A program made the position numbers and the translations under genes. This document shows, one piece after another, positions 1 to 64,000 of a DNA stretch of 64,000 nucleotides. The DNA is from Chitinophagaceae bacterium (GTDB taxonomy: Bacteria; Bacteroidota; Bacteroidia; Chitinophagales; Chitinophagaceae). Numbering within the stretch: the first letter of the stretch is position 1; each line of letters begins with the position of its first letter. Under the pieces are notes generated by a model. The model saw only the letters and a list, made by a program, of their open reading frames with translations. It was not told the DNA's origin and made no database searches. The stretch lies in the NCBI GenBank assembly GCA_019638615.1, contig JAHBTL010000003.1:124001-188000 (forward strand), given 5' to 3'.

Positions 1-1
1 G

Positions 2-697
2 AATGGCGGCCAGTTTGTTTCTCAAACCTATCGTTATGGAGTGGAGGACGGCAGGGCCGCGCTGCAATTTGATAATTTCTGGGATCCGGGTACCATGAGC
101 GGTAAAGAGTTGCGTGACTACCTGGTTGCTCATGCGGATGAGTTGATAATACCTCATGGTCAAAAATTTATAAGAGTGGGTTGGCCCACACCGGAAAGAG
201 CAAGTTACCCGGTATCTATAGCCGGATTTAACCTGCCTTATGGTGGTTTGATCGCTCCCGGGGTTTATCCGTCTGGGTATGATGCCAACGGTAACCCTAC
301 AGGATATATAGAAAACCTGGGAGAAAATATTCTTCAGAAGGACAATGACGGTAATTATATAGGAACTGTTCCGTTGCTGTATGCGGTAAGTAATGGCTGG
401 GATTTCATGGAACCCACTTTATTCTCCGCTTCTTATATTAAGTTAAGAGAATTATCACTTACTTATGGTTTGCCACAGTCGTTGATAAAATCATTGCGAA
501 TACAGGATGCCAGTTTTGGCGTGTACACAAGGAACGTGATTTTGTGGACCAAGGCCAAGATCGGTATTGACCCTGAAAACGCATTTCAACCCACAACAGG
601 TGTGCAGGGTGGAATACAATTCAAGCAGGGCATTGAACGATACAATGTAACACCATGGTCTATACCGGTAGGAGTGAAACTTAATATAACATTCTAA
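2..697 (+). CDS. SusC/RagA-family TonB-dependent receptor, C-terminal part only
   Basis: The window opens inside this gene; the frame is open from base 2 to the TAA at 697, giving the last 231 residues. SusC-type proteins are outer-membrane TonB-dependent channels that work with a SusD lipoprotein lid to import large nutrients. The visible part fits the end of the 22-strand barrel: aromatic-rich alternating strands, a segment (FSASYIKLRELSLTYGLP) typical of SusC C-termini, and a last strand ending in an aromatic residue (NITF). Only 21 bp separate it from the SusD-type gene, the normal SusC-SusD order. Plug domain, signal peptide and promoter lie outside the window. Family assignment is firm; the substrate cannot be told. 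Confidence 0.9.
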   Translation, partial: NGGQFVSQTYRYGVEDGRAALQFDNFWDPGTMSGKELRDYLVAHADELIIPHGQKFIRVGWPTPERASYPVSIAGFNLPYGGLIAPGVYPSGYDANGNPTGYIENLGENILQKDNDGNYIGTVPLLYAVSNGWDFMEPTLFSASYIKLRELSLTYGLPQSLIKSLRIQDASFGVYTRNVILWTKAKIGIDPENAFQPTTGVQGGIQFKQGIERYNVTPWSIPVGVKLNITF

Positions 698-718
698 GAC
701 ATTTATACCTTCTTTTAT

Positions 719-2410
719 ATGAAAAAAAATTATGTAATATTGTTAACGATAGTATCTATGGTAGTTGCCGGGCTATCGTGCCAAAAACACCTGGTGGAGC
801 TTAATAAAAATCCTAATGGTGCAGACCCTGCCACCGCCAATCCGAATTTAGTGCTGTCTACCGTATTAACAGAATCGGGAAGGGCGTTTGTTAATCTGGG
901 TTATCTTGATGTAGCAGGCGTAATGCAGCATACACAGAAAGACGGCTGGGCAGGCGGACACAATAATTATGACTGGGGAAATTCTAATGACTGGAGCGGT
1001 TATTACGGTATCCTGAGAAATAATCAGTTTGTATATGACAAGGCGGTAGAGCTCAACTATCCATTGCACCAGGGCATAGCGCTGGTGATGAAGAGCCTTG
1101 TTTTTGGTTTGATCACTGACTTATGGGGTGATGCTCCCTACAGCAACGCATTAAAGGGAAACCTGGGAGGTGCTGAAAACACTTTTCCAAAATTTGATAA
1201 ACAGCAAAGCATATATGATAGTATCCTGTCCAATCTCGAAAAAGCAAATGCGCTTTTAGAGGAATCTTCCTTTAACAGTACAACCGGGCCGGCAGATATT
1301 TATTACGAAGGAAATGCGCTTAAATGGAGAAAGTTTGCCAATTCGCTGGCTTTGCGTTATTACATGCGCCTTTCGGAAAAACTTCCTGCGGTAGCACAGC
1401 AGGGTATTGAAAAAATAGCAGGAGATCCGTCAAAATATCCCGTTATCACTGCTGTTGCAGATGAGCCGTCAATGGGTTTCCCCGGAAACAGCGATGCGGA
1501 TTCCTGGCCAGCGTATGCCGTTCCACAGTCAGACAGCACCAATTATATAAGGATCAAAATGTGCAATACCTTAGTAACGGAGTTGTTGAGTAAAAATGAT
1601 CCGAGGATCAAGGCATGGGCTGAGCCTGTTACTGAATCTATATATGTTGATCCGGATCTTTCGGGGAATATAAGTAAAGTGGTGTACGATACTGTGATCA
1701 ATGGGGTACTCCGCCCAAGAGTAATGATCATAACCAATGAATTTCTTGCTGCGAAGGGAATAACCTTAAATGATATCAATCAGGATCCTTATTATGTGGG
1801 ATTGCCTGTAGCGTTAAATGCCCCGCAAACCTATAACCTGAGCCCTGATGTTCAGCAGGCATCTCACAATACGCATGTGTCGTGGGTGAACAAAAATTTT
1901 GCTAAGGGAAATGCAGGGGGCACCAGGGTAAGGCTGATAACCGCGGCAGAAGTTCATTTCATTCTGGCAGAAGCTGCTGCCAAGGGCTGGAATGCGGGCG
2001 ATGCGGAAGGGCACTATAATCAGGGAATTACCGCTTCTTTCTCGGTGTGGGGATTGGGTGCTGATGCCCCGGCCTATATTGCCCAGCCTGAAGTAGCTTA
2101 TAACGGAACCATTGAACAGATCATTACCCAGAAATGGATAGCGAGCTGGAGCATGGCGGCTGAAGCCTGGTTCGACTGGCGCAGAACAGGTTATCCTGAA
2201 TTACACGGTGTAACCGGGTTTACCAAAGCGCCGGAGCTTCCTTTGCGTTTTTACTACCCGCTGGGAGAGAGAAACCTGAACGGAACCAATGTAGAAGCTG
2301 CCAATAGCAACCTGGAATCTACCCCGTATTCCAACTTTGGTGGAAACGGAGCAAAGAACAGTCCATGGTCCAGACCATGGATCGTGCAGGGAACAGGAAA
2401 GCCGTGGTAG
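719..2410 (+). CDS. SusD/RagB-family nutrient-binding outer-membrane lipoprotein
   Basis: The 563-residue protein starts with a lipoprotein signal (hydrophobic residues 5-19, lipidation Cys21 in GLSC). It follows the SusC-type gene directly, as expected for a surface lipoprotein that closes the SusC channel and binds the substrate. The sequence resembles the SusD-like_2 subgroup: an N-terminal NPNGADPATANPNLVLS-like stretch, helical TPR-type segments around residues 100-240, and a C-terminal region with AEAWFDWRRTGYPEL (about residues 480-495), a strong hallmark of the family. No paired sigma/anti-sigma genes are visible here. A period-7 repeat array begins 5 bp after the stop codon. Function is known only at family level; the ligand is unknown. 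Confidence 0.93.
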   Translation: MKKNYVILLTIVSMVVAGLSCQKHLVELNKNPNGADPATANPNLVLSTVLTESGRAFVNLGYLDVAGVMQHTQKDGWAGGHNNYDWGNSNDWSGYYGILRNNQFVYDKAVELNYPLHQGIALVMKSLVFGLITDLWGDAPYSNALKGNLGGAENTFPKFDKQQSIYDSILSNLEKANALLEESSFNSTTGPADIYYEGNALKWRKFANSLALRYYMRLSEKLPAVAQQGIEKIAGDPSKYPVITAVADEPSMGFPGNSDADSWPAYAVPQSDSTNYIRIKMCNTLVTELLSKNDPRIKAWAEPVTESIYVDPDLSGNISKVVYDTVINGVLRPRVMIITNEFLAAKGITLNDINQDPYYVGLPVALNAPQTYNLSPDVQQASHNTHVSWVNKNFAKGNAGGTRVRLITAAEVHFILAEAAAKGWNAGDAEGHYNQGITASFSVWGLGADAPAYIAQPEVAYNGTIEQIITQKWIASWSMAAEAWFDWRRTGYPELHGVTGFTKAPELPLRFYYPLGERNLNGTNVEAANSNLESTPYSNFGGNGAKNSPWSRPWIVQGTGKPW

Positions 2411-2414
2411 GGAG

Positions 2415-2504
2415 AAGGTATAGGGCATAAGGTGCAGGGTATGAGGTAAAACCACCTATGTACTCCATCTTCTTCCTTTCACCTTTCACCTTCTACCTTC
2501 TACC
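2415..2504. repeat. Period-7 intergenic array A1 (AAGGTRT-type words with an opposed arm)
   Basis: Five consecutive 7-bp words (AAGGTAT, AGGGCAT, AAGGTGC, AGGGTAT, GAGGTAA) occupy 2415-2449. After a short spacer, four words of the complementary type (TTTCACC twice, TTCTACC twice) occupy 2477-2504. The two arms could pair imperfectly in the transcript. The array starts 5 bp after the susD stop codon. Confidence 0.8.
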
Positions 2505-2521
2505 GTATAATCATTTGGAAG

Positions 2522-3799
2522 ATGCATATAAGAGTATTTGTTTTTTTTCTTTGTATAATTAGTTTCACTCCTAATACCTACACCCAAACCTTTAAAGCCG
2601 GTGCCGCAGTAAGGGTCATTACCCCTGACCCTTTACTGCCGGTTTCCGGGGGAATAGGAACTCCAAAGCCTGCCACTGTTAAACAGGGCGATCTGTTTGT
2701 TCGTGCGCTTGTGCTTGAGAAAGGCAATACAAGAGTGGCCATCGTGAACATAGATAATTTAGGATGGCCATCGGTGTTAGGTAATCAATCAAGAGCGCTT
2801 ATAAAAGGCATTCCTCCGGAAAATATATTGATCGGCGCCACCCATACGCACAGTGCTCCCGACGCGTATGGTTTTCCGAATGAAAAAGGAGAATCATTTG
2901 CCGACCTCAAATATCTTGACTGGTGTGTGCGGCAGGTAGCCGATGCTGTAAATGAGGCGCTGAAAAAGCTGGAACCTGCTTCACTGAAAATTGCGGTAGG
3001 GGAGGCCAAAGGCAAAATTGCTTATAACTATTATGCTCCCGATTTATACGATCCCCGCTGCGGGGTCATACAGGCTATAGCCACTGCCGGCAAAAATAAA
3101 GATAAGCCAATAGCTACCCTGGTAAACTATGCCATTCACCCGGAAGTGATAGGCTCCAAACAAGGCATCTTAAGTCCTGATTTATGCGGACCTTTGTACG
3201 ACAGGATAGAATCAAAAAGTGGAGGTATAGCTATTTTTATGAATGGAGCACAGGGGGGTATGGTAACTGCCGATACCCGTATTGATGAAAAAACAGAAGC
3301 CAACCATTGGGCAGAATGCGGAAGGATAGGCAATTTACTGGCTGATGAAGCGCTGCGTATCATTGCCGATGCTCCCGTTCAAACCAACCCTGCGTTGTTT
3401 TGTACCGCGCGCAGCATAAAATTTCCTATTGACTCGGATATCATGAAATATATTCTGAGTCATTCGCCGCTGAAGCTTGCAGGCGAAAATCCCAATACGG
3501 ATTATGCAGAAACACAGCTCAACCTGCTGAATATAGGAACCGCGCAGGTGCTTACTATTCCGGGAGAGGCGTTGCCTAATATCGGGTACTATGTAAAAAG
3601 GCATATGAAAACCAAGCACCCTTTTTTGTTTGGTTTAACCAACGATGCTTTTGGGTATATGTTGACTAAAGTGGATTTTAATAGCTTTAAAAGATATGAA
3701 TATGTCAGTCGAACCAGTTTGGGTGAAATGACCGGCGAACTGTATATAGAGCAGGCTTTACAACTGGTAAAGGACAGTCCTGCATCAGCGGGGTATTAG
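2522..3799 (+). CDS. Neutral/alkaline ceramidase N-terminal-domain hydrolase, secreted
   Basis: The 425-residue protein has a cleavable signal peptide (hydrophobic residues 4-16, then NTYTQ) and then matches the N-terminal domain of neutral ceramidases: FKAGAAVRVITPD near residue 25 and the zinc-site motif GATHTHSAPD, with His108 and His110 as probable ligands. Classical neutral ceramidases, which cleave the amide bond of ceramide, are about 650-750 residues long. This one contains essentially the catalytic domain alone, a common arrangement in Bacteroidota whose substrates are mostly untested. Its place after a SusC/SusD pair suggests it acts on something imported or processed by that system, but this is inference. 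The stop codon TAG runs directly into a period-7 repeat array. Confidence 0.85.
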   Translation: MHIRVFVFFLCIISFTPNTYTQTFKAGAAVRVITPDPLLPVSGGIGTPKPATVKQGDLFVRALVLEKGNTRVAIVNIDNLGWPSVLGNQSRALIKGIPPENILIGATHTHSAPDAYGFPNEKGESFADLKYLDWCVRQVADAVNEALKKLEPASLKIAVGEAKGKIAYNYYAPDLYDPRCGVIQAIATAGKNKDKPIATLVNYAIHPEVIGSKQGILSPDLCGPLYDRIESKSGGIAIFMNGAQGGMVTADTRIDEKTEANHWAECGRIGNLLADEALRIIADAPVQTNPALFCTARSIKFPIDSDIMKYILSHSPLKLAGENPNTDYAETQLNLLNIGTAQVLTIPGEALPNIGYYVKRHMKTKHPFLFGLTNDAFGYMLTKVDFNSFKRYEYVSRTSLGEMTGELYIEQALQLVKDSPASAGY

Positions 3800-4081
3800 T
3801 TTGTGGTTTATATTTTGTAGTTTATAGTTTCGGGTTATTTGAGATTTGAAATAAGGCTATCAATCAGCCTTAGCAATGGATAGTTAACGATGGAGAATGG
3901 ACAATGAGAAGAATCAATCATTGTCAACCGTCAATTCTCGATTGTGCATAGTTTGATGCATCAGTCTTCAGTTACCTGCGACGTAACCATAAACCAAAAA
4001 CCAGTGACCTGAAACCTGCGACTTGTAACTCATTGCCCAAAGCTGACGGCTGATAGCTGACAGCCACCAGCTAATACCTTA
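3799..4081. repeat. Period-7 composite array A2
   Basis: This array fills the gap between the ceramidase and PhoPQ-type genes. Its first word (GTTTGTG) begins at the final G of the stop codon, followed by GTTTATA, TTTTGTA, GTTTATA, GTTTCGG and so on in unbroken 7-bp phase to about 3854. Next come CAATGGA/GAATGGA words (about 3876-3907), their complements (TTGTCAA, CCGTCAA; about 3921-3950), AAACCNN/GAAACCT words (about 3972-4030) and GCTGACG/GCTGATA words (about 4040-4070). No coding potential or promoter was recognised. Confidence 0.8.
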
Positions 4082-4099
4082 ATAATTTAAAAAATACAA

Positions 4100-5437
4100 A
4101 TGAAAAGAGTTTTTGTAATTTTTGCCGTCCTCCTGTTTGCTTCCGCCTGTTTGTTTGCGCAGGTTACTCCTTCTACTGCATTGAAAAGCTATCTGAACAA
4201 TGGAGACAATACCTATAAATGGGAGTTAAAAGACAGCTATGATATTGGCAATGTAAAAGCCTATGCTTTATTACTGACTTCCCAGAAATGGAGGGAACAT
4301 ATCTGGACTCACCAGTTGACTTTACTCGTTCCCAAAGAAAATAAATACGATGGCGCCTTATTGTTTATAACAGGCGGATCAATAAAAGATGGACTGCCGA
4401 ACTGGAATGGACGTGACGACAAGTTCAATAAAAGCATCAGCGCGCTGGCAGAAAAAAACAGCGCTATTGTAGCAGTGCTTCGTCAAACACCCAATCAGCC
4501 ATTGTATGATGGTTTAACGGAAGATGCTTTGATTTCGTTTACACTGCATAATTTTAAAAAAGACGGCGATTATAGTTGGCCGTTATTATTTCCTATGGTA
4601 AAAAGCGCCGTAAAAGCAATGGATGCGGTGCAGGAGTTTTCTAAGCAGCAGTTAAATCATGCGATCAACAGGTTTGTGGTATCCGGTGCATCCAAGCGCG
4701 GTTGGACCACCTGGTTGACCGGCGCGAATGACAGCCGTGCGCAAGCCATAGCTCCCATGGTGATAGATGTATTGAATATGCCGGTGAGCCTTGACTACCA
4801 GATCAAAGCCCTGGGAGATTACAGCGTGCAGATTGAAGATTATGTAAGGCTGGGTATTCCGCAGGGAGCAAAAACAGAAAGTGGCGCAGCGGTTACTACC
4901 ATGGTAGATCCTTATTCGTACAGGGCAACGCTTACCATGCCTAAATTGATCTTTATGGGAACCAATGACGAGTATTGGGTGGTGGATAATATCAAAAATT
5001 ATCTGAATGATATACCAGGCAAAAACCTGTTGCATTATGTTCCTAATGCCGGGCACAATCTTGGCGATGGTAAGCAGGCTTTTGAAGCGCTCGGGGCGTT
5101 TTTTGGAGCTACACTCACCAATCATGCTTACCCCGAATGTTCCTGGACTACTTCGGTCAGCAAAAAGGGTATAAAACTAAAAATAAAGGCTACAAAAGAT
5201 GAGCTTACTGATGTAATTGTATGGCATGCAGATTCACCTGATACGGATTTTCGCAACGATAAATGGACCAGCTCGGATTTAAATATTTCCAATAAGAAAA
5301 AGCTCAAAATAACTGAATCGCTTCCAGCCAATGGCTACAGGGCATTTTATGTAGACCTGAAGTACAAAGATGTGAATGGCGGCACTTACACCGTGAGTAC
5401 CCGCGTATTTATGACGGACGATAAGAAGATTCTGTAA
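4100..5437 (+). CDS. PhoPQ-activated pathogenicity-related (PqaA-type) alpha/beta hydrolase, secreted
   Basis: The 445-residue protein has a signal peptide (residues 1-20, ending CLFAQ) and belongs to the PhoPQ_related alpha/beta-hydrolase family. A putative catalytic triad is visible: nucleophile Ser198 in SGASKRG, Asp290 in GTNDEYW and His319 in PNAGHN. The region SGASKRGWTTW followed by AIAPMVIDVLNM is diagnostic. The family is named after a PhoP/PhoQ-induced Salmonella gene; its enzymatic substrates are poorly defined. It probably acts in the periplasm or outside the cell. It follows the ceramidase-like gene and may share a transcript, although a 300-bp repeat array lies between. The TAA stop codon is the first three bases of the next array. 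Confidence 0.86.
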   Translation: MKRVFVIFAVLLFASACLFAQVTPSTALKSYLNNGDNTYKWELKDSYDIGNVKAYALLLTSQKWREHIWTHQLTLLVPKENKYDGALLFITGGSIKDGLPNWNGRDDKFNKSISALAEKNSAIVAVLRQTPNQPLYDGLTEDALISFTLHNFKKDGDYSWPLLFPMVKSAVKAMDAVQEFSKQQLNHAINRFVVSGASKRGWTTWLTGANDSRAQAIAPMVIDVLNMPVSLDYQIKALGDYSVQIEDYVRLGIPQGAKTESGAAVTTMVDPYSYRATLTMPKLIFMGTNDEYWVVDNIKNYLNDIPGKNLLHYVPNAGHNLGDGKQAFEALGAFFGATLTNHAYPECSWTTSVSKKGIKLKIKATKDELTDVIVWHADSPDTDFRNDKWTSSDLNISNKKKLKITESLPANGYRAFYVDLKYKDVNGGTYTVSTRVFMTDDKKIL

Positions 5438-5539
5438 GTTACAAGTTGCAGGTTGCAGGCTACAGGTTTGGATATTTGAAATTTGATATTTGAAATTGGA
5501 TTGCTGAAAGCTCATTTCAAATCTCAGATCTCAAATCCG
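5435..5539. repeat. Period-7 array A3, beginning at the stop codon
   Basis: Fifteen consecutive 7-bp words run without a phase slip. The first, TAAGTTA, contains the stop codon of the upstream gene; then follow CAAGTTG, CAGGTTG, CAGGCTA, CAGGTTT, four TGAWATT-like words, TGAAAGC, and finally the complementary type (TCATTTC, AAATCTC, AGATCTC, AAATCCG). The TGAAATT and AAATCTC halves can pair around a short loop, so the transcript may fold into a long imperfect hairpin. Confidence 0.85.
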
Positions 5540-5583
5540 CCATCCATCAGAAATTCCCTATCTTCCCGGTATAATATTTCTGT

Positions 5584-6357
5584 ATGCTGCTACCAATAGG
5601 TGACGATAATTCTGACCGGACAAGAACGCCGTATGTAAACTACATTTTAATCGCTGTCAATATTTTCGTTTTTATTTTTTTTCAGGGCTTTGGAGGCAAT
5701 GAGGTATTTACCTATGCTTTTTCTACGGTGCCTGCCGAAATTATTACAGGTCTGGATATTGTAACACAACCACACCTGGAGGTAGATGCAAATACCGGGA
5801 TAACATTTAGCGTGCCCGGGCTGCAACCCACTCCCATACCGGTTTACTTTACATTAATAACCTCCATGTTCATGCATGGCGGCTGGGCGCACCTCGGTGG
5901 CAACATGCTGTACCTTGCCATTTTTGGCGATAATATCGAGAACAGGCTGGGACATTTCAGATACCTCGTCTTCTATTTTGTATGTGGCATCATAGCCTCT
6001 TTAAGCCATGTATTTTCTACGGTAATGCTTCACCAGAATTCATTGATCCCAAGCCTGGGTGCGTCGGGTGCCATCAGTGGGGTATTGGGCGCGTATCTTT
6101 TACTCTTCCCCGGGCGTAAGGTGCATGCTTTCCTGCTATGGTTTATCATCTCTATTCCTGCAGTACTTGCCCTGGGAGTCTGGATCTTTTTCCAGGTAAT
6201 AAGCGGGTTGGGCATGTTGGGAGGAGAAGAAACCGGCGGAGTGGCTTATGCTGCACATATTGGTGGCTTTATCGCCGGTTTTTTACTCATAAAACTATTC
6301 GATCCTGTAAAATTAAGGGTTGCTTCAGAACCGTTTATCCGGCGTGTAAGAAAATAA
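5584..6357 (+). CDS. Rhomboid-family intramembrane serine protease
   Basis: The 257-residue membrane protein has six or seven hydrophobic segments (about 17-35, 88-115, 125-145, 155-175, 180-205, 220-233). The rhomboid catalytic dyad is visible: Ser161 in GASG and His225 in AAHIGGF. The family-typical HGGWAHLGGNMLY motif lies at residues 98-110, where Asn107 would help form the oxyanion hole. Such enzymes cut substrate transmembrane segments inside the membrane; the target here is unknown. The gene is followed 24 bp or more later by the DUF4105/Lnb-like gene, a close spacing that suggests co-transcription. Confidence 0.92.
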   Translation: MLLPIGDDNSDRTRTPYVNYILIAVNIFVFIFFQGFGGNEVFTYAFSTVPAEIITGLDIVTQPHLEVDANTGITFSVPGLQPTPIPVYFTLITSMFMHGGWAHLGGNMLYLAIFGDNIENRLGHFRYLVFYFVCGIIASLSHVFSTVMLHQNSLIPSLGASGAISGVLGAYLLLFPGRKVHAFLLWFIISIPAVLALGVWIFFQVISGLGMLGGEETGGVAYAAHIGGFIAGFLLIKLFDPVKLRVASEPFIRRVRK

Positions 6358-6381
6358 ATTACCTGCGGATGTACGGTTGTT

Positions 6382-7602
6382 TTGAAAGGCAGTATCCTGT
6401 TTAGTTTTTTTCCCCGAACTTCCCGGAAATTTTTATTGTTGAAAAAGATCGGCTTCATTATTATTACTGTTTTCTTTTCGTTGACAGGCTTTTCGCAGCA
6501 GGATTCTTCGCATGTCCGTATTAGTATACTCACCTGCGGCTCCGGTGAGGACCTTTATTCTACCTGGGGGCATAGCGCGATCCGCGTTACAGATACCACT
6601 ACTCATTCTGACCGGGTATATAATTACGGGACTTTTGATTTTTATGATCCTGATTTTTATATCAACTTCATCAAAGGAAAGTTGCTTTATTATTTAGGTG
6701 TGGAAAGTTATATGGGCTTTGTGGATAGCTACCGGCTTGAACAAAGGAGGATTATTGAACAGGAATTAAATCTTACCGGGGAGGAAAAGCTTCGGTTGCT
6801 CTATGCTTTGAAAGAGAATGCAAAGGAGGAAAATAAATTTTACCGCTACGATTTTCTTTTTGATAATTGCGCTACACGGGTACGCGATATTATCCGGATC
6901 AATACCGATTCCGGCCTGGCTGTAAGTAATATTCTTCCCGGTAAGGTCACTTTCAGGCAAATGATCTATCATGATCTGAATCTCAATCATTCTTACTGGA
7001 GCAAGCTGGGGATAGATATTTTATTAGGGAGCGGCCTGGAGAAAATTGTTCTGAATGAACAAAGCATGTTTTTGCCTGAATACTTATATAAAGGGTTTGA
7101 TAGTTCCCTGAACGGAAATAAGAAACTGGTAGGTAAAAAGAGTGTAATCTATGCAGGGAATGAAACACAGCCTCCTGCTTCATTGTTCACACCCTTTGTA
7201 GTGTTTACCTTTTTGCTGCTTGTATGGATCCTATTCAGCGTTAGTAAGTCAAAAGCCCTGGCTGTCATTGTTCGTGTGCTTGATTTCTTATTGTTCTTTG
7301 TTACAGGATTGCTGGGAATACTTCTTATTTTCATGTGGACGGGTACCGATCATCAGCTCTGCCGGAATAATTTTAATTTGATGTGGGCGATCCCTTTTCA
7401 TGCCATTGCAGCTTTCTCGCTTATCAGTAAAAAGCAATGGTTAAAAAAATACTGGCTGGCATCTGCCATCCTGTATGGTATTTTATTGCTAAGCTGGTTT
7501 TTCCTCCCCCAGCATTTAAATACAGGATTGTTACCAATGGTTATTTTATTGGGCTGGAGAAGCTGGGTATTCTACAGGGGTAAAGCTTCTAAAAATAGTT
7601 GA
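6382..7602 (+). CDS. DUF4105 / lipoprotein N-acyltransferase Lnb-like membrane protein
   Basis: The longest frame (406 residues) begins at TTG 6382. A later TTG at 6439 would begin just before the first hydrophobic segment (KKIGFIIITVFFSLTGFSQ) and is equally possible. The N-terminal half is a periplasmic DUF4105 domain with TWGHSAIRV (His64) and DNCATRVRDI (Cys163), residues that look like a papain-type His/Cys pair. The C-terminal third has four or five membrane segments (about 260-400). DUF4105 proteins of Bacteroides have been described as Lnb, which N-acylates the lipoprotein N-terminus in place of Lnt. I assign the family with confidence, the exact function with less. The start codon is uncertain. 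Confidence 0.8.
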   Translation: MKGSILFSFFPRTSRKFLLLKKIGFIIITVFFSLTGFSQQDSSHVRISILTCGSGEDLYSTWGHSAIRVTDTTTHSDRVYNYGTFDFYDPDFYINFIKGKLLYYLGVESYMGFVDSYRLEQRRIIEQELNLTGEEKLRLLYALKENAKEENKFYRYDFLFDNCATRVRDIIRINTDSGLAVSNILPGKVTFRQMIYHDLNLNHSYWSKLGIDILLGSGLEKIVLNEQSMFLPEYLYKGFDSSLNGNKKLVGKKSVIYAGNETQPPASLFTPFVVFTFLLLVWILFSVSKSKALAVIVRVLDFLLFFVTGLLGILLIFMWTGTDHQLCRNNFNLMWAIPFHAIAAFSLISKKQWLKKYWLASAILYGILLLSWFFLPQHLNTGLLPMVILLGWRSWVFYRGKASKNS

Positions 7603-7647
7603 GTTAAAATCAACTCCTTGTATTTTATCTGTTTAAAAAAGAAATGT

Positions 7648-8463
7648 ATGCAGGAAAAAGTCATTCAGTATAAAAATAGCCCTGTTGCATATACGGTTGG
7701 GGGGAAAGGACCTGCAGTGATGCTGATACATGGTTTTGGAGAAGACAGCAGGGTGTGGGAACACCAGGTTGCGTATTTAAAAAAGTCTTTCAGGTTGATT
7801 TTGCCTGATATTCCCGGCAGTGGAAAATCTCCATATATTAACCTTGCGCAACAACCACAGGTGATGGATGCCTATGCCACGATGATGAAATGTATCCTGG
7901 AAGAAGAGAAGGCAAATCGTTGTACCGTAATAGGTCATAGTATGGGAGGTTATACAGCGCTTGCACTGGCAGACCACTTTCCGGATTGCTTAAATGGACT
8001 GGGGCTGGTTCATTCAACAGCCTATGCAGATACGGCAGAACGTATAGAAACCCGCAGAAAGGGAATCAGCTTCATTCAAAAATATGGCGCTCAGGAGTTT
8101 TTAAAACAATCTATTCCTAATTTGTTTGGCAAAGCATTTTCTGAACAACATACTGAGGAAGTACAAAAACTGGTGGACAGGGCAGGCAACTTTAGCAGCG
8201 AAGCACTCGTACAATATTACGATGCCATGATAGAGCGGCCGGACCGGATAAGCGTACTAAAAAAAATTTCAAAACCTGTATTATTTATTATCGGCGAGGA
8301 GGATAAAAGTGTATATTTACAAGACAGCCTGAATCAATGTTACACTCCTCTATTGTCTCTTATTGATATCCTTCCCGGCGTTGCTCATATGAGTATGTGG
8401 GAAAAGAAAGACCATACGAATATAACCTTAATGAAATTCCTCAACTATGTAACTGATGCCTGA
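7648..8463 (+). CDS. Alpha/beta hydrolase fold protein
   Basis: I chose ATG 7648 (271 residues) over an upstream TTG because the conserved fold begins right after it. It has the usual landmarks: oxyanion region IHGFGEDSRVW near residue 28, nucleophile elbow GHSMGG with Ser98, acid residue in GEEDKSV and the C-terminal GVAHMSMWE histidine. A cap-like helical insert lies between. It is probably a cytoplasmic esterase, lipase or related hydrolase; the substrate cannot be read from sequence. Its last 8 bases overlap the start of the T9SS-sorted protein gene, so the two are likely translated from one message. Confidence 0.85.
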   Translation: MQEKVIQYKNSPVAYTVGGKGPAVMLIHGFGEDSRVWEHQVAYLKKSFRLILPDIPGSGKSPYINLAQQPQVMDAYATMMKCILEEEKANRCTVIGHSMGGYTALALADHFPDCLNGLGLVHSTAYADTAERIETRRKGISFIQKYGAQEFLKQSIPNLFGKAFSEQHTEEVQKLVDRAGNFSSEALVQYYDAMIERPDRISVLKKISKPVLFIIGEEDKSVYLQDSLNQCYTPLLSLIDILPGVAHMSMWEKKDHTNITLMKFLNYVTDA

Positions 8464-11080
8464 GGTAAGAAAATATTGGTTTGTATTGGTTATTGCTTTG
8501 CTCGGTTGTTGTACGTTACAGGCAAGGCATATAACCGGCGGTGAGTTATCGTATATATATACCGGGTCTTCGGGCAATACTCACAGTTATCAGATCACAC
8601 TCAGACTATACCGCGACTGCTTTTCAACCGGCGCCCAGCTTGATCCTGCAGCAATGATCTCCATTTTTACAAAAAATGCTTCCGGCGCGTCTTCAAATGT
8701 CGAAAACTTTACCATTAATATGACTCGCCGGGAAACCCTGCGTTTGGAGGCTCCCGGAAAGTGCATTGATAATCCACCTGCAGTTTGTTATGAAGTAGGT
8801 GTGTATATTTTCACAGCCAACCTGCCTGCTACTCCCTATGGTTACACAATTACTTATCAACGATGTTGCCGTATAGAGAACATGTCGAATGTAAGTGCGT
8901 CGGGGCAAACAGGAGCTACTTATACGGCTGATATTCCTGGTAACATTGTTCTGGATGATGCTCCCAAAAACAGCAGTGCCGTTTATTCAACCAGGGATAC
9001 GGTGATCGTTTGTGAGGACAATTTTTTTATGTATGATTTCGGGGCTTTTGACAAAGACGGCGATTCGCTTTCTTATAATTTTGCCGCAGCGTATGTTGGA
9101 GGTTCTCCCGGAAACCCGCAGCCCGTTCCTGCCGGCCCTCCGTATACATCAGTGCCTTATTCATTCGGTTTTGGCGCTATGTCTCCTATGGGTGCCAATG
9201 TTACCATTGACAGAAAAACCGGGATGGTTTCAGGGGTAGCGCCTTCCGGTGGGATATATGTTGTTACAGTAGCCGTAAGCGAATACCGGAAAGGCATGCT
9301 CATTAATGTGCATCGTAAAGACATTCAGATCAAGGTGGCTTCCTGCTCAATCGCCGCCGCATCGCTGCCGCCTGAATATGTAAGCTGCGACAGCTTTACC
9401 GTGAATTTTCAGAACAGGAGCAGCAGTTCGCTGATCAGGACTTATTACTGGGATTTTGGAGTGGAAGGAAGAAACGATGATACGTCTACTGTGGCGCGTC
9501 CTTCATTTACGTTCCCCGATACGGGTGTTTACAGGGTGACGCTGGTTACTAACAGGGGAGAGGAGTGTTCAGATACGGCCCTTTCAATAGTTAAGGTATA
9601 CCCCGGGTTCTTCCCCGGATTTGTTTACAGCGAAGGATGCAAAGATGTACCGATCTTTTTTACTGATACTACCAAAACCCGTTATGGCTTTGTGGATACC
9701 TGGAGCTGGGATTTTGGCGATGGCATTTCTGTGAACGACACCTCTACCAGGCGGAACGCTCCTTATACGTATACATCTGCCGGTACCTATACCGTTGCGC
9801 TTACCGTAAGCAATAGCAAAGGCTGCAAAAGTACGGTTACTAATCAACTGGTGGTTCGGGACAAGCCTTTGTTGAGCGTTCCGCATGATACTTTAATGTG
9901 CGATGTGGATACAATATCGTTGGTGGCAAGCGGTCCGCTGGGAACCTATACCTGGTCGCCGGGTTATAATATCAGCGCATTGAGCGGCCCGGTAGTACAA
10001 ATAAGTCCGGATATTACTACTACGTATTCCGTAAGCCTTACCACAGTGCCGGGCTGCACATCCACAGATACTGTGCGGGTAAACGTGGTCAGTTTTGTAA
10101 CGCTCGATGCCGGTCCCGACTTTACCATGTGTCTTACCGATTCGGTTCAATTAAATCCCTTCAGTAACGGACTGAGATACTCCTGGGATCCGGTTTCCAC
10201 GTTAGACGATCCTTTTGTAAAACAACCCGTAGCTACGCCGGCGGACGCATTTACTACCTATACCGTTACGTCCTATATAGGAAAGTGCTTTGCCAGGGAT
10301 AATATCCGCATCCGGGCGGTGCCTTACCCTGATGCAAGGGTTTCAGGTGATACAGTAATTTGTTACGGTGAAAAGGTGCAGTTGTTCGCCGATGGGGGCG
10401 CCTATTACAGATGGTCTCCCGTAACCGGCATCAATAATTACACCGTTCCTGATCCGGTTGTTTCCCCCGGGGTAACAACAATATACACAGTGAGTGTTAC
10501 CGATACGCTGGGTTGCCCGAAACCTACGAACAGGGAGATTGAGGTAAGGGTGATTCCACCTGTACCAGCCTTTGCAGGAAATGATACAGTAGCTGTATTG
10601 GATCAGCCATTGCAATTGCAGGCCACCGGGGCTGAATTTTATAAATGGTCGCCGGGTTCATTTCTAAGCAATACTGATATAGCGGATCCTATTGCCACTT
10701 TTGTTTCGGATGTGGCAGACAATGTTACTTATTCTGTAAAAGTGAGCACCCCTGAAGGATGTTTTGCATACGATACAGTGTCGATAAGAATTTTCAGAAC
10801 CGCGCCTGATATATTTGTAGCTACTGCCTTTACACCCAATAATGACGGGCTGAATGATTATTTCCGGGCAATGCCGGTAGGCATTCAACAGTTTGATTAC
10901 CTGAAAATTTACAATCGCTGGGGCCAACTCATGTTCTCCACTTCAGATTCTGAAGAAGGCTGGGATGGAAAATACAAAGGAGTAGAACAGGCAAGCGATA
11001 CATTTGTATGGACTGTAAAAGGTACTGATTATCTTGGTCGGACTATTCTTAAAAAAGGCACGATGGTGTTGATACGTTGA
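8456..11080 (+). CDS. PKD-domain protein with C-terminal CHU_C (gliding/T9SS type B) sorting domain
   Basis: The 874-residue exported protein has a signal peptide (residues 6-23, then ARHITGGELSY, a start typical of large T9SS cargo). Immunoglobulin-like modules follow. PKD-type repeats are seen around residues 300-385 (YYWDFG) and 385-470 (SWDFGDG), then several similar beta modules (TYTWSPGYN, YRWSPVTG, YKWSPGS). The last roughly 90 residues form a gliding-motility-associated C-terminal domain: AFTPNNDGLNDYF, IYNRWGQLMF, WDGKYKG, YVWTVKG-like and the closing KGTMVLIR. Such domains direct export by the type IX system and attachment at the cell surface. The role is probably structural or adhesive. 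A repeat array begins one base after the stop codon. Confidence 0.92.
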   Translation: MPEVRKYWFVLVIALLGCCTLQARHITGGELSYIYTGSSGNTHSYQITLRLYRDCFSTGAQLDPAAMISIFTKNASGASSNVENFTINMTRRETLRLEAPGKCIDNPPAVCYEVGVYIFTANLPATPYGYTITYQRCCRIENMSNVSASGQTGATYTADIPGNIVLDDAPKNSSAVYSTRDTVIVCEDNFFMYDFGAFDKDGDSLSYNFAAAYVGGSPGNPQPVPAGPPYTSVPYSFGFGAMSPMGANVTIDRKTGMVSGVAPSGGIYVVTVAVSEYRKGMLINVHRKDIQIKVASCSIAAASLPPEYVSCDSFTVNFQNRSSSSLIRTYYWDFGVEGRNDDTSTVARPSFTFPDTGVYRVTLVTNRGEECSDTALSIVKVYPGFFPGFVYSEGCKDVPIFFTDTTKTRYGFVDTWSWDFGDGISVNDTSTRRNAPYTYTSAGTYTVALTVSNSKGCKSTVTNQLVVRDKPLLSVPHDTLMCDVDTISLVASGPLGTYTWSPGYNISALSGPVVQISPDITTTYSVSLTTVPGCTSTDTVRVNVVSFVTLDAGPDFTMCLTDSVQLNPFSNGLRYSWDPVSTLDDPFVKQPVATPADAFTTYTVTSYIGKCFARDNIRIRAVPYPDARVSGDTVICYGEKVQLFADGGAYYRWSPVTGINNYTVPDPVVSPGVTTIYTVSVTDTLGCPKPTNREIEVRVIPPVPAFAGNDTVAVLDQPLQLQATGAEFYKWSPGSFLSNTDIADPIATFVSDVADNVTYSVKVSTPEGCFAYDTVSIRIFRTAPDIFVATAFTPNNDGLNDYFRAMPVGIQQFDYLKIYNRWGQLMFSTSDSEEGWDGKYKGVEQASDTFVWTVKGTDYLGRTILKKGTMVLIR

Positions 11081-11081
11081 G

Positions 11082-11242
11082 GTAAGATAGTAAGACAGGT
11101 AAGATGGGTAAGACCGTAAGACAGGTAAGAGGGTAGAAGCACAAAAATCCTCTCGCATTCATCTCTTACAGTTTTGCAATCTTACGGTCTTGCAACCTTA
11201 CAATCTTACAATCTTACGGTTTACTTTCTTACAGTCTTGCAC
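11082..11242. repeat. Inverted intergenic array A4 with 8-9 bp period (GTAAGAY words)
   Basis: Six GTAAGAY words with 1-2 bp spacers occupy 11082-11130. The opposite arm at 11164-11242 is made of near-perfect octamers such as TCTTACAG, TCTTGCAA and TCTTACGG. The two arms are reverse complements of each other and flank a loop of about 33 bp. The array begins directly after the stop of the CHU_C protein. It is the only array here whose period is 8 rather than 7. Confidence 0.8.
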
Positions 11243-11347
11243 TCTCTCTTACATGTTTTCCATTTCTCCGCGTAACTTTACTGTGTTAATCTCACGTACC
11301 TGGGCAGCCAGTGCAGGACATTTTATAATTAGCATAACAGCAGTATC

Positions 11348-12106
11348 ATGAAAGGAATTGTATTTATAACAGGCGCCACTTCCGGTTTCGGCGAGGCTTG
11401 TGCCTGTAAGTTTGCCGCAAATGGTTATAGTGTAATGATTAATGGAAGAAGGAAAGAACGGTTGACCACTCTTAAACAAAGGATTGAAAACGAGTTCCAC
11501 GCAAAAGTATTGGCATTGCCTTTTGACGTGAGTAAACGAAGCGAGGTTTTTAACGCGATCAAAAACATCCCCAAAGAATGGCAGGCTATAGATATACTTA
11601 TAAACAATGCCGGGCTGGCGCTGGGGCGCGACCTGTTTGACGAGGCTGACCTGGATGAATGGGATACGATGATCGATACCAATGTAAAAGGATTGCTGTA
11701 TGTATCAAGGGCAGTGCTGCCATTTATGGTGGAGCGGCTGCAGGGCCATATTATCAACCTGGGATCTGTTGCGGGTAAAGAAGTATACGAACGCGGCAAT
11801 GTATATTGCGGAAGCAAATTTGCGGTAGACGCGATAAGCAAAAGCATGCGCATTGATTTATTGCGTCATTGTATAAAAGTAACCGCTATTCATCCCGGAG
11901 CTGCGGAAACCGAATTTTCACTGGTGCGCTTTAAAGGAGATGCTGCCAGGGCGTCGGAAGTATACAAGGGATTTAAACCGTTAAGCGCTGAGGATGTGGC
12001 AGATGTGATATATTACTGCGCTACGCTGCCGGCTCATGTTTGCATCAATGATCTTGTTTTAACACCTTTACAACAGGCAGACGCTATTTATTTTCATAAA
12101 AAATAA
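11348..12106 (+). CDS. Short-chain dehydrogenase/reductase, YdfG-like
   Basis: The 252-residue protein has every classical SDR landmark: the cofactor loop TGATSGFG at residues 8-15, NNAG at 86-89, catalytic Ser140, and YxxxK with Tyr153 and Lys157. NGRRKERL after the second strand suggests preference for NADP. The nearest well-known relatives are the YdfG / 3-hydroxy-acid (serine, malonic semialdehyde) dehydrogenases, for example through the HIINLGSVAGKEVYERGNVYCGSKFAV region. The exact substrate is inferred, not shown. It stands alone, after repeat array A4 and before a hairpin-bearing spacer. Confidence 0.88.
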   Translation: MKGIVFITGATSGFGEACACKFAANGYSVMINGRRKERLTTLKQRIENEFHAKVLALPFDVSKRSEVFNAIKNIPKEWQAIDILINNAGLALGRDLFDEADLDEWDTMIDTNVKGLLYVSRAVLPFMVERLQGHIINLGSVAGKEVYERGNVYCGSKFAVDAISKSMRIDLLRHCIKVTAIHPGAAETEFSLVRFKGDAARASEVYKGFKPLSAEDVADVIYYCATLPAHVCINDLVLTPLQQADAIYFHKK

Positions 12107-12137
12107 TTTCAGGCAGCCATTTTGCGTTGATAAAGGA

Positions 12138-12170
12138 CCGGCTATATGGTAATGTCAGTACCATATCCGG
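12138..12170 (+). promoter_or_regulatory. Strong inverted repeat upstream of a small secreted-protein gene
   Basis: CCGG-(CT)-ATATGGTA at 12138-12151 pairs with TACCATATCCGG at 12159-12170 around a 7-base loop, with a 2-base bulge. No T-run follows, so it does not look like a standard terminator of the SDR gene. It could be a weak terminator, an operator or a leader structure for the gene at 12206. Confidence 0.5.
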
Positions 12171-12205
12171 TAAAACAGTTCGTTCCCTGTTAAAACAAAA
12201 ATGCT

Positions 12206-12721
12206 ATGAAAAGTATCCTTTACCGGATCATACTGTGCAATGTATTCATATCCGCGGTATTGCATTCAAATGCCCAGGACGATAATACCATTCGGGTAAG
12301 TCCATGCGACGATCAATCCATTCAAAGGCTGGCAGATAGCCTGAAGCATTTATATGCCGGAGACGGTTTCCAGATATTGCGCGAAGCCGCTATGACCATG
12401 GAAAGTGAATATGAAATCCCCATTATTGTTCCAATGAGCAAAGGGACAGCCTACCAGTTCGTATTTATAGGTGATACCAAATCCACCGGTTATGAAGTAA
12501 AAATGTACGATTACCAGGAAAAGCAGGTAGTGACGCAAAAGAAAGAAGCGGGCAGGTCGGGCAGTAATATCATCAGCTATTCCTATACTGCCCGCATGTC
12601 GGAATATCATATGATAAAACCAGTGCAGTACAACAACCTTCAAAAGAAGAATCTTTGCGGCTATGTAATGCTGTTTAAGAAAACAGAGGCGATTGCAGGC
12701 ACCCACGCAGTTGCGCCGTAA
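12206..12721 (+). CDS. Small secreted protein of unknown function
   Basis: I do not recognise this 171-residue protein. It has a clear signal peptide (hydrophobic residues 5-20, cleavage probably near HSNAQ) and a mature part of about 148 residues. Two cysteines are visible, Cys33 in the mature N-terminus and one in KKNLCGYVM near the end. Alternating hydrophobic strands (IPIIVP, AYQFVFIGD, GYEVKMYDYQ, NLCGYVMLF) suggest a beta-rich periplasmic or surface protein. Spacing from neighbours suggests its own transcription unit, preceded by the inverted repeat at 12138. Coding status rests on the signal peptide and on an ATG start in an A-rich context. Confidence 0.65.
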   Translation: MKSILYRIILCNVFISAVLHSNAQDDNTIRVSPCDDQSIQRLADSLKHLYAGDGFQILREAAMTMESEYEIPIIVPMSKGTAYQFVFIGDTKSTGYEVKMYDYQEKQVVTQKKEAGRSGSNIISYSYTARMSEYHMIKPVQYNNLQKKNLCGYVMLFKKTEAIAGTHAVAP

Positions 12722-12921
12722 CGCTTACGGAGATGTTCCAGGTATTATTATCTTTAGGATGAGCAGATTGCAGTAATGTGTTCCCTGTTCGCGGCAACTA
12801 CTTCTCTGTTGCAATATGTGCTTAATTCAATACCATTGTTAGCGGCCCGGAGTTGTATCAAAATAAATGCAGGCGCTAAGAATGGTTTAAACGATTACCA
12901 GTTCCCATCAGGTATCCGAAT

Positions 12922-12954
12922 AAAAAAAGGCTGCCTCATACTTTTGAGACAGCC
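12922..12954 (-). terminator. Intrinsic terminator of the subtilase gene
   Basis: The arms GGCTGCCTCA (12929-12938) and TGAGACAGCC (12945-12954) pair with one mismatch. On the minus strand they are followed by seven T residues (complement of 12922-12928). It lies 50 bp past the stop of the minus-strand S8 peptidase gene. The rest of 12722-13003 shows nothing else I can support. Confidence 0.85.
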
Positions 12955-13003
12955 CAATGAAGGCATTTTTAATCAGCCCAGCAATCATATTAAAAACCGT
13001 GCA

Positions 13004-14695
13004 TTATCCCTTAGCCGATTTTTTCATTTTTGATTTAGGCAATGGCTTGGGCTCGGGGACCTTTTCGCCTGTTAATTTCTGTGCGTATTTTACAGCTTCG
13101 TAAGCGTTTATGATACCGCTCCATTTGCTCAAATCTGAGATGTTTACTTCTTCATCGGTACCCGGTTTTCTTACTTTGGTGTTATTCAATTGAGTGGCAG
13201 ACTTTTCAATCGCTTCTTTGACCTGCTGCACGCTCAGCTCGGGGAAGTATGACATCAGCATAGCTGCAACACCCGCTGCTACAGGGCTTGCCATGCTGGT
13301 ACCCTGCAGGTTGCCATACTTGTTGCCGCCAGGTAAAGTTGAATAGATCTTAACGCCAGGAGCAAAAACATCAACCCCGTTTTTTCCATAATTTGAAAAA
13401 GCGCCGATTACACCACCTGTGCCGGGATCGCCACTGGCGCCGATAGTGAGCCAGTGGCCGGCTTTGCTGGCCGTATCGTTGTCGTAATAGGGGTTGGGAA
13501 AGTTATCGTAGATGTCAATGTCTTTTGAATCATTGCCTGCCGCATGCACGAGCAATACGCCCTTTGATTCGGCATATTTCACTGCGTCATCCACCCAGTT
13601 CTTTTCCGGCGATACGCTTTTACCAAAGCTCATGTTCACTACTTTTGCACCATTGTCTACAGCGTAGCGGATGGCATTTGCAATATCTTTATCGTGTTCA
13701 TCGCCATCGGGTACCGCGCGAAGAGTCATAATTTTTACATTATCGGCCACACCATTGCCTCCAAGATCGTTGCTGCGCACAGCGCCGATGATGCCTGATA
13801 CGTGGGTTCCGTGCATAGGCGTACCCGCCATAACATCATTGTTGCCGTAATACCGGTCGTTAATATCGTCGTAATTATCTTTTACTACTTCTCCCCTGTA
13901 GTCTTCGGGTTCCTTCAATGCCGCTTCGGCCTTTGATTTTTCACCGCTGTAAAATTCACTGGTCATGTCCAGCAGCATTTTATTGGTTTTTTCCAATGCC
14001 TGGAAGCCCAGGAACAATGCCATCAGGGTACTTTTAGCCTTGCTTTCATCAGTGGAATTGGGTTTAAAGCGCTGCAACTCGTCACCATTGTATTCCTGTT
14101 TTTGCAGAGCTGTTTGCAAAATACTATCCGCCCAGGGCATTTTTTCCACGATGTTTTTAAGGAACATCACATTCAGCGACGCTTCTTTGGCATCGCCTTC
14201 TATCAACAGTTTTACTTTCTGGTAAAGCTGTATCTCTTTGAGCTGCTCGGGAGTGGCAGTAGAATCTGCCGGGATAGAGTCTCCGTATTTTTTCTTTAAC
14301 TTATAATATACCCTGGCTGCTTCGTAAGAATCTTTATTTACGTTGCGCCCGTCTTTTCCACCCAGGAAGTTCCAGCCGTATACATCATCCACATATCCAT
14401 TTTTGTCATCATCTATACCATTGCCCGGAATTTCCCCCGGATTTCTCCATAATACCGGTTTTAAATCTTCATGCAGGGTATCTACCCCCGAATCTATTAC
14501 AGCTACAATAACGGGCACGCTTTTCCTGCCCTTTAAGAGTTCGTTGTAGGCCTTTTCAACGCCAATTCCGTATACGCCATCTTTTTCATAGTTAAGCAGG
14601 TGCCAACCTTGTGGTACATCTTTTACTGCTGTTTGAGCCCAGCCAAAGGAATAAACAGATAAAGCGAGAAAAATAAGTAAGCTGGTTTTCTTCAT
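13004..14695 (-). CDS. Secreted S8 (subtilisin-like) serine peptidase
   Basis: The 563-residue protein has a signal peptide (residues 4-20, WAQ cleavage). The subtilase triad is intact: Asp68 in VIAVIDSGVD, His295 in HGTHVSG and Ser467 in GTSMASP, with oxyanion Asn388 in AAGND. Between Asp and His there are about 226 residues instead of the 30 or so of subtilisin: a helical, charged insert (about 115-285), seen in other Bacteroidota subtilases. There is no C-terminal sorting domain; the tail is lysine-rich (PKSKMKKSAKG). It is likely a periplasmic or exported protease. The upstream spacer (14696-14811) carries an AAACACTTAG box shared with the neighbouring OmpA-like locus. Confidence 0.93.
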   Translation of the reverse strand: MKKTSLLIFLALSVYSFGWAQTAVKDVPQGWHLLNYEKDGVYGIGVEKAYNELLKGRKSVPVIVAVIDSGVDTLHEDLKPVLWRNPGEIPGNGIDDDKNGYVDDVYGWNFLGGKDGRNVNKDSYEAARVYYKLKKKYGDSIPADSTATPEQLKEIQLYQKVKLLIEGDAKEASLNVMFLKNIVEKMPWADSILQTALQKQEYNGDELQRFKPNSTDESKAKSTLMALFLGFQALEKTNKMLLDMTSEFYSGEKSKAEAALKEPEDYRGEVVKDNYDDINDRYYGNNDVMAGTPMHGTHVSGIIGAVRSNDLGGNGVADNVKIMTLRAVPDGDEHDKDIANAIRYAVDNGAKVVNMSFGKSVSPEKNWVDDAVKYAESKGVLLVHAAGNDSKDIDIYDNFPNPYYDNDTASKAGHWLTIGASGDPGTGGVIGAFSNYGKNGVDVFAPGVKIYSTLPGGNKYGNLQGTSMASPVAAGVAAMLMSYFPELSVQQVKEAIEKSATQLNNTKVRKPGTDEEVNISDLSKWSGIINAYEAVKYAQKLTGEKVPEPKPLPKSKMKKSAKG

Positions 14696-14765
14696 GTTTG
14701 ATTTTTTTGAATAGCAAATTTGAATAAAATATTTTACTTATGGATACCGGTCAACACATTTTCGC

Positions 14766-14775
14766 AAACACTTAG
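14766..14775. promoter_or_regulatory. AAACACTTAG box, copy 1 (upstream of the subtilase)
   Basis: This box overlaps its own partial inverse (AACACTTAGTGTT), so it is nearly a dyad. It lies about 70 bp before the start codon of the minus-strand subtilase. Three further copies occur at 16001, 16024 and, inverted, 16201. Candidate operator; no regulator is known. Confidence 0.4.
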
Positions 14776-14811
14776 TGTTTGTTTCCCAATTGTTAAGGAT
14801 TAGACGATAAA

Positions 14812-14845
14812 AAAAATGTCAGGGTGTATTGCCCTGACATTTTAT
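14812..14845. terminator. Bidirectional intrinsic terminator after the OmpA-like gene
   Basis: ATGTCAGGG (14816-14824) pairs with CCCTGACAT (14832-14840). The stem is extended by flanking A and T runs, giving U-tracts in both directions. It lies just past the stop codon of the minus-strand gene at 14862. Confidence 0.88.
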
Positions 14846-14861
14846 TATAATATTAACGATT

Positions 14862-15941
14862 TTAGAATTTCAGCTGCATATAAACTTTATCCCGGTCTGC
14901 ATTCATATCGTTCCCTTTGTTTGAAACTACTACCTGTTTGGTATTCACTCCCAGATCTTTGAGATATGTTACAAGGTAATTGATGTTGGTATTGTCTTTC
15001 GCCGCACTTACTTCTACTTTTACTTCCTGCTGCCTGATCAATATATCAGCAAATTGCAGCACAATATTAAAATCTTCGGTTGTTAAAACTGTTCCGTTAA
15101 AGCCCAGGCTAACTTCGTTGCTGAAGCGTTTAATGTCTTTTTTCTCATTTCTTACCTCGCTGTTAACAACCGTAGCTGTTTCTTCAACTGCAGCCGGTTG
15201 AATCTCTTGCTGTACAGTCAAAGGACATCCGCTGTTTTCAATGGCACCTGCTTCTGCCGGGCACCTGTCTTCTTCATCGTTTACTCCGTCTCCGTCACCA
15301 TCGGGAACAGGACAACCCTCAAACCTTGCTACGCCTGCAATGCCCTGGCATTTATCTTCGTAATCATATATTCCGTCACCATCTGTATCCAACGAAGCCG
15401 GATCTTCAGCGATTGCCTGCTTATCTATACTTACTGTTTCAATAGTATAGGTAACTGTACTCTGATTGGCTTCTGTTTCATCCGCAATCGGTTCAGCTAC
15501 AGGTGCATTTTCGGGAACGGCTTCCGTTACAGCAATTGCCTCAGCATTTTCAATAACATCCTCTTCTTCAATAACATTCTCTCCTTCAATAATATTTTCC
15601 CCGGATAAAACTGTTTCAGGCTGAGCTGCATCAGGTTGAACTGTTGCAACTGTATGATTCACTGCTACCGGATTGATCTTTGCTAATTCATGATATGTTA
15701 TCGTATTTTCACTGGTGGTAGAAGCCGGAAGCGAATAGATGTGTTTGATTGAGCGCACTGTATTGTTTTCCCCTTCAGGTAATTCGGAAAACAATGCATT
15801 TGCCGGGCTGTGTTCTTTTGAGGTGTTTGTTTCAGAAGTCAAAGCCTGCCCCAGGCTGTATGCATCACTATCAACGAGTGACTGAGCGCTGTAGTCGTAG
15901 ATAATCAGTGCAGACAGAAGTATGGCATCTATCTTTCTCAT
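14862..15941 (-). CDS. TSP3-repeat envelope protein with a degenerate OmpA-like C-terminus
   Basis: The 359-residue protein has a weak signal-like N-terminus (residues 5-19). A long acidic low-complexity region follows (about 105-160) with repeated E-N-(I/V)-I-E units, then two thrombospondin type 3 calcium-binding repeats (DTDGDGIYDYEDKC near 185 and DGDGDGVNDEEDRC near 214). The C-terminal 85 residues follow the OmpA-domain pattern in outline (GTVLTTEDFNIVLQFADIL, KVEVSAAKDNTNINYLVTYL, DRDKVYMQLKF). However, they lack the peptidoglycan-binding TDN and NRRV motifs seen intact in the neighbour at 16335. It is probably a divergent relative of that neighbour. The spacer upstream has conspicuous repeated boxes. 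Confidence 0.65.
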   Translation of the reverse strand: MRKIDAILLSALIIYDYSAQSLVDSDAYSLGQALTSETNTSKEHSPANALFSELPEGENNTVRSIKHIYSLPASTTSENTITYHELAKINPVAVNHTVATVQPDAAQPETVLSGENIIEGENVIEEEDVIENAEAIAVTEAVPENAPVAEPIADETEANQSTVTYTIETVSIDKQAIAEDPASLDTDGDGIYDYEDKCQGIAGVARFEGCPVPDGDGDGVNDEEDRCPAEAGAIENSGCPLTVQQEIQPAAVEETATVVNSEVRNEKKDIKRFSNEVSLGFNGTVLTTEDFNIVLQFADILIRQQEVKVEVSAAKDNTNINYLVTYLKDLGVNTKQVVVSNKGNDMNADRDKVYMQLKF

Positions 15942-16281
15942 AAAATTCTCTTTTTAGTTTACAAAGGGCGGATAGAAGATTTACTATCCTAAAAACGCAT
16001 AAACACTTACTGATATTGTTGGGAAACACTTAGCTCGTTATTTCCCGCTAGGATATTGTAAACTGAAAACAGGATATTGTAACTGGAATGATTCAATTTT
16101 TTCACAGTGGTCATGGCACTGCCGGAAAAATTTTCATTATCAAAAGTGAAAGTAACAATTAGAAATTCACAGGAGTATTAATAACGTAAAAGTACATCGT
16201 CTAAGTGTTATTTGCAAGACGCATGACCGGATATTATCACATGATAAGGCAGCGCTTACCTTATATATTAATGGTATAAAT
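15942..16281. other. Long upstream region with repeated regulatory-looking boxes
   Basis: This spacer precedes the minus-strand OmpA-like gene and has no plausible gene. It contains AAACACTTAS boxes at 16001 and 16024, an inverted copy (CTAAGTGTTA) at 16201, and a 12-bp direct repeat AGGATATTGTAA at 16050 and 16071 spaced exactly 21 bp apart. A promoter could not be placed with confidence. Confidence 0.5.
16050..16082. promoter_or_regulatory. Direct repeat AGGATATTGTAA, 21-bp spacing
   Basis: Two identical 12-mers start at 16050 and 16071, two helical turns apart, so a dimeric regulator could contact both on one face of the DNA. Spacing of about 21-22 bp between direct repeats is typical of LytTR-type response regulators, which are frequent in Bacteroidota. 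The regulator assignment is inference. Confidence 0.45.
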
Positions 16282-16311
16282 AAAAGCTTCTCCCACTCAG
16301 GAGAAGCTTTT
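16282..16311. terminator. Bidirectional intrinsic terminator after the ompA-family gene
   Basis: A perfect 12-bp stem is formed by AAAAGCTTCTCC (16282-16293) and GGAGAAGCTTTT (16300-16311), with a 6-base loop. It lies 24 bp past the stop codon of the minus-strand gene at 16335. U-rich sequence follows on both strands. Confidence 0.9.
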
Positions 16312-16334
16312 ATATTTTCGGTTATCCAATACTG

Positions 16335-17852
16335 TTAGTATCTTACTTTGAAAGCTACACGCCTGTTTTTAGCACGTCCGGCTTCTGTATTATTGTCTGC
16401 AATTGGATGATCAGAGCCGAATCCTGAAGCAGTCAATCTTTCCGGAGCGATGCCTTTATTTACCAGGTATATCTTAATTGCCAGGGCGCGTTTACCCGAT
16501 AATATCTGGTTGTGTCTAACTGCCCCCGTGTTATCGGTATGTCCTTCAATGTCCAGTTTTATTTCAGGGTTATCGAGAAGGATGGCGGCAATCCGGTCGA
16601 GCGATACGTTAGATGTTGCCTTGATATTATCGCTGTTTACATCAAACAGGATGCTGCGTGCCGCTTTGTTGATATCATCCACCATGTGTTTCTCTATCTC
16701 AGGACATCCGTTGTTCGCTTTTGGTCCAGGTTTAATAGGACATTTATCTTCATCGTCGTTTATACCGTCCATATCGGTATCTGGTGCAGGACATCCATTG
16801 TACTTGCTGCTGCCCACAATATCAGGGCATTTGTCTTCCTCATCATTTATACCATCTTTATCGGTGTCAGGTACAGGGCAGCCGTTGTATCTTGGGGAGC
16901 CGGCTGTATCCGGGCATTTGTCTTCTTCATCGCTTACACCATCTTTGTCTTGGTCGGGAGCAGGGCAGCCCAGCAATTTGCTGATACCGGCAACGTCGGG
17001 GCATTTATCCTGGATGTCAGGAATGCCATCTCCGTCTGTATCGGGACATCCTCCGGTTGCAGCAGTACCGTTTTCGCCATTGCATTTATCAATTTTATCA
17101 GGTACGCCGTCTCCATCGCTGTCTTTGGCCTCGGCTTTCAGTTTTGCCGATTTCGATTTGGTAACCCATACTACCAGCGTAGCGCCGTATGCCTGGTGTT
17201 TAAATGATCCGCCATATTCGGCAGTATAAAAATCAGATAAACCGCGGCTATAGTTTGCCGTTAGCATGATGCGGTCGTTGAAATCAAATCCCGCCAATGC
17301 ATTTACACCATAATCAAGTTTATTGTATTTATGAACATTGTCCCCGGTCGCTAATTTGTTATCATATGTCGTTAGCTCGCCTGAAGCATTATAATATTCG
17401 TATTTCGTTTTTTGGGTAAGATTGTAGCCGGCATACCCACCTGCACCCAGTATGAACCTTACTTTAGGAGATAATGGAATACGGTATACAAGATATACGG
17501 GAAGTTCTGCATAACCCAGCTTCCACGATGAAGTGATCGATGAGGTATCGGAATGAAATGATTTGGTAGAGTCGTACGCCTTTGCAAAATTTCTGCCTTT
17601 TGTTGTATACAATAAAGAAGCCTGAACAGCCCAGTTTGCTTTTTTATCAAGCGCGAACTCTGAATATAATCCACCATGGAAACCTGCGGAGGGTGTGTAA
17701 TAACTTTCAAACTGCTGGTTCCAGTTGGGTAAATTATTTTTTTCTGTTACCGCAGCGTTGTGTACACCACCACCCACTCCAAATTTAAATTGGGCGTATA
17801 TAGTATTGAAAAACAATAGATTGAACGATAGGAGTAGATATACTTTTTTCAT
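16335..17852 (-). CDS. OmpA-family outer-membrane protein with PorT-like barrel and five TSP3 repeats
   Basis: The 505-residue protein starts with a signal peptide (residues 1-20, YAQ). Residues of about 22-235 look like an outer-membrane beta-barrel of the PorT/OmpX type (FKFGVGGGV start, alternating aromatic strands). Five thrombospondin type 3 repeats follow, each D-x-D-x-DG-x-x-D-x-x-DKC, separated by NGCP/LGCP motifs; they bind calcium in known proteins. Residues of about 390-505 are a canonical OmpA domain (EGHTDNTG, GKRALAIK, NRRVAF) that anchors to peptidoglycan. It is a structural envelope protein. The repeats produce long antisense open frames, which I treat as artefacts. Confidence 0.93.
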   Translation of the reverse strand: MKKVYLLLSFNLLFFNTIYAQFKFGVGGGVHNAAVTEKNNLPNWNQQFESYYTPSAGFHGGLYSEFALDKKANWAVQASLLYTTKGRNFAKAYDSTKSFHSDTSSITSSWKLGYAELPVYLVYRIPLSPKVRFILGAGGYAGYNLTQKTKYEYYNASGELTTYDNKLATGDNVHKYNKLDYGVNALAGFDFNDRIMLTANYSRGLSDFYTAEYGGSFKHQAYGATLVVWVTKSKSAKLKAEAKDSDGDGVPDKIDKCNGENGTAATGGCPDTDGDGIPDIQDKCPDVAGISKLLGCPAPDQDKDGVSDEEDKCPDTAGSPRYNGCPVPDTDKDGINDEEDKCPDIVGSSKYNGCPAPDTDMDGINDDEDKCPIKPGPKANNGCPEIEKHMVDDINKAARSILFDVNSDNIKATSNVSLDRIAAILLDNPEIKLDIEGHTDNTGAVRHNQILSGKRALAIKIYLVNKGIAPERLTASGFGSDHPIADNNTEAGRAKNRRVAFKVRY

Positions 17853-17953
17853 ACTTACGGGTTAGTTCAAAGGATAATGATGACTTCTTTAATTCAAATA
17901 ACGCTTAACGGGCTGTAATATTATTGGCATTCAGTTGATTCTGTTAAAAGAGA

Positions 17954-18072
17954 TGTTGCAGGTTACAAGTTGCAGGTTTCAGGTTTGGGGTTTATGGTTT
18001 ATTGTTTCTGGTTCCGGGTTTAGTCCGACTATAAACAACAAACAGCAAACTTCAAACCGTTCAATCTCAAAT
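17954..18072. repeat. Period-7 inverted array A5
   Basis: Ten words of the GGTTTNN type run in perfect 7-bp phase from 17954 to 18023 (for example TGTTGCA, GGTTACA, GGTTTCA, GGTTTAT twice). After one spacer word come four complementary words (ATAAACA, ACAAACA, GCAAACT, TCAAACC) at 18031-18058, then AATCTCA-type words to 18072. The remainder of the spacer 17853-18155 shows nothing else recognisable. Confidence 0.85.
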
Positions 18073-18155
18073 TTCCAAAAAAAAATATTCACGTTTCACG
18101 GGGAACATGTGGATAACCTTTTCATTTATAACACTATTATAAGATTTGCTTCGAT

Positions 18156-18183
18156 AAAAACCCCGGCTTTTCAGACCCGGGGC
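18156..18183 (-). terminator. Intrinsic terminator of the aldehyde dehydrogenase gene
   Basis: CCCCGG (18161-18166) pairs with CCGGGG (18177-18182). On the minus strand five T residues follow. It lies 22 bp past the stop codon of the minus-strand ALDH gene. Confidence 0.85.
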
Positions 18184-18204
18184 TTCAGCGCAATGACAGT
18201 GGTT

Positions 18205-19731
18205 TTAAATATGAAAGTTAATGCCCTGTGCCAGGGGAAGATTCGGCGACCAGTTGATCGTATTGGTTTGCCGGCGCATGTAATTTTTCCAGGCGTCGCT
18301 TCCGCTTTCTCTTCCGCCCCCGGTTTCCTTTTCTCCCCCGAAGGCTCCGCCTATCTCAGCCCCGCTTGTGCCGATATTTACATTGGCAATGCCGCAATCG
18401 CTCCCTTCTGCAGACAGGAATAATTCAGATTCCCGGATGTTTAAGGTCATGATGGAAGAAGAAAGCCCCTGGGGCACACTGTTGTGAATAGCGATGGCTT
18501 CCTCAATGGTTTGATAGGGCATGATATACAGGATGGGTGCAAAGGTTTCCTGCTGAACAATATTGTATCCGGGAAGCACTTCCGCTATGCAGGGTTGCAC
18601 ATAGCAGCCGCTTTTGTAGGGTTCGCCTTCTAATATGCCGCCTTCTACTATAAATTTCCCGCCTTCGGCTTTGCATTTGTCAATTGCTTCAAGATACATT
18701 TTCACCGCAGCCTGGTCAATCAACGGGCCAACATGGTTTGCTTCATCCAGCGGGTCACCTATTCTCAATTGCCTGTAGGCTTTAATTAATTTTTCTTTAA
18801 ACTGCTCATATATACTTTCATGAATGATGAGGCGCCTGGTGCTGGTGCACCTTTGTCCTGCAGTGCCCACTGCCCCAAATACACTGGCGATCAATGCAAT
18901 GTCAAGGTCGGCGTCTTTTGATATGATAATGGCATTATTGCCCCCCAGCTCAAGCAGGCTCCTGCCCAGTCGTTCAGCCACTGCCCCGGCTACAGCCTTT
19001 CCCATACGGGTAGAACCGGTAGCAGAAACCAGCGGAATCCGGGGGTCCGATGCGATCCTTTCGCCTGTTTGTTTGGCGCCAATGATAAGACATCCAACTC
19101 CTTCAGGGACGTTGTTTTGCGAAAACACGTCGGCAACCAGGTGTTGGACTGCTATGGCGCATAAAGGGGTTTTTTCCGAAGGTTTCCAGATGCATGTATT
19201 GCCACATACCCAGGCAAGTGCGGCATTCCAGCTCCATACCGCCACGGGAAAATTAAAGGCGGAGATGATTCCCACTGTTCCCAGGGGATGCCATTGTTCG
19301 TACATCCGGTGGGCGGGTCTTTCGCTGTGCATGCTTAGTCCGTACAACTGCCTGGATAAACCCACAGCAAAATCGCATATATCAATCATTTCCTGCACTT
19401 CCCCCAGCCCTTCCTGCAGGCTTTTGCCCATTTCGTACGATACCAGTTTACCTAGTGCATCTTTATACGAACGTAGCTTTTCCCCGATTTGCCTGACAAT
19501 TTCTCCACGTTTGGGTGCCGGCCATTTTCTCCAGCTTAAAAAAGCTTCATTGGCTTTTCTCACTACTGTTTCATAACCATCGTTGTCGGCACTGAAAATA
19601 CTTGCAATCAGCGCCCCGTCTACCGGCGAGTGCGACGGAATGATAGCGCCCGATGATCCCACCCAGTTTTGACCGGTTGAGATGCCCTGGTTTACGGAAC
19701 TGATCCTGAGTTTTTCAATAAAATCACTCAT
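18205..19731 (-). CDS. ALDH7-type aldehyde dehydrogenase (aminoadipate-semialdehyde / piperideine-6-carboxylate type)
   Basis: The 508-residue protein is an NAD(P)-dependent aldehyde dehydrogenase with all catalytic residues visible: Asn160 in SAFNFP, Glu261 in ELGGN and nucleophile Cys295 in GQRCTSTRR. The GTAGQRCTSTRRLIIHESIYEQF stretch and the HPLGTVGIISAFNFPVAVWSWN region are characteristic of the ALDH7 (antiquitin) subfamily. That subfamily oxidises alpha-aminoadipic semialdehyde in lysine degradation and related semialdehydes in osmolyte metabolism. No other lysine-catabolism gene is nearby, so the physiological substrate is inferred from subfamily only. It is a single-gene unit with its own terminator. 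Confidence 0.85.
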   Translation of the reverse strand: MSDFIEKLRISSVNQGISTGQNWVGSSGAIIPSHSPVDGALIASIFSADNDGYETVVRKANEAFLSWRKWPAPKRGEIVRQIGEKLRSYKDALGKLVSYEMGKSLQEGLGEVQEMIDICDFAVGLSRQLYGLSMHSERPAHRMYEQWHPLGTVGIISAFNFPVAVWSWNAALAWVCGNTCIWKPSEKTPLCAIAVQHLVADVFSQNNVPEGVGCLIIGAKQTGERIASDPRIPLVSATGSTRMGKAVAGAVAERLGRSLLELGGNNAIIISKDADLDIALIASVFGAVGTAGQRCTSTRRLIIHESIYEQFKEKLIKAYRQLRIGDPLDEANHVGPLIDQAAVKMYLEAIDKCKAEGGKFIVEGGILEGEPYKSGCYVQPCIAEVLPGYNIVQQETFAPILYIMPYQTIEEAIAIHNSVPQGLSSSIMTLNIRESELFLSAEGSDCGIANVNIGTSGAEIGGAFGGEKETGGGRESGSDAWKNYMRRQTNTINWSPNLPLAQGINFHI

Positions 19732-20098
19732 GCTGGTTTCATTTATTTACCGCAATATACACCATATAGTGCGCCATTTTAAAAGACAGGAGGCCATAAC
19801 TATTGATATACATTAACTGCAGGGTGTATGACTGCTTGATGTATGATACTAAACGTTGTAAAGCCCGGATTTGTCGATGAAAAATTATGAGGTGCGAAAT
19901 TAATTCACCTACTTTGCATTACTAAATCACTCAAAAATATCCGCGATAAACCTGTCAACAACAGGTTTTTTTATTTCCAGTGTAATCCTCTTCGTTCAAC
20001 CATCCTCTATATATCACTTTGAACAGCCGTACCGAAGTTTAATCAGGTTCCAACCTTCTATGAAACCGAGTATTGTTAACTTGATTAAATCAACAGAA
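19732..20098. other. Intergenic region with an isolated terminator
   Basis: This 367-bp gap separates the divergently transcribed ALDH gene and the small secreted-protein gene. I see no gene in it. Its notable content is the strong rho-independent terminator at 19948, preceded by a TACTTTGC stretch at 19910 that is one base short of the Bacteroidota -7 consensus. Confidence 0.55.
19948..19973 (+). terminator. Rho-independent terminator with no gene before it
   Basis: A perfect 8-bp stem is formed by AAACCTGT (19948-19955) and ACAGGTTT (19961-19968) with loop CAACA, followed by a T-rich tract. The nearest plus-strand gene upstream ends at 12721, so this must end a short leader or small RNA, or attenuate the gene at 20099. 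Confidence 0.8.
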
Positions 20099-20602
20099 AT
20101 GAAAACTTCTTTACGTACCCGGTTTTGTTCTTTGCTTATTGTTTTTTCTGTAATTGCCCTGGCTGCCAAAGCAGATGGAGGGGCGGTTCACCCTGCCCAG
20201 TTTAACCTGAACGCTTTTGTAAAAGCTTCTGTGAATTTTCTGGAAGGTACATCTTCCAAAGCTGACGCTATGCTGGAAAACCTGAAAGCAAAAAGAGCCG
20301 ACAGGATCTGTGTATGCGAAATCGTAGAATTGCAAAATAACAATGCAGCATTTACAGATGTAGCTGTTTTTGCAGAAAAGCTTAATAACGGCGATATGGG
20401 AAAAGGGTATAAAATAGCGGAAAGAGAAATAGCGAAAGAGAAAAAACAAATGAAAGCCATGTTTTTTGACGAAGTGAAAGTAAGTACCAAAATAGCCGTT
20501 GCTACCGATTGTCTTAGCCTGTACATAAAACTTCGTCAGGACAGCAATGGCTTAAAGATATATGATATCCTGGATGCAGATGCAAGATCATCCGCTAAAT
20601 AG
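20099..20602 (+). CDS. Secreted protein of unknown function
   Basis: I chose ATG 20099 (167 residues) over ATG 20060 because it puts a normal signal peptide at the N-terminus (KTSLRTRF basic end, hydrophobic LLIVFSVIALAA, then KADGG). The mature part is helical and lysine-rich, with two cysteines close together (ICVCEIV) and a third in TDCLSLYIK. A conserved-looking segment, RADRICVCEIVELQNNNAAF, sits mid-protein. I do not recognise the family. The gene converges with panB, 15 bp beyond its stop, and follows the isolated terminator at 19948, which may control it. Confidence 0.65.
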   Translation: MKTSLRTRFCSLLIVFSVIALAAKADGGAVHPAQFNLNAFVKASVNFLEGTSSKADAMLENLKAKRADRICVCEIVELQNNNAAFTDVAVFAEKLNNGDMGKGYKIAEREIAKEKKQMKAMFFDEVKVSTKIAVATDCLSLYIKLRQDSNGLKIYDILDADARSSAK

Positions 20603-20617
20603 TTGATTCATAGTAGC

Positions 20618-21433
20618 TTAATACTGTTCTGTTGCGCTTGGGAAAGCACCACCTTTTACATCATTAATATATTGTTGAACCGCTCCTGAAACAGTTTCGC
20701 TTAAGTTCAGATATTGTCTTAAGAAACGAGGTTTGAATTCAGAAGTAATACCTAACATATCATGCATCACCAATACTTGCCCATCGCAATAGCCGCCCGC
20801 ACCAATGCCAATAGTAGGAATATGCAGGCTTGTGCTTACGTTCTTAGCCAAAACAGCGGGGATCTTTTCCAGTACGAGAGCAAAGCACCCGGCTTCTTCC
20901 AGCAGGCGGGCGTCACGCTGGAGCTTTTCGGCTTCCGCTTCTTCTTTAGCCCTCACAGTATAGGTGCCAAACTTGTAGATCGACTGGGGCGTTAATCCCA
21001 GGTGACCCATTACAGGCACGCCGGCGGAGATGATCCTTTTGATAGATTCAATCACTTCTTCCCCGCCTTCGAGCTTAACGGCATGGGCACCCGTTTCTTT
21101 CATGATGCGTATGGTTGAGCTGAGCGCTTCTTTGGAATTGCCCTGGTATGCTCCAAAGGGAAGGTCTACTACCACCAGGCATCGTTTGGCGCCCCGTACT
21201 ACCGATGCGGCATGATAAATCATTTGATCTAAGGTAATGGGCAGGGTGGTTTCATGCCCTGCCATTACATTGCTGGCAGAATCACCTACCAGAATAATAT
21301 CTATCCCAGCGCCGTCTATCAGTTTTGCAAAAGAATAATCATAGGAGGTAAGCATGGCTATTTTTTCGCCACTCTCCTTCATTTTTTGGATGGTATGGGT
21401 TGTAATTTTTTTTATTTCTTTATTAACGCTCAT
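20618..21433 (-). CDS. panB: 3-methyl-2-oxobutanoate hydroxymethyltransferase
   Basis: PanB transfers a hydroxymethyl group from methylenetetrahydrofolate to alpha-ketoisovalerate, giving ketopantoate, the first committed step toward pantothenate and CoA. The 271-residue length is typical. Diagnostic stretches are [35 protein letters not shown] (metal-site aspartate), [18 protein letters not shown] and [15 protein letters not shown]. It is the last gene of a minus-strand run after ppk1 and ppx, 20 bp from ppx, and so is probably co-transcribed with them rather than with panC/panD 5 kb upstream. Confidence 0.96.
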
Positions 21434-21453
21434 ATCTGTTTAATTATAATTAG

Positions 21454-22338
21454 CTAATAAGAAGAAGCCTCCTTGTATAAATGTTGGATCAGACCGTCTG
21501 CCAGCCCTATCCGCGGAACGTATATTTCTTCGGCATTTGCCCAACGCATTACATTAATATAAATTAAAAGAGCGGGCACAATTACATCTGCCCGGTCTTC
21601 TTTTAATTTATAAATGCGTATCCTTTCTTCAATGGTAAATATACTCAGCTCCTTATAATAGTCCTTCAGCAGTTCTGCGTTTAGGGGTTTGCCTTCTTTT
21701 TTCTTGGATAATGAAAATATCTTATTGATATTTCCGCCCGATCCGATGGCTATTACCGACTTATAATCTTTTGTTTTGCTTTTAATATAATCTTTCATTG
21801 CATCCCACTGGCTGCTGGTAACCATGTTCTTTAAGATCCTGATGGTACCAATATTGAATGATTCCTTGAATACCAGCTTGTCATTGCTGAAAAAAGTGAG
21901 CTCAGTGCTCCCGCCGCCGACATCTATATATAAATAAGAGTCATCTTTCGACATGTTTTCGGCAATGTGATTCTCATAAATCAGGTTGGCTTCTGTTTCC
22001 CCGGAAATTACTTCTATTGTGATACCCGTTTCCATTTTTACCTGCCTGATAATGTCGGAGGCGTTTTGTGCATCGCGCATGGCCGATGTAGCGCATGCTT
22101 TTATGTATTTTACCTGGTATGCATTTACCAGATGTTTATAAGCTTTCATGGTTTCAAGGATCATGGCAATTTTGGGGGCGGAAATTGCGTTGTTTTCAAA
22201 TACATCAAAACCCAGCCTCAAAGGAACTCTTACCAGGTTTAGCTTGCTGAAATAGGGTGTTCCTTCGTTGTTTACTTTTACTTCACTGATCAAAAGGCGG
22301 GCGGCATTACTTCCTATATCAATGGCGGCTAATTTCAA
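21454..22338 (-). CDS. ppx: Exopolyphosphatase / Ppx-GppA phosphatase
   Basis: The 294-residue protein is of the ASKHA-fold Ppx/GppA family, which removes terminal phosphate from polyphosphate or from pppGpp. Signatures are the N-terminal phosphate loop AAIDIGSNAARLLI, the YIDVGGGSTEL second loop with ACATSAMRDAQN before it, and VIAIGSGGNINKI. It has only the catalytic two-lobe core, without the C-terminal HD-like domain of E. coli Ppx. It lies 68 bp downstream of ppk1, so synthesis and breakdown of polyphosphate are encoded together, which supports the exopolyphosphatase assignment over a purely GppA role. Confidence 0.9.
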   Translation of the reverse strand: MKLAAIDIGSNAARLLISEVKVNNEGTPYFSKLNLVRVPLRLGFDVFENNAISAPKIAMILETMKAYKHLVNAYQVKYIKACATSAMRDAQNASDIIRQVKMETGITIEVISGETEANLIYENHIAENMSKDDSYLYIDVGGGSTELTFFSNDKLVFKESFNIGTIRILKNMVTSSQWDAMKDYIKSKTKDYKSVIAIGSGGNINKIFSLSKKKEGKPLNAELLKDYYKELSIFTIEERIRIYKLKEDRADVIVPALLIYINVMRWANAEEIYVPRIGLADGLIQHLYKEASSY

Positions 22339-22406
22339 TGATTGACTTTTGTATAGATTATTAAAAGGTCAATATTATTAAATAATTCATTGAAAGGTGC
22401 TAAAAA

Positions 22407-24512
22407 CTATTCACCGGCGGTATCCGCCGTTTTTAAAGAAGGGTCTGTGTATGCTTTGTGATGCAGGTATTGGTAGGTTTCTATTTGTGATCTTACTTTT
22501 CTTCCTTTGGATGTTACATACGTATTGCTTAACTCGTTGTCGAGTATGCGGGCTTTTACATTGTCTTTCAGCTGTATCTGGAGGATGTCTTTTAATTCTT
22601 TACAAATAGCGGGGTCGGTAACCTGTACCGCAGCTTCTATGCGATGATCTAAATTCCTTACCATTAAATCGGCCGAGGAGATAAATACCTTTTCTTTTCC
22701 GCCACTTTGAAAAACCAGCACCCTGGCATGTTCCAGGTATTCATCTACAATACTTACCGCACGCACTTCTTTTTTAAACTTTTTGTTTTCTGTATACATG
22801 CAGAAAATTCCTCTTACCACCATTTTAATGTCTACCCCCGCGGCAGCTGCTTCGTACAATTTGTTGATGAAACCTTCGTCTGATAACGAATTAAGCTTTA
22901 ATACAATACCTGCGGGCTTTTTATTCCGCGCATTTTTTATTTCCTGGTTTACCAGGGCAATGAGTTTCCGGCGCATATATACCGGGCTCACCAGTAAGGT
23001 TTGGCAGGCTTTTAAAAAAGGGGCGCCGGTTTTGGGTTGCAGGAGGTAATTAAATACCCTGTTAATATCCAGCATAATGTTCCTGTTGCTGGTCAGCAGG
23101 CAGTGATCTCCGTATATAGTAGCGGTTTTTTCGTTGAGATTGCCGGTGCTGACAAACCCATATTCGATGGCTTTAGTGCCCTGTCTTTTCTTGATTACGC
23201 AAATTTTTGCATGAATTTTCATATTGGGAACGCCCGTTAATACTATAATGCCTTCGTCTTCCAAACGTTCTTTCCATTCCAGGTTGGCTTCTTCATCAAA
23301 CCTTGCTCTCAGCTCCAGCATTACTATTACTTTTTTGCCATTTCTTTTAGCATTGATCAACGCATTGATGATTTTGGAAGCCGGGGCCAGGCGGTAAGCG
23401 GTTATTTTGATTTCCATCACATCGGGATCCGTGGCGGCCTCGCGCAAGAGCGATATTACAGGGTTAAAAGACTGATAAGGAAAATGCAGCATAATATCCT
23501 TTTCAAGGATGACTTCCGTAACGCGGTTGGTATTTTTAAGGGCCGGATGAACAAGCGGCTTGCGCCGCACGCTTTTTTGGGCAAATACCGAATCCGGGAA
23601 ATCCATAAAATGCCTGAAATTATGAATTCGCCCTCCGGGAATGATGGCATCCTTGCGCTTGAGGTGGAGCCGTTTGATGAGGTATTCGAGAATGCCTGAA
23701 TCCATTTGTTTGTCATATACAAATCTTACGGGCTTACCTCTTTTCCGGGTCTTAATTCCTTTTGCGATTTTTTGTGTATAAGGAATGCTTAAGTCCGTAT
23801 CAAGGTCAAACTCTGCATCGCGCGTTACCTTAAAAACATGCGCTGTGTATTTATCGTAACCTAAAAAAGAAAATATTTGCGGCAGGCAAAAACGAATGAC
23901 ATCTTCAAGCAGGATAATATAATGCTGTCCCGCCTGTGAGGGTAAGATTACAAAACGCGACATCAGCCGGGTAGGCACCTCTACCAATGCGTACTTTTTT
24001 TTATAGGCGGAATCCTTTTTAGACATGACAACTGCCAGTAAAATGGCTTTTTCACGCAGGTAAGGAAAATGCTCAATGCTTTCAATCATCAGGGGAATGA
24101 CAGAGGACGCTACTTCTTCATCAAAAAATGTACGGACAAACTTTTGTTGTTCCCTGTTGAGCTGTTTTTCGGTAATGAGGTGGATATTCTGCCTTTTTAA
24201 CTCGCCTGAAATGTTTTTCCATATTCTGTCGAATTCGTTTTGTTGCTCCAGAACAATGGATTGGATCTGATCGAGGATTTTTTGAGGTTCCTGCTCAAGA
24301 TGCATTCTTGCTTTCTTTCCCAGTTCCAGCATCCGTTTGAGTGCAGCCACCCTAACCCTGAAAAATTCATCAAGGTTATTAGAGAATATGCCCAAGAATT
24401 TAATCCTTTCTTTTAATGGTACCGTGTTATCCGCCGCTTCCTGTAATACCCTTGCGTTAAATGCCAGCCAGCTGATATCGCGGGTGATCATTTTTTTCTT
24501 CTCTCGTGCCAT
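22407..24512 (-). CDS. ppk1: Polyphosphate kinase 1
   Basis: Ppk1 reversibly polymerises the ATP gamma-phosphate into polyphosphate. The 701-residue length matches the family. The order of domains fits: helical N-terminal domain (ISWLAFNARVLQEA, NNLDEFFRVRV), head domain, then two phospholipase-D-like domains. The autophosphorylated histidine is probably His434 in MKIHAKI and the second active-site histidine His595 in YLEHARV. FPYQSFNPVI, YGFVSTGNLNEKTA and DHRIEAAVQV are further family landmarks. It is the first gene of the ppk1-ppx-panB run. Confidence 0.97.
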   Translation of the reverse strand: MAREKKKMITRDISWLAFNARVLQEAADNTVPLKERIKFLGIFSNNLDEFFRVRVAALKRMLELGKKARMHLEQEPQKILDQIQSIVLEQQNEFDRIWKNISGELKRQNIHLITEKQLNREQQKFVRTFFDEEVASSVIPLMIESIEHFPYLREKAILLAVVMSKKDSAYKKKYALVEVPTRLMSRFVILPSQAGQHYIILLEDVIRFCLPQIFSFLGYDKYTAHVFKVTRDAEFDLDTDLSIPYTQKIAKGIKTRKRGKPVRFVYDKQMDSGILEYLIKRLHLKRKDAIIPGGRIHNFRHFMDFPDSVFAQKSVRRKPLVHPALKNTNRVTEVILEKDIMLHFPYQSFNPVISLLREAATDPDVMEIKITAYRLAPASKIINALINAKRNGKKVIVMLELRARFDEEANLEWKERLEDEGIIVLTGVPNMKIHAKICVIKKRQGTKAIEYGFVSTGNLNEKTATIYGDHCLLTSNRNIMLDINRVFNYLLQPKTGAPFLKACQTLLVSPVYMRRKLIALVNQEIKNARNKKPAGIVLKLNSLSDEGFINKLYEAAAAGVDIKMVVRGIFCMYTENKKFKKEVRAVSIVDEYLEHARVLVFQSGGKEKVFISSADLMVRNLDHRIEAAVQVTDPAICKELKDILQIQLKDNVKARILDNELSNTYVTSKGRKVRSQIETYQYLHHKAYTDPSLKTADTAGE

Positions 24513-24605
24513 GTTTATTTTGTTATTTGTAAAAATAAATAACGTGCACAGAACCCAATATTAAGTTTTTGAGCAGGCTGTATAGAACGGAGAGGAAAAG
24601 AGAAC

Positions 24606-25097
24606 TTAAAGCTCCTGTATTTTTTGAATGAGCGAGGAGGTAGAAAAGCCTTTCACGAGCGGAACTATCTTTACTTCACCTCCGTTTTTCACCACTTCTT
24701 CTGCGCCAACGATCTGGCTCAACTGATAATCTCCGCCTTTCAGTAATACGTCGGGCTCTATTTCTTTTATGAGCTCCAGCGGGGTATCTTCATCAAATAA
24801 AACAACAGCGTCAACAATGGTAAGGGAAGCAAGCATGAGCGCACGGAAAGATTGATCATTCACCGGGCGGGAAGGCCCTTTCAGTCTTTTTACCGAAGCA
24901 TCGGTATTAATTCCTACAATCAAAATATCGCCAGCTTCCGCAGCTTTCGAAAGAATTTCAATATGCCCCATGTGCAGTATGTCAAAGCAGCCGTTGGTAA
25001 ATACAATTTTCTTACCTACCAGCCTCCAGCGTTTTACCTGGTGCTTTACGCCATCCTGCGTTAATATTTTATTTTTGATCAGCCCTGGATATTTCAT
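24606..25097 (-). CDS. rfaE2: D-glycero-beta-D-manno-heptose 1-phosphate adenylyltransferase
   Basis: The 163-residue protein is a stand-alone nucleotidyltransferase equivalent to the C-terminal half of HldE. It activates heptose-1-phosphate as ADP-heptose for lipopolysaccharide core. The cytidylyltransferase-type motif [12 protein letters not shown] has His42 and His45. [23 protein letters not shown] and DVLLKGGDY are typical of RfaE2. The kinase half (RfaE1) is not in the window. Its start overlaps the end of the flippase-like gene by 29 bp, so the two are translationally linked. Confidence 0.93.
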
Positions 25098-26097
25098 ATT
25101 TATTCCGGTTTACTATTGGTAGCAAAATTAGGCATATTAATCCTCCAACTATGGCAATGCTGGTTTGAGCCAGCCATAAAACCCAGCCAAAACCTAAAGC
25201 AGGGCCCCTGGCTATTCCATACAATGGTAAAAGTTCCTGTATAAAATATTGATAGGCGCCTATTCCGCCCGGGGTTGCTATCATTGCCACGCTGCCGAGG
25301 CTTATAATGGAAAGTCCTGCTCCTAGATCGAGCTGGCTTACTTCTTTCATCGTATAAAACCCCGCTTTTACGCTAAGAATATACAATAGCCATATCAGCA
25401 CGGATTGCATAATAAAAAGCCATTTGTTTTTAAGATGAATGATACTGGTTATACCGGCCCAGATGCCTTTGAGCACAGCGGTAATTTTTTTTACAGCAGG
25501 AGAGGAGGCGTTTCTTTTCAGGATCCATATAAATAGTAAAACCAATGTGCCCAGTACCAACAGTATAAACGCAACCCTGAAGAACTTTACATTGCCATCG
25601 GCATCGTACAGTAAAATGCTGAGTTTTGCGGAAGCAAAGCCGCTTATGATATCAAATTGCGTAACAATGGTGATAGCAAATACGATCAGCAGGCACAGAG
25701 CATCAACAATGCGTTCGGTTACCATGGTGCCTATTAGCTTATCAGCCGGGATTTTTTCGTATTTGGCCAGCATGGTACATTTCATCACTTCGCCCAGGCG
25801 GGGAACAAGCATATTAAAAAAATAGCCAAGCATGGTGGCAAAAAAGGAATTGGCGGAAGAAGGGGCATAACCCAATGGTTGTATCAATATTTTCCATCTT
25901 AACGCGCGGATATAATGCGCCAGCAGCAGTATGAGCATGGGAAATGCAACGAGCAGGTAATCCGCCGCTTTTAAAGAGCTTATTAATTGCTGTTTGTTTT
26001 CGTGCGAAAGGTTGCTGGCGCTCAGCCACAATAAAAATATCCCAAGTCCCAGGAAGAAAGCATATTGCAGGGCGTTTAACAGTTTTTTTCTCGTCAT
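25069..26097 (-). CDS. Flippase-like / lysylphosphatidylglycerol synthase TM-region membrane protein
   Basis: The 342-residue inner-membrane protein has about eight hydrophobic segments (residues 12-27, 42-63, 80-95, 128-147, 178-198, 222-245, 255-285, 300-330). Family hallmarks of the LPG_synthase_TM / UPF0104 group are present: [41 protein letters not shown] and [13 protein letters not shown]. Members are thought to act in membrane lipid or glycan transport, but biochemical proof is scant. It sits between panD and rfaE2. The same order, with panC and DUF4270 nearby, is one I associate with other Bacteroidota, so the position is probably ancestral. Confidence 0.85.
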
Positions 26098-26114
26098 ATG
26101 CAGGTGATGAGCAT

Positions 26115-26459
26115 TTACAACCGGTTCCCTTCTTTTGGAAATATGATACGGGGCTTAAAAGCTTTGGCTTCTTCAAAATCCATACTGGCATATGAAATGA
26201 TGATAACGGTATCGCCTACAGTGCCCTGCCTGGCCGCCGGACCGTTCAGGCAGCATACTCCCGAACCGGCGCGCCCCCTGATAAGATATGTTTCAATGCG
26301 TGAGCCATTGTTCACATTTACAACCTGTATTTTTTCGTTTTCTATCAGGTTGGCCGCGTCCATTAAATCAGCGTCCAGTGTGAGGCTGCCCACATAGTGG
26401 AGATTGGCTTCCGTAATAACAGCCCTGTGTATTTTTGATTTCAGTATTTCAATTTTCAT
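26115..26459 (-). CDS. panD: Aspartate 1-decarboxylase proenzyme
   Basis: PanD makes beta-alanine from aspartate for pantothenate synthesis and is a pyruvoyl enzyme produced by self-cleavage. ATG 26459 is chosen over an upstream TTG: it gives the canonical [13 protein letters not shown] start and places the cleavage site Gly24-Ser25 (YVGS) exactly where expected. [21 protein letters not shown] is typical of the family, and the 114-residue length is normal. The start lies inside the last codons of panC (11-bp overlap), so panC and panD are translationally coupled. Confidence 0.96.
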
Positions 26460-27321
26460 TGCCTGCAAAATTAAACGGTAAAATCATATTATCGATCAGG
26501 CGAACGTTGCCCATAAAGGCCGCAATAAGCGCAATTATTTTAGTTTGTCCATCCCAGTCATCTAATAATGAAAGCGTATCAACTGTGGCTATTTCAATAT
26601 AATCAGGTACCAGTTTCTTTTGTTCTAATATTTTACGCGCTTCTTTCAGCAAATTGCTTAACGGGCCGGGCTGTATATTTTGTTTGATAAATGTGAGCGA
26701 TTCATATAAACCGGTTGCCAGTTTTCTTTCTTCTTCATTTAGCCTCATGTTCCTGCTGCTCATAGCCAGTCCGTCCGGCTCCCGTAATGTAGTGCATACA
26801 TGGATGCGTGCCCGTGCATCAATGAGCGAGAGGAGTTTTGTAATTACCATGCATTGCTGGTAATCTTTTTGCCCGAGGTACAGGTGGTGCGGGTCGATGA
26901 TATGCATTAACCTGTCCATTACCCGGCACACACCCTGGAAATGCCCGGGCCGGTATTTTCCTTCGAGTATGGTTTCAAGGTAACCCAGGTCATATACCGG
27001 GACATTCCCTTCAACCCCATCCGGATATATTTCGCTTACCGAAGGCAGAAACAGTACCTCACAACCCGTTTTTTCAAGCTCGTAAATATCCTTGTCCAAC
27101 GTAACCGGGTATTTCTGAAAGTCTTCGGAATCATTGAATTGTGCAGGATTAATAAATATGCTGCATACCGTAATGCTGTTCTCCTTTTTTGAGGCTTCGA
27201 TAAGCGATAAATGCCCCCGGTGAAGCGCTCCCATCGTAGGTACAAAACCTATAATATTACCTTTCAACCGTTGCTTTTGCAGGTAACGTTCAACATCTTT
27301 TGCCAGCTTAATGATAAACAT
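26449..27321 (-). CDS. panC: Pantoate-beta-alanine ligase
   Basis: PanC joins pantoate and beta-alanine with ATP to give pantothenate. The 290-residue protein shows the family ATP-site [16 protein letters not shown] with His34 and His37, the substrate segments FINPAQFN and YLGQKDYQQ, and the KMSKS-like region AMSSRNMRL. It is the first gene of the minus-strand run panC-panD-flippase-rfaE2 and is divergent from the GT5-like gene, sharing a 111-bp promoter region. Confidence 0.97.
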
Positions 27322-27379
27322 AGTAGCGTTAAAAGTAGTAAATGCAAAGCTTTAGAACTCAGGTTCGCTAAAAAAATCT

Positions 27380-27387
27380 TACCTTTG
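27380..27387 (+). promoter_or_regulatory. Bacteroidota-type -7 box for the GT5-like gene
   Basis: TACCTTTG followed by C matches the TAnnTTTG consensus exactly and lies about 45 bp before the ATG at 27433. No convincing -33 TTG is present at the usual spacing. Confidence 0.6.
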
Positions 27388-27432
27388 CACACCTTATATT
27401 TTTCCTTAATATTAACTTAACAAAAGCGGAAA

Positions 27433-28248
27433 ATGTCTACAAAAAAGCGAGTTCTATTTATTGCCAATGAAATGTCTCCCTATCTTGAGCTAACTGAGTT
27501 CTCGGAGATTGTGAACAGGCTGGCGATAAAATCAAACGACAGTGGTTTTGAAGTTCGTTGCATTATGCCCCGTTTTGGTGTTATTAATGAAAGAAGGCAC
27601 AGGTTGCATGAAGTTGTAAGATTGTCGGGTATTAATGTTTCCGTGGATAGCGAAGATTTTCCTCTGCAAATTAAAGTGGCTTCTTTACCTAATGCAAGAT
27701 TACAGGTTTATTTTCTTGAAAACGAAGATTTGTTTAAAAGAAAATTTGTTTTTACTGACGAGCAGGAAAACTGGTTTGATGATAACTGGCTTCGTACCAT
27801 ATTTTATTGCAAGGGCGCGCTGGAAACAGTAAAGAAGTTCGGATGGCCTCCTGATATTATTCACTGCAGCGGCTGGATGACAGGATTGATCCCTCTTTAC
27901 CTGAAGACAGCTTATAAAAAAGACCCGGTTTTTGGCAACAGCAAAACAATATATACGATCGGGCAAAATACCTTTAAAGAGAAAATAGGCGTTGACTTTG
28001 TTAAAAAAGCCATTATCCATGCTTCTATTAAGGAAAAAGATATGGAGCCGTTCAAAGACAATAATAATACTGCCATGTTCCGGGGGGGCGCTACCTATGC
28101 AGATGCCATTACGTTTGGAGCTGCAAAGGTAGAGAAGAAACTGGCGGACGAATTTTCTAAAGTAAAAGGCAAAAAAGTACTTCCCTTTAAAGCAGATTCA
28201 GATTTAACAGACTATTTACAATTGTATAACGACCTTGCGGACAAGTAG
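27433..28248 (+). CDS. One-domain glycogen/starch synthase-like protein (GT5 N-terminal domain only)
   Basis: The 271-residue protein matches the N-terminal Rossmann domain of glycogen synthase: RVLFIANEMSPYLELTEFSEIVNRLA, MPRFGVINERRHRLHEVVRLSGI, the WPPDIIHCSGWMTGLIPLYLK helix and YADAITFGA near the end. The usual protein is about 470-500 residues. Here the whole C-terminal nucleotide-sugar domain with the EX7E catalytic motif is missing, and the gene ends cleanly without a frameshift. Full glycogen synthase activity is therefore unlikely; it may be a regulatory or sugar-binding relative. Such short forms next to panC and DUF4270 are, to my knowledge, usual in Bacteroidota, so this is not a fresh truncation. 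Confidence 0.8.
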   Translation: MSTKKRVLFIANEMSPYLELTEFSEIVNRLAIKSNDSGFEVRCIMPRFGVINERRHRLHEVVRLSGINVSVDSEDFPLQIKVASLPNARLQVYFLENEDLFKRKFVFTDEQENWFDDNWLRTIFYCKGALETVKKFGWPPDIIHCSGWMTGLIPLYLKTAYKKDPVFGNSKTIYTIGQNTFKEKIGVDFVKKAIIHASIKEKDMEPFKDNNNTAMFRGGATYADAITFGAAKVEKKLADEFSKVKGKKVLPFKADSDLTDYLQLYNDLADK

Positions 28249-28365
28249 TGGGAGCCAGGGCATATTAGTGTTGAGAATGAATCATTGCTGTGCATCAAGA
28301 GCTGCTTTTAAAAATAACTGTACCTTATAATAACCCTCTATTAAAATTTACAACAGGTGAAGTTG

Positions 28366-29844
28366 ATGTCTTTGCTGTACGCAACCGGAATAGTTATACT
28401 GGCTGTTATTTTCAATGTGCGTTGTACAAAAATCAATCCTACCGATATAGGTACAGATCTTTTACCGACCGTAGATAATGTACATACCTTTGACACTGTT
28501 TTAAGGGTATATACCGCCAACTATTTATTTGACGACTCCACTCGCATGCCTTACTATGATAATCATGCCCTGGGGCTGATAGAAGACGATCCTGAATTTG
28601 GAAAAACAGATGCGCGGATATATATGTCTTTAGTGCCGAATTCCACTAATAAAAACCCCTTTATTTCCAGTGATAGCATTATTGGTATTGATTCAGCCTT
28701 CTTGAATCTGTCGTATGCCGGTGCTGTTTTTGGGGATAGCAACTCGGTTCAGAAATTTACCGTTTATGAGATAAGCGATCCCCAGTTTCTGGATACTTTC
28801 AACCGTGTTGTTGTGCGGCCGGATTTCACAACAACAGGTACGCCCATAGGTGGCGGCCAGGTAACACTTAATACCATTGATGATGCAAAGACCATAGTGG
28901 TGAAGCGGGATACTCAAACTGTTTCGAATGTTTTAAGGATCCCTGTAGATCCGGCGCTGGGTTTACGTTTTGCTGCCTATGATACCGGTACCGTTTATCC
29001 TGCTTCAAGGCGCGACTCTGCTTTCCAGAAAGTATTTAACGGGATTGCTGTTAAAGTAGATGAAACTTCTCCATCCAAATCGGCCATTACTTATTATGAT
29101 CTTGAAAATGAGAATACCAAACTTACTTTCTATTTCCGGGTTAAGAATAATGGCGTAATTGATACGCTCGCTACAGACTTTGTTTTTGCAAAAGTGCTGA
29201 CACTCGGCGGTAAAGCTTATTCCGTTAGTGCGAACACAATAAACCGTACCCCGGCGCACAACTATGCGAACCTGGATCTATCCACGCCTGTTACGGATCC
29301 TGAAAAAATATATATTCAATCTACACCGGGCTCTTATGCCATTTTAACCATTCCCGGGCTAAAAGGGCTTGACAACAGGCTGATACATAGGGCGGAATTG
29401 TCTATGTACCGCGATAATGATGCTGCAGGAAACGATATCTATCTGGGACCTGATTTGCTTTATCTTAATCTTATTGACAGTGCGAACAACAACCGGTCTC
29501 TTACTATACGGGATGACTTTGTTTATAATTCAAGTACCGCTTCTTACGATTATCAAACTTTTGGGGGATTTATTAAGAACGATAAATACTTTTTTAATCT
29601 CACCCGGTATGTTCAAAATATCGTTACGAACAAGGATACCATTTTTTCATTCCGTTTGTATGCTCCAAAAGCAACGCTTGATTATTACGTATATCCCAAA
29701 GAATATGGTAATGTTCCGTATGAGTTAGAGTCTATTGGCGTAAATCCCAACATTGCAAAAGGACGGGTCGTGCTGAATGGGGGAGGAGATCCTGCTTTAA
29801 AACCTAAAGCGATGGTACTGCGCATAATTTATTCAAAAATTTAA
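28366..29844 (+). CDS. DUF4270 family lipoprotein
   Basis: ATG 28366 is preferred over the GTG at 28357. From it the 492-residue protein has a lipoprotein signal (LLYATGIVILAVIFNVRC) with the modified Cys about residue 20. The mature start TKINPTDIGTDLLP and the following YFDDSTRMPYYDNHALGLIEDDPEFGKTDARIYMSL-like section are typical of DUF4270. The family is Bacteroidota-specific, predicted to be periplasmic or on the outer membrane, and has no assigned function. It follows the GT5-like gene by 117 bp and precedes metK. Confidence 0.87.
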   Translation: MSLLYATGIVILAVIFNVRCTKINPTDIGTDLLPTVDNVHTFDTVLRVYTANYLFDDSTRMPYYDNHALGLIEDDPEFGKTDARIYMSLVPNSTNKNPFISSDSIIGIDSAFLNLSYAGAVFGDSNSVQKFTVYEISDPQFLDTFNRVVVRPDFTTTGTPIGGGQVTLNTIDDAKTIVVKRDTQTVSNVLRIPVDPALGLRFAAYDTGTVYPASRRDSAFQKVFNGIAVKVDETSPSKSAITYYDLENENTKLTFYFRVKNNGVIDTLATDFVFAKVLTLGGKAYSVSANTINRTPAHNYANLDLSTPVTDPEKIYIQSTPGSYAILTIPGLKGLDNRLIHRAELSMYRDNDAAGNDIYLGPDLLYLNLIDSANNNRSLTIRDDFVYNSSTASYDYQTFGGFIKNDKYFFNLTRYVQNIVTNKDTIFSFRLYAPKATLDYYVYPKEYGNVPYELESIGVNPNIAKGRVVLNGGGDPALKPKAMVLRIIYSKI

Positions 29845-29854
29845 TCAGTCCGCT

Positions 29855-29862
29855 TATCTTTG
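29855..29862 (+). promoter_or_regulatory. Bacteroidota-type -7 box for metK
   Basis: TATCTTTG followed by C matches TAnnTTTG exactly, 60 bp before the metK ATG. The leader is too short to hold a SAM riboswitch. Confidence 0.65.
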
Positions 29863-29921
29863 CGCCACTTCTTTAACAAGGAGTTGAATAAACCTATACT
29901 AAACTTATTAAATTTTCTTCC

Positions 29922-31175
29922 ATGTCTTATTTGTTTACTTCGGAAAGTGTGTCTGAGGGACATCCTGATAAAGTAGCCGACCAGATATCTGATGCCCTGA
30001 TAGATCATTTTTTGGCTTTTGATCCAGAAAGCAAAGTAGCGTGCGAAACCCTTGTTACTACCGGCCAGGTAGTGCTTGCCGGCGAAGTAAAGTCGAAAGC
30101 CTACCTGGATGTGCAGGAAATAGCAAGGGGTGTTATCCGTAAAATAGGATATACCAAGAGCGAATATATGTTTGAAGCGCATTCCTGCGGTGTGTTATCT
30201 GCCATTCATGAGCAATCTGCCGATATTAACCAGGGTGTTGATCGTAAAAAGAAGGAAGAGCAGGGCGCCGGCGACCAGGGAATGATGTTCGGATATGCTA
30301 CCGATGAAACAGATGATTACATGCCGCTTGCTTTAGACCTGGCGCATAAAATACTGATCGAGCTTTCGGCGCTGAGAAGGGAAAACAAACAAATAAAATA
30401 CCTGCGCCCTGATGCAAAAAGCCAGGTAACGCTCGAATACGACGACAATAATAATCCTGTGCGCATTGATGCGATCGTGGTTTCTACCCAGCACGATGAT
30501 TTTGATAAAGAGCCTAAGATGCTGGAGAAGATCAAAAATGATGTGATCAGTATTCTTATTCCGCGTGTAAAAGCCAAATATAAAAAATACGCCAGGCTGT
30601 TCAATAAAGACATTAAATATCACATCAACCCTACGGGTAAGTTTGTGATTGGCGGTCCGCACGGCGATACAGGTTTAACAGGCCGTAAAATTATAGTTGA
30701 TACATACGGTGGAAAAGGCGCGCATGGCGGTGGCGCATTCAGCGGCAAGGATCCTTCAAAAGTTGACCGCTCTGCCGCGTATGCAACACGGCATATTGCC
30801 AAAAACCTGGTAGCAGCGGGAGTAGCAAAGGAAGTGCTGGTGCAGGTATCGTATGCTATAGGAGTGGCCAAGCCCACCAGCATCAATGTAAAAACTTTTG
30901 GCACTGCCAAGGTGAACCTTACCGACGGGCAAATCGGAAAGATCGTTGAAGGCATTTTTGATATGCGCCCTTATTTCATTGAAAAAAGGTTGAAGCTGCG
31001 CAGTCCTATATACTCAGAAACTGCAGCGTATGGACACATGGGGCGCAAGCCTGAGGTGATTACCAAAACCTTCATATCCCCGGATGGCAAAACCAAAACA
31101 ATGAAAGTAGAGTTGTTTACCTGGGAAAAGCTGGACAAGGTAAAAGAAGTAAAAAAGGCGTTTGGAATAAAGTGA
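29922..31175 (+). CDS. metK: S-adenosylmethionine synthase
   Basis: MetK makes S-adenosylmethionine from methionine and ATP. At 417 residues it is slightly longer than the usual 385-400 because of lysine-rich insertions ([27 protein letters not shown]). Signatures are [15 protein letters not shown] near residue 11, [12 protein letters not shown] near 112 and [19 protein letters not shown] near 264. It has its own -7 box and is followed by a clear terminator, so it forms a single-gene unit. Confidence 0.97.
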
Positions 31176-31202
31176 TTTTCATGCTATAAATAATATATCA
31201 AC

Positions 31203-31233
31203 AAACCCGCAGTGAGATACGATCTGCGGGTTT
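31203..31233 (+). terminator. Intrinsic terminator of metK
   Basis: AAACCCGCAG (31203-31212) pairs perfectly with CTGCGGGTTT (31224-31233), followed by T-rich sequence, 28 bp after the metK stop codon. Confidence 0.9.
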
Positions 31234-31258
31234 TGTGTTAATAGATTTAATTCAATTA

Positions 31259-31822
31259 ATGATGATGAGCGAGCACATCAATCCATGGAAAGTAGTAAAG
31301 CAAAAGCCTGTTTATGATAATCCGTGGATTGCAGTAACGGAGTATGATGTGATTAATCCATCGGGTGGAGAAGGAATTTACGGTAAGGTATCGTTTAAAA
31401 ACCTGGCAGTGGGCGTGGTGCCTCTGAATGAGGAGGGATATACCTGGTTGGTAGGACAGTACAGGTTTCCCATCGATGCGTATAGCTGGGAAATTCCGGA
31501 AGGCGGAGGAGCGCCGGGTATTGATCCTGTGGTTTCGGCGCAGCGCGAACTTTTGGAAGAAACCGGCTTAAAGGCACGGAAATGGGATAAGATTTTAGAT
31601 ATGCATCTTTCTAATTCTGTCACTAATGAAACCGGCGTTGTATATCTTGCACGAGAACTGTCGCAGCATGAAGCCCAGCCCGAGGAAACGGAGCAGCTTG
31701 TAATAAAAAAAGTAAAGTTCGAAGGAGCTTTTCAAATGGTTTTGCGAGGAGAGATTACAGACTCTTTGTCGGTAGCTGCCATTTTAAAGCTGGAATATCT
31801 TTTAAAGAATCATCTTGTTTAA
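31259..31822 (+). CDS. NUDIX hydrolase (ADP-ribose / GDP-mannose pyrophosphatase-like)
   Basis: The likely start is one of the three ATG codons at 31259-31265, giving about 186-188 residues; an upstream GTG at 31235 lies inside the metK terminator. The Nudix helix is clear (AQRELLEETGL), and GGGAPGIDPVVS before it corresponds to the GG...E part, apparently one residue shorter than the consensus spacing. The WEIPEGGG and QYRFPIDAYSWE context resembles enzymes that hydrolyse ADP-ribose or sugar nucleotides. It is 11 bp upstream of rlmB and probably co-transcribed. Confidence 0.88.
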   Translation: MMMSEHINPWKVVKQKPVYDNPWIAVTEYDVINPSGGEGIYGKVSFKNLAVGVVPLNEEGYTWLVGQYRFPIDAYSWEIPEGGGAPGIDPVVSAQRELLEETGLKARKWDKILDMHLSNSVTNETGVVYLARELSQHEAQPEETEQLVIKKVKFEGAFQMVLRGEITDSLSVAAILKLEYLLKNHLV

Positions 31823-31833
31823 TTGGTATAGTT

Positions 31834-32574
31834 GTGAAAAAATCGTCGTTGATTATAGGAAGGCAGCCATTGATCGAAGCATTGGAAAGCGGCAGGGCCA
31901 TTGATAAAATATTTATGTTTAAGAACATCAGCGGCGAAAATGTACAAATGATCCGGCAACTGGCGCGTGAAAGGAATGTGCCGGTACAAATGGTGCCGGT
32001 AGAAAAGCTGAACAGTTTTACCAAAGCCAATCACCAGGGCATGGTAGCTATTGCCGCTATGGTACAGTACATTGACCTGCAGCAGGTAATTGATCATGTA
32101 GTAGGCAGTGGCGCTACCCCGCTTTTTATAATGCTCGATGGCGTGACGGATGTACGCAATATCGGCGCCATAGCCAGGACAGGAGTATGTTGCGGAGCCC
32201 AGTGTATCATTATTCCGGATAAGGGGGTAGGCGCGCTGAATGAAGAAACGCTTAAATCATCGGCCGGAGCGCTTGAAAAAATGCATGTATCAAGGGTGAA
32301 CAGTCTTGCACATGCCGTAGATACCTTGCATTTGAACGGTATAAAAGTGGCTTGCGCAGAAATGAAAGCTTCGCTTAAAGTATACGAAGCAGATTTTACC
32401 CAACCGGTTTGCATCATCATGGGAAATGAAGAAAAAGGCATACAGCATTTTCTCAGCAAAGCGGCAGACGATCACTTCACCATCCCTATAGCGGGCGATT
32501 TTGATTCTTACAATGTTTCTGTTGCCGCCGGGATCATTTTGTACGAGGCAATGAAACAAAGAATGCTGATTTGA
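31834..32574 (+). CDS. rlmB: 23S rRNA (guanosine-2'-O-)-methyltransferase, RlmB/TrmH-type SPOUT family
   Basis: The 246-residue protein begins at GTG 31834. It has the substrate-binding N-domain (SLIIGRQPLIEALESGRAIDKIF, ANHQGMVAI) and the knotted SPOUT domain with the three motifs DGVTDVRNIGAIARTG, IIMGNEEKGI and DSYNVSVAAGIILYE. RlmB methylates G2251 in the ribosomal P loop; the assignment to this position is by similarity. Its last codons (MLI and stop) lie within the following period-7 array, so the C-terminus seems to have been remodelled by the repeat. Confidence 0.9.
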   Translation: MKKSSLIIGRQPLIEALESGRAIDKIFMFKNISGENVQMIRQLARERNVPVQMVPVEKLNSFTKANHQGMVAIAAMVQYIDLQQVIDHVVGSGATPLFIMLDGVTDVRNIGAIARTGVCCGAQCIIIPDKGVGALNEETLKSSAGALEKMHVSRVNSLAHAVDTLHLNGIKVACAEMKASLKVYEADFTQPVCIIMGNEEKGIQHFLSKAADDHFTIPIAGDFDSYNVSVAAGIILYEAMKQRMLI

Positions 32575-32699
32575 GGATTGCTGATTTGAAATTTAAGTCA
32601 ATCTTCTCTATACCTTATTCCTAACATTGTGAGATAATCGATATTAAATACCGGATTCTAATCTCAAATATCGAATCTCAAATTTCTAATTTCCCATTC
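32565..32699. repeat. Period-7 array A6 between two converging genes
   Basis: Words of the ATTGCTG/ATTTGAA type run over 32565-32597. Complementary words (ATTCTAA, TCTCAAA, TATCGAA, TCTCAAA, TTTCTAA) occupy about 32655-32695. The array covers the last codons of rlmB (plus) and the last codons and stop of the minus-strand gene at 32678, so it supplies both C-termini and both stop codons. Confidence 0.75.
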
Positions 32700-33265
32700 G
32701 TCAAAACCTGCTCCTCGCAGAATTCATTAAACTCTTTTTCTTCCACTTCATTCAGGTGCGGGTCTATTTCACGTTGCAGTATCTTGTTGTTCTTAAAATC
32801 GAGCGTCAGCAAATTATCTTTGAGCACAACATTCGAAAGCTCATCCCATTGAAACCGTTTCCTGAAAAAGGTATTGATCACCACCTGCTCATCTGATACG
32901 CCAATTTCAAGATTTTGCCTTGCCTGGTGATCGAAGAGTACGAAAAGGATAAATAAAATGAATATCCACCTCATGCCTGGTACAAACAGCCATACTATAC
33001 CTGTAACAAAAAGAGGATGCTTATAAGTGATGCGGGGATCGTGTTTTTTCCTGATCCACCAGTTGCGGATCAGCGCAACAGGAATAAGAAACGAAATCCA
33101 GAAAAAAACAGAACTGGTACGATTTGTAAGTATTGCAAAAAAAAGGAAGAACACCCAGCAGGTAAAGCATAGCAAGAAGCTGATATAATCAATATTTCCT
33201 GATTTCTCTTTTCTTACGATCAGCACATACTGGAAAAGAGCCGGCTTATTTGAACGCCCCGGCAT
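32678..33265 (-). CDS. Membrane protein of unknown function
   Basis: The 195-residue protein has about four hydrophobic segments (residues 27-46, 50-69, 84-100, 98-115) and a soluble C-terminal part (about 118-195) with a beta pattern and a charged tail (EVEEKEFNEFCEEQ). The arrangement resembles small bacterial membrane proteins with a PH-like cytoplasmic domain (VVINTFFRKRFQWDELSNVVLKDNLLTLDFKNNK), but I do not recognise a named family. It overlaps the agmatinase-type gene by one base and is surely co-transcribed. The final residues GKLEI are encoded by repeat sequence. Confidence 0.75.
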   Translation of the reverse strand: MPGRSNKPALFQYVLIVRKEKSGNIDYISFLLCFTCWVFFLFFAILTNRTSSVFFWISFLIPVALIRNWWIRKKHDPRITYKHPLFVTGIVWLFVPGMRWIFILFILFVLFDHQARQNLEIGVSDEQVVINTFFRKRFQWDELSNVVLKDNLLTLDFKNNKILQREIDPHLNEVEEKEFNEFCEEQVLTNGKLEI

Positions 33266-34302
33266 TAGTTATTTGCTACCATTAGGTTACATAATTTAAA
33301 CAGCACTCGGGCGCCTACATTTTCATCCCATTCATTACTGCTTACCCCCGTTTCACATAAGTCGAAGCCAATGATTTTGCGACCGCTTTCCAGTATTTTA
33401 CGGAATAAATAAAACAGTTGCTCCGTTTCAAAACCTCCCGGAACAGGCATGCCCGTGTGTGGGCATAAGGTCCTGTTCAATCCATCAATATCAAAGCTTA
33501 TGTAAACGTTTTGAGGCAGGTTCGTTATTATTTCTCCTGCAATGTCTTTCCATGTCTCCCCTTCATATAGCCTTTCCTTAAGCTGTTTGTCGAAGAACGT
33601 TACTACACGCCGGTTACTGTTATCAATATACTGGCGCTCACTCTGGCAATAATCCCTTACTCCCACCTGCACCAGCTTTTTAATTTGAGGTATTTCCGAT
33701 AATGCGTTAAACATGATAGACGCATGCGAATATTTAAACTGCATATATGATTCTCTTAAATCGCAATGCGCATCTACCTGTAATATGCCGTATTCGGGAT
33801 ATTTTTCAGCAATGGCCTTATAAAAACCAAGAGGTATGCTGTGATCTCCGCCCAGCAGCCCTACCAGTTTTCCCTGGTTCAGTAATTCCCTGGTTTGATC
33901 GTATACCCAGTTATTGAGAAATGCGCCGCCTTCATTTACTTCCTTAAGGGTTTTGCACATAAACCTGTTCTCGCTGATTTCCTGCCCCCGGGAAATATAG
34001 TCAATAAACAACTCCGATTCTTTGCGGAGATAATCACTTTTAGCAAGTACCTTTTTATCCGGTTCACGCAGAAAAAATCCCTGTTTCCAGCCATCACTTA
34101 CATCTGCATCCATGATGTCAACATGCAAACTTGCTTTTTGTATGCGCTCGGGCGCCCTGGCTGTGCCTGCAAGATAACTTACAGTAACTTCCCATGGAAC
34201 AGGCAGGATTACCAGCCTTGCATCGTTTTCAGAAAAAGGCAGTCCAAAAATGTTGTATTCCGGATTACCTGAACCATTGGGGTCGAATGTAGAGATATCC
34301 AT
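33265..34302 (-). CDS. Ureohydrolase of the arginase/agmatinase/formimidoylglutamase family
   Basis: The 345-residue enzyme has all six binuclear manganese ligands of the family in order: His154 in GGDHS, Asp177, His179 and Asp181 in VDAHCDLR, then Asp271 and Asp273 in SFDIDGLN. The C-terminal CPHTGMPVPGGFE segment fits the agmatinase-like group common in Bacteroidota. It would hydrolyse a guanidino compound to urea; whether this is agmatine, arginine or another guanidine cannot be decided here. No other arginine or polyamine gene is adjacent. The downstream partner is the overlapping membrane protein. Confidence 0.88.
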   Translation of the reverse strand: MDISTFDPNGSGNPEYNIFGLPFSENDARLVILPVPWEVTVSYLAGTARAPERIQKASLHVDIMDADVSDGWKQGFFLREPDKKVLAKSDYLRKESELFIDYISRGQEISENRFMCKTLKEVNEGGAFLNNWVYDQTRELLNQGKLVGLLGGDHSIPLGFYKAIAEKYPEYGILQVDAHCDLRESYMQFKYSHASIMFNALSEIPQIKKLVQVGVRDYCQSERQYIDNSNRRVVTFFDKQLKERLYEGETWKDIAGEIITNLPQNVYISFDIDGLNRTLCPHTGMPVPGGFETEQLFYLFRKILESGRKIIGFDLCETGVSSNEWDENVGARVLFKLCNLMVANN

Positions 34303-34637
34303 GATATGCTTTAGTTCAAAAGCGGTGCAAGTTACACTGTTTTTTTAATGCCTGCAACATGCACCTGCCGGATAAACGAAATTGGGTAGAATAAAGTTGC
34401 AGCAGTGTAAAAAAAGAGAGGGTTACAGGTTTCAGGTCGCAGGTTTCAGGTTTGTGCCTAAACTAATAAACCATAAACTACAAACAATAAATCTATTGAA
34501 ACCTGTAACATGCAACACGGTCTCCGGGAAAGTTTAATAAACGTTAAAATCTGTTATTTGCCGCAGTTTGAGCAATTTAGCTGATAAAAGTCATCCGTTC
34601 AGGTAAAAACAATGATACAATGCTTTGCTTTTTGAGC
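34303..34637. other. Intergenic region between divergent genes
   Basis: Apart from array A7 (34420-34519) and the ccmE -7 box just beyond its right end, I see no gene or recognisable site in these 335 bp. Confidence 0.5.
34420..34519. repeat. Period-7 inverted array A7
   Basis: Five words, GGGTTAC, AGGTTTC, AGGTCGC, AGGTTTC and AGGTTTG (34420-34454), are followed by ATAAACC, ATAAACT, ACAAACA, ATAAATC (34466-34493) and then GAAACCT, GTAACAT, GCAACAC (34498-34518). Within it GTTACAGGTTTCA and TGAAACCTGTAAC are exact reverse complements, giving a 13-bp stem. Confidence 0.85.
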
Positions 34638-34645
34638 TAATTTTG
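34638..34645 (+). promoter_or_regulatory. Bacteroidota-type -7 box for ccmE-ccmF
   Basis: TAATTTTG followed by C matches TAnnTTTG exactly, 29 bp before the ccmE start codon. Confidence 0.65.
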
Positions 34646-34674
34646 CGGGAGTTCATCCAAGGATTTTCCCTATC

Positions 34675-35091
34675 ATGAAAAAAATTCACATTGTAACGCT
34701 TGTACTGATAGCCGCGGCAATTGCTTATATGCTGGTTACCATGTCTAAAGATCTTACTACTTATGATACCATTGCTTCTGCAAAACAAAAGCAAGGAAAA
34801 TTCATTCACCTGATCGCGAAACTCGACCGTTCTAAAGATATTGAATATGATCCTGTAACAGATCCTAATTTCCTGGCTTTTTATGCGGTAGATTCCCTGG
34901 GTGGAAATACCAAAGTAATTTATCACAGCACCAAGCCGCCGGAACTGGAAATGAGCGAACGCCTTGTTTTAAAGGGTAAAATGAACGGAGAAGTATTTGA
35001 ATGCAAAGAAATTTTGCTGAAATGTCCTTCCAAATACAAAGACGACCCGGAGCATCAGAAAAGGGACTTTGAAAACAAAATGCAGAATTAA
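34675..35091 (+). CDS. ccmE: Cytochrome c maturation heme chaperone, CxxxY-type
   Basis: The 138-residue protein has an N-terminal membrane anchor (residues 5-22) and a periplasmic OB-fold domain (SERLVLKGKMNGEVFECKEILLKCPSKY), matching CcmE, which carries heme covalently before handing it to CcmF. The heme-attachment motif is C117-P-S-K-Y121, the CxxxY variant, instead of the HxxxY of E. coli CcmE. It lies 6 bp before ccmF, the enzyme it would deliver heme to, which strongly supports the assignment. No ccmABCD or ccmH genes are in the window. Confidence 0.9.
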   Translation: MKKIHIVTLVLIAAAIAYMLVTMSKDLTTYDTIASAKQKQGKFIHLIAKLDRSKDIEYDPVTDPNFLAFYAVDSLGGNTKVIYHSTKPPELEMSERLVLKGKMNGEVFECKEILLKCPSKYKDDPEHQKRDFENKMQN

Positions 35092-35097
35092 ATTTTC

Positions 35098-37554
35098 ATG
35101 GAGTATCAGGGAGAACATTTATTGGTTGGCCAGTTGGGTCATTTTGCCGCGGTATTGTCGTTTGTCGCTTCTGTTGTTGCCACATTCGCCTACTTTAAAG
35201 CTACACAAAAAGCAGCCATTGCCGAAGAGCATGTATCGTGGAAAAAGCTTGCCCGAACCGCTTTTATTATTGAAACGATTGCAGTAATCGGCATTTTGGT
35301 AACGCTGTATATCATTATTTACAATCATTACTTCGAATACAAATACGCCTATCAGCATTCCAAGCGCAGTCTTCCTGTAAAATACCTGATCAGTTGTTTC
35401 TGGGAAGGGCAGGAAGGGAGCTTTATGCTCTGGAATTTCTGGCATTGCATCATGGGGCTGGTTGTGATGAGAACGGCCAAAACCTGGGAGGCGCCCGTAA
35501 TGACGGTACTTTCGCTTGCACAGGTGTTTATGTCTACCTTCCTGCTGGGCATCTACTTTTTTGATATTAAAGTAGGTAGTACTCCCTTTATGCTGATGCG
35601 GAATGAACATGCGGAATGGCCGATCTTTAGCAATCCCAACTATATGCAAACACGCGCTTTTGCTGATGGTAACGGATTGAATATCCTTTTACAGAATTAC
35701 TGGATGGCTATACACCCCCCAATTGTATTCATAGGCTTTGCTTCCAGCACCCTGCCGTTTGCTTTTGCTATTGCAGGGTTATGGACAAAAAAATACAGGG
35801 AATGGATAAAGCCTGCTTTACCCTGGGCTTTGTTTAATGCCGCTTTCCTGGGCATTGGTATCATGATGGGAGCGGCATGGGCTTATGAATCACTTACTTT
35901 TGGCGGCTACTGGGCATGGGATCCTGTTGAAAACGCCTCCCTCGTTCCCTGGCTGATCATTGTTGCCGCTGTGCATATCATGGTATTGAATAAATCCACA
36001 GGGCATTCTTCCAAATCGCTGTACTGGTTTATATTCCTGTCTTTTTTAAGTTTGATATATTCCACTTTTCTGACCAGGACGGGCGTTTTGGGCGATACTT
36101 CCGTGCATTCATTTACAGGAGAGGGTAATTCGCTGTTCTGGCATTTTCTTGTGCTGATGTTTGTGTTTTCTGTGTTGTTTTTTGTAATGTATTTTAAGAA
36201 CAGCAAACACATCCCGGTGATTAAAAAAGAAGAAGATATTTCTTCGAGAGAGTTCTGGATGTTTGTGGGCGCCCTGATATTTGTGATCTCCTCGGTTTAT
36301 ATTACGTTTTATACTTCCCTGCCGCTCATCAATAAAATTTTTGGTACACATAAAGCGATCGGCGAAGACCCTGAATATGTATACAATAGGGTAATGATAC
36401 TGATTGCCGTAGTACTGGGACTGCTTACTGCTGTTACCCAGTTCCTGCGGTATAAAAACACACCCCGCTCTTTTTGGGTGAAGAAGATCATTGCTCCTGC
36501 TGTTATATCCGTCATCCTGTCTTTATTGATCAGTATTTTTGGGAATATTAATTATAAAAATTATGGACTGGGCTACCTTGGCGCCATACACTTTGCCATT
36601 TTTGCGGCTGTATATGCTGTAATCGCCAATGCCGCGTATATATGGGTGGGTTTGAAAGGAAAATTCAGCGCTGCAGGAGGGTCTGTTGCCCATGTGGGAT
36701 TTGGTCTTGTGCTGTTGGGCATTCTCATTTCTTCTTCAAAGCGTGAAGTGATTTCCATCAACCGGACCGGTATTGTGATACCCGGCTTAAAAGACCCTAA
36801 AGGAAGAGATGATAGCGGGTTAGAAAATGTTACGTTGATACAGGGTATCCCTACTCCTATGGGTAAGTATGTTGTTACTTACCAGGCAGATTCTACTCAC
36901 CCTGAAGATGAAAAGCTATATTTCAGGGTAAATTACCTGCGCAAAGATTCAGCCACAGGCAAGGTGCTGGAAGAGTTTAATTTATATCCCGATGCCTTTT
37001 TGGTGAAGGGAGAGGGTGGCAGGACACAGCTATCGGCCAATCCCGACTCGCGCCATTACTGGCATAAAGATATTTTTACATTTGTCACATCCATGCCCGA
37101 TCCAGAAGGTAGCAAGGATACAGCACGTTTTAAAAATAAACCCGTAGTTGCGGGGGATACAATTTTCTATTCATCCGGTTATATTGTAGTGGACCAGTTG
37201 ATAGAAGCCAATAAAGATACCAATAAAGATCTGCCCCTGGTAGACAGCGCCTGGCTGGCGGATGTAACTGTATATGCCAATAATGGCATGTCTTACAAGG
37301 TGCAGCCCGCTTTATTTGCCAAAGACAATATGGGGATCCCGAAAAGAGATACAGTGATAGCGGAGAGTCTTGTTTTGCAGGTGGATAAAACTGAAAAGGG
37401 CATTGAATTGGGAATAAAAGAGTCGAAAGGCATAATGAAATATATTACATTGAAAGCTTTTCAGTTTCCTTTTATTAACATTCTCTGGATAGGGGTGCTT
37501 GTTACAACTTTTGGTTTCCTGCTCAGTATGTGGCACCGGTTTTCAAAAAATTGA
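35098..37554 (+). CDS. ccmF: Cytochrome c heme lyase subunit CcmF (CcsA/CcmF family)
   Basis: The 818-residue polytopic membrane protein has roughly 14 hydrophobic segments. The tryptophan-rich heme-handling WWD motif GGYWAWDPVENASLVPW occupies residues 269-285. FWEGQEGSFMLW (101-112) and the conserved histidine region MAIHPPIVF (203-211) are typical of CcmF. A large periplasmic domain (about 570-790) precedes the last membrane segment. CcmF attaches heme from CcmE to apocytochrome c in the periplasm. It is the second gene of the ccmE-ccmF pair and ends shortly before a GC-rich hairpin. Confidence 0.93.
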   Translation: MEYQGEHLLVGQLGHFAAVLSFVASVVATFAYFKATQKAAIAEEHVSWKKLARTAFIIETIAVIGILVTLYIIIYNHYFEYKYAYQHSKRSLPVKYLISCFWEGQEGSFMLWNFWHCIMGLVVMRTAKTWEAPVMTVLSLAQVFMSTFLLGIYFFDIKVGSTPFMLMRNEHAEWPIFSNPNYMQTRAFADGNGLNILLQNYWMAIHPPIVFIGFASSTLPFAFAIAGLWTKKYREWIKPALPWALFNAAFLGIGIMMGAAWAYESLTFGGYWAWDPVENASLVPWLIIVAAVHIMVLNKSTGHSSKSLYWFIFLSFLSLIYSTFLTRTGVLGDTSVHSFTGEGNSLFWHFLVLMFVFSVLFFVMYFKNSKHIPVIKKEEDISSREFWMFVGALIFVISSVYITFYTSLPLINKIFGTHKAIGEDPEYVYNRVMILIAVVLGLLTAVTQFLRYKNTPRSFWVKKIIAPAVISVILSLLISIFGNINYKNYGLGYLGAIHFAIFAAVYAVIANAAYIWVGLKGKFSAAGGSVAHVGFGLVLLGILISSSKREVISINRTGIVIPGLKDPKGRDDSGLENVTLIQGIPTPMGKYVVTYQADSTHPEDEKLYFRVNYLRKDSATGKVLEEFNLYPDAFLVKGEGGRTQLSANPDSRHYWHKDIFTFVTSMPDPEGSKDTARFKNKPVVAGDTIFYSSGYIVVDQLIEANKDTNKDLPLVDSAWLADVTVYANNGMSYKVQPALFAKDNMGIPKRDTVIAESLVLQVDKTEKGIELGIKESKGIMKYITLKAFQFPFINILWIGVLVTTFGFLLSMWHRFSKN

Positions 37555-37572
37555 CATAAGTCAGTTAAAATT

Positions 37573-37600
37573 GTAACCCCTGCCGCAGCGGCCGGGTTAC
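37573..37600 (+). terminator. GC-rich hairpin after ccmF
   Basis: GTAACCC (37573-37579) pairs with GGGTTAC (37594-37600), and inside it GCCG pairs with CGGC around a 3-base loop. It lies 19 bp after the ccmF stop. There is no T-run, so it may be a weak terminator or an RNA-stabilising element. Confidence 0.55.
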
Positions 37601-37656
37601 TTGTGCTGTCTTTTCGTATTAAAACACGAGAATTTCCGTTAACATTGTACAGCAAG

Positions 37657-38277
37657 ATGAATTTCGGGAAAGTTGCATATTGTAAAATACTGGTTTCCGT
37701 ACTCTGTGGGTTGCTTTTTATATTTAAAGCACAGGCGCAAAGCCTGTACGGGGCAAACGATACCATTGTTGTACCTGCTATCGTATACAATGGAGATACG
37801 ATGTCGTATAAAGAGCTTTCCCCGGTATATGTATACCTGGAGTTGACCAGGGCGCAACGCAAAGCTTTAAAAGAGTGGACCCGTTTGCGCAATGCGGTAT
37901 ATGTTACTTATCCTTACGCCAAACGGGCGGGAATTGTATTTAACGATATACAAATGCACCTCAATAGCATCCCCGACAAACAGAAACGTAAAGATTACAT
38001 TAAAAGCAGGGAAAAGGATCTAAGGAAAGAGTTTACCAAGCCGCTTACCGATTTATCTGTTTACCAGGGTAAAGTGCTGATGAAGCTGATTACCCGCGAA
38101 ACAGGGAATACCTGTTATAATATCATCCACGAATACAAAGGGAGCTTTTCCGCCGGCTTCTGGCAAAGCGTTGCCTGGGTTTTCGGCAGCAGCTTAAAAC
38201 AAACCTACGATGCTCAGAACGAGGACGCCGAAATAGAAGGCTTTGTGCAGGAAGTTAAACGTATGTATGGGATTTGA
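37657..38277 (+). CDS. DUF4294 family exported protein
   Basis: ATG 37657 is chosen over a GTG at 37603 that would start inside the end of the hairpin spacer. From it the 206-residue protein has a signal peptide (YCKILVSVLCGLLFIFKAQAQ). The mature part matches DUF4294: NGDTMSYKELSPVYVY, LRNAVYVTYPYAKRAG, LMKLITRETGNTCYNIIHEYKGSFSAGFWQSVAWVFGSSLKQTYD. The family is widespread in Bacteroidota and has no known function. It may be the third gene of the ccmE-ccmF transcript or an independent unit. A long repeat region begins right after it. Confidence 0.85.
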   Translation: MNFGKVAYCKILVSVLCGLLFIFKAQAQSLYGANDTIVVPAIVYNGDTMSYKELSPVYVYLELTRAQRKALKEWTRLRNAVYVTYPYAKRAGIVFNDIQMHLNSIPDKQKRKDYIKSREKDLRKEFTKPLTDLSVYQGKVLMKLITRETGNTCYNIIHEYKGSFSAGFWQSVAWVFGSSLKQTYDAQNEDAEIEGFVQEVKRMYGI

Positions 38278-38281
38278 GGTG

Positions 38282-38802
38282 GGCTATGGGCTGTCAGCTA
38301 TGAGCCTTCAGCTATGGACGATGAGCTGTGAGGCAATGGACAGTGGATAGTTGACAGTGGAGAATGGAAGTGGGAAGATCACAAATGTTTATCGTTTGTG
38401 GTTTGTAGTTTATAGTCATCTCAAATCATAAATCAACAAATCATTATTAATTGCCAATCGTCCATTGTCAACTCTTTTTCTCTTGTCATTCTGAACGAAC
38501 AAATAGCTGCCGGATAAAGTGAAACATTTTCGTGAGCGAAGAATCTGCCGGGTGGATATGAGCTTTGGTCGACGAACTTTCAGCCGTTGACTGCAGGGGT
38601 GCAGGTTGTGGATGGGAGATTTGAGATTAGATATTTGAAATTGTAATGCAGTATCTAATATCTGTCATCTTGCTTTAGTTTCAGGTTGCAAGTTTCGAGT
38701 TACTGGTTTTGGGTTTGATGCTTGTGGTGCCGAAACTTTAAACCATAGACTTCAAACCATAAACAATAAATCCTTCAATCTCAAATTTCAAATCTCCAAT
38801 AC
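38282..38802. repeat. Period-7 composite array A8 (largest, about 520 bp)
   Basis: This fills the gap between the DUF4294 gene and prpD. Fourteen words from 38282 to 38379 stay in phase (GGCTATG, GGCTGTC, AGCTATG, then GGACAGT, GGATAGT, TGACAGT). Next come TTTGTGG/TTTATAG words (about 38385-38412), AAATCAT words, a TCCATTG remnant (38460), an unusual insert at 38485-38546, TTTGAGA words (about 38618-38640), TTTCAGG/TTTGATG words (about 38683-38730) and complementary ACCATAA, AATCTCA and AATTTCA words to 38802. No gene is supported inside. Confidence 0.8.
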
Positions 38803-38805
38803 CTC

Positions 38806-40257
38806 TCACATCGCCATCATATCCACAAATTCGTTTACCGGAAGCTGTACCAGTTTTTCAAAGTTCAGCGAAGCGTTTAGCACTGTTTTTTGTTGCTTGG
38901 AAGCAAAGATGCGGGCGAGGTTGGTTTTGTATTTTTCAATCAGCACCGGTATGCCTTCTTTCCTGCGGCGTTTATGTCCAATGGGATATTCGACCATTAC
39001 TTCTTCCAGTACCGTACCATCATTCAATTCCAGCGTAAGCGCATTGGCGATCGATCTTTTTTCAGGATCATGGTAGTCTTTTGTGAATTGCACATCTTCC
39101 TGTGTAACCATCTTGTCGCGTAAAATATCAATGCGCAGGTCGGATGCCACATTGTCTTCATAATCGGCTGCGGTCAGCCTGCCAAATATCAACGGCACCG
39201 CAATCATATATTGTATACAATGGTCACGGTCGGCAGGGTTGTGCAACGGTCCTTTTTTATCGATGATCCTGATAGCTGCCTCGTGTGTACGGATGCTTAG
39301 CTTCTTAATATCGTCTGGTGTTTTTCCCAGCGACTTCAATGTGTGATGCAGGGTCATAGCAGCTTCTACTGCTGTTTGTGAATGAAATTCGGCCGGGAAT
39401 GATATCTTGAACAATACGTTTTCCATTACATACGATCCATAAGGGCGCTGAAAAGTAAACTCATTGCCCTTAAACAATACGTCATAGAATCCCCATGTTT
39501 TTGCAGTAAGCACTGAAGGGTAACCCATTTCGCCCGTTTTAGCTATCAGGGCCAGGCGTACTCCCCTGGAGGTAGCATCACCCGCTGCCCACGATTTGCG
39601 GCTGCCGGTATTGGGAGAGTGGCGATAAGTTCTTAGCGAATGACCATCCACGAACGCCAGTGATATAGCGTTGATCAATTCATCTCTTGACAGGCCCAGC
39701 AGCCTGCCTGCCACAGCGGTAGACGCCAGTTTTACCAATAGCACATGATCCAGTCCTACACGGTTAAACGAATTTTCGAGTGCCATTATCCCCTGTATTT
39801 CATGCGCACGGATCATGGCGTCTAATACGGCTTTCATGGTAAGAGGGGCTTTGCCGCCTGCTACCGCGGTTCTGCTTAACCAATCGGCTGTTGCCAGTAT
39901 GCCACCCAGGTTGTCGGAGGGATGTCCCCACTCCGCTGCCAGCCATGTATCGTTAAAATCGAGCCAGCGGATGATGGCGCCAATATTAAACGCTGCCTGC
40001 ACAGGATCTAACTGGTAAGGGGTACCGGGCACTTTGGCCCCGTTGGGTACTATGGTACCGGGCACTATGGGGCCTAATAATTTGGTACAGGCAGGGTAGG
40101 TGAGCGCTTCCAAACCGCAGCCTAAAGTATCCAGCAGGCAATAGTGGGCAGTGCTCCATGCAAGTTCACTGTTTATTTCATAATTCAGCGTATAATCGGC
40201 TATATCGGCTATTACTTTATCTACGGGAGGGCGTTCGTTGGAGAGATGGGAAGACAT
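38806..40257 (-). CDS. prpD: 2-methylcitrate dehydratase
   Basis: ATG 40257 (483 residues) is chosen. A longer frame reaches 40401 but its extension is encoded by repeat sequence (ISNFKYQI) and does not resemble the family. PrpD dehydrates 2-methylcitrate to methylaconitate in propionate breakdown. Family segments are [80 protein letters not shown] and [14 protein letters not shown]. It is the last gene of prpB-prpC-prpD; a 180-bp spacer carrying a repeat array separates it from prpC, while prpB and prpC are only 9 bp apart. Confidence 0.94.
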
Positions 40258-40258
40258 G

Positions 40259-40434
40259 ATTTGATATTTAAAATTTGAAATGATTGATGCTGTTGCAAGA
40301 TGTTTTAGAATATCTGGCCTTTTTAGTATTGAAAAGATTGGAAATAAAAAAAGATGCTGAAGATTTGTTATAAAACAGGATGTTCCTGGTAAAAATTTCA
40401 AATCTCAAATTTCAAATTTCAAATCTCAAATTTG
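40259..40434. repeat. Period-7 inverted array A9 inside the prp operon
   Basis: Three words (ATTTGAT, ATTTAAA, ATTTGAA) at 40259-40279 face six words of the AAATYTC type in perfect phase at 40393-40434. The second arm nearly touches the prpC stop codon; the first lies 2 bp upstream of the prpD start codon. The intervening bases 40280-40392 have no recognised function. Confidence 0.85.
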
Positions 40435-40438
40435 AGAT

Positions 40439-41599
40439 CTATCTTTTTTCAATCGGTACAAACTCCCTGTTCTCCGGCCCGGTATAGTTGGCGCTGGGAC
40501 GAATGATCTTACCATCCTGTCTTTGTTCCATTATATGCGCGCTCCAGCCGGTTACCCTCGATACAACAAACAATGGCGTAAAGAATAAAGTAGGAACACC
40601 CATCAGGTGATAGGATACAGCAGAAAACCAATCGAGATTGGGGAACATTTTCTTTTCATTCCACATCAGGGTTTCCAGGCGCTCGGCAATGTCAAACAAT
40701 AACATATCTCCGGCTTCAGCAGAAAGTTTCCTGGCTACTTCTTTTATTACTTTGTTCCTGGGATCGGATACCGTATATACAGGATGTCCGAACCCTATAA
40801 TTACTTCTTTCTTTTCCAGTCTTGCTTTAATATCCGCTTCGGCTTCTTCCGGTGACGCATACCTGCTTTGAATATCGTAAGCCACTTCATTCGCTCCCCC
40901 GTGCTTGGGCCCCCGCAATGCACCAATGGCTCCGGTTATGCCTGAGTAGATGTCTGACCCGGTTCCGGCAATGACACGCGCTGTAAAAGTGGATGCATTG
41001 AACTCATGCTCCGCGTATAAATTCAGGGAGACCTGCATGGCTTTTTCCCAGGATGCGGAAGCTTTTTGACCATGCAGCAGATGCAGGAAATGGCCGCCGA
41101 TACTCTCATCGTCTGTTTCTACTTCAATGCGTCGCCCGTTATGTGAAAAATGATACCAGTATAATAATGCAGAACTGAAAGAAGCCAGCAGCTTATCGGC
41201 GATTGCTCTTGCGCCTGCCAGGTTATGATCTTCTTTTTCTGGTAAAACAGCACCCAGCACTGATGTATAAGTGCGTAGAATATCCATAGGATGAGCGGCG
41301 GCAGGAATTTGTTCTAATACGTTTTTTACTACTGCGGGCAAGCCCCTTAATGCTTTAAGCCTGGTAATATAAGCATTAAGCTGCGCTTTACCAGGCGGCA
41401 GCGCCCCGTGAATGAGAAGGTAGGCTGTTTCTTCAAAAGCTGCGCCTTCTGCCAGGTCAAGAATATCGTATCCGCGATAATGCAGGTCATTGCCGCTTTT
41501 GCCTACGGTACACAAAGCGGTATTGCCAGCAGTTACGCCCGACAAAGCCACACTTTTCTTCGGCTTAAAACCCGGAATGGTATTGGTTTCAGTGCTCAT
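40439..41599 (-). CDS. prpC: 2-methylcitrate synthase (citrate synthase family)
   Basis: PrpC condenses propionyl-CoA with oxaloacetate. The 386-residue length is that of the short, methylcitrate-type enzymes rather than the roughly 430-residue TCA citrate synthase. Active-site residues are visible: His233 in [10 protein letters not shown], His272 in GFGHPVY and Asp323 in NLDWFSA. Position between prpB and prpD supports the methylcitrate role over a housekeeping citrate synthase. A short 9-bp gap follows prpB. Confidence 0.93.
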
Positions 41600-41608
41600 G
41601 GCAGGAGG

Positions 41609-42508
41609 TTATTTTTGCTTGTTAAAGAGATCATCCAGTTTTTGTTCGAATGTGTGATAGCCAATGCTTTCGTACAGTTCCGCTCTTGTTTGCATGGTAT
41701 CGATTACATTTTTCTGCGTTCCTTCACTGCGTATGGTATGGAACACATTCAGCGCAGCCTTATTGGCGGCGCGAAAAGCAGAAAGCGGGTATAATATAAG
41801 CTCAACACCGGCATTGCCTAGTTCTTCTTTTGTCCACAAGGGCGTCATGCCAAATTCGGTGATATTAGCCAGTACAGGCAGCCCGGTCGCATGTTTAAAA
41901 GCAGTATACTGCGATAACTCTTTTACCGCTTCCGCAAATATAAAATCCGCGCCTGCTTCTTTATAAGCAATGGCTCTTTCCAATGCTTTTTCCAGTCCTT
42001 CATTTGCCAGGGCATCCGTTCTGGCGCCAATTACAAATTGTTCGTCTGTCCGGGCATCTGCGGCTGCTTTAATACGGTCTGCCATTTCCTCTTTACTAAC
42101 AATTTCTTTGCCGGGACGATGACCGCAGCGTTTGGCGCCTACCTGGTCTTCAATATGCAAAGCGCCTGCGCCTGCTTTGATCACTGATTTAACGGTACGG
42201 GCAACATTAAAAGCCGAAGGGCCAAAGCCGGTATCCACATCCACCAGCAAAGGAGTACTGGTTACATTGGTAATGCGATAAATATCTGTCAATACATCAT
42301 CAAGCGTGGTAATGCCCAGGTCCGGAATACCCAATGACCCTGCTGCCACACCTCCCCCGGAAAGATAAATGGCTTTGAAGCCTGCCTGTGTAGCCAATAA
42401 AGCATGGCTGGCATTAATGGTTCCCACAATTTGTAAAGGATTCTCGGCGACCATTGCCTGCCGGAAACGCAGTCCTGCAGAACTATTATGAATGTTAACT
42501 GTAGACAT
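41609..42508 (-). CDS. prpB: 2-methylisocitrate lyase
   Basis: PrpB cleaves 2-methylisocitrate to pyruvate and succinate, completing the methylcitrate cycle. The 299-residue protein has the lyase signature KRCGHRPGK with catalytic Cys128, the metal and substrate segments VDVDTGFG (90-96) and [12 protein letters not shown], and the [16 protein letters not shown] loop. It is the first gene of the prpBCD run. I see no regulator gene of the PrpR type next to it. Confidence 0.95.
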
Positions 42509-42606
42509 GCCTGCAATATACGCTGATTAGCGATAAGTGGCGGGGAATAAGAGGTTTTGTGAGGGATAAACAGGTCAAAGTTTCTGAATAAAAATGAGGC
42601 ATCTGC

Positions 42607-43776
42607 CTATTGTAACGCTTCTACCACAACGGTTTGTTTCAGGCGGATGGCCACAGGCATTTCCTGGCGAAGCGCCGGTTTCCATTGTGGCATGCTTTCG
42701 AATTTCTTTTCGAGCTGTTCATTCATATCGTCATTGCCGCCTTTCACTACTTTTGCGTAAACAGGCTTGCCGTCTTTGTCTATAATGTAATCAACCACCA
42801 CGTAAGCGGCTCTTTTGCCTTCATCCAGCAATGGGGCCAGTTCTTTACTGGTTTCATCAAGGAAAGTCTGGAAAGCTTTGGCCCCGCCTGGGTATACCGG
42901 CTGGTTGTTTACGAATCTTGCCAGCTCGTTTTCAGGAATCGGAACCACTTTTTCACGGTTGGTGAGCGGACGGGGTTTGGCAACTGCCACCTGCTGGGTC
43001 GCTTTAGGCTGTTCTTCCAGTATATATTGTCCCCGCGGGTTCAATACGACCACAGGCACCTGCTTGTTTTTATCGAAATAATCGTAAGCAGATCTGAGAC
43101 TGGCGACAAGCGGTTTATACGATTGATACGTTTGCACGAAACGATCAAGATAGCTTACGCTGCGGACATTGTTGAACTGCACCGGGAAAATATGTACGGG
43201 AATAAATTCCTGGCCATTGGCGCGTGCATAGCTGGTAATTACATACAGGTCTTCTATCTGGTCGTTGGTAATGGGTATGCAGCCTTCGGTTACGCAGGAG
43301 CCGTGTATAAAAATATCTCCACCCGGATACAACGAGTCGCTCAACATTCTGTCGGATGCATTGGGATAATTCAATCCTAACGACAGGTGGTATGCGCTGT
43401 TGGGTTTAAACTCGGTGATATAATAAAACCCTTCGGGAACCTGGTAATCGCCCTGCATCCTTTTAGGGCCCAGTGAACCTGCCATGGCGCATATCTTAAA
43501 AGTTTTGAAAAGCTTAAACTGATCTTTTTTATTGTTCTTTACCCATACTTCCAATTGACTGTCCAGCTTAAAAGAACGGAGGTATACATACTTTGCCGGC
43601 CATTGCAATCCTTTGGCTTCAAACTGGCGGCGGAGGGTATCTTCTTTACGGCGGAATACATCGGCAACTTTACCAAAAGATTTTTGGTAATCGACGAAAG
43701 AACTTTGCGCCAGCAGCGCCGTTGTTTGCGCAATAAAAAAAGAAATTACAAGGATGGATTTAAATGTCTTCATCAT
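42607..43776 (-). CDS. L,D-transpeptidase (YkuD/YafK-like) fused to a TonB C-terminal-like domain
   Basis: The 389-residue exported protein has a signal peptide (residues 5-24). Residues of about 60-220 form an L,D-transpeptidase domain with active-site motif HGSCVTEGCIPIT (His158, Cys166), the catalytic pattern of enzymes that crosslink peptidoglycan or attach proteins to it. A linker rich in V, A, K, P follows. Residues of about 285-389 look like a TonB C-terminal domain (NQPVYPGGAKAFQTFL, AAYVVVDYIIDKDGKPVYAKVVKGGNDDMNEQLEKKF, MPQWKPA). That combination suggests an enzyme placed at, or recognising, an envelope complex. It is a single gene, 98 bp beyond the prp operon start. Confidence 0.85.
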   Translation of the reverse strand: MMKTFKSILVISFFIAQTTALLAQSSFVDYQKSFGKVADVFRRKEDTLRRQFEAKGLQWPAKYVYLRSFKLDSQLEVWVKNNKKDQFKLFKTFKICAMAGSLGPKRMQGDYQVPEGFYYITEFKPNSAYHLSLGLNYPNASDRMLSDSLYPGGDIFIHGSCVTEGCIPITNDQIEDLYVITSYARANGQEFIPVHIFPVQFNNVRSVSYLDRFVQTYQSYKPLVASLRSAYDYFDKNKQVPVVVLNPRGQYILEEQPKATQQVAVAKPRPLTNREKVVPIPENELARFVNNQPVYPGGAKAFQTFLDETSKELAPLLDEGKRAAYVVVDYIIDKDGKPVYAKVVKGGNDDMNEQLEKKFESMPQWKPALRQEMPVAIRLKQTVVVEALQ

Positions 43777-44083
43777 ATTGATTGTGCTTATAAAGATCCT
43801 TAGTTATCTTATGATAAAGCTTTTCAATAGTGCCTCAGGCTATGCAAATATCATGCATATTCAGGTAAAATTATTCAAATTACTGATATTACATGTTATT
43901 TTTGGCTTGCATATAACATTTGTCGCTTTAAGCTGTTGTATGCAGGTGTTAATAGCCCGGCACTGTTTCTGTAAACGTCAAAGCATTGCTACTATTTTAC
44001 GGCCGCTGTTATTTGTTGTAAAAGCTGTTAAGCTCCTTATCGATCCGTTTATTATCTTCACGCCGTATTTGATATAAGATTAT
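43777..44083. other. Intergenic region, no feature recognised
   Basis: This AT-rich spacer separates the divergent L,D-transpeptidase and purK genes and presumably holds both promoters. I see no exact -7 consensus, no hairpin and no period-7 array. A 107-codon open frame across it is a low-complexity hydrophobic artefact. Confidence 0.5.
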
Positions 44084-45214
44084 ATGTTGAAAGCTGGTAT
44101 ATTAGGAGGAGGACAATTGGGGCGTATGCTGTTACAGGCTGCAGCCAATTATCCTGTAGAAACATTTGTTCTTGAAAATGACCCGGACTGTCCTGCAGCG
44201 CATTTGTGTCATCATTTTGTGAAAGGAGACATCCGCAACTTTGATGATGTATACAATTTTGGAAGAGGGTTGGATGCATTGACTATAGAAATTGAATCGG
44301 TTAATGAAGATGCACTGGAAAAATTAGAGCAGGAAGGCGTAAAAGTATACCCGCGCCCGGCTACATTGCGCATCATAAAAAACAAAATAAGGCAAAAGGA
44401 ATTTTACACATCACACAGCATACGTACGGCGCCATTTGTAATTACGCAAACAAAAGACGAGCTGCTGGCACAGGAGCAGTTTTTGCCGGCTGTGCATAAA
44501 CTTGCAACCGGCGGGTACGATGGGAGAGGAGTGCAGGTGATCAATACAAAAGACGACCTTGACAAAGGTTTTAGTGAACCAGGTGTGCTGGAAAAGAAGA
44601 TCAGCCTTAATAAGGAAATTGCGATGATTGTAGCGGTAAACGATGCAGGACAGACTGCATTGTATCCACCGGTTGATATGGTGTTTGACCCGCTATTGAA
44701 CCTGCTCGATTACCAGATCAGCCCGGCTGATTTAACCGAAACGATATTATGGAAAGTAGAAGCCATTGCGCTGAAAGTGGTAAAAGAGCTGCAAAGTCCC
44801 GGTATTTTTGCCGTAGAGCTTTTTATTGATAAGGAGGGAGAAGTATATGTGAATGAAACTGCGCCCAGGGTGCACAACAGCGGACATCATACCATAGAAG
44901 CCAATTACAGCTCGCAGTTTGATATGTTGTGGCGTATTATACTTCGTTATCCGTTGGGGAACACGGATGCTATTTTACCAGGCGCCATCGTAAATCTTCT
45001 GGGTGAAGACAAGCACAGCGGTGATGCGGTATACGAAGGACTGGATGAAGTGTTGCGGCTGGACAATGTTTTTGTACATATTTATGGCAAACGCCAAACC
45101 AAACCCGGAAGGAAGATGGGACATGTTACCATTATCAACAAAGACAAGCAGGATCTGATCTATAAAAAAAACAGGATAAAGAGTTTGCTGAAAGTGGTAA
45201 GTGATAAGGTGTAG
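44084..45214 (+). CDS. purK: 5-(carboxyamino)imidazole ribonucleotide synthase
   Basis: PurK uses ATP and bicarbonate to carboxylate aminoimidazole ribonucleotide in purine synthesis. The 376-residue ATP-grasp protein begins with the family signature GILGGGQLGRMLLQAA (residues 5-20) and has LATGGYDGRGVQVI (ATP loop), FAVELFIDKEGEVYVNE and NETAPRVHNSGHHTIEA. The last codons (KV and stop) are encoded within the following repeat array, whose first word contains them. purE follows after a 170-bp spacer. Confidence 0.95.
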   Translation: MLKAGILGGGQLGRMLLQAAANYPVETFVLENDPDCPAAHLCHHFVKGDIRNFDDVYNFGRGLDALTIEIESVNEDALEKLEQEGVKVYPRPATLRIIKNKIRQKEFYTSHSIRTAPFVITQTKDELLAQEQFLPAVHKLATGGYDGRGVQVINTKDDLDKGFSEPGVLEKKISLNKEIAMIVAVNDAGQTALYPPVDMVFDPLLNLLDYQISPADLTETILWKVEAIALKVVKELQSPGIFAVELFIDKEGEVYVNETAPRVHNSGHHTIEANYSSQFDMLWRIILRYPLGNTDAILPGAIVNLLGEDKHSGDAVYEGLDEVLRLDNVFVHIYGKRQTKPGRKMGHVTIINKDKQDLIYKKNRIKSLLKVVSDKV

Positions 45215-45381
45215 GGTATAAGGTATAGGGTGTAAGGCCATTAATGAAAAAATGAAAAGCGCTTTGTGTAACACTGTGTCTTGGTGTCTTTGTGCCTGCC
45301 GGCATAGGCAGGGTTCAAAATCAAAATTCAGGATTGAGCACCATGACCGATCTTGAATCTCAAATCTCAAATTTCAAATCA
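45206..45381. repeat. Period-7 array A10 between purK and purE
   Basis: AAGGTGT, AGGGTAT, AAGGTAT, AGGGTGT, AAGGCCA (45206-45240) begin inside the last codons of purK; the stop TAG is at 45212-45214. AAATCTC/AAATTTC words (about 45353-45381) end 3 bp before the purE start codon. The middle (45241-45352) is not repeat-like. Confidence 0.8.
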
Positions 45382-45384
45382 CAC

Positions 45385-45906
45385 ATGAACCCGATGGTTG
45401 GAATTATTATGGGCAGCGACAGCGACCTGAATGTAATGCAGGCCGCCGCCGATATACTGAAAGCGTTTGATATTCCTTTTGAACTGACAGTGGTATCGGC
45501 GCATCGAACTCCATTGCGCATGGTATCGTATGCCTCGGAAGCGCAGCAAAGAGGACTGAAAGTGATCATTGCCGGAGCCGGAGGGGCGGCGCATTTACCC
45601 GGCATGGTAGCTTCGCTTACTCCGTTACCTGTAATAGGTGTGCCCGTAAAATCATCCAATTCTATTGACGGCTGGGATTCTGTTTTATCCATACTGCAAA
45701 TGCCAAATGGTATACCCGTTGCAACGGTTGCCCTGAATGCTGCTAAAAACGCTGGCATACTCGCCGCTTCCATTATCGGCGCTTTTGATCCTGCCATTGG
45801 CAATAAAGTAGCCGCCTATAAAAAATCGCTGGAAGAAGAAGTTGTAAAAAAAGCAGGCAATCTTAAAAAGCAGGGCTGGAATAATTGTTTTGATAAAGAG
45901 GAATGA
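45385..45906 (+). CDS. purE: 5-(carboxyamino)imidazole ribonucleotide mutase
   Basis: PurE moves the carboxyl group made by PurK to carbon 4 of the imidazole ring. ATG 45385 gives the normal length of 173 residues; a longer frame from 45292 reads through repeat sequence (LESQISNFK) and is rejected. Signatures are [13 protein letters not shown] (residues 6-18), SAHRTP with catalytic His40 and [15 protein letters not shown]. It works in sequence with PurK, whose gene is upstream on the same strand. Confidence 0.97.
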
Positions 45907-46034
45907 GCGATTTCTGATTTGATATTTGAGATTTGAAATTAGATCAACCTGCTCTCCGCACCTTATTCCTTGCTCCCCTTCTTGTATGGTGACAGATATG
46001 AAATACTGCATTCCAATTTCAAATCTCCAATCCC
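45907..46034. repeat. Period-7 inverted array A11 between converging purE and argS
   Basis: TGATTTG, ATATTTG, AGATTTG, AAATTAG (about 45917-45944) face AATTTCA/AATCTCC words (about 46013-46031). The latter run to within a few bases of the argS stop codon. The arms could pair on either transcript and may serve as a shared terminator; there is no conventional GC-rich stem. Confidence 0.75.
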
Positions 46035-47822
46035 CTACATTCGTTCCGGAACGGTCACCCCCACCAGTTGCATACCCGAAGCGATGACGTTAGCCGTCAT
46101 TTGACAAAGCCGCAGCCTTAGTTGTTTTTTATCTTCGGTTTCCGCTTTTAAAACCCGGTGTTCGGTTACAAATGAATTGAATGTTTTGGCAAGATCGTAA
46201 CAGTAATTCACGATGGCAGAGGGATTGTGCTCATCGGCTGCCTGCCGGATCATAGCGGGATACTGCTCAAGCAGGATGATCAGTTCTCTTTCAAGCTTCA
46301 GCAGGCTTTCATTTCCCTGGAATATATAGTTATCATTAACAGCTTTATTCCTTAATATGGCTTTCGCCCTTGCATGCGAAAACTGGACGAACGAAGCGGT
46401 AAAGCCGTGGAAGTCTATGCTTTCTTCCGGGTTAAAGATCATCCGTTTTTTAGGATCCACCCTTAAAATGAAAAACTTCAGCGCGCCTAAGCCAATGGTA
46501 TTGTAAAGCTGCTGTAGTTCACCAGGTGTAAAATCATTTACCTTGCCCAGCTCTTCTGTTTTTTGTTGTGCTACAGCTACCATCTCATCCATAATATCAT
46601 CCGCGTCAACCACAGTGCCCTCGCGGGTTTTCATCCTGCCGGTAGGTAATTCCACCATGCCATAGCTCAAATGGTAAATGCCTTCAGACGAGGGGAGCCC
46701 CAGCTTTTCACATATCAGCTTCAATACTTTGAAATGATAGTTCTGCTCATCGCCTACCACGTATATGCTGCTGTCGTATCTGAACTCCTCGTATTTTTCT
46801 ACTGCCAGCCCTATATCCTGCGTGATATAAACCGCGGTACCGTCTTTCCTTTGTACAATCTTTTCATCCAGGCCTTCTTTTGTAAGGTCTACCCAAACGC
46901 TGCCATCTTCATTCCGGTAAAACACCCCTTTTTTCAATCCTTCTTCTACCAGTTGTTTGCCAAGCAGGTAAGTATTGCTTTCATAGTACATTTTATCAAA
47001 GCCGGCGCCTATCCGTTTGTAGGTTACGTCAAAGCCTTCATATACCCAACTGTTCATGGTTTTCCAAAGCGCTATTACATCCGGTTTCCCTGCTTCCCAA
47101 TCCACCAGCATCTGCTGTGCGGCCAACATGATGGGAGTATTTTTCTCAGCCTCTTCTTTACTCATGCCCGATGCAATCAGCTCGGTTGCCTGCTTTTTGT
47201 GCTCATTGCCAAACATCACATAATAATCCCCTACAAAATGATCTCCTTTGATGCCTGTGCTTTCGGGTGTAGCGCCATTGGCAAACAGTTGCCAGGCTAT
47301 CATGCTCTTACAGATATGAATACCCCTGTCGTTGGCAATGCAGGTTTTTACGATGTCGTATCCCTCGGCTTTTAGAATTTCAGCGATGCTCCAACCCAAA
47401 AAAATATTCCGCAAATGCCCCAGGTGCAAAGGTTTGTTGGTATTGGGTGAAGCATATTCAACCACTACCTTTTTGCCATTCGAAGGCTTTCTGCCAAAGG
47501 CTTTGTCGGTATAATGCGTATTGAGTATACCCGTCCAGCAGTTGTCGGCGATCACGAGGTTCAAAAAACCTTTGATAATATTATAGGATTGAAAAAGACC
47601 GGGATGTGTTTTCAGCAGGTGATCACCCAATGCGCTGCCGAGTGTATCGGGCGATAGTTTCAATGGCTTCAATAAATTAAACAGCACAATGGTATAATCA
47701 CCTTCAAACTCCGGTCGCGTTTGATTGATCTGGAAATGGTTGCCGGTAAACTCCTGCCGGTACAATTCGCCCAGCGCTTCCGTTACGGCTTTTTCTATGG
47801 TAGAAATAACAGACACATTCAT
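46035..47822 (-). CDS. argS: Arginyl-tRNA synthetase
   Basis: The class I aminoacyl-tRNA synthetase charges tRNA-Arg. ATG 47822 (595 residues) is chosen because the longer frame to 47861 would run through the probable promoter box at 47837. The HIGH motif is HLGH (133-136) in NTNKPLHLGHLRN. The KMSKS equivalent is GRMKTREGTVV. FHGFTASFVQFSHARAKAIL and the C-terminal anticodon-binding helix bundle are typical. The Add1-type N-terminal domain (FNLLKPLKLSP) is present. Confidence 0.96.
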   Translation of the reverse strand: MNVSVISTIEKAVTEALGELYRQEFTGNHFQINQTRPEFEGDYTIVLFNLLKPLKLSPDTLGSALGDHLLKTHPGLFQSYNIIKGFLNLVIADNCWTGILNTHYTDKAFGRKPSNGKKVVVEYASPNTNKPLHLGHLRNIFLGWSIAEILKAEGYDIVKTCIANDRGIHICKSMIAWQLFANGATPESTGIKGDHFVGDYYVMFGNEHKKQATELIASGMSKEEAEKNTPIMLAAQQMLVDWEAGKPDVIALWKTMNSWVYEGFDVTYKRIGAGFDKMYYESNTYLLGKQLVEEGLKKGVFYRNEDGSVWVDLTKEGLDEKIVQRKDGTAVYITQDIGLAVEKYEEFRYDSSIYVVGDEQNYHFKVLKLICEKLGLPSSEGIYHLSYGMVELPTGRMKTREGTVVDADDIMDEMVAVAQQKTEELGKVNDFTPGELQQLYNTIGLGALKFFILRVDPKKRMIFNPEESIDFHGFTASFVQFSHARAKAILRNKAVNDNYIFQGNESLLKLERELIILLEQYPAMIRQAADEHNPSAIVNYCYDLAKTFNSFVTEHRVLKAETEDKKQLRLRLCQMTANVIASGMQLVGVTVPERM

Positions 47823-47836
47823 TTGTAAAAGGGCTG

Positions 47837-47844
47837 CAAAAATA
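47837..47844 (-). promoter_or_regulatory. Bacteroidota-type -7 box for argS
   Basis: On the minus strand this reads TATTTTTG followed by C, an exact TAnnTTTG match 15 bp before ATG 47822. The transcript would have a very short leader. It fixes the start codon choice for argS. Confidence 0.6.
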
Positions 47845-47955
47845 AGGATATGAAAGTGCATTTTGTTAATCGGGCTGCGTTTTTGTAAAAGCTTTTTTAT
47901 CGCTTCTTTGTCCTGATTGTTTTTATTTTCGCAATGCTGAGCAAACTAATTGTTA

Positions 47956-49011
47956 ATGCCTGAATCGTTACTCACGCTTCGTATAGCAGCTATTGTACAG
48001 GAAACCCCGGAAGCAGCCACTTTTGTGCTGGAAAAAGCGGATGGAAAACCGGTGCTGTATAAAGCCGGGCAGTTCCTGACTTTTATCTTCTTTGTCAACG
48101 ATCGTGAAATAAGAAGATCTTATTCAATTTCTTCCACTCCGGGCATTGACAGCCGGCTGCAGATCACCGTTAAAAGAGTTCATAACGGAGAAATTTCCCG
48201 CCTCTTACTTGATCGTTATAAAACAGGAGATGAATTGACAGCGCTTCCTCCCTCCGGCAGGTTTGTAAATGAAGAGACGGATGAAGCGCCGCGGGATATA
48301 TTCTTCCTGGCCGCAGGAAGCGGCATTACTCCCGTTTTCTCTTTATTGAAAGAAGTATTATTGAAAGAAGGTTCCGGGAATGTGATCTTAATTTACCAGA
48401 ATCAAACAGCTACTTCTACCATATTCCGCAAGGAACTGGAACGCCTGGCAGCAGGATTTCCCCATACGTTTACCTGGATCAATTTTGAAAGCCAGGCGCC
48501 TGCACATCGCACCCGTAACAGAAAGCTTACCAACGACCGGTTAGAGAAGATCATTCCTGGACATACCAGGTACTCCAAGCGGAACGCAAAATTTTTTATT
48601 TGTGGCCCGGTTTCGTTTATGCGGATGTGCCAGTATACTATTATGCTGATGGGGTTTGAAGAAGCGCAAATTAAGAAAGAATATTTTGTGATTGATACCC
48701 CTCCTTCACCGCCTGTTATTGAAAACCCGCAACCAAGATCGGTAACCATTTACTCGGTGAACGATACCATCCGGTTTGAAACCCAATATCCTGCAACCAT
48801 TTTGCAATCTGCGCTGAACAAAGGGATTCAACTGCCTTACAGTTGCAAAGGAGGCAGATGCTCTGCCTGTGCTGCCAGGTGTATACAGGGAAAAGTAGTG
48901 ATGAGCATGAACGATGTGCTTACTGAAAAAGACCTGAAAGAAGGCCTTGTACTGACCTGTGTGGGGTATGCAGCAACAGATGTTGAACTGGAATTTCAGC
49001 AGGGAAAATAG
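47956..49011 (+). CDS. Ferredoxin-NADP-reductase-type flavoprotein with C-terminal 2Fe-2S domain
   Basis: The 351-residue protein (ATG 47956; a TTG lies two codons earlier) has three parts: an FAD-binding barrel with RRSYSISSTP (residues 53-62), an NAD(P)-binding domain with LAAGSGITPVFSLL (118-131), and a plant-type ferredoxin domain with Cys297, Cys302, Cys305 and Cys335 (PYSCKGGRCSAC). This is the layout of oxygenase reductases such as PaaE or HmpX-like proteins. It would pass electrons from NAD(P)H to a partner oxygenase or desaturase; no partner gene is nearby, so the pathway is open. Confidence 0.88.
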   Translation: MPESLLTLRIAAIVQETPEAATFVLEKADGKPVLYKAGQFLTFIFFVNDREIRRSYSISSTPGIDSRLQITVKRVHNGEISRLLLDRYKTGDELTALPPSGRFVNEETDEAPRDIFFLAAGSGITPVFSLLKEVLLKEGSGNVILIYQNQTATSTIFRKELERLAAGFPHTFTWINFESQAPAHRTRNRKLTNDRLEKIIPGHTRYSKRNAKFFICGPVSFMRMCQYTIMLMGFEEAQIKKEYFVIDTPPSPPVIENPQPRSVTIYSVNDTIRFETQYPATILQSALNKGIQLPYSCKGGRCSACAARCIQGKVVMSMNDVLTEKDLKEGLVLTCVGYAATDVELEFQQGK

Positions 49012-49073
49012 AGGCATTGCGCTGTTCGCCGGGATGCTGCTTTTCTTCCTGTTGTTTATATACGGCAGGAGAC

Positions 49074-49562
49074 TTATTCCATATCTTTCCCGGTAAACGC
49101 GAACGGTAACAGGTCGGCCGCATTGTTTATCACAAAAACCTGTCCTTCCAGTCCTCCTAAAACAAGCTGTATGGGAGTGTTTTGACGGATCTGCTGTTCC
49201 AGTAAGCTTTGCCGGCAAATGCCGCAGGGAAAAACGGGTTGCCTGCTCCATCCGGTTTTTTGGTTGCTATAGCTGATCGCAATGGTTGTTATGCCGGTGC
49301 CGGGATAAACAGATGATGCCGCGGACAACAATACCCTTTCCGCACATATTCCGACCGGGGAAGACGCGTTTTCCTGGTTGGTAGCCGTTATAGTTTCACC
49401 GTTTTCAAACATTGCGGCAGCGCCTACAAAAAAAAGCGAATAAGGCGCATAGGCGTTGACCGTAGCAGCCCGGGCTTTTTCAAGCAGCGTTCTGTAATGA
49501 ACAGGTAATTCGGCTGCACTGTTAAAAGCCTGGTAAGAAAAGTTGATGATCCCGGTTTTCAA
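49074..49562 (-). CDS. cdd: Cytidine deaminase
   Basis: The 162-residue homotetramer-type enzyme deaminates cytidine and deoxycytidine for pyrimidine salvage. Zinc-site residues are visible: Cys73-Ala-Glu75 in GICAER and Cys113 and Cys116 in PCGICRQ. The substrate segment NQENASSP corresponds to the usual NVENASYP. It lies 43 bp downstream of lepB and may share its transcript. Confidence 0.94.
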   Translation of the reverse strand: MKTGIINFSYQAFNSAAELPVHYRTLLEKARAATVNAYAPYSLFFVGAAAMFENGETITATNQENASSPVGICAERVLLSAASSVYPGTGITTIAISYSNQKTGWSRQPVFPCGICRQSLLEQQIRQNTPIQLVLGGLEGQVFVINNAADLLPFAFTGKDME

Positions 49563-49605
49563 TCTTCAGATTTAAGCATCCTGCATATAACATCCATACA
49601 AAAAT

Positions 49606-51096
49606 CTATTTGATGGATCTGAATATCCTGCTCCAGCGGGGCCCTTTGTTCCAACTGAACCATATCAGCGAGGCGCGTCCCACTACATGGTCTTCAGGAA
49701 CATATCCCCAGAATCTTGAGTCCTGCGAATTGTGCCTGTTATCTCCCATCATCCAGTAATAGTTCATGGCAAAAGTATACTGGTTGGTCTCCTTCCCGTT
49801 GATAATAAACCTGCCGTTGGTTTCCTGGAAAGAATTGCCTTCATATACTTCAATAATCCTACGGTAAAAAGCAATGTTTTCGGGTGTAAGCGTAATGGTC
49901 ACTCCTTTTTTGGGTATCCAGATGGGGCCGTAAAAATCTTCACTCCATTTATAATGGGCAGTATCGTTGGGAAATACTTTGGGAGTGTAAGGAATCACTT
50001 CTTTTTCCACTTTTACGACCATTGGCAGCTTGGCCATTCGCGCGGCTTCCTCATCGGTAAGGATGATCCAGTATTTCATAAGATTTTCCATATAGAACTG
50101 GCCACGCTGCGGGTCGGTTTCTACATTGAACTCCTCGTATAATTCATCATCATCTAAAAACTGGCCTTTGGTTTCAACAACATAGCGGTTTGCCAGATGT
50201 GGGGGATGATACCCTGGTTGCCCGTTAACATATACGATACCGCTTTTTATCTGTATACTGTCTCCCGGTATGCCTATACAGCGTTTAATAAAATTCTCCC
50301 GCTTGTCTACCGGGCGCACAATAATATCATCGCGGTCAAGCAGCGATGGGCGGTCGCCTCCGTAATCTTCACGGAGTATATCGTAATAATTCTTTTCCGA
50401 CTGAAATGCTCCCACTACCGTATCTCCCACAGGGTAGTTAAATACAACCACATCGTTTCTTTGTACATCGCTCGACCATAGCCGCCTGTAGGGAAGCTTG
50501 ATCCATTCAAGATAAGATTTGGTTCCTATAACGGGCGCCGTGTGATGCACAAATGGAATGGCAAGCGGAGTATTGGGCAACCGAGGCCCGTAACTTAGCT
50601 TGCTTACAAATAAGAAATCGTTCACCAGCAGGGTTTTTTCCATACTGCCTGTGGGAATTACATAAGCTTCAAAAATAAAAGTACGGATAATGGTTGCCGC
50701 TACCACTGCAAACACACCTGCATCAATCCACTCGCGGGCGGGAGATTTCTTGTAATTTTTTACCACCGCATTGCCTGAATATCTTTCATTTTTTGAATAG
50801 CCCAGGTACGGAAAATACAGGAAGGGAACAAATACGGCAGCGGCATGGTGCAATAAAGAGAACCTGCCAAAATGTTCTACAAAGCGGATATAAATCCAGA
50901 TGGTAATGAATTGTCCTATGATGGGAATAAACTGAAGAAAAAACCAATATTTTTTCAATGGCATTTTTTCTATCATCTCCCAGGTATTATAATAAGGGAT
51001 CAATGCTTTCCAGGGTTCGATGCCCGCTTTCTTAAACATGCCATACAGCCCGATATGAAAGCCAATAGCGCATACAATAAAAATTATCCAGCCCAT
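49606..51096 (-). CDS. lepB: Signal peptidase I, long form with extra N-terminal membrane domain
   Basis: The 496-residue protein is much longer than E. coli LepB (324). Residues 1-110 form an added domain with three hydrophobic segments (1-20, 50-72, 83-98). The catalytic part starts at a further membrane segment near 125-143. Catalytic Ser151 is in PTGSMEKTLL and the general-base Lys271 in RENFIKRCIGIPGDS; the closing box is MMGDNRHNSQDSRFWG. It removes signal peptides of exported proteins on the outer face of the inner membrane. The long inserted periplasmic region (about 280-430) is typical of Bacteroidota. Confidence 0.95.
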   Translation of the reverse strand: MGWIIFIVCAIGFHIGLYGMFKKAGIEPWKALIPYYNTWEMIEKMPLKKYWFFLQFIPIIGQFITIWIYIRFVEHFGRFSLLHHAAAVFVPFLYFPYLGYSKNERYSGNAVVKNYKKSPAREWIDAGVFAVVAATIIRTFIFEAYVIPTGSMEKTLLVNDFLFVSKLSYGPRLPNTPLAIPFVHHTAPVIGTKSYLEWIKLPYRRLWSSDVQRNDVVVFNYPVGDTVVGAFQSEKNYYDILREDYGGDRPSLLDRDDIIVRPVDKRENFIKRCIGIPGDSIQIKSGIVYVNGQPGYHPPHLANRYVVETKGQFLDDDELYEEFNVETDPQRGQFYMENLMKYWIILTDEEAARMAKLPMVVKVEKEVIPYTPKVFPNDTAHYKWSEDFYGPIWIPKKGVTITLTPENIAFYRRIIEVYEGNSFQETNGRFIINGKETNQYTFAMNYYWMMGDNRHNSQDSRFWGYVPEDHVVGRASLIWFSWNKGPRWSRIFRSIK

Positions 51097-51116
51097 TCGT
51101 TAGGTTTAAAAGTTGC

Positions 51117-51124
51117 CAAAAATA
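51117..51124 (-). promoter_or_regulatory. Bacteroidota-type -7 box for lepB
   Basis: On the minus strand this reads TATTTTTG, an exact TAnnTTTG match 20 bp before the lepB start codon. Confidence 0.6.
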
Positions 51125-51235
51125 GGATAAAATCGTTGATTATGCCGATATGTCGGTCTGCCGGGAGAATTGTTACAGGAATGAGCCGGAGAATTTGTTA
51201 AATCTGTTTCAGCGTATTTTATCATTAGCCGGCGG

Positions 51236-51895
51236 CTAAATAATTTCCTTTAAAATTTTCGATACTTCGGCTGCACGCTGAAATACCATGAAATGTCCTG
51301 CATTCTGGATAATATGGGTAGGAGAGAGGTTGGTTACCGGAAATATTTTATCGTTGGCACCATGCAGATGATAAACAGCCGGGGGCTGCCAGTTGTTTTG
51401 CCAGTTTAAAATATGATGGATAGACCATTTAAGGTAATCAGGATTTACTTTTTCCCTGTATTCATGCGCCAACTGTTTTTCTTCGGGAGTTGCAGCCCCT
51501 AAAAAATAGTTTTCTACAGGCGAAAACAGTTTCAGCGGACGCAGGTCATGCAATTTCCCTTTGGGAATAAGATAATCAAGCTTCAGCTTACCGGAAAAAC
51601 GCATCCACCCGGGCACTTCCCTGCTGTTGCGGATACTGGAAATTAAAATTAATTTGTCTACCGAAAGCAGTTTGGTTATTTCCAGGCTCATCATGCCACC
51701 AAAAGAAACGCCTATTAATACCGGCTCAGGATGCCTGATCTGGGTTGTCATGCGCCCGGCATAATGCGATAAATTTTCATTTTTTTCAGGAATCAGCCAT
51801 TTCAGGTAGTGGACTTCCGTATGGTCGCTCCATTCAAGCTTACTGAATATACGCTCATCAGATCCTAAGCCGCACATACAATACACTACTTTCAT
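51236..51895 (-). CDS. Small alpha/beta hydrolase
   Basis: The 219-residue protein has the short alpha/beta hydrolase layout: N-terminal strand VVYCMCGLGSDERIF, nucleophile elbow GVSFGG (Ser near 64), acid residue in HGANDKIFP and the catalytic histidine in NAGHFMVFQ near the C-terminus. No signal peptide. The substrate is unknown. It starts 5 bp after the response-regulator gene stops, so it is the second gene of a two-gene operon, and its role may relate to that regulator. Confidence 0.85.
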   Translation of the reverse strand: MKVVYCMCGLGSDERIFSKLEWSDHTEVHYLKWLIPEKNENLSHYAGRMTTQIRHPEPVLIGVSFGGMMSLEITKLLSVDKLILISSIRNSREVPGWMRFSGKLKLDYLIPKGKLHDLRPLKLFSPVENYFLGAATPEEKQLAHEYREKVNPDYLKWSIHHILNWQNNWQPPAVYHLHGANDKIFPVTNLSPTHIIQNAGHFMVFQRAAEVSKILKEII

Positions 51896-51900
51896 GCGAA

Positions 51901-53064
51901 CTACTTTTTAGGTACTACATAGCTGTCTATATCGGTTTTAACGATCGACTTGCCGGAAAGAATGACCAGTCGTTCCACCACGTTCCTGAGTTCCCGGATG
52001 TTCCCTGTCCAGTTATAGTTCTGCAACGATTTCAATGCATCTTCATCAATTTCTTTTTTGGGGATTCCGTATTCTGTGCATATATCCGATAAAAATTTAT
52101 CGACCAGCAGGGGAATATCGTCTTTACGGTCGTTTAGCGACGGTACATGTATAATGATCACGCTTAACCGATGGTATAGATCCAGCCTGAACTGCTTTTC
52201 TTCTACTTCCTGTAACAGGTCTTTATTGGTAGCGGCAATCACCCTAACGTCTACACTAATATCTTTATCGCCACCCACCCGTGTAATTTTTCCTTCCTGT
52301 AATGCCCTCAGTACTTTGGCTTGTGCATTCAGGCTCATGTCGCCTATTTCATCCAGGAACAAAGTACCACCATGCGCCTGCTCAAACTTGCCTATTCTTT
52401 GCTTGACGGCAGAGGTAAAGGATCCTTTTTCATGACCGAACAATTCACTTTCTATCAGTTCTCCCGGAATGGCTGCGCAGTTAACTTCTATCAAGGGGCT
52501 TTTTGACCGGTTACTTTTTTCATGTATCCACCTCGCTACCAGCTCCTTTCCTACACCGTTTTCCCCCATGATCATGACACGGGCGTCGGTAGGCGCTACT
52601 TTTTCAATGGTTTCTTTTATTTTAACGATCGGCGCCGACCCCCCTATCATTTCTTCCACCTTGGTTACTTTACGACGCAGCACCTTGGTTTCTGTTACCA
52701 GGTCGGTTTTATCCATGGCGTTCCGGATGGTGATCAGCAGCCTGTTAAGATCCGGCGGCTTGGAAATATAATCATAGGCTCCTTTCTTAACAGCCTCAAC
52801 AGCCGTTTCAATGGTACCATGCCCAGAGATCATTATGATAGGAATGTCCGGATTGATTTCTCTTACTTTGTCGAGGAACTCAATGCCATCTGTTTTAGGC
52901 ATTTTGATGTCGCACAATACAACATCATAGCTTTTTTCCCTGAACTTTTTCAGCCCTTCATCGCCGTCACCGGCTTCATCAATTTTATAACCTTCATACG
53001 ACAAAATTTCTCCCAGGGTTTTGCGTATCGCTTTTTCATCATCTATAATCAAAATATTCGACAT
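51901..53064 (-). CDS. Sigma-54-type response regulator lacking a DNA-binding domain
   Basis: The 387-residue NtrC-family protein has a receiver domain (residues 1-120, phosphoacceptor Asp52 in VVLCDIKMP, Lys102) and an AAA+ domain (about 138-375, Walker A GENGVGKE at 167-174, Walker B FLDEIGD at 236-242). The sigma-54 contact loop reads GSFTSA (214-219) instead of GAFTGA. It ends 12 residues after the AAA+ core, so the usual Fis-type helix-turn-helix is absent. It could act from solution or through a partner. No histidine kinase gene is adjacent. It is followed by a hydrolase gene at 5 bp. Confidence 0.93.
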   Translation of the reverse strand: MSNILIIDDEKAIRKTLGEILSYEGYKIDEAGDGDEGLKKFREKSYDVVLCDIKMPKTDGIEFLDKVREINPDIPIIMISGHGTIETAVEAVKKGAYDYISKPPDLNRLLITIRNAMDKTDLVTETKVLRRKVTKVEEMIGGSAPIVKIKETIEKVAPTDARVMIMGENGVGKELVARWIHEKSNRSKSPLIEVNCAAIPGELIESELFGHEKGSFTSAVKQRIGKFEQAHGGTLFLDEIGDMSLNAQAKVLRALQEGKITRVGGDKDISVDVRVIAATNKDLLQEVEEKQFRLDLYHRLSVIIIHVPSLNDRKDDIPLLVDKFLSDICTEYGIPKKEIDEDALKSLQNYNWTGNIRELRNVVERLVILSGKSIVKTDIDSYVVPKK

Positions 53065-53162
53065 AATGCTGACTGCTTTACCAAGCTGTTTTTATTATAA
53101 AATTTTTAACTCTTTAAATATGTGTACTATTCCGGTTGTGCATCTAAGGCAATATCCTATTT

Positions 53163-53170
53163 CAAAAATA
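53163..53170 (-). promoter_or_regulatory. Possible -7 box for the response-regulator operon
   Basis: On the minus strand this reads TATTTTTG, an exact TAnnTTTG match about 100 bp before the start codon at 53064. It sits right before the divergent gene at 53178, so its assignment is uncertain. Confidence 0.35.
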
Positions 53171-53177
53171 AGAAATT

Positions 53178-53951
53178 ATGATCTTGCGATTTTTTTTAAC
53201 AGGGTTGTTATTTGCAACATGCCAGGTCAACTCGGGTTCTGATAAGACCAATTTCATGCCAGACCCCGGCAAGGCCAGGGAAAATTATATAGCAAGGATT
53301 GGAGATCTAATATTGCCTCATGGGTACGAACGGGTTGAAGATACTGCTCGTTCATTTGCCAGCTGGCTGCGGAATATAAGATTAAAAGAAGACAAAACGG
53401 TTTACCTGTATAATGGCGAACGAAAAAGGAACCAGTCGGCACAATTCGCGGTACTGGATATCCCCTTAGGGCAAAAAGACCTGCAGCAATGCGCCGATGC
53501 AGTGATGCGGCTAAGGGCCCAATACCTGTTCGATCACAAAAGGTATGGGGAAATTTCATTTTCAGACAATGCCGGTACACATTATCGTTTTACAGACAAT
53601 GCTGATTCGTTGCAATTTGAAAAATACCTTGAAAAGGTTTTTGCATGGTGTGGAACCCTGTCGCTGGCCAAACAATTGCACCCGGTACCTGATATGAACA
53701 GGTTGCTGCCGGGGGATGTATTTATTAAGGGCGGGGCGCCCGGGCACGCTGTAATGGTAATGGATGTTGCGGTTAACAAATACGGGAAGAAAATATATAT
53801 GCTGGCTCAAAGCTATATGCCGGCACAGGATATACATCTTTTGGTAAATCCGGCTAGCGAAGGACAAAGTCCCTGGTATTCAGCCGATGGGAACCGCCCT
53901 GTTGTAACGCCGGAGTGGACTTTTGGTACAAATGCATTGATGAGATGGTAA
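53178..53951 (+). CDS. DUF4846 family exported protein
   Basis: The 257-residue protein starts with a short signal (ILRFFLTGLLFATC), probably a lipoprotein signal with Cys near residue 15. The mature part matches DUF4846: RIGDLILPHGYERV, FASWLRNIRLKEDKTVYLYNGERK, AVLDIPLGQKDLQQCADAVMRLRAQYLF, and LPGDVFIKGGAPGHAVMVMDVA near residue 180. The last section, with G-H-A in a beta-hairpin context, resembles amidase-like folds, but no function is established for the family. It is transcribed away from the response-regulator operon. Confidence 0.8.
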   Translation: MILRFFLTGLLFATCQVNSGSDKTNFMPDPGKARENYIARIGDLILPHGYERVEDTARSFASWLRNIRLKEDKTVYLYNGERKRNQSAQFAVLDIPLGQKDLQQCADAVMRLRAQYLFDHKRYGEISFSDNAGTHYRFTDNADSLQFEKYLEKVFAWCGTLSLAKQLHPVPDMNRLLPGDVFIKGGAPGHAVMVMDVAVNKYGKKIYMLAQSYMPAQDIHLLVNPASEGQSPWYSADGNRPVVTPEWTFGTNALMRW

Positions 53952-54025
53952 AGCAGAGAAATTTTATATGTATTTACATTCGATTTCGGCAGATGTTCTT
54001 ACCTTAATGCAAAATTTTAAAAACG

Positions 54026-55477
54026 ATGAGCCAAAAGTCAAAGTCAAAATCAAATGGTTCGCGCAGAAAATTCCTGCGTAATTCTTCCCTGGCCGCTGCA
54101 GGCTATTTTATAGTTCCCCGTCATGTGCTCGGTAAAGGATTTGTAGCGCCGAGCGATAAGCTGAATATTGCCGGCATTGGCGCCGGAGGTAAAGGAACAA
54201 GCGATCTTTCTTCGTTTGCCAAAAGCCCTAAAGTAAATATAGTGGCAATGTGCGATGTGGATGATCGCCAGGCGGTAAAATCAAGAGAGAATTTTCCGAA
54301 AGCAAACTATTATAAGGATTTCAGGGAGATGCTTGCCAAAGAGAAAAACAATATTGATGCGTGCTCTATTTCTACACCCGATCATACACATGCGGTTGCC
54401 ACTTTAGCGGCTATGCAATTAGGCAAACATGTGTATACTCAAAAACCCCTCACGCACGATATTTATGAAGCCCGTATTCTTGCGGAAGCTGCAAAAAAAT
54501 ACAAAGTGGTAACCCAAATGGGCAACCAGGGCGGTTCCGGCGATGGGGTAAGAAGAATGAAAGAATTATATGATGCGGGATTAATAGGTGATATTGTAGA
54601 GGCGCAGGCCTGGACCAACCGTCCTATTTGGCCGCAGGGTGTTGCAAAACCAACCGGCAATCACCCTATACCCGCTGAACTGGATTGGGATCTGTGGTTA
54701 GGTACTGCACCCAGGGAAGAATTCAACCCTGCATATCTTCCATTTAACTGGAGGGGATGGTGGAACTACGGTACCGGTGCATTGGGAGATATGGCCTGCC
54801 ATATCATGGATCCTATTTACCGCATATTGCCAATAGATTACCCATCTTCCGCTGAATGCAGCATCGCTAACCAGTGGAGCGGCATGAACCAGGAGTCAAA
54901 TTTCAGCGACAGTTGCCCTGTGGCTTCTATCATTCACCTGGAGTATCCCAGGAAAGATGGAAAAGGCACGTTGAAAGTTTCCTGGTACGATGGCGGTTTA
55001 TTGCCGAAAAGACCCGATGAATTAAAGCCTGAAGAGGATTTCGGTAACTGGGATGGCGGTGTATTGTTTATTGGAACAAAAGGTAAATTATTGGCCGACT
55101 GCTACGGCGCGAATCCACGATTATTACCATTGTCTAAAAACGAAAGTGCAAAAGCAGTAAAACAAACCATAGCACGTGTACCCAATGAAGATCACTACCT
55201 GCAATGGGTAAACGCATGTTTAGACGGATATGGAAAAGGCAAAACCAGCTCGCCATTTGAGTATGCCGGTCCGTTTACGGAAAGTATACTGATGGGTAAC
55301 CTGGCCATCCGAAGCGCTTTATACATTGATCCTACAGTTTCCGGCTGGGGCAAGAACAAATTTACCGGGCGTAAGAAACTGCTATGGGATGCCAGGAACA
55401 TGAAGATCACAAACTTTGATGAAGCCAACCAGTTCGTAAAACGTCAATACCGCGAAGGCTGGAACCTTACTTTATAA
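54026..55477 (+). CDS. Tat-exported Gfo/Idh/MocA family oxidoreductase
   Basis: The 483-residue protein carries a twin-arginine signal (SRRKFLRNSS at residues 12-21, then a moderately hydrophobic stretch), so it is folded with its cofactor before export to the periplasm. A Rossmann domain follows (LNIAGIGAGGKGTSDL, VAMCDVDD), then the family segment DACSISTPDHTHAVATLAAMQLGKHVYTQKPLTHD, where Lys in QKPL is the usual catalytic residue. Secreted members occur in many Bacteroidota near sugar-degradation loci and act on sugars or cyclitols. The substrate is unknown. A clear terminator follows. Confidence 0.92.
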   Translation: MSQKSKSKSNGSRRKFLRNSSLAAAGYFIVPRHVLGKGFVAPSDKLNIAGIGAGGKGTSDLSSFAKSPKVNIVAMCDVDDRQAVKSRENFPKANYYKDFREMLAKEKNNIDACSISTPDHTHAVATLAAMQLGKHVYTQKPLTHDIYEARILAEAAKKYKVVTQMGNQGGSGDGVRRMKELYDAGLIGDIVEAQAWTNRPIWPQGVAKPTGNHPIPAELDWDLWLGTAPREEFNPAYLPFNWRGWWNYGTGALGDMACHIMDPIYRILPIDYPSSAECSIANQWSGMNQESNFSDSCPVASIIHLEYPRKDGKGTLKVSWYDGGLLPKRPDELKPEEDFGNWDGGVLFIGTKGKLLADCYGANPRLLPLSKNESAKAVKQTIARVPNEDHYLQWVNACLDGYGKGKTSSPFEYAGPFTESILMGNLAIRSALYIDPTVSGWGKNKFTGRKKLLWDARNMKITNFDEANQFVKRQYREGWNLTL

Positions 55478-55499
55478 TAACCTGTTTTTTCATTTTTGT

Positions 55500-55533
55500 A
55501 ATGGGGCTGTGTAAAGCAGCTCCATTTTTATTT
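55500..55533 (+). terminator. Intrinsic terminator of the Gfo/Idh/MocA gene
   Basis: AATGGGGCTG (55500-55509) pairs with CAGCTCCATT (55517-55526), with one G-U pair, followed by TTTATTTT. It overlaps the end of the converging minus-strand gene. Confidence 0.88.
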
Positions 55534-56385
55534 TCCAACGGCCCATTTCAAAAAATCCGGTAACCGTTGCTGCCATGCTGCTGCATTGTTGGCAATTCCT
55601 TTTTCATATACGATGTCGCCTTCCGTGATAAATTTTTTGGCTGATAACAGTTCCACAAAACAGGTTGTGCTGTTCAGTATATGGTCTGCATCATCGTTGG
55701 GTAACGCTGTTGTGCCATTTTGCCCGGCATATATCCAGAACTGAAGGACGGGACGTTTGCGCGATGATTTTACTTTTTCATACATCATGCCATAGCATGC
55801 CGTATCGCTCTGGGTTCTATCTCCATCGGCAGTTCTGTTAAAAGCCCCGGAAAAAATGCCTGCCTTGCTTATTTTATCAGGATGATTCCAGGCTATATCC
55901 AGCGCGGACAATGCCCCGGCTCCAAACCCCGCCACTGTAACGGATTTAAATTTTCGTACCCCGGCTTTCTTTTTGGCGAACGGGTATAGCTCGTTATTAA
56001 AAAAGCTGTCGTAGTGATCAGCTTTTCCGCCTCTGCCATTATTCCCTTTTGTATCGGCAATTCCAAATTCTTCCTTCCGGTTTCCCGCATGGATGGCTAC
56101 CACTGCCAGCGGCTGTATTTGCCCGGCCTTGTATAAGCTGTCAATAACAGTTGTCAGTCTCAGGTTGGCTGATTGTTCTCCATCGTTCAATACCAGCAAA
56201 TTGACATCAGCTTTATCTCCTGGTATGGGGGTATGAATGATGGTGAGCTTAACATGGCGTTGCAGATGCCTGGAATACAATTCATCTGTTTGCTCCTGTA
56301 CTCCCTTTTTACAGGCTGTAAACAATAAGCCGAGCAAACAAAATTTAAGTATGGATGAAAACAGGGTATAAGGAGTGACTTTCAT
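55528..56385 (-). CDS. Esterase-D-like lipoprotein lacking the catalytic serine
   Basis: ATG 56385 (285 residues) is chosen; a longer frame to 56580 reads through repeat sequence. The protein has a lipoprotein signal (LLGLLFTAC, Cys25). Its mature part follows the putative-esterase (PF00756-type) fold: VNLLVLNDGEQSANLRLTTVIDSLY, PLAVVAIHAGNRKEEFG, FNNELYPFAKKKAG, VTVAGFGAGALSALDIAWNHPDKI. The nucleophile elbow, normally GxSxG, reads GFGAG: the serine position is glycine. SGAF and downstream segments are otherwise normal. It is probably an inactive or re-purposed family member on the outer membrane. Confidence 0.78.
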   Translation of the reverse strand: MKVTPYTLFSSILKFCLLGLLFTACKKGVQEQTDELYSRHLQRHVKLTIIHTPIPGDKADVNLLVLNDGEQSANLRLTTVIDSLYKAGQIQPLAVVAIHAGNRKEEFGIADTKGNNGRGGKADHYDSFFNNELYPFAKKKAGVRKFKSVTVAGFGAGALSALDIAWNHPDKISKAGIFSGAFNRTADGDRTQSDTACYGMMYEKVKSSRKRPVLQFWIYAGQNGTTALPNDDADHILNSTTCFVELLSAKKFITEGDIVYEKGIANNAAAWQQRLPDFLKWAVGK

Positions 56386-56435
56386 GAAGGGGCAGCTTTC
56401 GCTAAAGATAGAAAGAAAGGAGCTGACTGAAAAGA

Positions 56436-56547
56436 GTGGTTTGGGGTTTGGGGTTTGAAGTTTATAATTTATGGTATATCTCTTCATTCTCCATTTGTCA
56501 TTGTCCACTGACTGCTGAAAGCTGATAGCCGACGGCTCACAGCCCTC
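56436..56547. repeat. Period-7 array A12 upstream of the esterase-like gene
   Basis: Sixteen consecutive 7-bp words in a single phase: GTGGTTT, GGGGTTT twice, GAAGTTT, ATAATTT, ATGGTAT, ATCTCTT, CATTCTC, CATTTGT, CATTGTC, CACTGAC, TGCTGAA, AGCTGAT, AGCCGAC, GGCTCAC, AGCCCTC. It lies 5' of the minus-strand esterase-like gene and 3' of the Rpn remnant. Confidence 0.88.
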
Positions 56548-56553
56548 TGTGCC

Positions 56554-56582
56554 AAAAAAAATGCCCCGGATCCGGAGCATTT
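56554..56582 (-). terminator. Intrinsic terminator after the Rpn remnant
   Basis: AAATGC (56559-56564) pairs with GCATTT (56577-56582) and an inner CCGG pairs with CCGG. A run of A residues on the plus strand from 56554 gives a U-tract on the minus strand. Confidence 0.75.
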
Positions 56583-56602
56583 ACCTTTACATTTCAATAC
56601 GG

Positions 56603-57327
56603 TCATTTTTTCTTTTTCAATGAGGCGCGGACTTTTTTTATGAAGCTGACAGGCACTTCAGCTATATCGGCTGCCTGCTTATCTGAAAGACCTAACCTTA
56701 GTATCAGATTTTCAATGACATCCTGTTTCGCTTTTTCGATGCCTTTTTCGATGCCTTCTTCAATGCCTTTTTTTCGTCCTTTTTCTATATAAATGTCTAA
56801 TGTGCTCATGATCGTTTTCTTTATGGGTTCCGGTAGCGAATTTAATATATTTTCTTCTTTCAGATCACCCCTGCTGTATAAGTAAATGATAAAACCTTTT
56901 TGCAATTCTTTGGGGCCTGCTGCTGCCAATATCAATAAATTTACCGCTTGTCTTTGCCATGATACAGCAGCACAGGGATAACAAGCGACAGGGGTTCTTT
57001 GGCAGTCGCCTGCTTTTGCAGGGCAGAAAAAATATAACTGCCAATTTGTACCGGGGTGTATTTATCAGGGTAACTTTTATGTTCTATGAGCAGGCTTACC
57101 TTTACAGCGCCTTTGCCGTCCTTCCTGAGGCAGGAGTAAACAATATCTGACATGGTTTTCTTCAACTCCCCGGACAAATAAGTATCCGGCAGTTGTTCCA
57201 GGCTGGTAAAATCCAATTGCCTGCTGATAGCCGCGGGCAGGTAGTTTTTGAAATAATCTGACGCCATCTTTTTGTTAGATAAAATGCTGCGGATAAAATT
57301 GTCGTGTATGGAAGCATCGTTGCGCAC
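56603..57327 (-). pseudogene. Decayed Rpn-family (PD-(D/E)XK, Transposase_31-like) nuclease gene
   Basis: Two fragments lie head to tail in different frames. The first (57327 down to 56941, 128 residues) matches the N-terminus of Rpn recombination-promoting nucleases: HDNFIRSILSNKKMASDYFKNYLP, LSGELKKTMSDIVYSC, then the nuclease strand VSLLIEHKS and IPVLLYHGKDKR, where a stop follows. The second (56935 down to 56603, 110 residues) matches the family C-terminus, with the typical EKGIEEGIEKGIEK helix and a terminal PVSFIKKV segment. The middle, usually about 80-100 residues between the two, is missing. I read this as an internal deletion plus frameshift. Arrays A12 and A13 flank the gene on both sides. 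Confidence 0.8.
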
Positions 57328-57381
57328 CCTGTCGGATAACTTTTTAGCCCTGAAGATAATTATTTTCCTGTCAGAAGAAAA

Positions 57382-57610
57382 GGGTTACAGGTTGCAGGTT
57401 TCAAGTTATGGGTTAGGGGTTTATGGTTTGAGGTTTATCGTTTATGGTCACAACAATTTAAAACCACAAACCACAAACTACACACTATTAGCTGACTGCT
57501 GAAAGCTGACAGCAGGTTGCAAATTTATGGTTAATGGTTTGTGGTTTATAGTTGATCACTGTCCATTGTCAGCGATCCATTGTCCTTCGTCCATTGTCAA
57601 CTGCCACCTG
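57382..57610. repeat. Period-7 composite array A13 between the Rpn remnant and sucC
   Basis: Ten words in one phase (57382-57451: GGGTTAC, AGGTTGC, AGGTTTC, AAGTTAT, GGGTTAG, GGGTTTA, TGGTTTG, AGGTTTA, TCGTTTA, TGGTCAC) are followed by complementary ACAAACC, ACAAACT, ACACACT (57466-57486). Still in phase come ATTAGCT, GACTGCT, GAAAGCT, GACAGCA (57487-57514), then GGTTTATAG words, and last TCCATTG, TCAGCGA, TCCATTG, TCCTTCG, TCCATTG, TCAACTG (57562-57603). It covers most of the spacer 57328-57635. Confidence 0.88.
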
Positions 57611-57635
57611 ACTGGTGGTTGATTTTACAGGTTTG

Positions 57636-58850
57636 TTAAGCGCTTACCGCTTTGTTTACAAGTGCTGCGGCTTCACTGAGCAAGATAGCGGATTGTACTT
57701 TCAATCCACTTTCCTCAATCAGCTTTTTAGCTTCCCCGGCATTGGTGCCCTGCAGGCGTACTATAATGGGGACTTTGATATTGCCGATAGAATTATACGC
57801 GTCAATTACCCCCTGTGCCACACGATCGCAACGCACAATACCGCCAAAAATATTGATCAGGATGGCTTTCACCTTGGGGTCCTTTAAAATGATCCTGAAG
57901 CCGGCTTCCACCGTTTGCGCATTGGCTGTACCGCCTACATCCAGGAAGTTGGCCGGTTCACCCCCACTTAATTTGATCATGTCCATGCTTGCCATTGCAA
58001 GCCCCGCCCCGTTCACCATACAGCCTACATCGCCGTCGAGCTTAATAAAGTTAAGGTTGTATTTATGGGCTTCTACTTCGGTAGGGTCTTCTTCGCTGAT
58101 ATCTCTCAACGCTTCCAGATCACTATGACGCATCAAAGCGTTGTCATCAAGGTTCATTTTACAATCTACCGCAATTATTTTTTCATCGCTGGTCTTAAAC
58201 AAAGGGTTTATTTCCAGCATGCTGCAATCAAGTTCTACATAGGCTTTATAAAGATTGGTCACGAATTTTACACAGTTCTTAAATGCCTCGCCGCTTAAAC
58301 CGAGGTTGAAGGCTATTTTACGCGCCTGGAAAGGAAGCAGCCCGCCGGCGGGATGAACCCATTCCTTAAATATTTTTTCGGGAGTATCATGCGCCACCTG
58401 TTCAATATCCATTCCGCCTTCGGTGCTGTACATGATCACATTTTGCCCTTTGGTACGATCGAGCAGGATAGAAAGATAAAATTCTTTTACTGGGTTAGGT
58501 CCGGGATAATAAACATCCTGCGCCACCAATACTTTGCTTACAAGCTTTCCCGTGGGCCCGGTTTGTATCGTTACCAGGGTTCTGCCAATGATGTTCCCCG
58601 CGATTGTTTTTATTTCTTCCGCGTTTTTGCCAACCGCTACGCCGCGCTGCTCCGATCCCTGTATTTTTCCTTTACCACGACCACCGGCATGTATCTGGGC
58701 TTTTACTACCGCGAAATTATTTCCATATTGTACTTTTAACTGTTTGTACGCTTCCTCGGCTTTTTCAGGTGTATCAACGGGTATGCCATCCTGAACAGGA
58801 ACATTAAATTTTTTCAACAGCTCTTTTGCCTGGTATTCATGAAGGTTCAT
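57636..58850 (-). CDS. sucC: Succinyl-CoA synthetase beta subunit (ADP-forming)
   Basis: SucC forms, with SucD, the TCA-cycle enzyme that makes ATP or GTP from succinyl-CoA. The 404-residue ATP-grasp protein starts with MNLHEYQAKELLKKFNVPV. It has AQIHAGGRGKGK (nucleotide loop), LEINPLFK, and the C-terminal FLDVGGTA and NIFGGIVRCDRVAQGVI segments that contact SucD. Only sucC is here; sucD must lie elsewhere. A -7-like box (TATTTTCG, minus strand, 58867-58874) lies 17 bp upstream of the start codon. Confidence 0.96.
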   Translation of the reverse strand: MNLHEYQAKELLKKFNVPVQDGIPVDTPEKAEEAYKQLKVQYGNNFAVVKAQIHAGGRGKGKIQGSEQRGVAVGKNAEEIKTIAGNIIGRTLVTIQTGPTGKLVSKVLVAQDVYYPGPNPVKEFYLSILLDRTKGQNVIMYSTEGGMDIEQVAHDTPEKIFKEWVHPAGGLLPFQARKIAFNLGLSGEAFKNCVKFVTNLYKAYVELDCSMLEINPLFKTSDEKIIAVDCKMNLDDNALMRHSDLEALRDISEEDPTEVEAHKYNLNFIKLDGDVGCMVNGAGLAMASMDMIKLSGGEPANFLDVGGTANAQTVEAGFRIILKDPKVKAILINIFGGIVRCDRVAQGVIDAYNSIGNIKVPIIVRLQGTNAGEAKKLIEESGLKVQSAILLSEAAALVNKAVSA

Positions 58851-58866
58851 GTATAAAAGATTTTGG

Positions 58867-58874
58867 CGAAAATA
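58867..58874 (-). promoter_or_regulatory. Probable -7 box for sucC (TATTTTCG variant)
   Basis: On the minus strand this reads TATTTTCG followed by C, one base off TAnnTTTG. The same octamer occurs on the plus strand at 47924, 32 bp before the flavoprotein gene at 47956, so the variant may be used by this organism. Confidence 0.4.
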
Positions 58875-58931
58875 AAGCAGAATAGGTGAATAGAAAAATC
58901 AGAATGACTTCCGGTTAAAGGAGAAGATCAA

Positions 58932-61136
58932 TCATTCAACCCATGCTTCATCTATAAAAAACCAGCAGGGATGGCCTACGCCATAATGCCAGTGCGGACA
59001 GGTTTTGGTACCTGTTATATTCACTTTAATGTAACGCGCTTTGGTTGCAGTACTGCCTGTATAACCGATATCTACGAATTTTACCTGCGGATCCCTGTCT
59101 TCGGGATGATCAATGGATTGCAGTAGTGTATAGTTATTACCGTCAGTAGAAACCGAGTAGGTAACATTGATAGGTGTTAAAATCCAGGCTCCCAACTGAT
59201 GTAAAAAATCAGTATGAATGTTTCTGAATTCTTTTTCGCTGCCTAAGTCAAGAACAAGCTCCGTATCCACGCCTTTCCAGCCAACCCATCCTTCTGCAAA
59301 TGTCATTCCCCCATACAGTCCGTCTGTAAGCTCATGTCCCATTGCCGCGTACTTTTCGCCGGGCGGTATTAAAAAAGTAATATTGGTAACCGGTATGGCA
59401 TTTTTACCCGATGGCATATATCTTTTTCTGTACAATGTGCAATAATCGATGGGATTGTTATTCCTTTCATTCAGGGTTGGAACAGAAAACAATTTTACCC
59501 TTTCTTCAAACAGATCCAGTTTGCGGTTGATATCGGCAGCATCCATGTTTTTATTTGTACGGGCAATATCCAGTTCGGAATACTGCAATGGCAAACGCGT
59601 GCGCCATACTCTTTTCAGTAAAACTGAATCTGCGGCAATGGCAGTTTCGGCCTGGTCAAACAGTCCGTTGTACCGGCGCATCAATTCTTTTTTAAGCATG
59701 CCGTCTTTATGCGATACGGGGGAATCGTATATCCATAACCGTTTGCCGCTGCCCAGCAGCGCGCCTTCCATCAGCTTGATATACTGATACAAATAAGGTG
59801 CGGCCGCGCCGTAATATCCTTTCAGGAAAGTTTGTACAAGAGAGTCTTCGTTGCTGTTTACGTTCCACATCAGCTTCGATACCAGCCAGGTTCTTAATTC
59901 AGCAAAATCTCCTCCGCGGCTGCCAGCTATCTGGGAAAAATGCATGGAGGTATGGTTCCTGTAAAACAGCCGCATATTTTCTCCCAGTATATGAAAGTTC
60001 GGAAAGGGTACCAGGTAATTGTCGAAGTTGATACCGTAATCCCAGATGAATATATTCTTTGTAATGGCGCTCCATCCTTCCAGCGCTTCCGCAAAGGCTC
60101 TTCCGGAAGCATTTTCCTTTAATGAAACTTCCCGGTCGCAGTCAATGCTGCACAACATGATATTCACGTTTTTGGCAGGCTTTACGTGGCGGGGTGGCTG
60201 CATGGAATATAAATATGCCAGTGTTGAGATCTCTTTATCCGGAAAGCGCGCCGCCAGCTTGTTCATGAAATGGATCAGACTGCCCGAATGAGCGCCTTCA
60301 AGCTCATCGACCGTCTTGCATTTTTCACACTGGCAAAAAGTATAATTTCCATCATTCTGGCTTACAGAGATCATGCGTTTGCCGGGATTGGCCTTAAATA
60401 CGGAATCCAGCCGCCGCGTTACAATTTCCAGCACTTCAGGATTGGATAAGCACCATTGGCTGGCTTTGCCGGGATGGCGTTTACCGTTAAAATAGGAATA
60501 GTATTCAGGGTGCGCATCGCCATATACCGCCGATGGCAGAAGAAAATCGAAAGTATGCACCCACAGGTTGCCCGCGAAAATATCTGCGGGTGTTTTCAGG
60601 CGCATCCAGTTGCGGTAAACGGTATCCGTAGCCATGGCATAATGCTGGCTTTGCCTGTACCGGAACGATGGTATTTCAGTGAGATCAGCTGCGGGTAGCT
60701 GCAGGGTAGCGGCCGGGGTTACACTGTATTCCTTTTCTCCCCAGTAGGAAACACCACAATAACGTTCCAGTAGGCTTACAACAGCATATATCGATCCGTT
60801 CCCGCCACCGGTAATAATCTGTAATATATGGTTATTACATACTACCCTGAACCCGTCCTCTGAAAGCTGCTCTTTCCGTACGTTTTTATTAATGCCTTCA
60901 TTTCCTATGATGACATCGTTCGGTTTGACCTGATTTGTTTTTTGGATCGATAGTTTGGATTGGGTGATCCGTTCTACGAAATCCTGCAGTAAACGGGCCG
61001 CTGCTGCATCGGTGCTGTTATCGGAAGTGAGGATGATCCTGCCGGCCGGCTTCCTGTTTTTTACAAGCGTTACCTGTGCGGGAAGCAGCGAATGAAAATA
61101 CAGGCTCAATAAAAGAAGGATAAAGAATGACTTCAT
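58932..61136 (-). CDS. DUF4838 glycoside-hydrolase-like secreted protein
   Basis: ATG 61136 (734 residues) is chosen so that the signal peptide (KSFFILLLLSLYFHSLLPAQ) is N-terminal. Residues of about 30-130 look like the small N-terminal domain found before GH67/GH20-type enzymes. Residues of about 220-480 are DUF4838 (LSNPEVLEIVTRRLD, SVSQNDGNYTFCQCEKCK, FIWDYGINFDNYLVPFPN, GGDFAELRTWLVSKLMWN). The last part (about 610-734) resembles a discoidin-like carbohydrate-binding module (VDLGSEKEFRNIHTDFL, GNNYTLLQS, ARYIKVNITG). A role in sugar-polymer breakdown is likely, the substrate unknown. No SusC/SusD pair adjoins it. Confidence 0.85.
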   Translation of the reverse strand: MKSFFILLLLSLYFHSLLPAQVTLVKNRKPAGRIILTSDNSTDAAAARLLQDFVERITQSKLSIQKTNQVKPNDVIIGNEGINKNVRKEQLSEDGFRVVCNNHILQIITGGGNGSIYAVVSLLERYCGVSYWGEKEYSVTPAATLQLPAADLTEIPSFRYRQSQHYAMATDTVYRNWMRLKTPADIFAGNLWVHTFDFLLPSAVYGDAHPEYYSYFNGKRHPGKASQWCLSNPEVLEIVTRRLDSVFKANPGKRMISVSQNDGNYTFCQCEKCKTVDELEGAHSGSLIHFMNKLAARFPDKEISTLAYLYSMQPPRHVKPAKNVNIMLCSIDCDREVSLKENASGRAFAEALEGWSAITKNIFIWDYGINFDNYLVPFPNFHILGENMRLFYRNHTSMHFSQIAGSRGGDFAELRTWLVSKLMWNVNSNEDSLVQTFLKGYYGAAAPYLYQYIKLMEGALLGSGKRLWIYDSPVSHKDGMLKKELMRRYNGLFDQAETAIAADSVLLKRVWRTRLPLQYSELDIARTNKNMDAADINRKLDLFEERVKLFSVPTLNERNNNPIDYCTLYRKRYMPSGKNAIPVTNITFLIPPGEKYAAMGHELTDGLYGGMTFAEGWVGWKGVDTELVLDLGSEKEFRNIHTDFLHQLGAWILTPINVTYSVSTDGNNYTLLQSIDHPEDRDPQVKFVDIGYTGSTATKARYIKVNITGTKTCPHWHYGVGHPCWFFIDEAWVE

Positions 61137-61308
61137 GATGAAATAATAATACATCAAAATAAACAAAAAGGCATGAGCCGCATATTATAAATCAGTGCAA
61201 ACACCTCTTTGTTGGCGAAATCCTTTCACAACATCAACAATGGGATGGGGGTGTAAGCGGGCCTGTGTATAGATCATTCTCTACCGGTATGAAGAAATAT
61301 GGTTACCC

Positions 61309-61686
61309 TTATGGCTTAACCAGTTTACCCGCAAACCCGCTCTGCGTGTACAAAATGTATGTACCGGATCTCAGTGTGCTCAGGTCAATCGTAATGCGGT
61401 TGGCGCCTCTCTCCAATACAATCGTTTTTTCCATCAGCTTTTTGCCCGTCATATCAACAATGGTATACAAGTCTTTTCCGGCGCGGGCGGCATTCATGCT
61501 AAGCGTTATGGCGGAAGAAGCCGGGTTCGGAAACAGGCTTACCTGGCTTATATTCTCAAAAAACAGCCGGGCAATGGATGAATAGGCAACGCTGCCGTCT
61601 TTGTCTGTTGTTTTTAAACGATAGACTCTATGCACCATAGGTGCTACCCTTTCCGTGCAAAAGCGGGTTGGAGCAGGGCGATTCAA
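61309..61686 (-). pseudogene. Orphan T9SS type A sorting domain (gene remnant)
   Basis: The frame encodes YRLKTTDKDGSVAYSSIARL followed by a complete type A C-terminal sorting domain (LFPNPASSAITLS, IVDMTGKKLMEKT, LSTLRSGTYILYTQ, GKLVKP). Such a domain is normally the last 80-100 residues of a much larger exported enzyme or adhesin. Here the frame is closed by a stop at 61693-61695; there is no signal peptide and only a weak start. The body of the protein is therefore missing. It looks like the 3' remnant of a deleted secreted-protein gene, between the DUF4838 gene and sodC. Confidence 0.75.
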
Positions 61687-61828
61687 CCAGGTCTATTATA
61701 TCTTTCCCCGATATGAAGACAAAATTCCCCGGTTTACCAATTTGGATATTTCTGTTTGCAAGTTGAAAAGGATAGGTAAGGTTTTTGTAGCTTGCATATC
61801 TATTCAGAATAATAAAAATTAATCAAGT

Positions 61829-62458
61829 ATGACTTTCTCATCATCAAAGCAATTAATGGCTGCTTTTATAGCAGTACCTGTTTTGCTGTTTTGTTCGTCC
61901 TGCGGCAATCAGTCCGGCGAATCGGCTGATAAAGATACCGCTGCCACTGCCCCGGTTACTGATATGCATACAGGGCATGGGCCGGATACCTCTTCTGTAC
62001 CATTGGTAAAACATGCCGAGGCCGCGTTAACAGGCACCTATCCTGATACTTCTGTAACCGGTATAGCAAAATTTGACGCGTTGGATAACGGCAAGGTAAA
62101 GCTGGAATTAGAGATCACTGTACCTGCCAAAGCAGGTAAAAGCGTTGCGGTTCATCTTCACGAGCATGGAGACTGCGGCGATAATGGCAAAGCCTCTCAT
62201 GGACACTGGAATCCAACCAATGCCCAGCACGGTAAATGGGGCAGCGCCAGTTTTCATTCAGGAGACATTGGCAACGTAGAACTGGATAAATCAGGCAAAG
62301 GAACCATTACGCTGGAAACAGACTTGTGGACACTTGGCGGAACAGCAGCCAAAAACATCCTTGCAAAAGCGCTGATCGTGCACGGGGGAGTAGATGATTA
62401 TACTACCCAGCCAACGGGTAACGCCGGTTCAAGAATAGGTTGCGGGGTGATCCAATAA
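61829..62458 (+). CDS. sodC: Cu/Zn superoxide dismutase, lipoprotein
   Basis: SodC removes superoxide in the periplasm. The 209-residue protein has a lipoprotein signal (lipidation Cys probably 25 in CSSCGN) and a Thr/Asp/His-containing linker. The catalytic domain has all metal ligands: His109 and His111 in VHLHEHGD, His126, His134 and His143 around SHGHWNP, HGKWG and HSGD, and His185 in IVHGGVDD. The disulfide is probably Cys116-Cys205, and GNAGSRIGCGVI closes the domain. It is a single-gene unit with a long hairpin after it. Confidence 0.95.
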   Translation: MTFSSSKQLMAAFIAVPVLLFCSSCGNQSGESADKDTAATAPVTDMHTGHGPDTSSVPLVKHAEAALTGTYPDTSVTGIAKFDALDNGKVKLELEITVPAKAGKSVAVHLHEHGDCGDNGKASHGHWNPTNAQHGKWGSASFHSGDIGNVELDKSGKGTITLETDLWTLGGTAAKNILAKALIVHGGVDDYTTQPTGNAGSRIGCGVIQ

Positions 62459-62487
62459 TTGAATCTCTTTGAGATTTATCGGTCTTC

Positions 62488-62527
62488 TTATAAACAAGCC
62501 ATTGCATGTGCAGTGGCTTGTTTATAA
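62488..62527 (+). terminator. Long-stem terminator of sodC
   Basis: TTATAAACAAGCCA (62488-62501) pairs with TGGCTTGTTTATAA (62514-62527). The stem continues inward for several more pairs, leaving only a 4-base loop. No T-run follows, but the right arm is T-rich. It lies 30 bp after the stop codon. Confidence 0.75.
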
Positions 62528-62629
62528 AAACCTGTTATGTGGGGAGGGCAATACGGGGTAAAAGCTGATTTCTAACAAAATTTTACTATGGGTGGATTGT
62601 ACACTGACGGAATATTGTTATAACCTTGC

Positions 62630-62648
62630 TTAATTCAGTCTGAATTAA
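62630..62648. promoter_or_regulatory. Perfect 19-bp dyad upstream of cysE
   Basis: TTAATTCAG and CTGAATTAA are exact inverted halves around a single central T. The dyad ends 10 bp before the -7 box of cysE, a position suited to a repressor or activator of the cysteine operon. The binding protein is not known. Confidence 0.65.
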
Positions 62649-62658
62649 TCTTTTCAAG

Positions 62659-62666
62659 TAATTTTG
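62659..62666 (+). promoter_or_regulatory. Bacteroidota-type -7 box for cysE-cysM
   Basis: TAATTTTG is an exact TAnnTTTG match, 41 bp before the cysE start codon and 10 bp after the dyad. Confidence 0.65.
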
Positions 62667-62707
62667 TCCATTGGCCGGTTCTGCCGGTTTAAACGAAACG
62701 CCTTTAC

Positions 62708-63523
62708 ATGACCAAAGACCTGACTCAAAAAATTTTTGATAAACAGCAGCTTTTAGAAGATGTTCCACCCAATAAAGAAATTGCCCGATGGGCTTCCGGT
62801 CTTATTTGCTTATTGTTTCCCGAGCTGTCACAATGTAATTATCAATCTACCGAAGAGATAGAGGCGGCTTTTGAGGCATTGCAGAAAGAGCTTACTGCTA
62901 TGATGCGCGCTACAAAAGCCTGTTGCGACTGCGATATAGATGCGATCTCCCGGAAATTCTTCAAAGCGGTGCCCGAACTGTACAGGGTATTGAATACCGA
63001 TGTGGATGCCATTTTAAACGGCGATCCGGCGGCGAAAAGCGAGTTCGAGGTGATAAGGGCCTACCCCGGCTTTTATGCCTTGTGCTTTTACCGGATAGCG
63101 CACCTGCTGTATGAACTGGAAGTGCCTCTTTTACCACGCATACTCACGGAATACGCGCACTCTAAAACCGGTATTGATATTCATCCTGCGGCAGAGATCG
63201 GAGAGTATTGTTATGTAGATCACGGTACAGGGATTGTAGTGGGTGAAACCGCTGTTATAGGAAATTATGTAAAGATATACCAGGGGGTAACCCTGGGTGC
63301 TTTAAGCGTAGACAAAAGCATGGCTTCCATAAAAAGGCATCCCACTATTGAAGACAACGTGATACTGTATTCCAATGCAACCGTGCTGGGGGGCGATACT
63401 GTGATAGGGCATAATTGTATTATCGGGGGAAATGTGTGGCTTACCCATAGTGTTCCGCCCGGGTCGGTGGTATATCACAATTCGGAAATAATAATTGAAG
63501 AAAGAAAAATACAAAATTATTGA
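62708..63523 (+). CDS. cysE: Serine O-acetyltransferase
   Basis: CysE acetylates serine to O-acetylserine, the acceptor for sulfide in cysteine synthesis. The 271-residue protein has a helical N-terminal part (RKFFKAVPELYRVLNTDVDAILNGDPAAKS) and a left-handed beta-helix of hexapeptide repeats (IDIHPAAEIGEYCYVDHGTGIVVGETAVIGN, KRHPTIEDNVILYSNATVLGG). Active-site histidines are in VDHGTG and KRHPTI. The gene precedes the cysteine synthase by 2 bp, so both steps are encoded together. A dyad and -7 box upstream indicate regulated transcription. Confidence 0.95.
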   Translation: MTKDLTQKIFDKQQLLEDVPPNKEIARWASGLICLLFPELSQCNYQSTEEIEAAFEALQKELTAMMRATKACCDCDIDAISRKFFKAVPELYRVLNTDVDAILNGDPAAKSEFEVIRAYPGFYALCFYRIAHLLYELEVPLLPRILTEYAHSKTGIDIHPAAEIGEYCYVDHGTGIVVGETAVIGNYVKIYQGVTLGALSVDKSMASIKRHPTIEDNVILYSNATVLGGDTVIGHNCIIGGNVWLTHSVPPGSVVYHNSEIIIEERKIQNY

Positions 63524-63525
63524 TT

Positions 63526-64000
63526 ATGGCTGGCATAGCGGACCTGATCGGCAATACTCCTCTTGTTGAGTTACAACGTTTGAATAATCATCCATCGGTT
63601 AAAATATATGCCAAGCTCGAAGGCAATAACCCCGGGGGAAGTGTAAAAGACCGTCCGGCTTTTAATATGATCCAAAGTGCGCTGGAGCGGGGAGATATTA
63701 ACAGCGGCACTACCCTGATCGAAGCGACCAGCGGTAATACCGGCATTGCCATGGCGCTGGCAGCCAATCTTTTTAACCTGAAGGTAGAATTGGTAATGCC
63801 TGCCAGCTCTACCCGTGAACGTGTGTTAACGATGGAGGCGTACGGAGCAAAAGTTACGCTGCTGGAAAGCATTGAGGCCTGCCGAGATTACGCCGAAGAA
63901 AAAGCTGCTACAGGACAATATTATATGCTGAACCAGTTTGCTAATCCTGACAACAGCCTGGCACATTACAAAACAACGGGGCCGGAGATATGGAAAGATA
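63526..64000 (+). CDS. cysM: Cysteine synthase (CysM type), N-terminal part, cut by the window end
   Basis: The gene starts at ATG 63526, 2 bp after the cysE stop, and runs off the window after about 158 residues. It is a PLP-dependent beta-replacement enzyme: IGNTPLVELQRL near the start, cofactor Lys41 in NNPGGSVKDRPA, and the substrate loop EATSGNTGIAMAL. SVKDRPA is the CysM-type form; CysK enzymes usually have SVKDRIA. It would make cysteine from O-acetylserine and sulfide or thiosulfate. The rest cannot be judged. Confidence 0.92.
   Translation, partial: MAGIADLIGNTPLVELQRLNNHPSVKIYAKLEGNNPGGSVKDRPAFNMIQSALERGDINSGTTLIEATSGNTGIAMALAANLFNLKVELVMPASSTRERVLTMEAYGAKVTLLESIEACRDYAEEKAATGQYYMLNQFANPDNSLAHYKTTGPEIWKD

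Follow-up and report, generated by a model that had tools for sequence, protein, structure and literature searches.

Why do intergenic spacers of a bacterial genome hold runs of short, unlike words that recur every seven bases, and what process writes them? In the window analyzed here, a stretch of 64,000 nucleotides, the five arrays that a sequence-only reading had named by coordinate have lag-7 matching of 0.58 to 0.73, compared with means of 0.26 to 0.32 in dinucleotide shuffles (1,000 shuffles, P = 0.001 for each). Of the 38 window spacers at least 60 bp long, 11 are significant at lag 7 (P <= 0.01 in 300 shuffles), a signal beyond that of dinucleotide shuffles, whereas 1 of 84 coding segments shows a period-7 signal. 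Lags of 5, 6, 8, and 9 are passed by 1, 2, 1, and 1 of the 38 spacers, respectively, with P rounded to two decimals, and spacer 11081-11347 has a period of 8. Across 464 kb of the genome, the count of passing segments is 86 for period 7, versus 0 to 6 for every other period from 4 to 12, and a Markov-1 control yields no period-7 segment.

The original claim that arrays are confined to spacers was right: 85 of the 86 period-7 segments are intergenic, a segment being counted as coding when more than 70% of it is covered by gene calls, which came from a purpose-written codon-usage caller and not an established one. Three consecutive words of one class (GGTTTNN x3) have 52 matches in the genome, versus 3 for the reversed control. 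By gene layout, arrays occupy 18 of 40 convergent, 33 of 143 tandem, and 5 of 58 divergent spacers, incidence figures that are inflated because 17 of the 20 sampled stretches contain GGTTTNN x3 matches. Rfam models produced no match to the window at gathering score.

The proposed modular, degenerate, and dispersed design is borne out. At least five degenerate word classes, most of their words with GG or a single G, are combined into composites, and the classes recur at unlinked loci; the class patterns, which were defined after the period-7 scan of the genome had been viewed, return 163 blocks, versus 10 chance blocks in one Markov-1 control set. Strict phase through whole arrays, also asserted at the outset, does not hold, as period 7 is kept inside a block only and the phase difference ranges from 0 to 6 where class or strand changes. 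Identical words adjoin in 9 of 216 cases among GTT words, when 5.3% would be expected from random draws, and matching barely drops between lag 7 and lag 14 (from 0.317 to 0.311). Word order is common to loci: alignments between loci give 80 pairs with scores of at least 30, versus 21 to 37 in word-permuted arrays (exceeding 20 of 20 permutations), and A' words precede GTTTAT words in 24 word pairs and follow them in 3, the pairs not being independent. The A' head occupies the left arm only in 12 of 26 cases, the right arm only in 8, both in 2, and neither in 4 (P = 0.014).

In the window, blocks of these classes lie as follows. Spacer 3800-4099 has class A then B words on the plus strand at its left edge (3799..3852), class D-like words of both strands in its middle (3853..3984), and class A and C words on the minus strand at its right edge (3985..4071). 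Plus-strand A' then A words (17955..18020; GTTGCAG ... GTTTATG) stand before a right arm of minus-strand A words (18028..18057), as do plus-strand A'/A words at 34421..34453 (right arm of A words, minus strand, 34459..34491). A left arm of A words (56438..56480, plus strand) faces D then C words (56485..56545, minus strand), and A' then A words (57383..57448, plus strand) face A then C words (57461..57513, minus strand) in a spacer that holds a second pair, A+ then D- (57524..57570). The left part of a 528-bp spacer carries C, D, then A words (38280..38416, plus strand); farther right are B, A', and A words (38611..38725, plus strand) and, at the right edge, A and B words (38735..38800, minus strand). 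At 5436..5537, A' then B words on the plus strand are accompanied by B words on the minus strand. The remaining blocks hold one class each: minus-strand E words (ACCTT type; 2475..2509, from the period-7 scan) in the ++ spacer 2411-2521; plus-strand E words (AAGGTAT; 45192..45237) that begin inside the end of gene 44084-45214; minus-strand B words at 40393..40438, at 45350..45386, and at a convergent gene junction, where they overlap the end of the gene on the right (32657..32698); and, in a convergent spacer, plus-strand B words at its left edge (45909..45943).

Arrays are arranged head-on, with the G-rich strand usually directed away from the nearer gene, such that G-rich words lie at the left of the spacer and their complements at the right. 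By word class, + blocks precede - blocks in 33 cases and follow them in 4 (P = 1e-6). The same order emerges from G/C skew, in counts independent of the word-class patterns: 18:1 in the own genome, 18:0 in six genomes outside the genus, and 17:1 among the matches listed from a set of at least 115 loci (17 listed loci informative) that was found via one class, GGTTTNN x4, and counted for clear-skew arrays only. The last two sets overlap in part: L059 and L105 belong to both, and two of the six genomes are those of L034 and L108. G149 and G172 represent one genus. Positions within spacers agree. In the own genome, 52 of 65 + blocks lie in the left half and 50 of 68 - blocks in the right half; the corresponding counts are 22 of 27 and 18 of 27 in the closest relative, G002, and 13 of 15 and 14 of 15 in stretches that had not been chosen through GGTTTNN x3 (the window, which had itself been picked by the sequence-only reading, L001, L009, and L015). 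Spacers with blocks of a single sign behave alike (+ left:right, 12:2; - right:left, 15:5). Within tandem spacers, + blocks fall on the stop side (49:5) and - blocks on the start side (35:14), indicating that the rule follows the spacer and not transcription, and the direction of transcription was rejected as its cause. Minus blocks of divergent spacers break the rule (6 right, 8 left), and array-free spacers have a mild skew of the same sense, so that spacers in general may account for some of the polarity.

Comparison with the sister species G002 shows arrays at the same spacers with changed contents. The matched fraction of orthologous spacers is 0.59 for those with arrays (n = 7) versus 0.76 for others (n = 17), and the median difference in length is 25 bp versus 4 bp; two of the 17 others, 11081-11347 (period 8) and 32575-32677 (B words), would blur rather than sharpen the contrast. 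At 17955-18057, G002 has a wholly different array between conserved flanks; at 56438-56545 it has an A'/A, A-, C- array instead; and the 528-bp spacer is 126 bp. In the clearest cases only the middle has changed: by alignment, 3853..3984 is absent from G002, and in two pairs of G002/G000 orthologues (L338/L345 and L340/L005) the outer parts are conserved on both sides, with the differences lying between them. These two were found later and stand outside a test of edges versus middles in 8 array spacers and 17 others, which gave weak support (one-sided P = 0.033) and contains a counter-case at 5438 (left quarter, 0.42; middle, 0.97), an array that is mostly near-unchanged. A 16-bp gap at 34421 relative to G002 could be slippage. 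In the spacer at 40393, B-type words are present in 4 of 7 other species that keep both flanking genes (G002, G004, G005, and G009). Among the few orthologous sites compared, the two genomes have different arrays, and no empty site occurs.

Some composites are themselves dispersed. The junction ATTTGATGGCTGTT has 16 copies in the own genome (G000), 47 in G002, and 0 to 1 in ten others, and its reversed control is absent from 12 of 12 genomes. At the 28 G000/G002 junction loci fetched of 63, B-like words are followed by the junction and then by A' words; constant ends are lacking among these 28, and block order and class content vary. Two unlinked loci (G000:C1:354224 and C25:76844) have 280 bp in common at 88.6% between unrelated flanks, a composite that includes a non-heptad dispersed repeat. 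Polarity, composite junction, and changed contents at fixed sites were all absent from the sequence-only reading.

Tentatively, the arrays may be slots between genes whose contents are replaced by ectopic copying, probably once the center of a slot has broken, a reading that we regard as a serious possibility. Each slot would consist of two head-on arms, with mostly G-rich heptads running inward from the left gene and complements at the right gene. Its middle would break or become gapped, each G-rich 3' end would anneal to heptads of another array and copy a stretch of it, and the two copied ends would be rejoined, making DNA repair the driver of rewriting; we infer the break, the ectopic template with its direction of copying, and the rejoining. 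Such rewriting would yield a common vocabulary and word order, mixed composites, and head-on polarity, and would allow new contents at a site that persists, often with its outer parts intact. Neighbor identity and arm matching are both lacking. The dispersed 280-bp composite fits transposition as well as repair copying.

Transposition would involve a family of MITE- or REP-like mobile elements, small and non-autonomous: a transposase would copy a directional unit, for example B - GATGGCTGTT - A' - A - loop - A- - C-, into new spacers, where it would subsequently decay. The lineage-specific junction (16 and 47 copies), the composite between unrelated flanks, the block order common to loci, the tendency of the A' head to occupy one arm only (P = 0.014), and the preference for convergent and tandem over divergent spacers agree with such elements, which we nevertheless consider rather doubtful: the 28 junction loci fetched have neither constant ends nor a stable block order and class content, the compared orthologous sites hold different arrays and not filled versus empty sites, and the polarity holds for unrelated words in other groups. 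Nor do counts of the Y1 transposase (PF01797) follow the arrays, with 9 Y1 matches versus 0 of GGTTTNN x3 in G007 and 5 versus 51 in G004; REP/BIME elements with a Y1/RAYT transposase were rejected because Y1 counts do not track repeat abundance. Selection for a role of the RNA or DNA at the ends of genes, whether hairpin arms that stop or insulate transcription or binding of a heptad-reading protein, would suit arrays that are spacer-confined, commonest between convergent genes, persistent as slots across species, and better folded than dinucleotide shuffles (mean z, -1.67). It is unlikely, because the arms are not co-adapted: halves of the same locus reach less stable folds than chimeras across loci (-41.7 versus -43.3 kcal/mol in 50 zones; P = 0.95 for own halves folding as strongly), and in 15 A+/A- zones arms taken from different loci pair at least as well as own arms (P = 0.986). 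The RNA processing or termination structures first suggested thus find no support, and the self-complementary design stands at the class level only, since own arms are unmatched; of 73 pairs of neighboring blocks, 37 are of opposite strand. Snap-back copying and paired hairpin arms were rejected because own-locus arms score below cross-locus arms. Moreover, array contents change freely, starts and stops show the same polarity, and one array sits beyond a separate terminator-like site (a consensus match only). Rho loading on C-rich arms was dropped as not general, as cyanobacteria follow the polarity rule and are not known to carry Rho.

Two further explanations start from the heptad itself. 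Ordinary heptanucleotide slippage followed by decay draws on the abundance of heptanucleotides, the most common long repeats in most repeat-rich genomes (Mrazek 2007, as quoted in the relevant part of PMC4679880), on homogeneous heptad arrays elsewhere (e.g., L083), and on length changes that resemble whole units. As a sole cause, which the sequence-only reading had allowed, neutral slippage fails on the unlike neighboring words (9 of 216), the nearly flat matching from lag 7 to lag 14, the vocabulary and order common to unlinked loci, and the polarity, and we judge it improbable. A telomere-like process that adds G-rich heptads at both 3' break ends, which are then joined, would be head-on in the manner of telomere fusions and predicts the G-strand at left and C-strand at right independent of genes. 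We consider it very improbable, since a short template would not yield varied words with a long common order. Literature searches found no telomerase-like bacterial enzyme and, for interstitial telomeric-type repeats, mostly eukaryotic work, the relevant part of PMC7015867 being silent on heptamers. Within the genus, Ku-bearing genomes are richer in GGTTTNN x3 (52, 36, 3, 51, 19, 6, and 4 matches) than Ku-less ones (3, 0, 14, 2, and 0; two-sided P = 0.028), but phylogeny and genome size confound the comparison. Ku was not found in 14 of 20 genomes carrying such repeats, 5 of which belong to the 11 genomes of known completeness and the other nine of which are of untold completeness; Ku end joining was rejected as a general cause despite the weak association within the genus.

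The arrays resemble known dispersed repeats to differing degrees. REP/BIME and MITE elements are dispersed, spacer-confined, head-on, and sparse in divergent spacers, as are the arrays, which differ in that fixed ends have not been seen, Y1 counts show no link, and the arms are built of heptads. Period 7 dominates in cyanobacterial STRR elements as it does here, although their near-identical adjacent units are ascribed to slippage and adjacent words in our arrays are unlike. Long simple sequence repeats agree in period and differ in the same respect (Mrazek 2007, as quoted in PMC4692102 and PMC4679880). A search with exact word strings returned only work whose titles marked it as unrelated. 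The assertion that no such system has been described was too strong, as intergenic heptamers under the same orientation rule are in print. According to the sections of PMC4692102 on them, the GGGAATC repeats of Xanthomonas and GGGGA(T/C)T repeats of Nostoc lie nearer the 5' neighboring open reading frame (ORF) regardless of its direction, pair convergently (70 and 75 times in two Xanthomonas), and vary in length and sequence at kept sites. Our arrays resemble them in spacer confinement, in a G-rich strand pointing away from the nearer ORF (weakly so for - blocks in divergent spacers), and in convergent pairing. Those repeats consist of one near-uniform, G-quadruplex-capable G-rich word per genome, whereas the arrays here combine several word classes, mostly without G3 runs. 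The sections of PMC4679880 on TAACTGA repeats place them in spacers of Beggiatoaceae, cyanobacteria, and a few Bacteroidetes and mention further heptamer repeats next to them. In F. litoralis, 12 of 14 sets are forward upstream of starts and one lies in reverse behind a stop, in agreement with the outward rule seen in our arrays (TCAGTTA being the outward word). TAACTGA differs in being one exact word, proposed as a translational site, and neither class vocabulary nor composites are described in those sections.

The window arrays are a diversified variant of known heptamer repeats, with GGGAATC, GGGGAYT, and TAACTGA as relatives that fit the polarity rule, insofar as the cited sections describe them. 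So far, heptamer repeats have been described case by case, with a separate role suggested for each. Unrelated words obey the orientation rule in Bacteroidota, cyanobacteria, a Desulfobacterales genome, and scattered loci elsewhere, and a single rule across groups, for gene starts as for stops, points to a shared cause at the level of DNA. The rule also makes an old question, the period-7 preference of long bacterial simple repeats, testable by strain comparisons. It is conceivable, though unlikely, that many phyla share an undescribed DNA-end process that adds or recopies G-rich heptads onto both 3' ends at intergenic breaks. If so, head-on arrays would be the scars of that process, with the GGGAATC, GGGGAYT, and TAACTGA repeats as its best-kept products.

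The sequence-only reading had placed the period-7 structure in the spacers, and this was borne out in the genome holding the window (G000; 7.18 Mb, 87 contigs). Lag-7 matching exceeded that of dinucleotide shuffles (P ≤ 0.01) in 11 of the 38 window spacers of at least 60 bp, and 1 of 84 window coding segments passed the same test. The five arrays cited by coordinates in that reading (5435-5539, 17954-18023, 38282-38379, 56436-56547 and 57382-57451) each gave P = 0.001. Intergenic self-matching was 0.317 at lag 7, 0.311 at lag 14 and 0.298 at lag 21, compared with 0.251 at lag 7 in coding sequence. Across 21 stretches (464 kb), 86 segments passed at period 7, versus 0 to 6 for every remaining period in the 4-12 range, and a Markov-1 control at period 7 yielded none. 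The 7-bp phase, described as strict, is lost across changes of word class. A type IX secretion sorting domain (TIGR04131) at window 8882-11080 is consistent with Bacteroidota.

We denote as + the strand, mostly G-rich, that reads words of class A (GTTTATG, GTTTGTG, GTTTGAG and similar), A' (GTTGCAG, GTTACAG), B (ATTTGAG/A), C (GCTATCAGC type), D (TGGACAG type) or E (AAGGTAT type), and the opposite strand as −. Where adjoining blocks differ in sign, the order is + then − in 33 cases and − then + in 4; same-sign neighbors comprise 16 ++ and 20 −− pairs. Blocks of + sign lie in the left half of the spacer in 52 of 65 cases and − blocks in the right half in 50 of 68, with corresponding values of 13/15 and 14/15 in stretches not picked by pattern and of 22/27 and 18/27 in G002, by three proteins (99, 95 and 97% identity) the closest of eleven further species of the genus in the analysis. 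Spacers containing a single sign show the same placement (12:2 for +, 15:5 for −). In G000 and G002 combined, tandem spacers read along transcription place + blocks on the stop side by 49:5 and − blocks on the start side by 35:14. Convergent spacers of the two genomes conform to the rule by 23:8 for + and 19:9 for −, and divergent spacers by 10:1 for + but only 6:8 for −. Because the polarity appears in tandem, convergent and, for + blocks, divergent spacers, the rule is tied to the spacer and not to transcription, the exception being − blocks in divergent spacers. By gene arrangement, the spacers that carry arrays number 18 of 40 where the genes converge, 33 of 143 where they are in tandem and 5 of 58 where they diverge.

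The 193 array-free spacers in the G000 and G002 stretches have a mild skew in the same sense: G is slightly in excess over C in the first 50 bp and C over G in the last 50 bp, whether the neighboring genes are tandem, convergent or divergent. At window 11081-11245, a period-8 array (with 9) is likewise arranged head-on, with words of the GGTAAGAC type in its left part and of the CTTACAA type in its right part; significance is reached at lags 8 and 9, among those tested, and not at lag 7.

The self-complementary design proposed for the arrays holds at the level of word classes only. In 15 A+/A− zones, arms from the same locus score 12.6 versus 14.3 for arms from different loci, and in folds of 50 zones own-locus arms are the weaker (−41.7 versus −43.3 kcal/mol). 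Adjacent GTT words are identical in 9 of 216 cases, with 5.3% expected under random draws. Neither Y1 transposases nor Ku, considered as causes, accounts for the distribution of the arrays.

In all 20 permutations, between-locus alignments outscored those of word-permuted arrays, and of the word pairs made of an A' and a GTTTAT word, 24 have A' first and 3 have it second. The junction ATTTGATGGCTGTT, which links B and A' blocks, has 16 matches in G000, 47 in G002, a single match in each of G005 and G008, and none in the other eight species. Of its 65 matches, 30 loci were fetched and inspected: all 28 from G000 and G002 have the order B-like words, junction, A' words, which is absent from the two in G005 and G008. 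Two loci on different contigs of G000 (L333 and L351) have 280 bp in common at 88.6% identity; the similarity is limited to the spacer, and the flanking sequences are unrelated. Given this 280-bp composite and the lineage-specific junction, composites have spread within the G000/G002 lineage, through either copying during repair or transposition.

Other repeats were also noted. One dispersed repeat, around TTGTCATTCTGAACGAACAAAT ... GTGAGCGAAGAATCT, lies inside array-bearing spacers at window 38443-38550 and at loci L003, L005, L333 and L351, and moves along with the composite common to the last two. A second dispersed repeat, ending CTTTGTGCCTGCCGGCATAGGCAGGGTTCAAAA, is 84% identical between window 45253-45320 and L003 8781-8848. 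A short palindrome, CCGCCACGGCGGA, sits in the B-word arms of three loci (L344, L354 and L356) directly ahead of the junction, as if inserted in the array.

Arrays often differ between orthologous spacers of G000 and G002. In alignments, spacer 3800-4099 is 300 bp versus 150 bp in G002, and 38278-38805 is 528 bp versus 126 bp; at 17817-18204 the array is swapped between conserved flanks, 56386-56602 is similar at its ends and different in its middle, and 5438-5583 and 34303-34674 show little change. On contig C34 of G000, one spacer aligned at both flanks and another aligned at the left flank only contain arrays unlike the junction arrays of G002. In the pair L338/L345, the outer parts, including the junction, are nearly identical around a middle of ~146 bp in G002 and ~25 bp in G000, and in L340/L005 the B words at both edges are retained and the sequence between them differs. 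The median matched fraction is 0.59 in seven array spacers versus 0.76 in 17 others, and a systematic edge-versus-middle contrast was weak (one-sided P = 0.033, 8 array versus 17 other pairs). B-type words at 40258-40438 also occur in G002, G004, G005 and G009 and are absent in G001, G003 and G006, a comparison that leaves out G007, G008 and G011 (flank absent or unaligned) and G010 (no orthologue).

On the − strand, a hairpin that resembles a terminator and carries a T run (56559-56582) lies between the gene at 56603 and the adjoining array, and the G000/G002 alignment has a gap at this hairpin. Two short adjoining ORFs of one orientation at 56603-57327 (−) look like fragments of one gene; over most of this region, nothing in the G002 locus aligns with it.

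The arrays fit a process that acts from the middle of the spacer toward both genes and copies word runs from other arrays. Such a process would leave the G-rich strand as an inward 3' end, and its simplest form would be break or gap repair copying from another array; head-on repeats would be plausible sites of weakness. In this scheme we infer the break, the donor array and the rejoining.

A scan of GTDB contigs for four successive GGTTTNN words returned at least 115 loci, and the titles of those listed name Bacteroidota, cyanobacteria, Deltaproteobacteria, Planctomycetota, Patescibacteria, Clostridia and others. For polarity in these wider sets, arrays were detected de novo and given a sign from their G/C skew. 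Among the 115 loci listed, opposite neighbors run + then − 17 times and − then + once, from 17 loci. In stretches of six outside-genus genomes (three from Bacteroidota, including two congeners; two from cyanobacteria; and one from Desulfobacterales), the ratio is 18 to 0, with + blocks 20 left and 6 right, − blocks 23 right and 6 left, and period 7 the strongest in each genome. In the phylum sample, the four-word pattern occurs in 46 of 395 genomes and 29 of 171 genera, and the reversed control also matches in some genomes. The two highest counts of the four-word pattern there, 101 and 42, are in G149 and G172, members of one genus (2.4-2.6 Mb) in which no Ku was found. Among the nearest 38 genomes, the three-word pattern has 0 to 52 matches within the genus and 1 or 2 matches in 3 of 26 other genomes.

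Polarity as a general rule was not found stated in the literature searched, available in part and with most subscription journals outside its scope. According to PMC4692102, heptamers in Xanthomonas and Nostoc lie nearer the 5' neighboring ORF whatever its orientation, and convergent pairs number 70 and 75 in two Xanthomonas genomes. PMC4679880 places the TAACTGA repeats of F. litoralis in forward orientation ahead of starts and, in one case, in reverse orientation behind a stop. As reported there, the Xanthomonas and Nostoc heptamers and the F. litoralis repeats alike fit the polarity rule.
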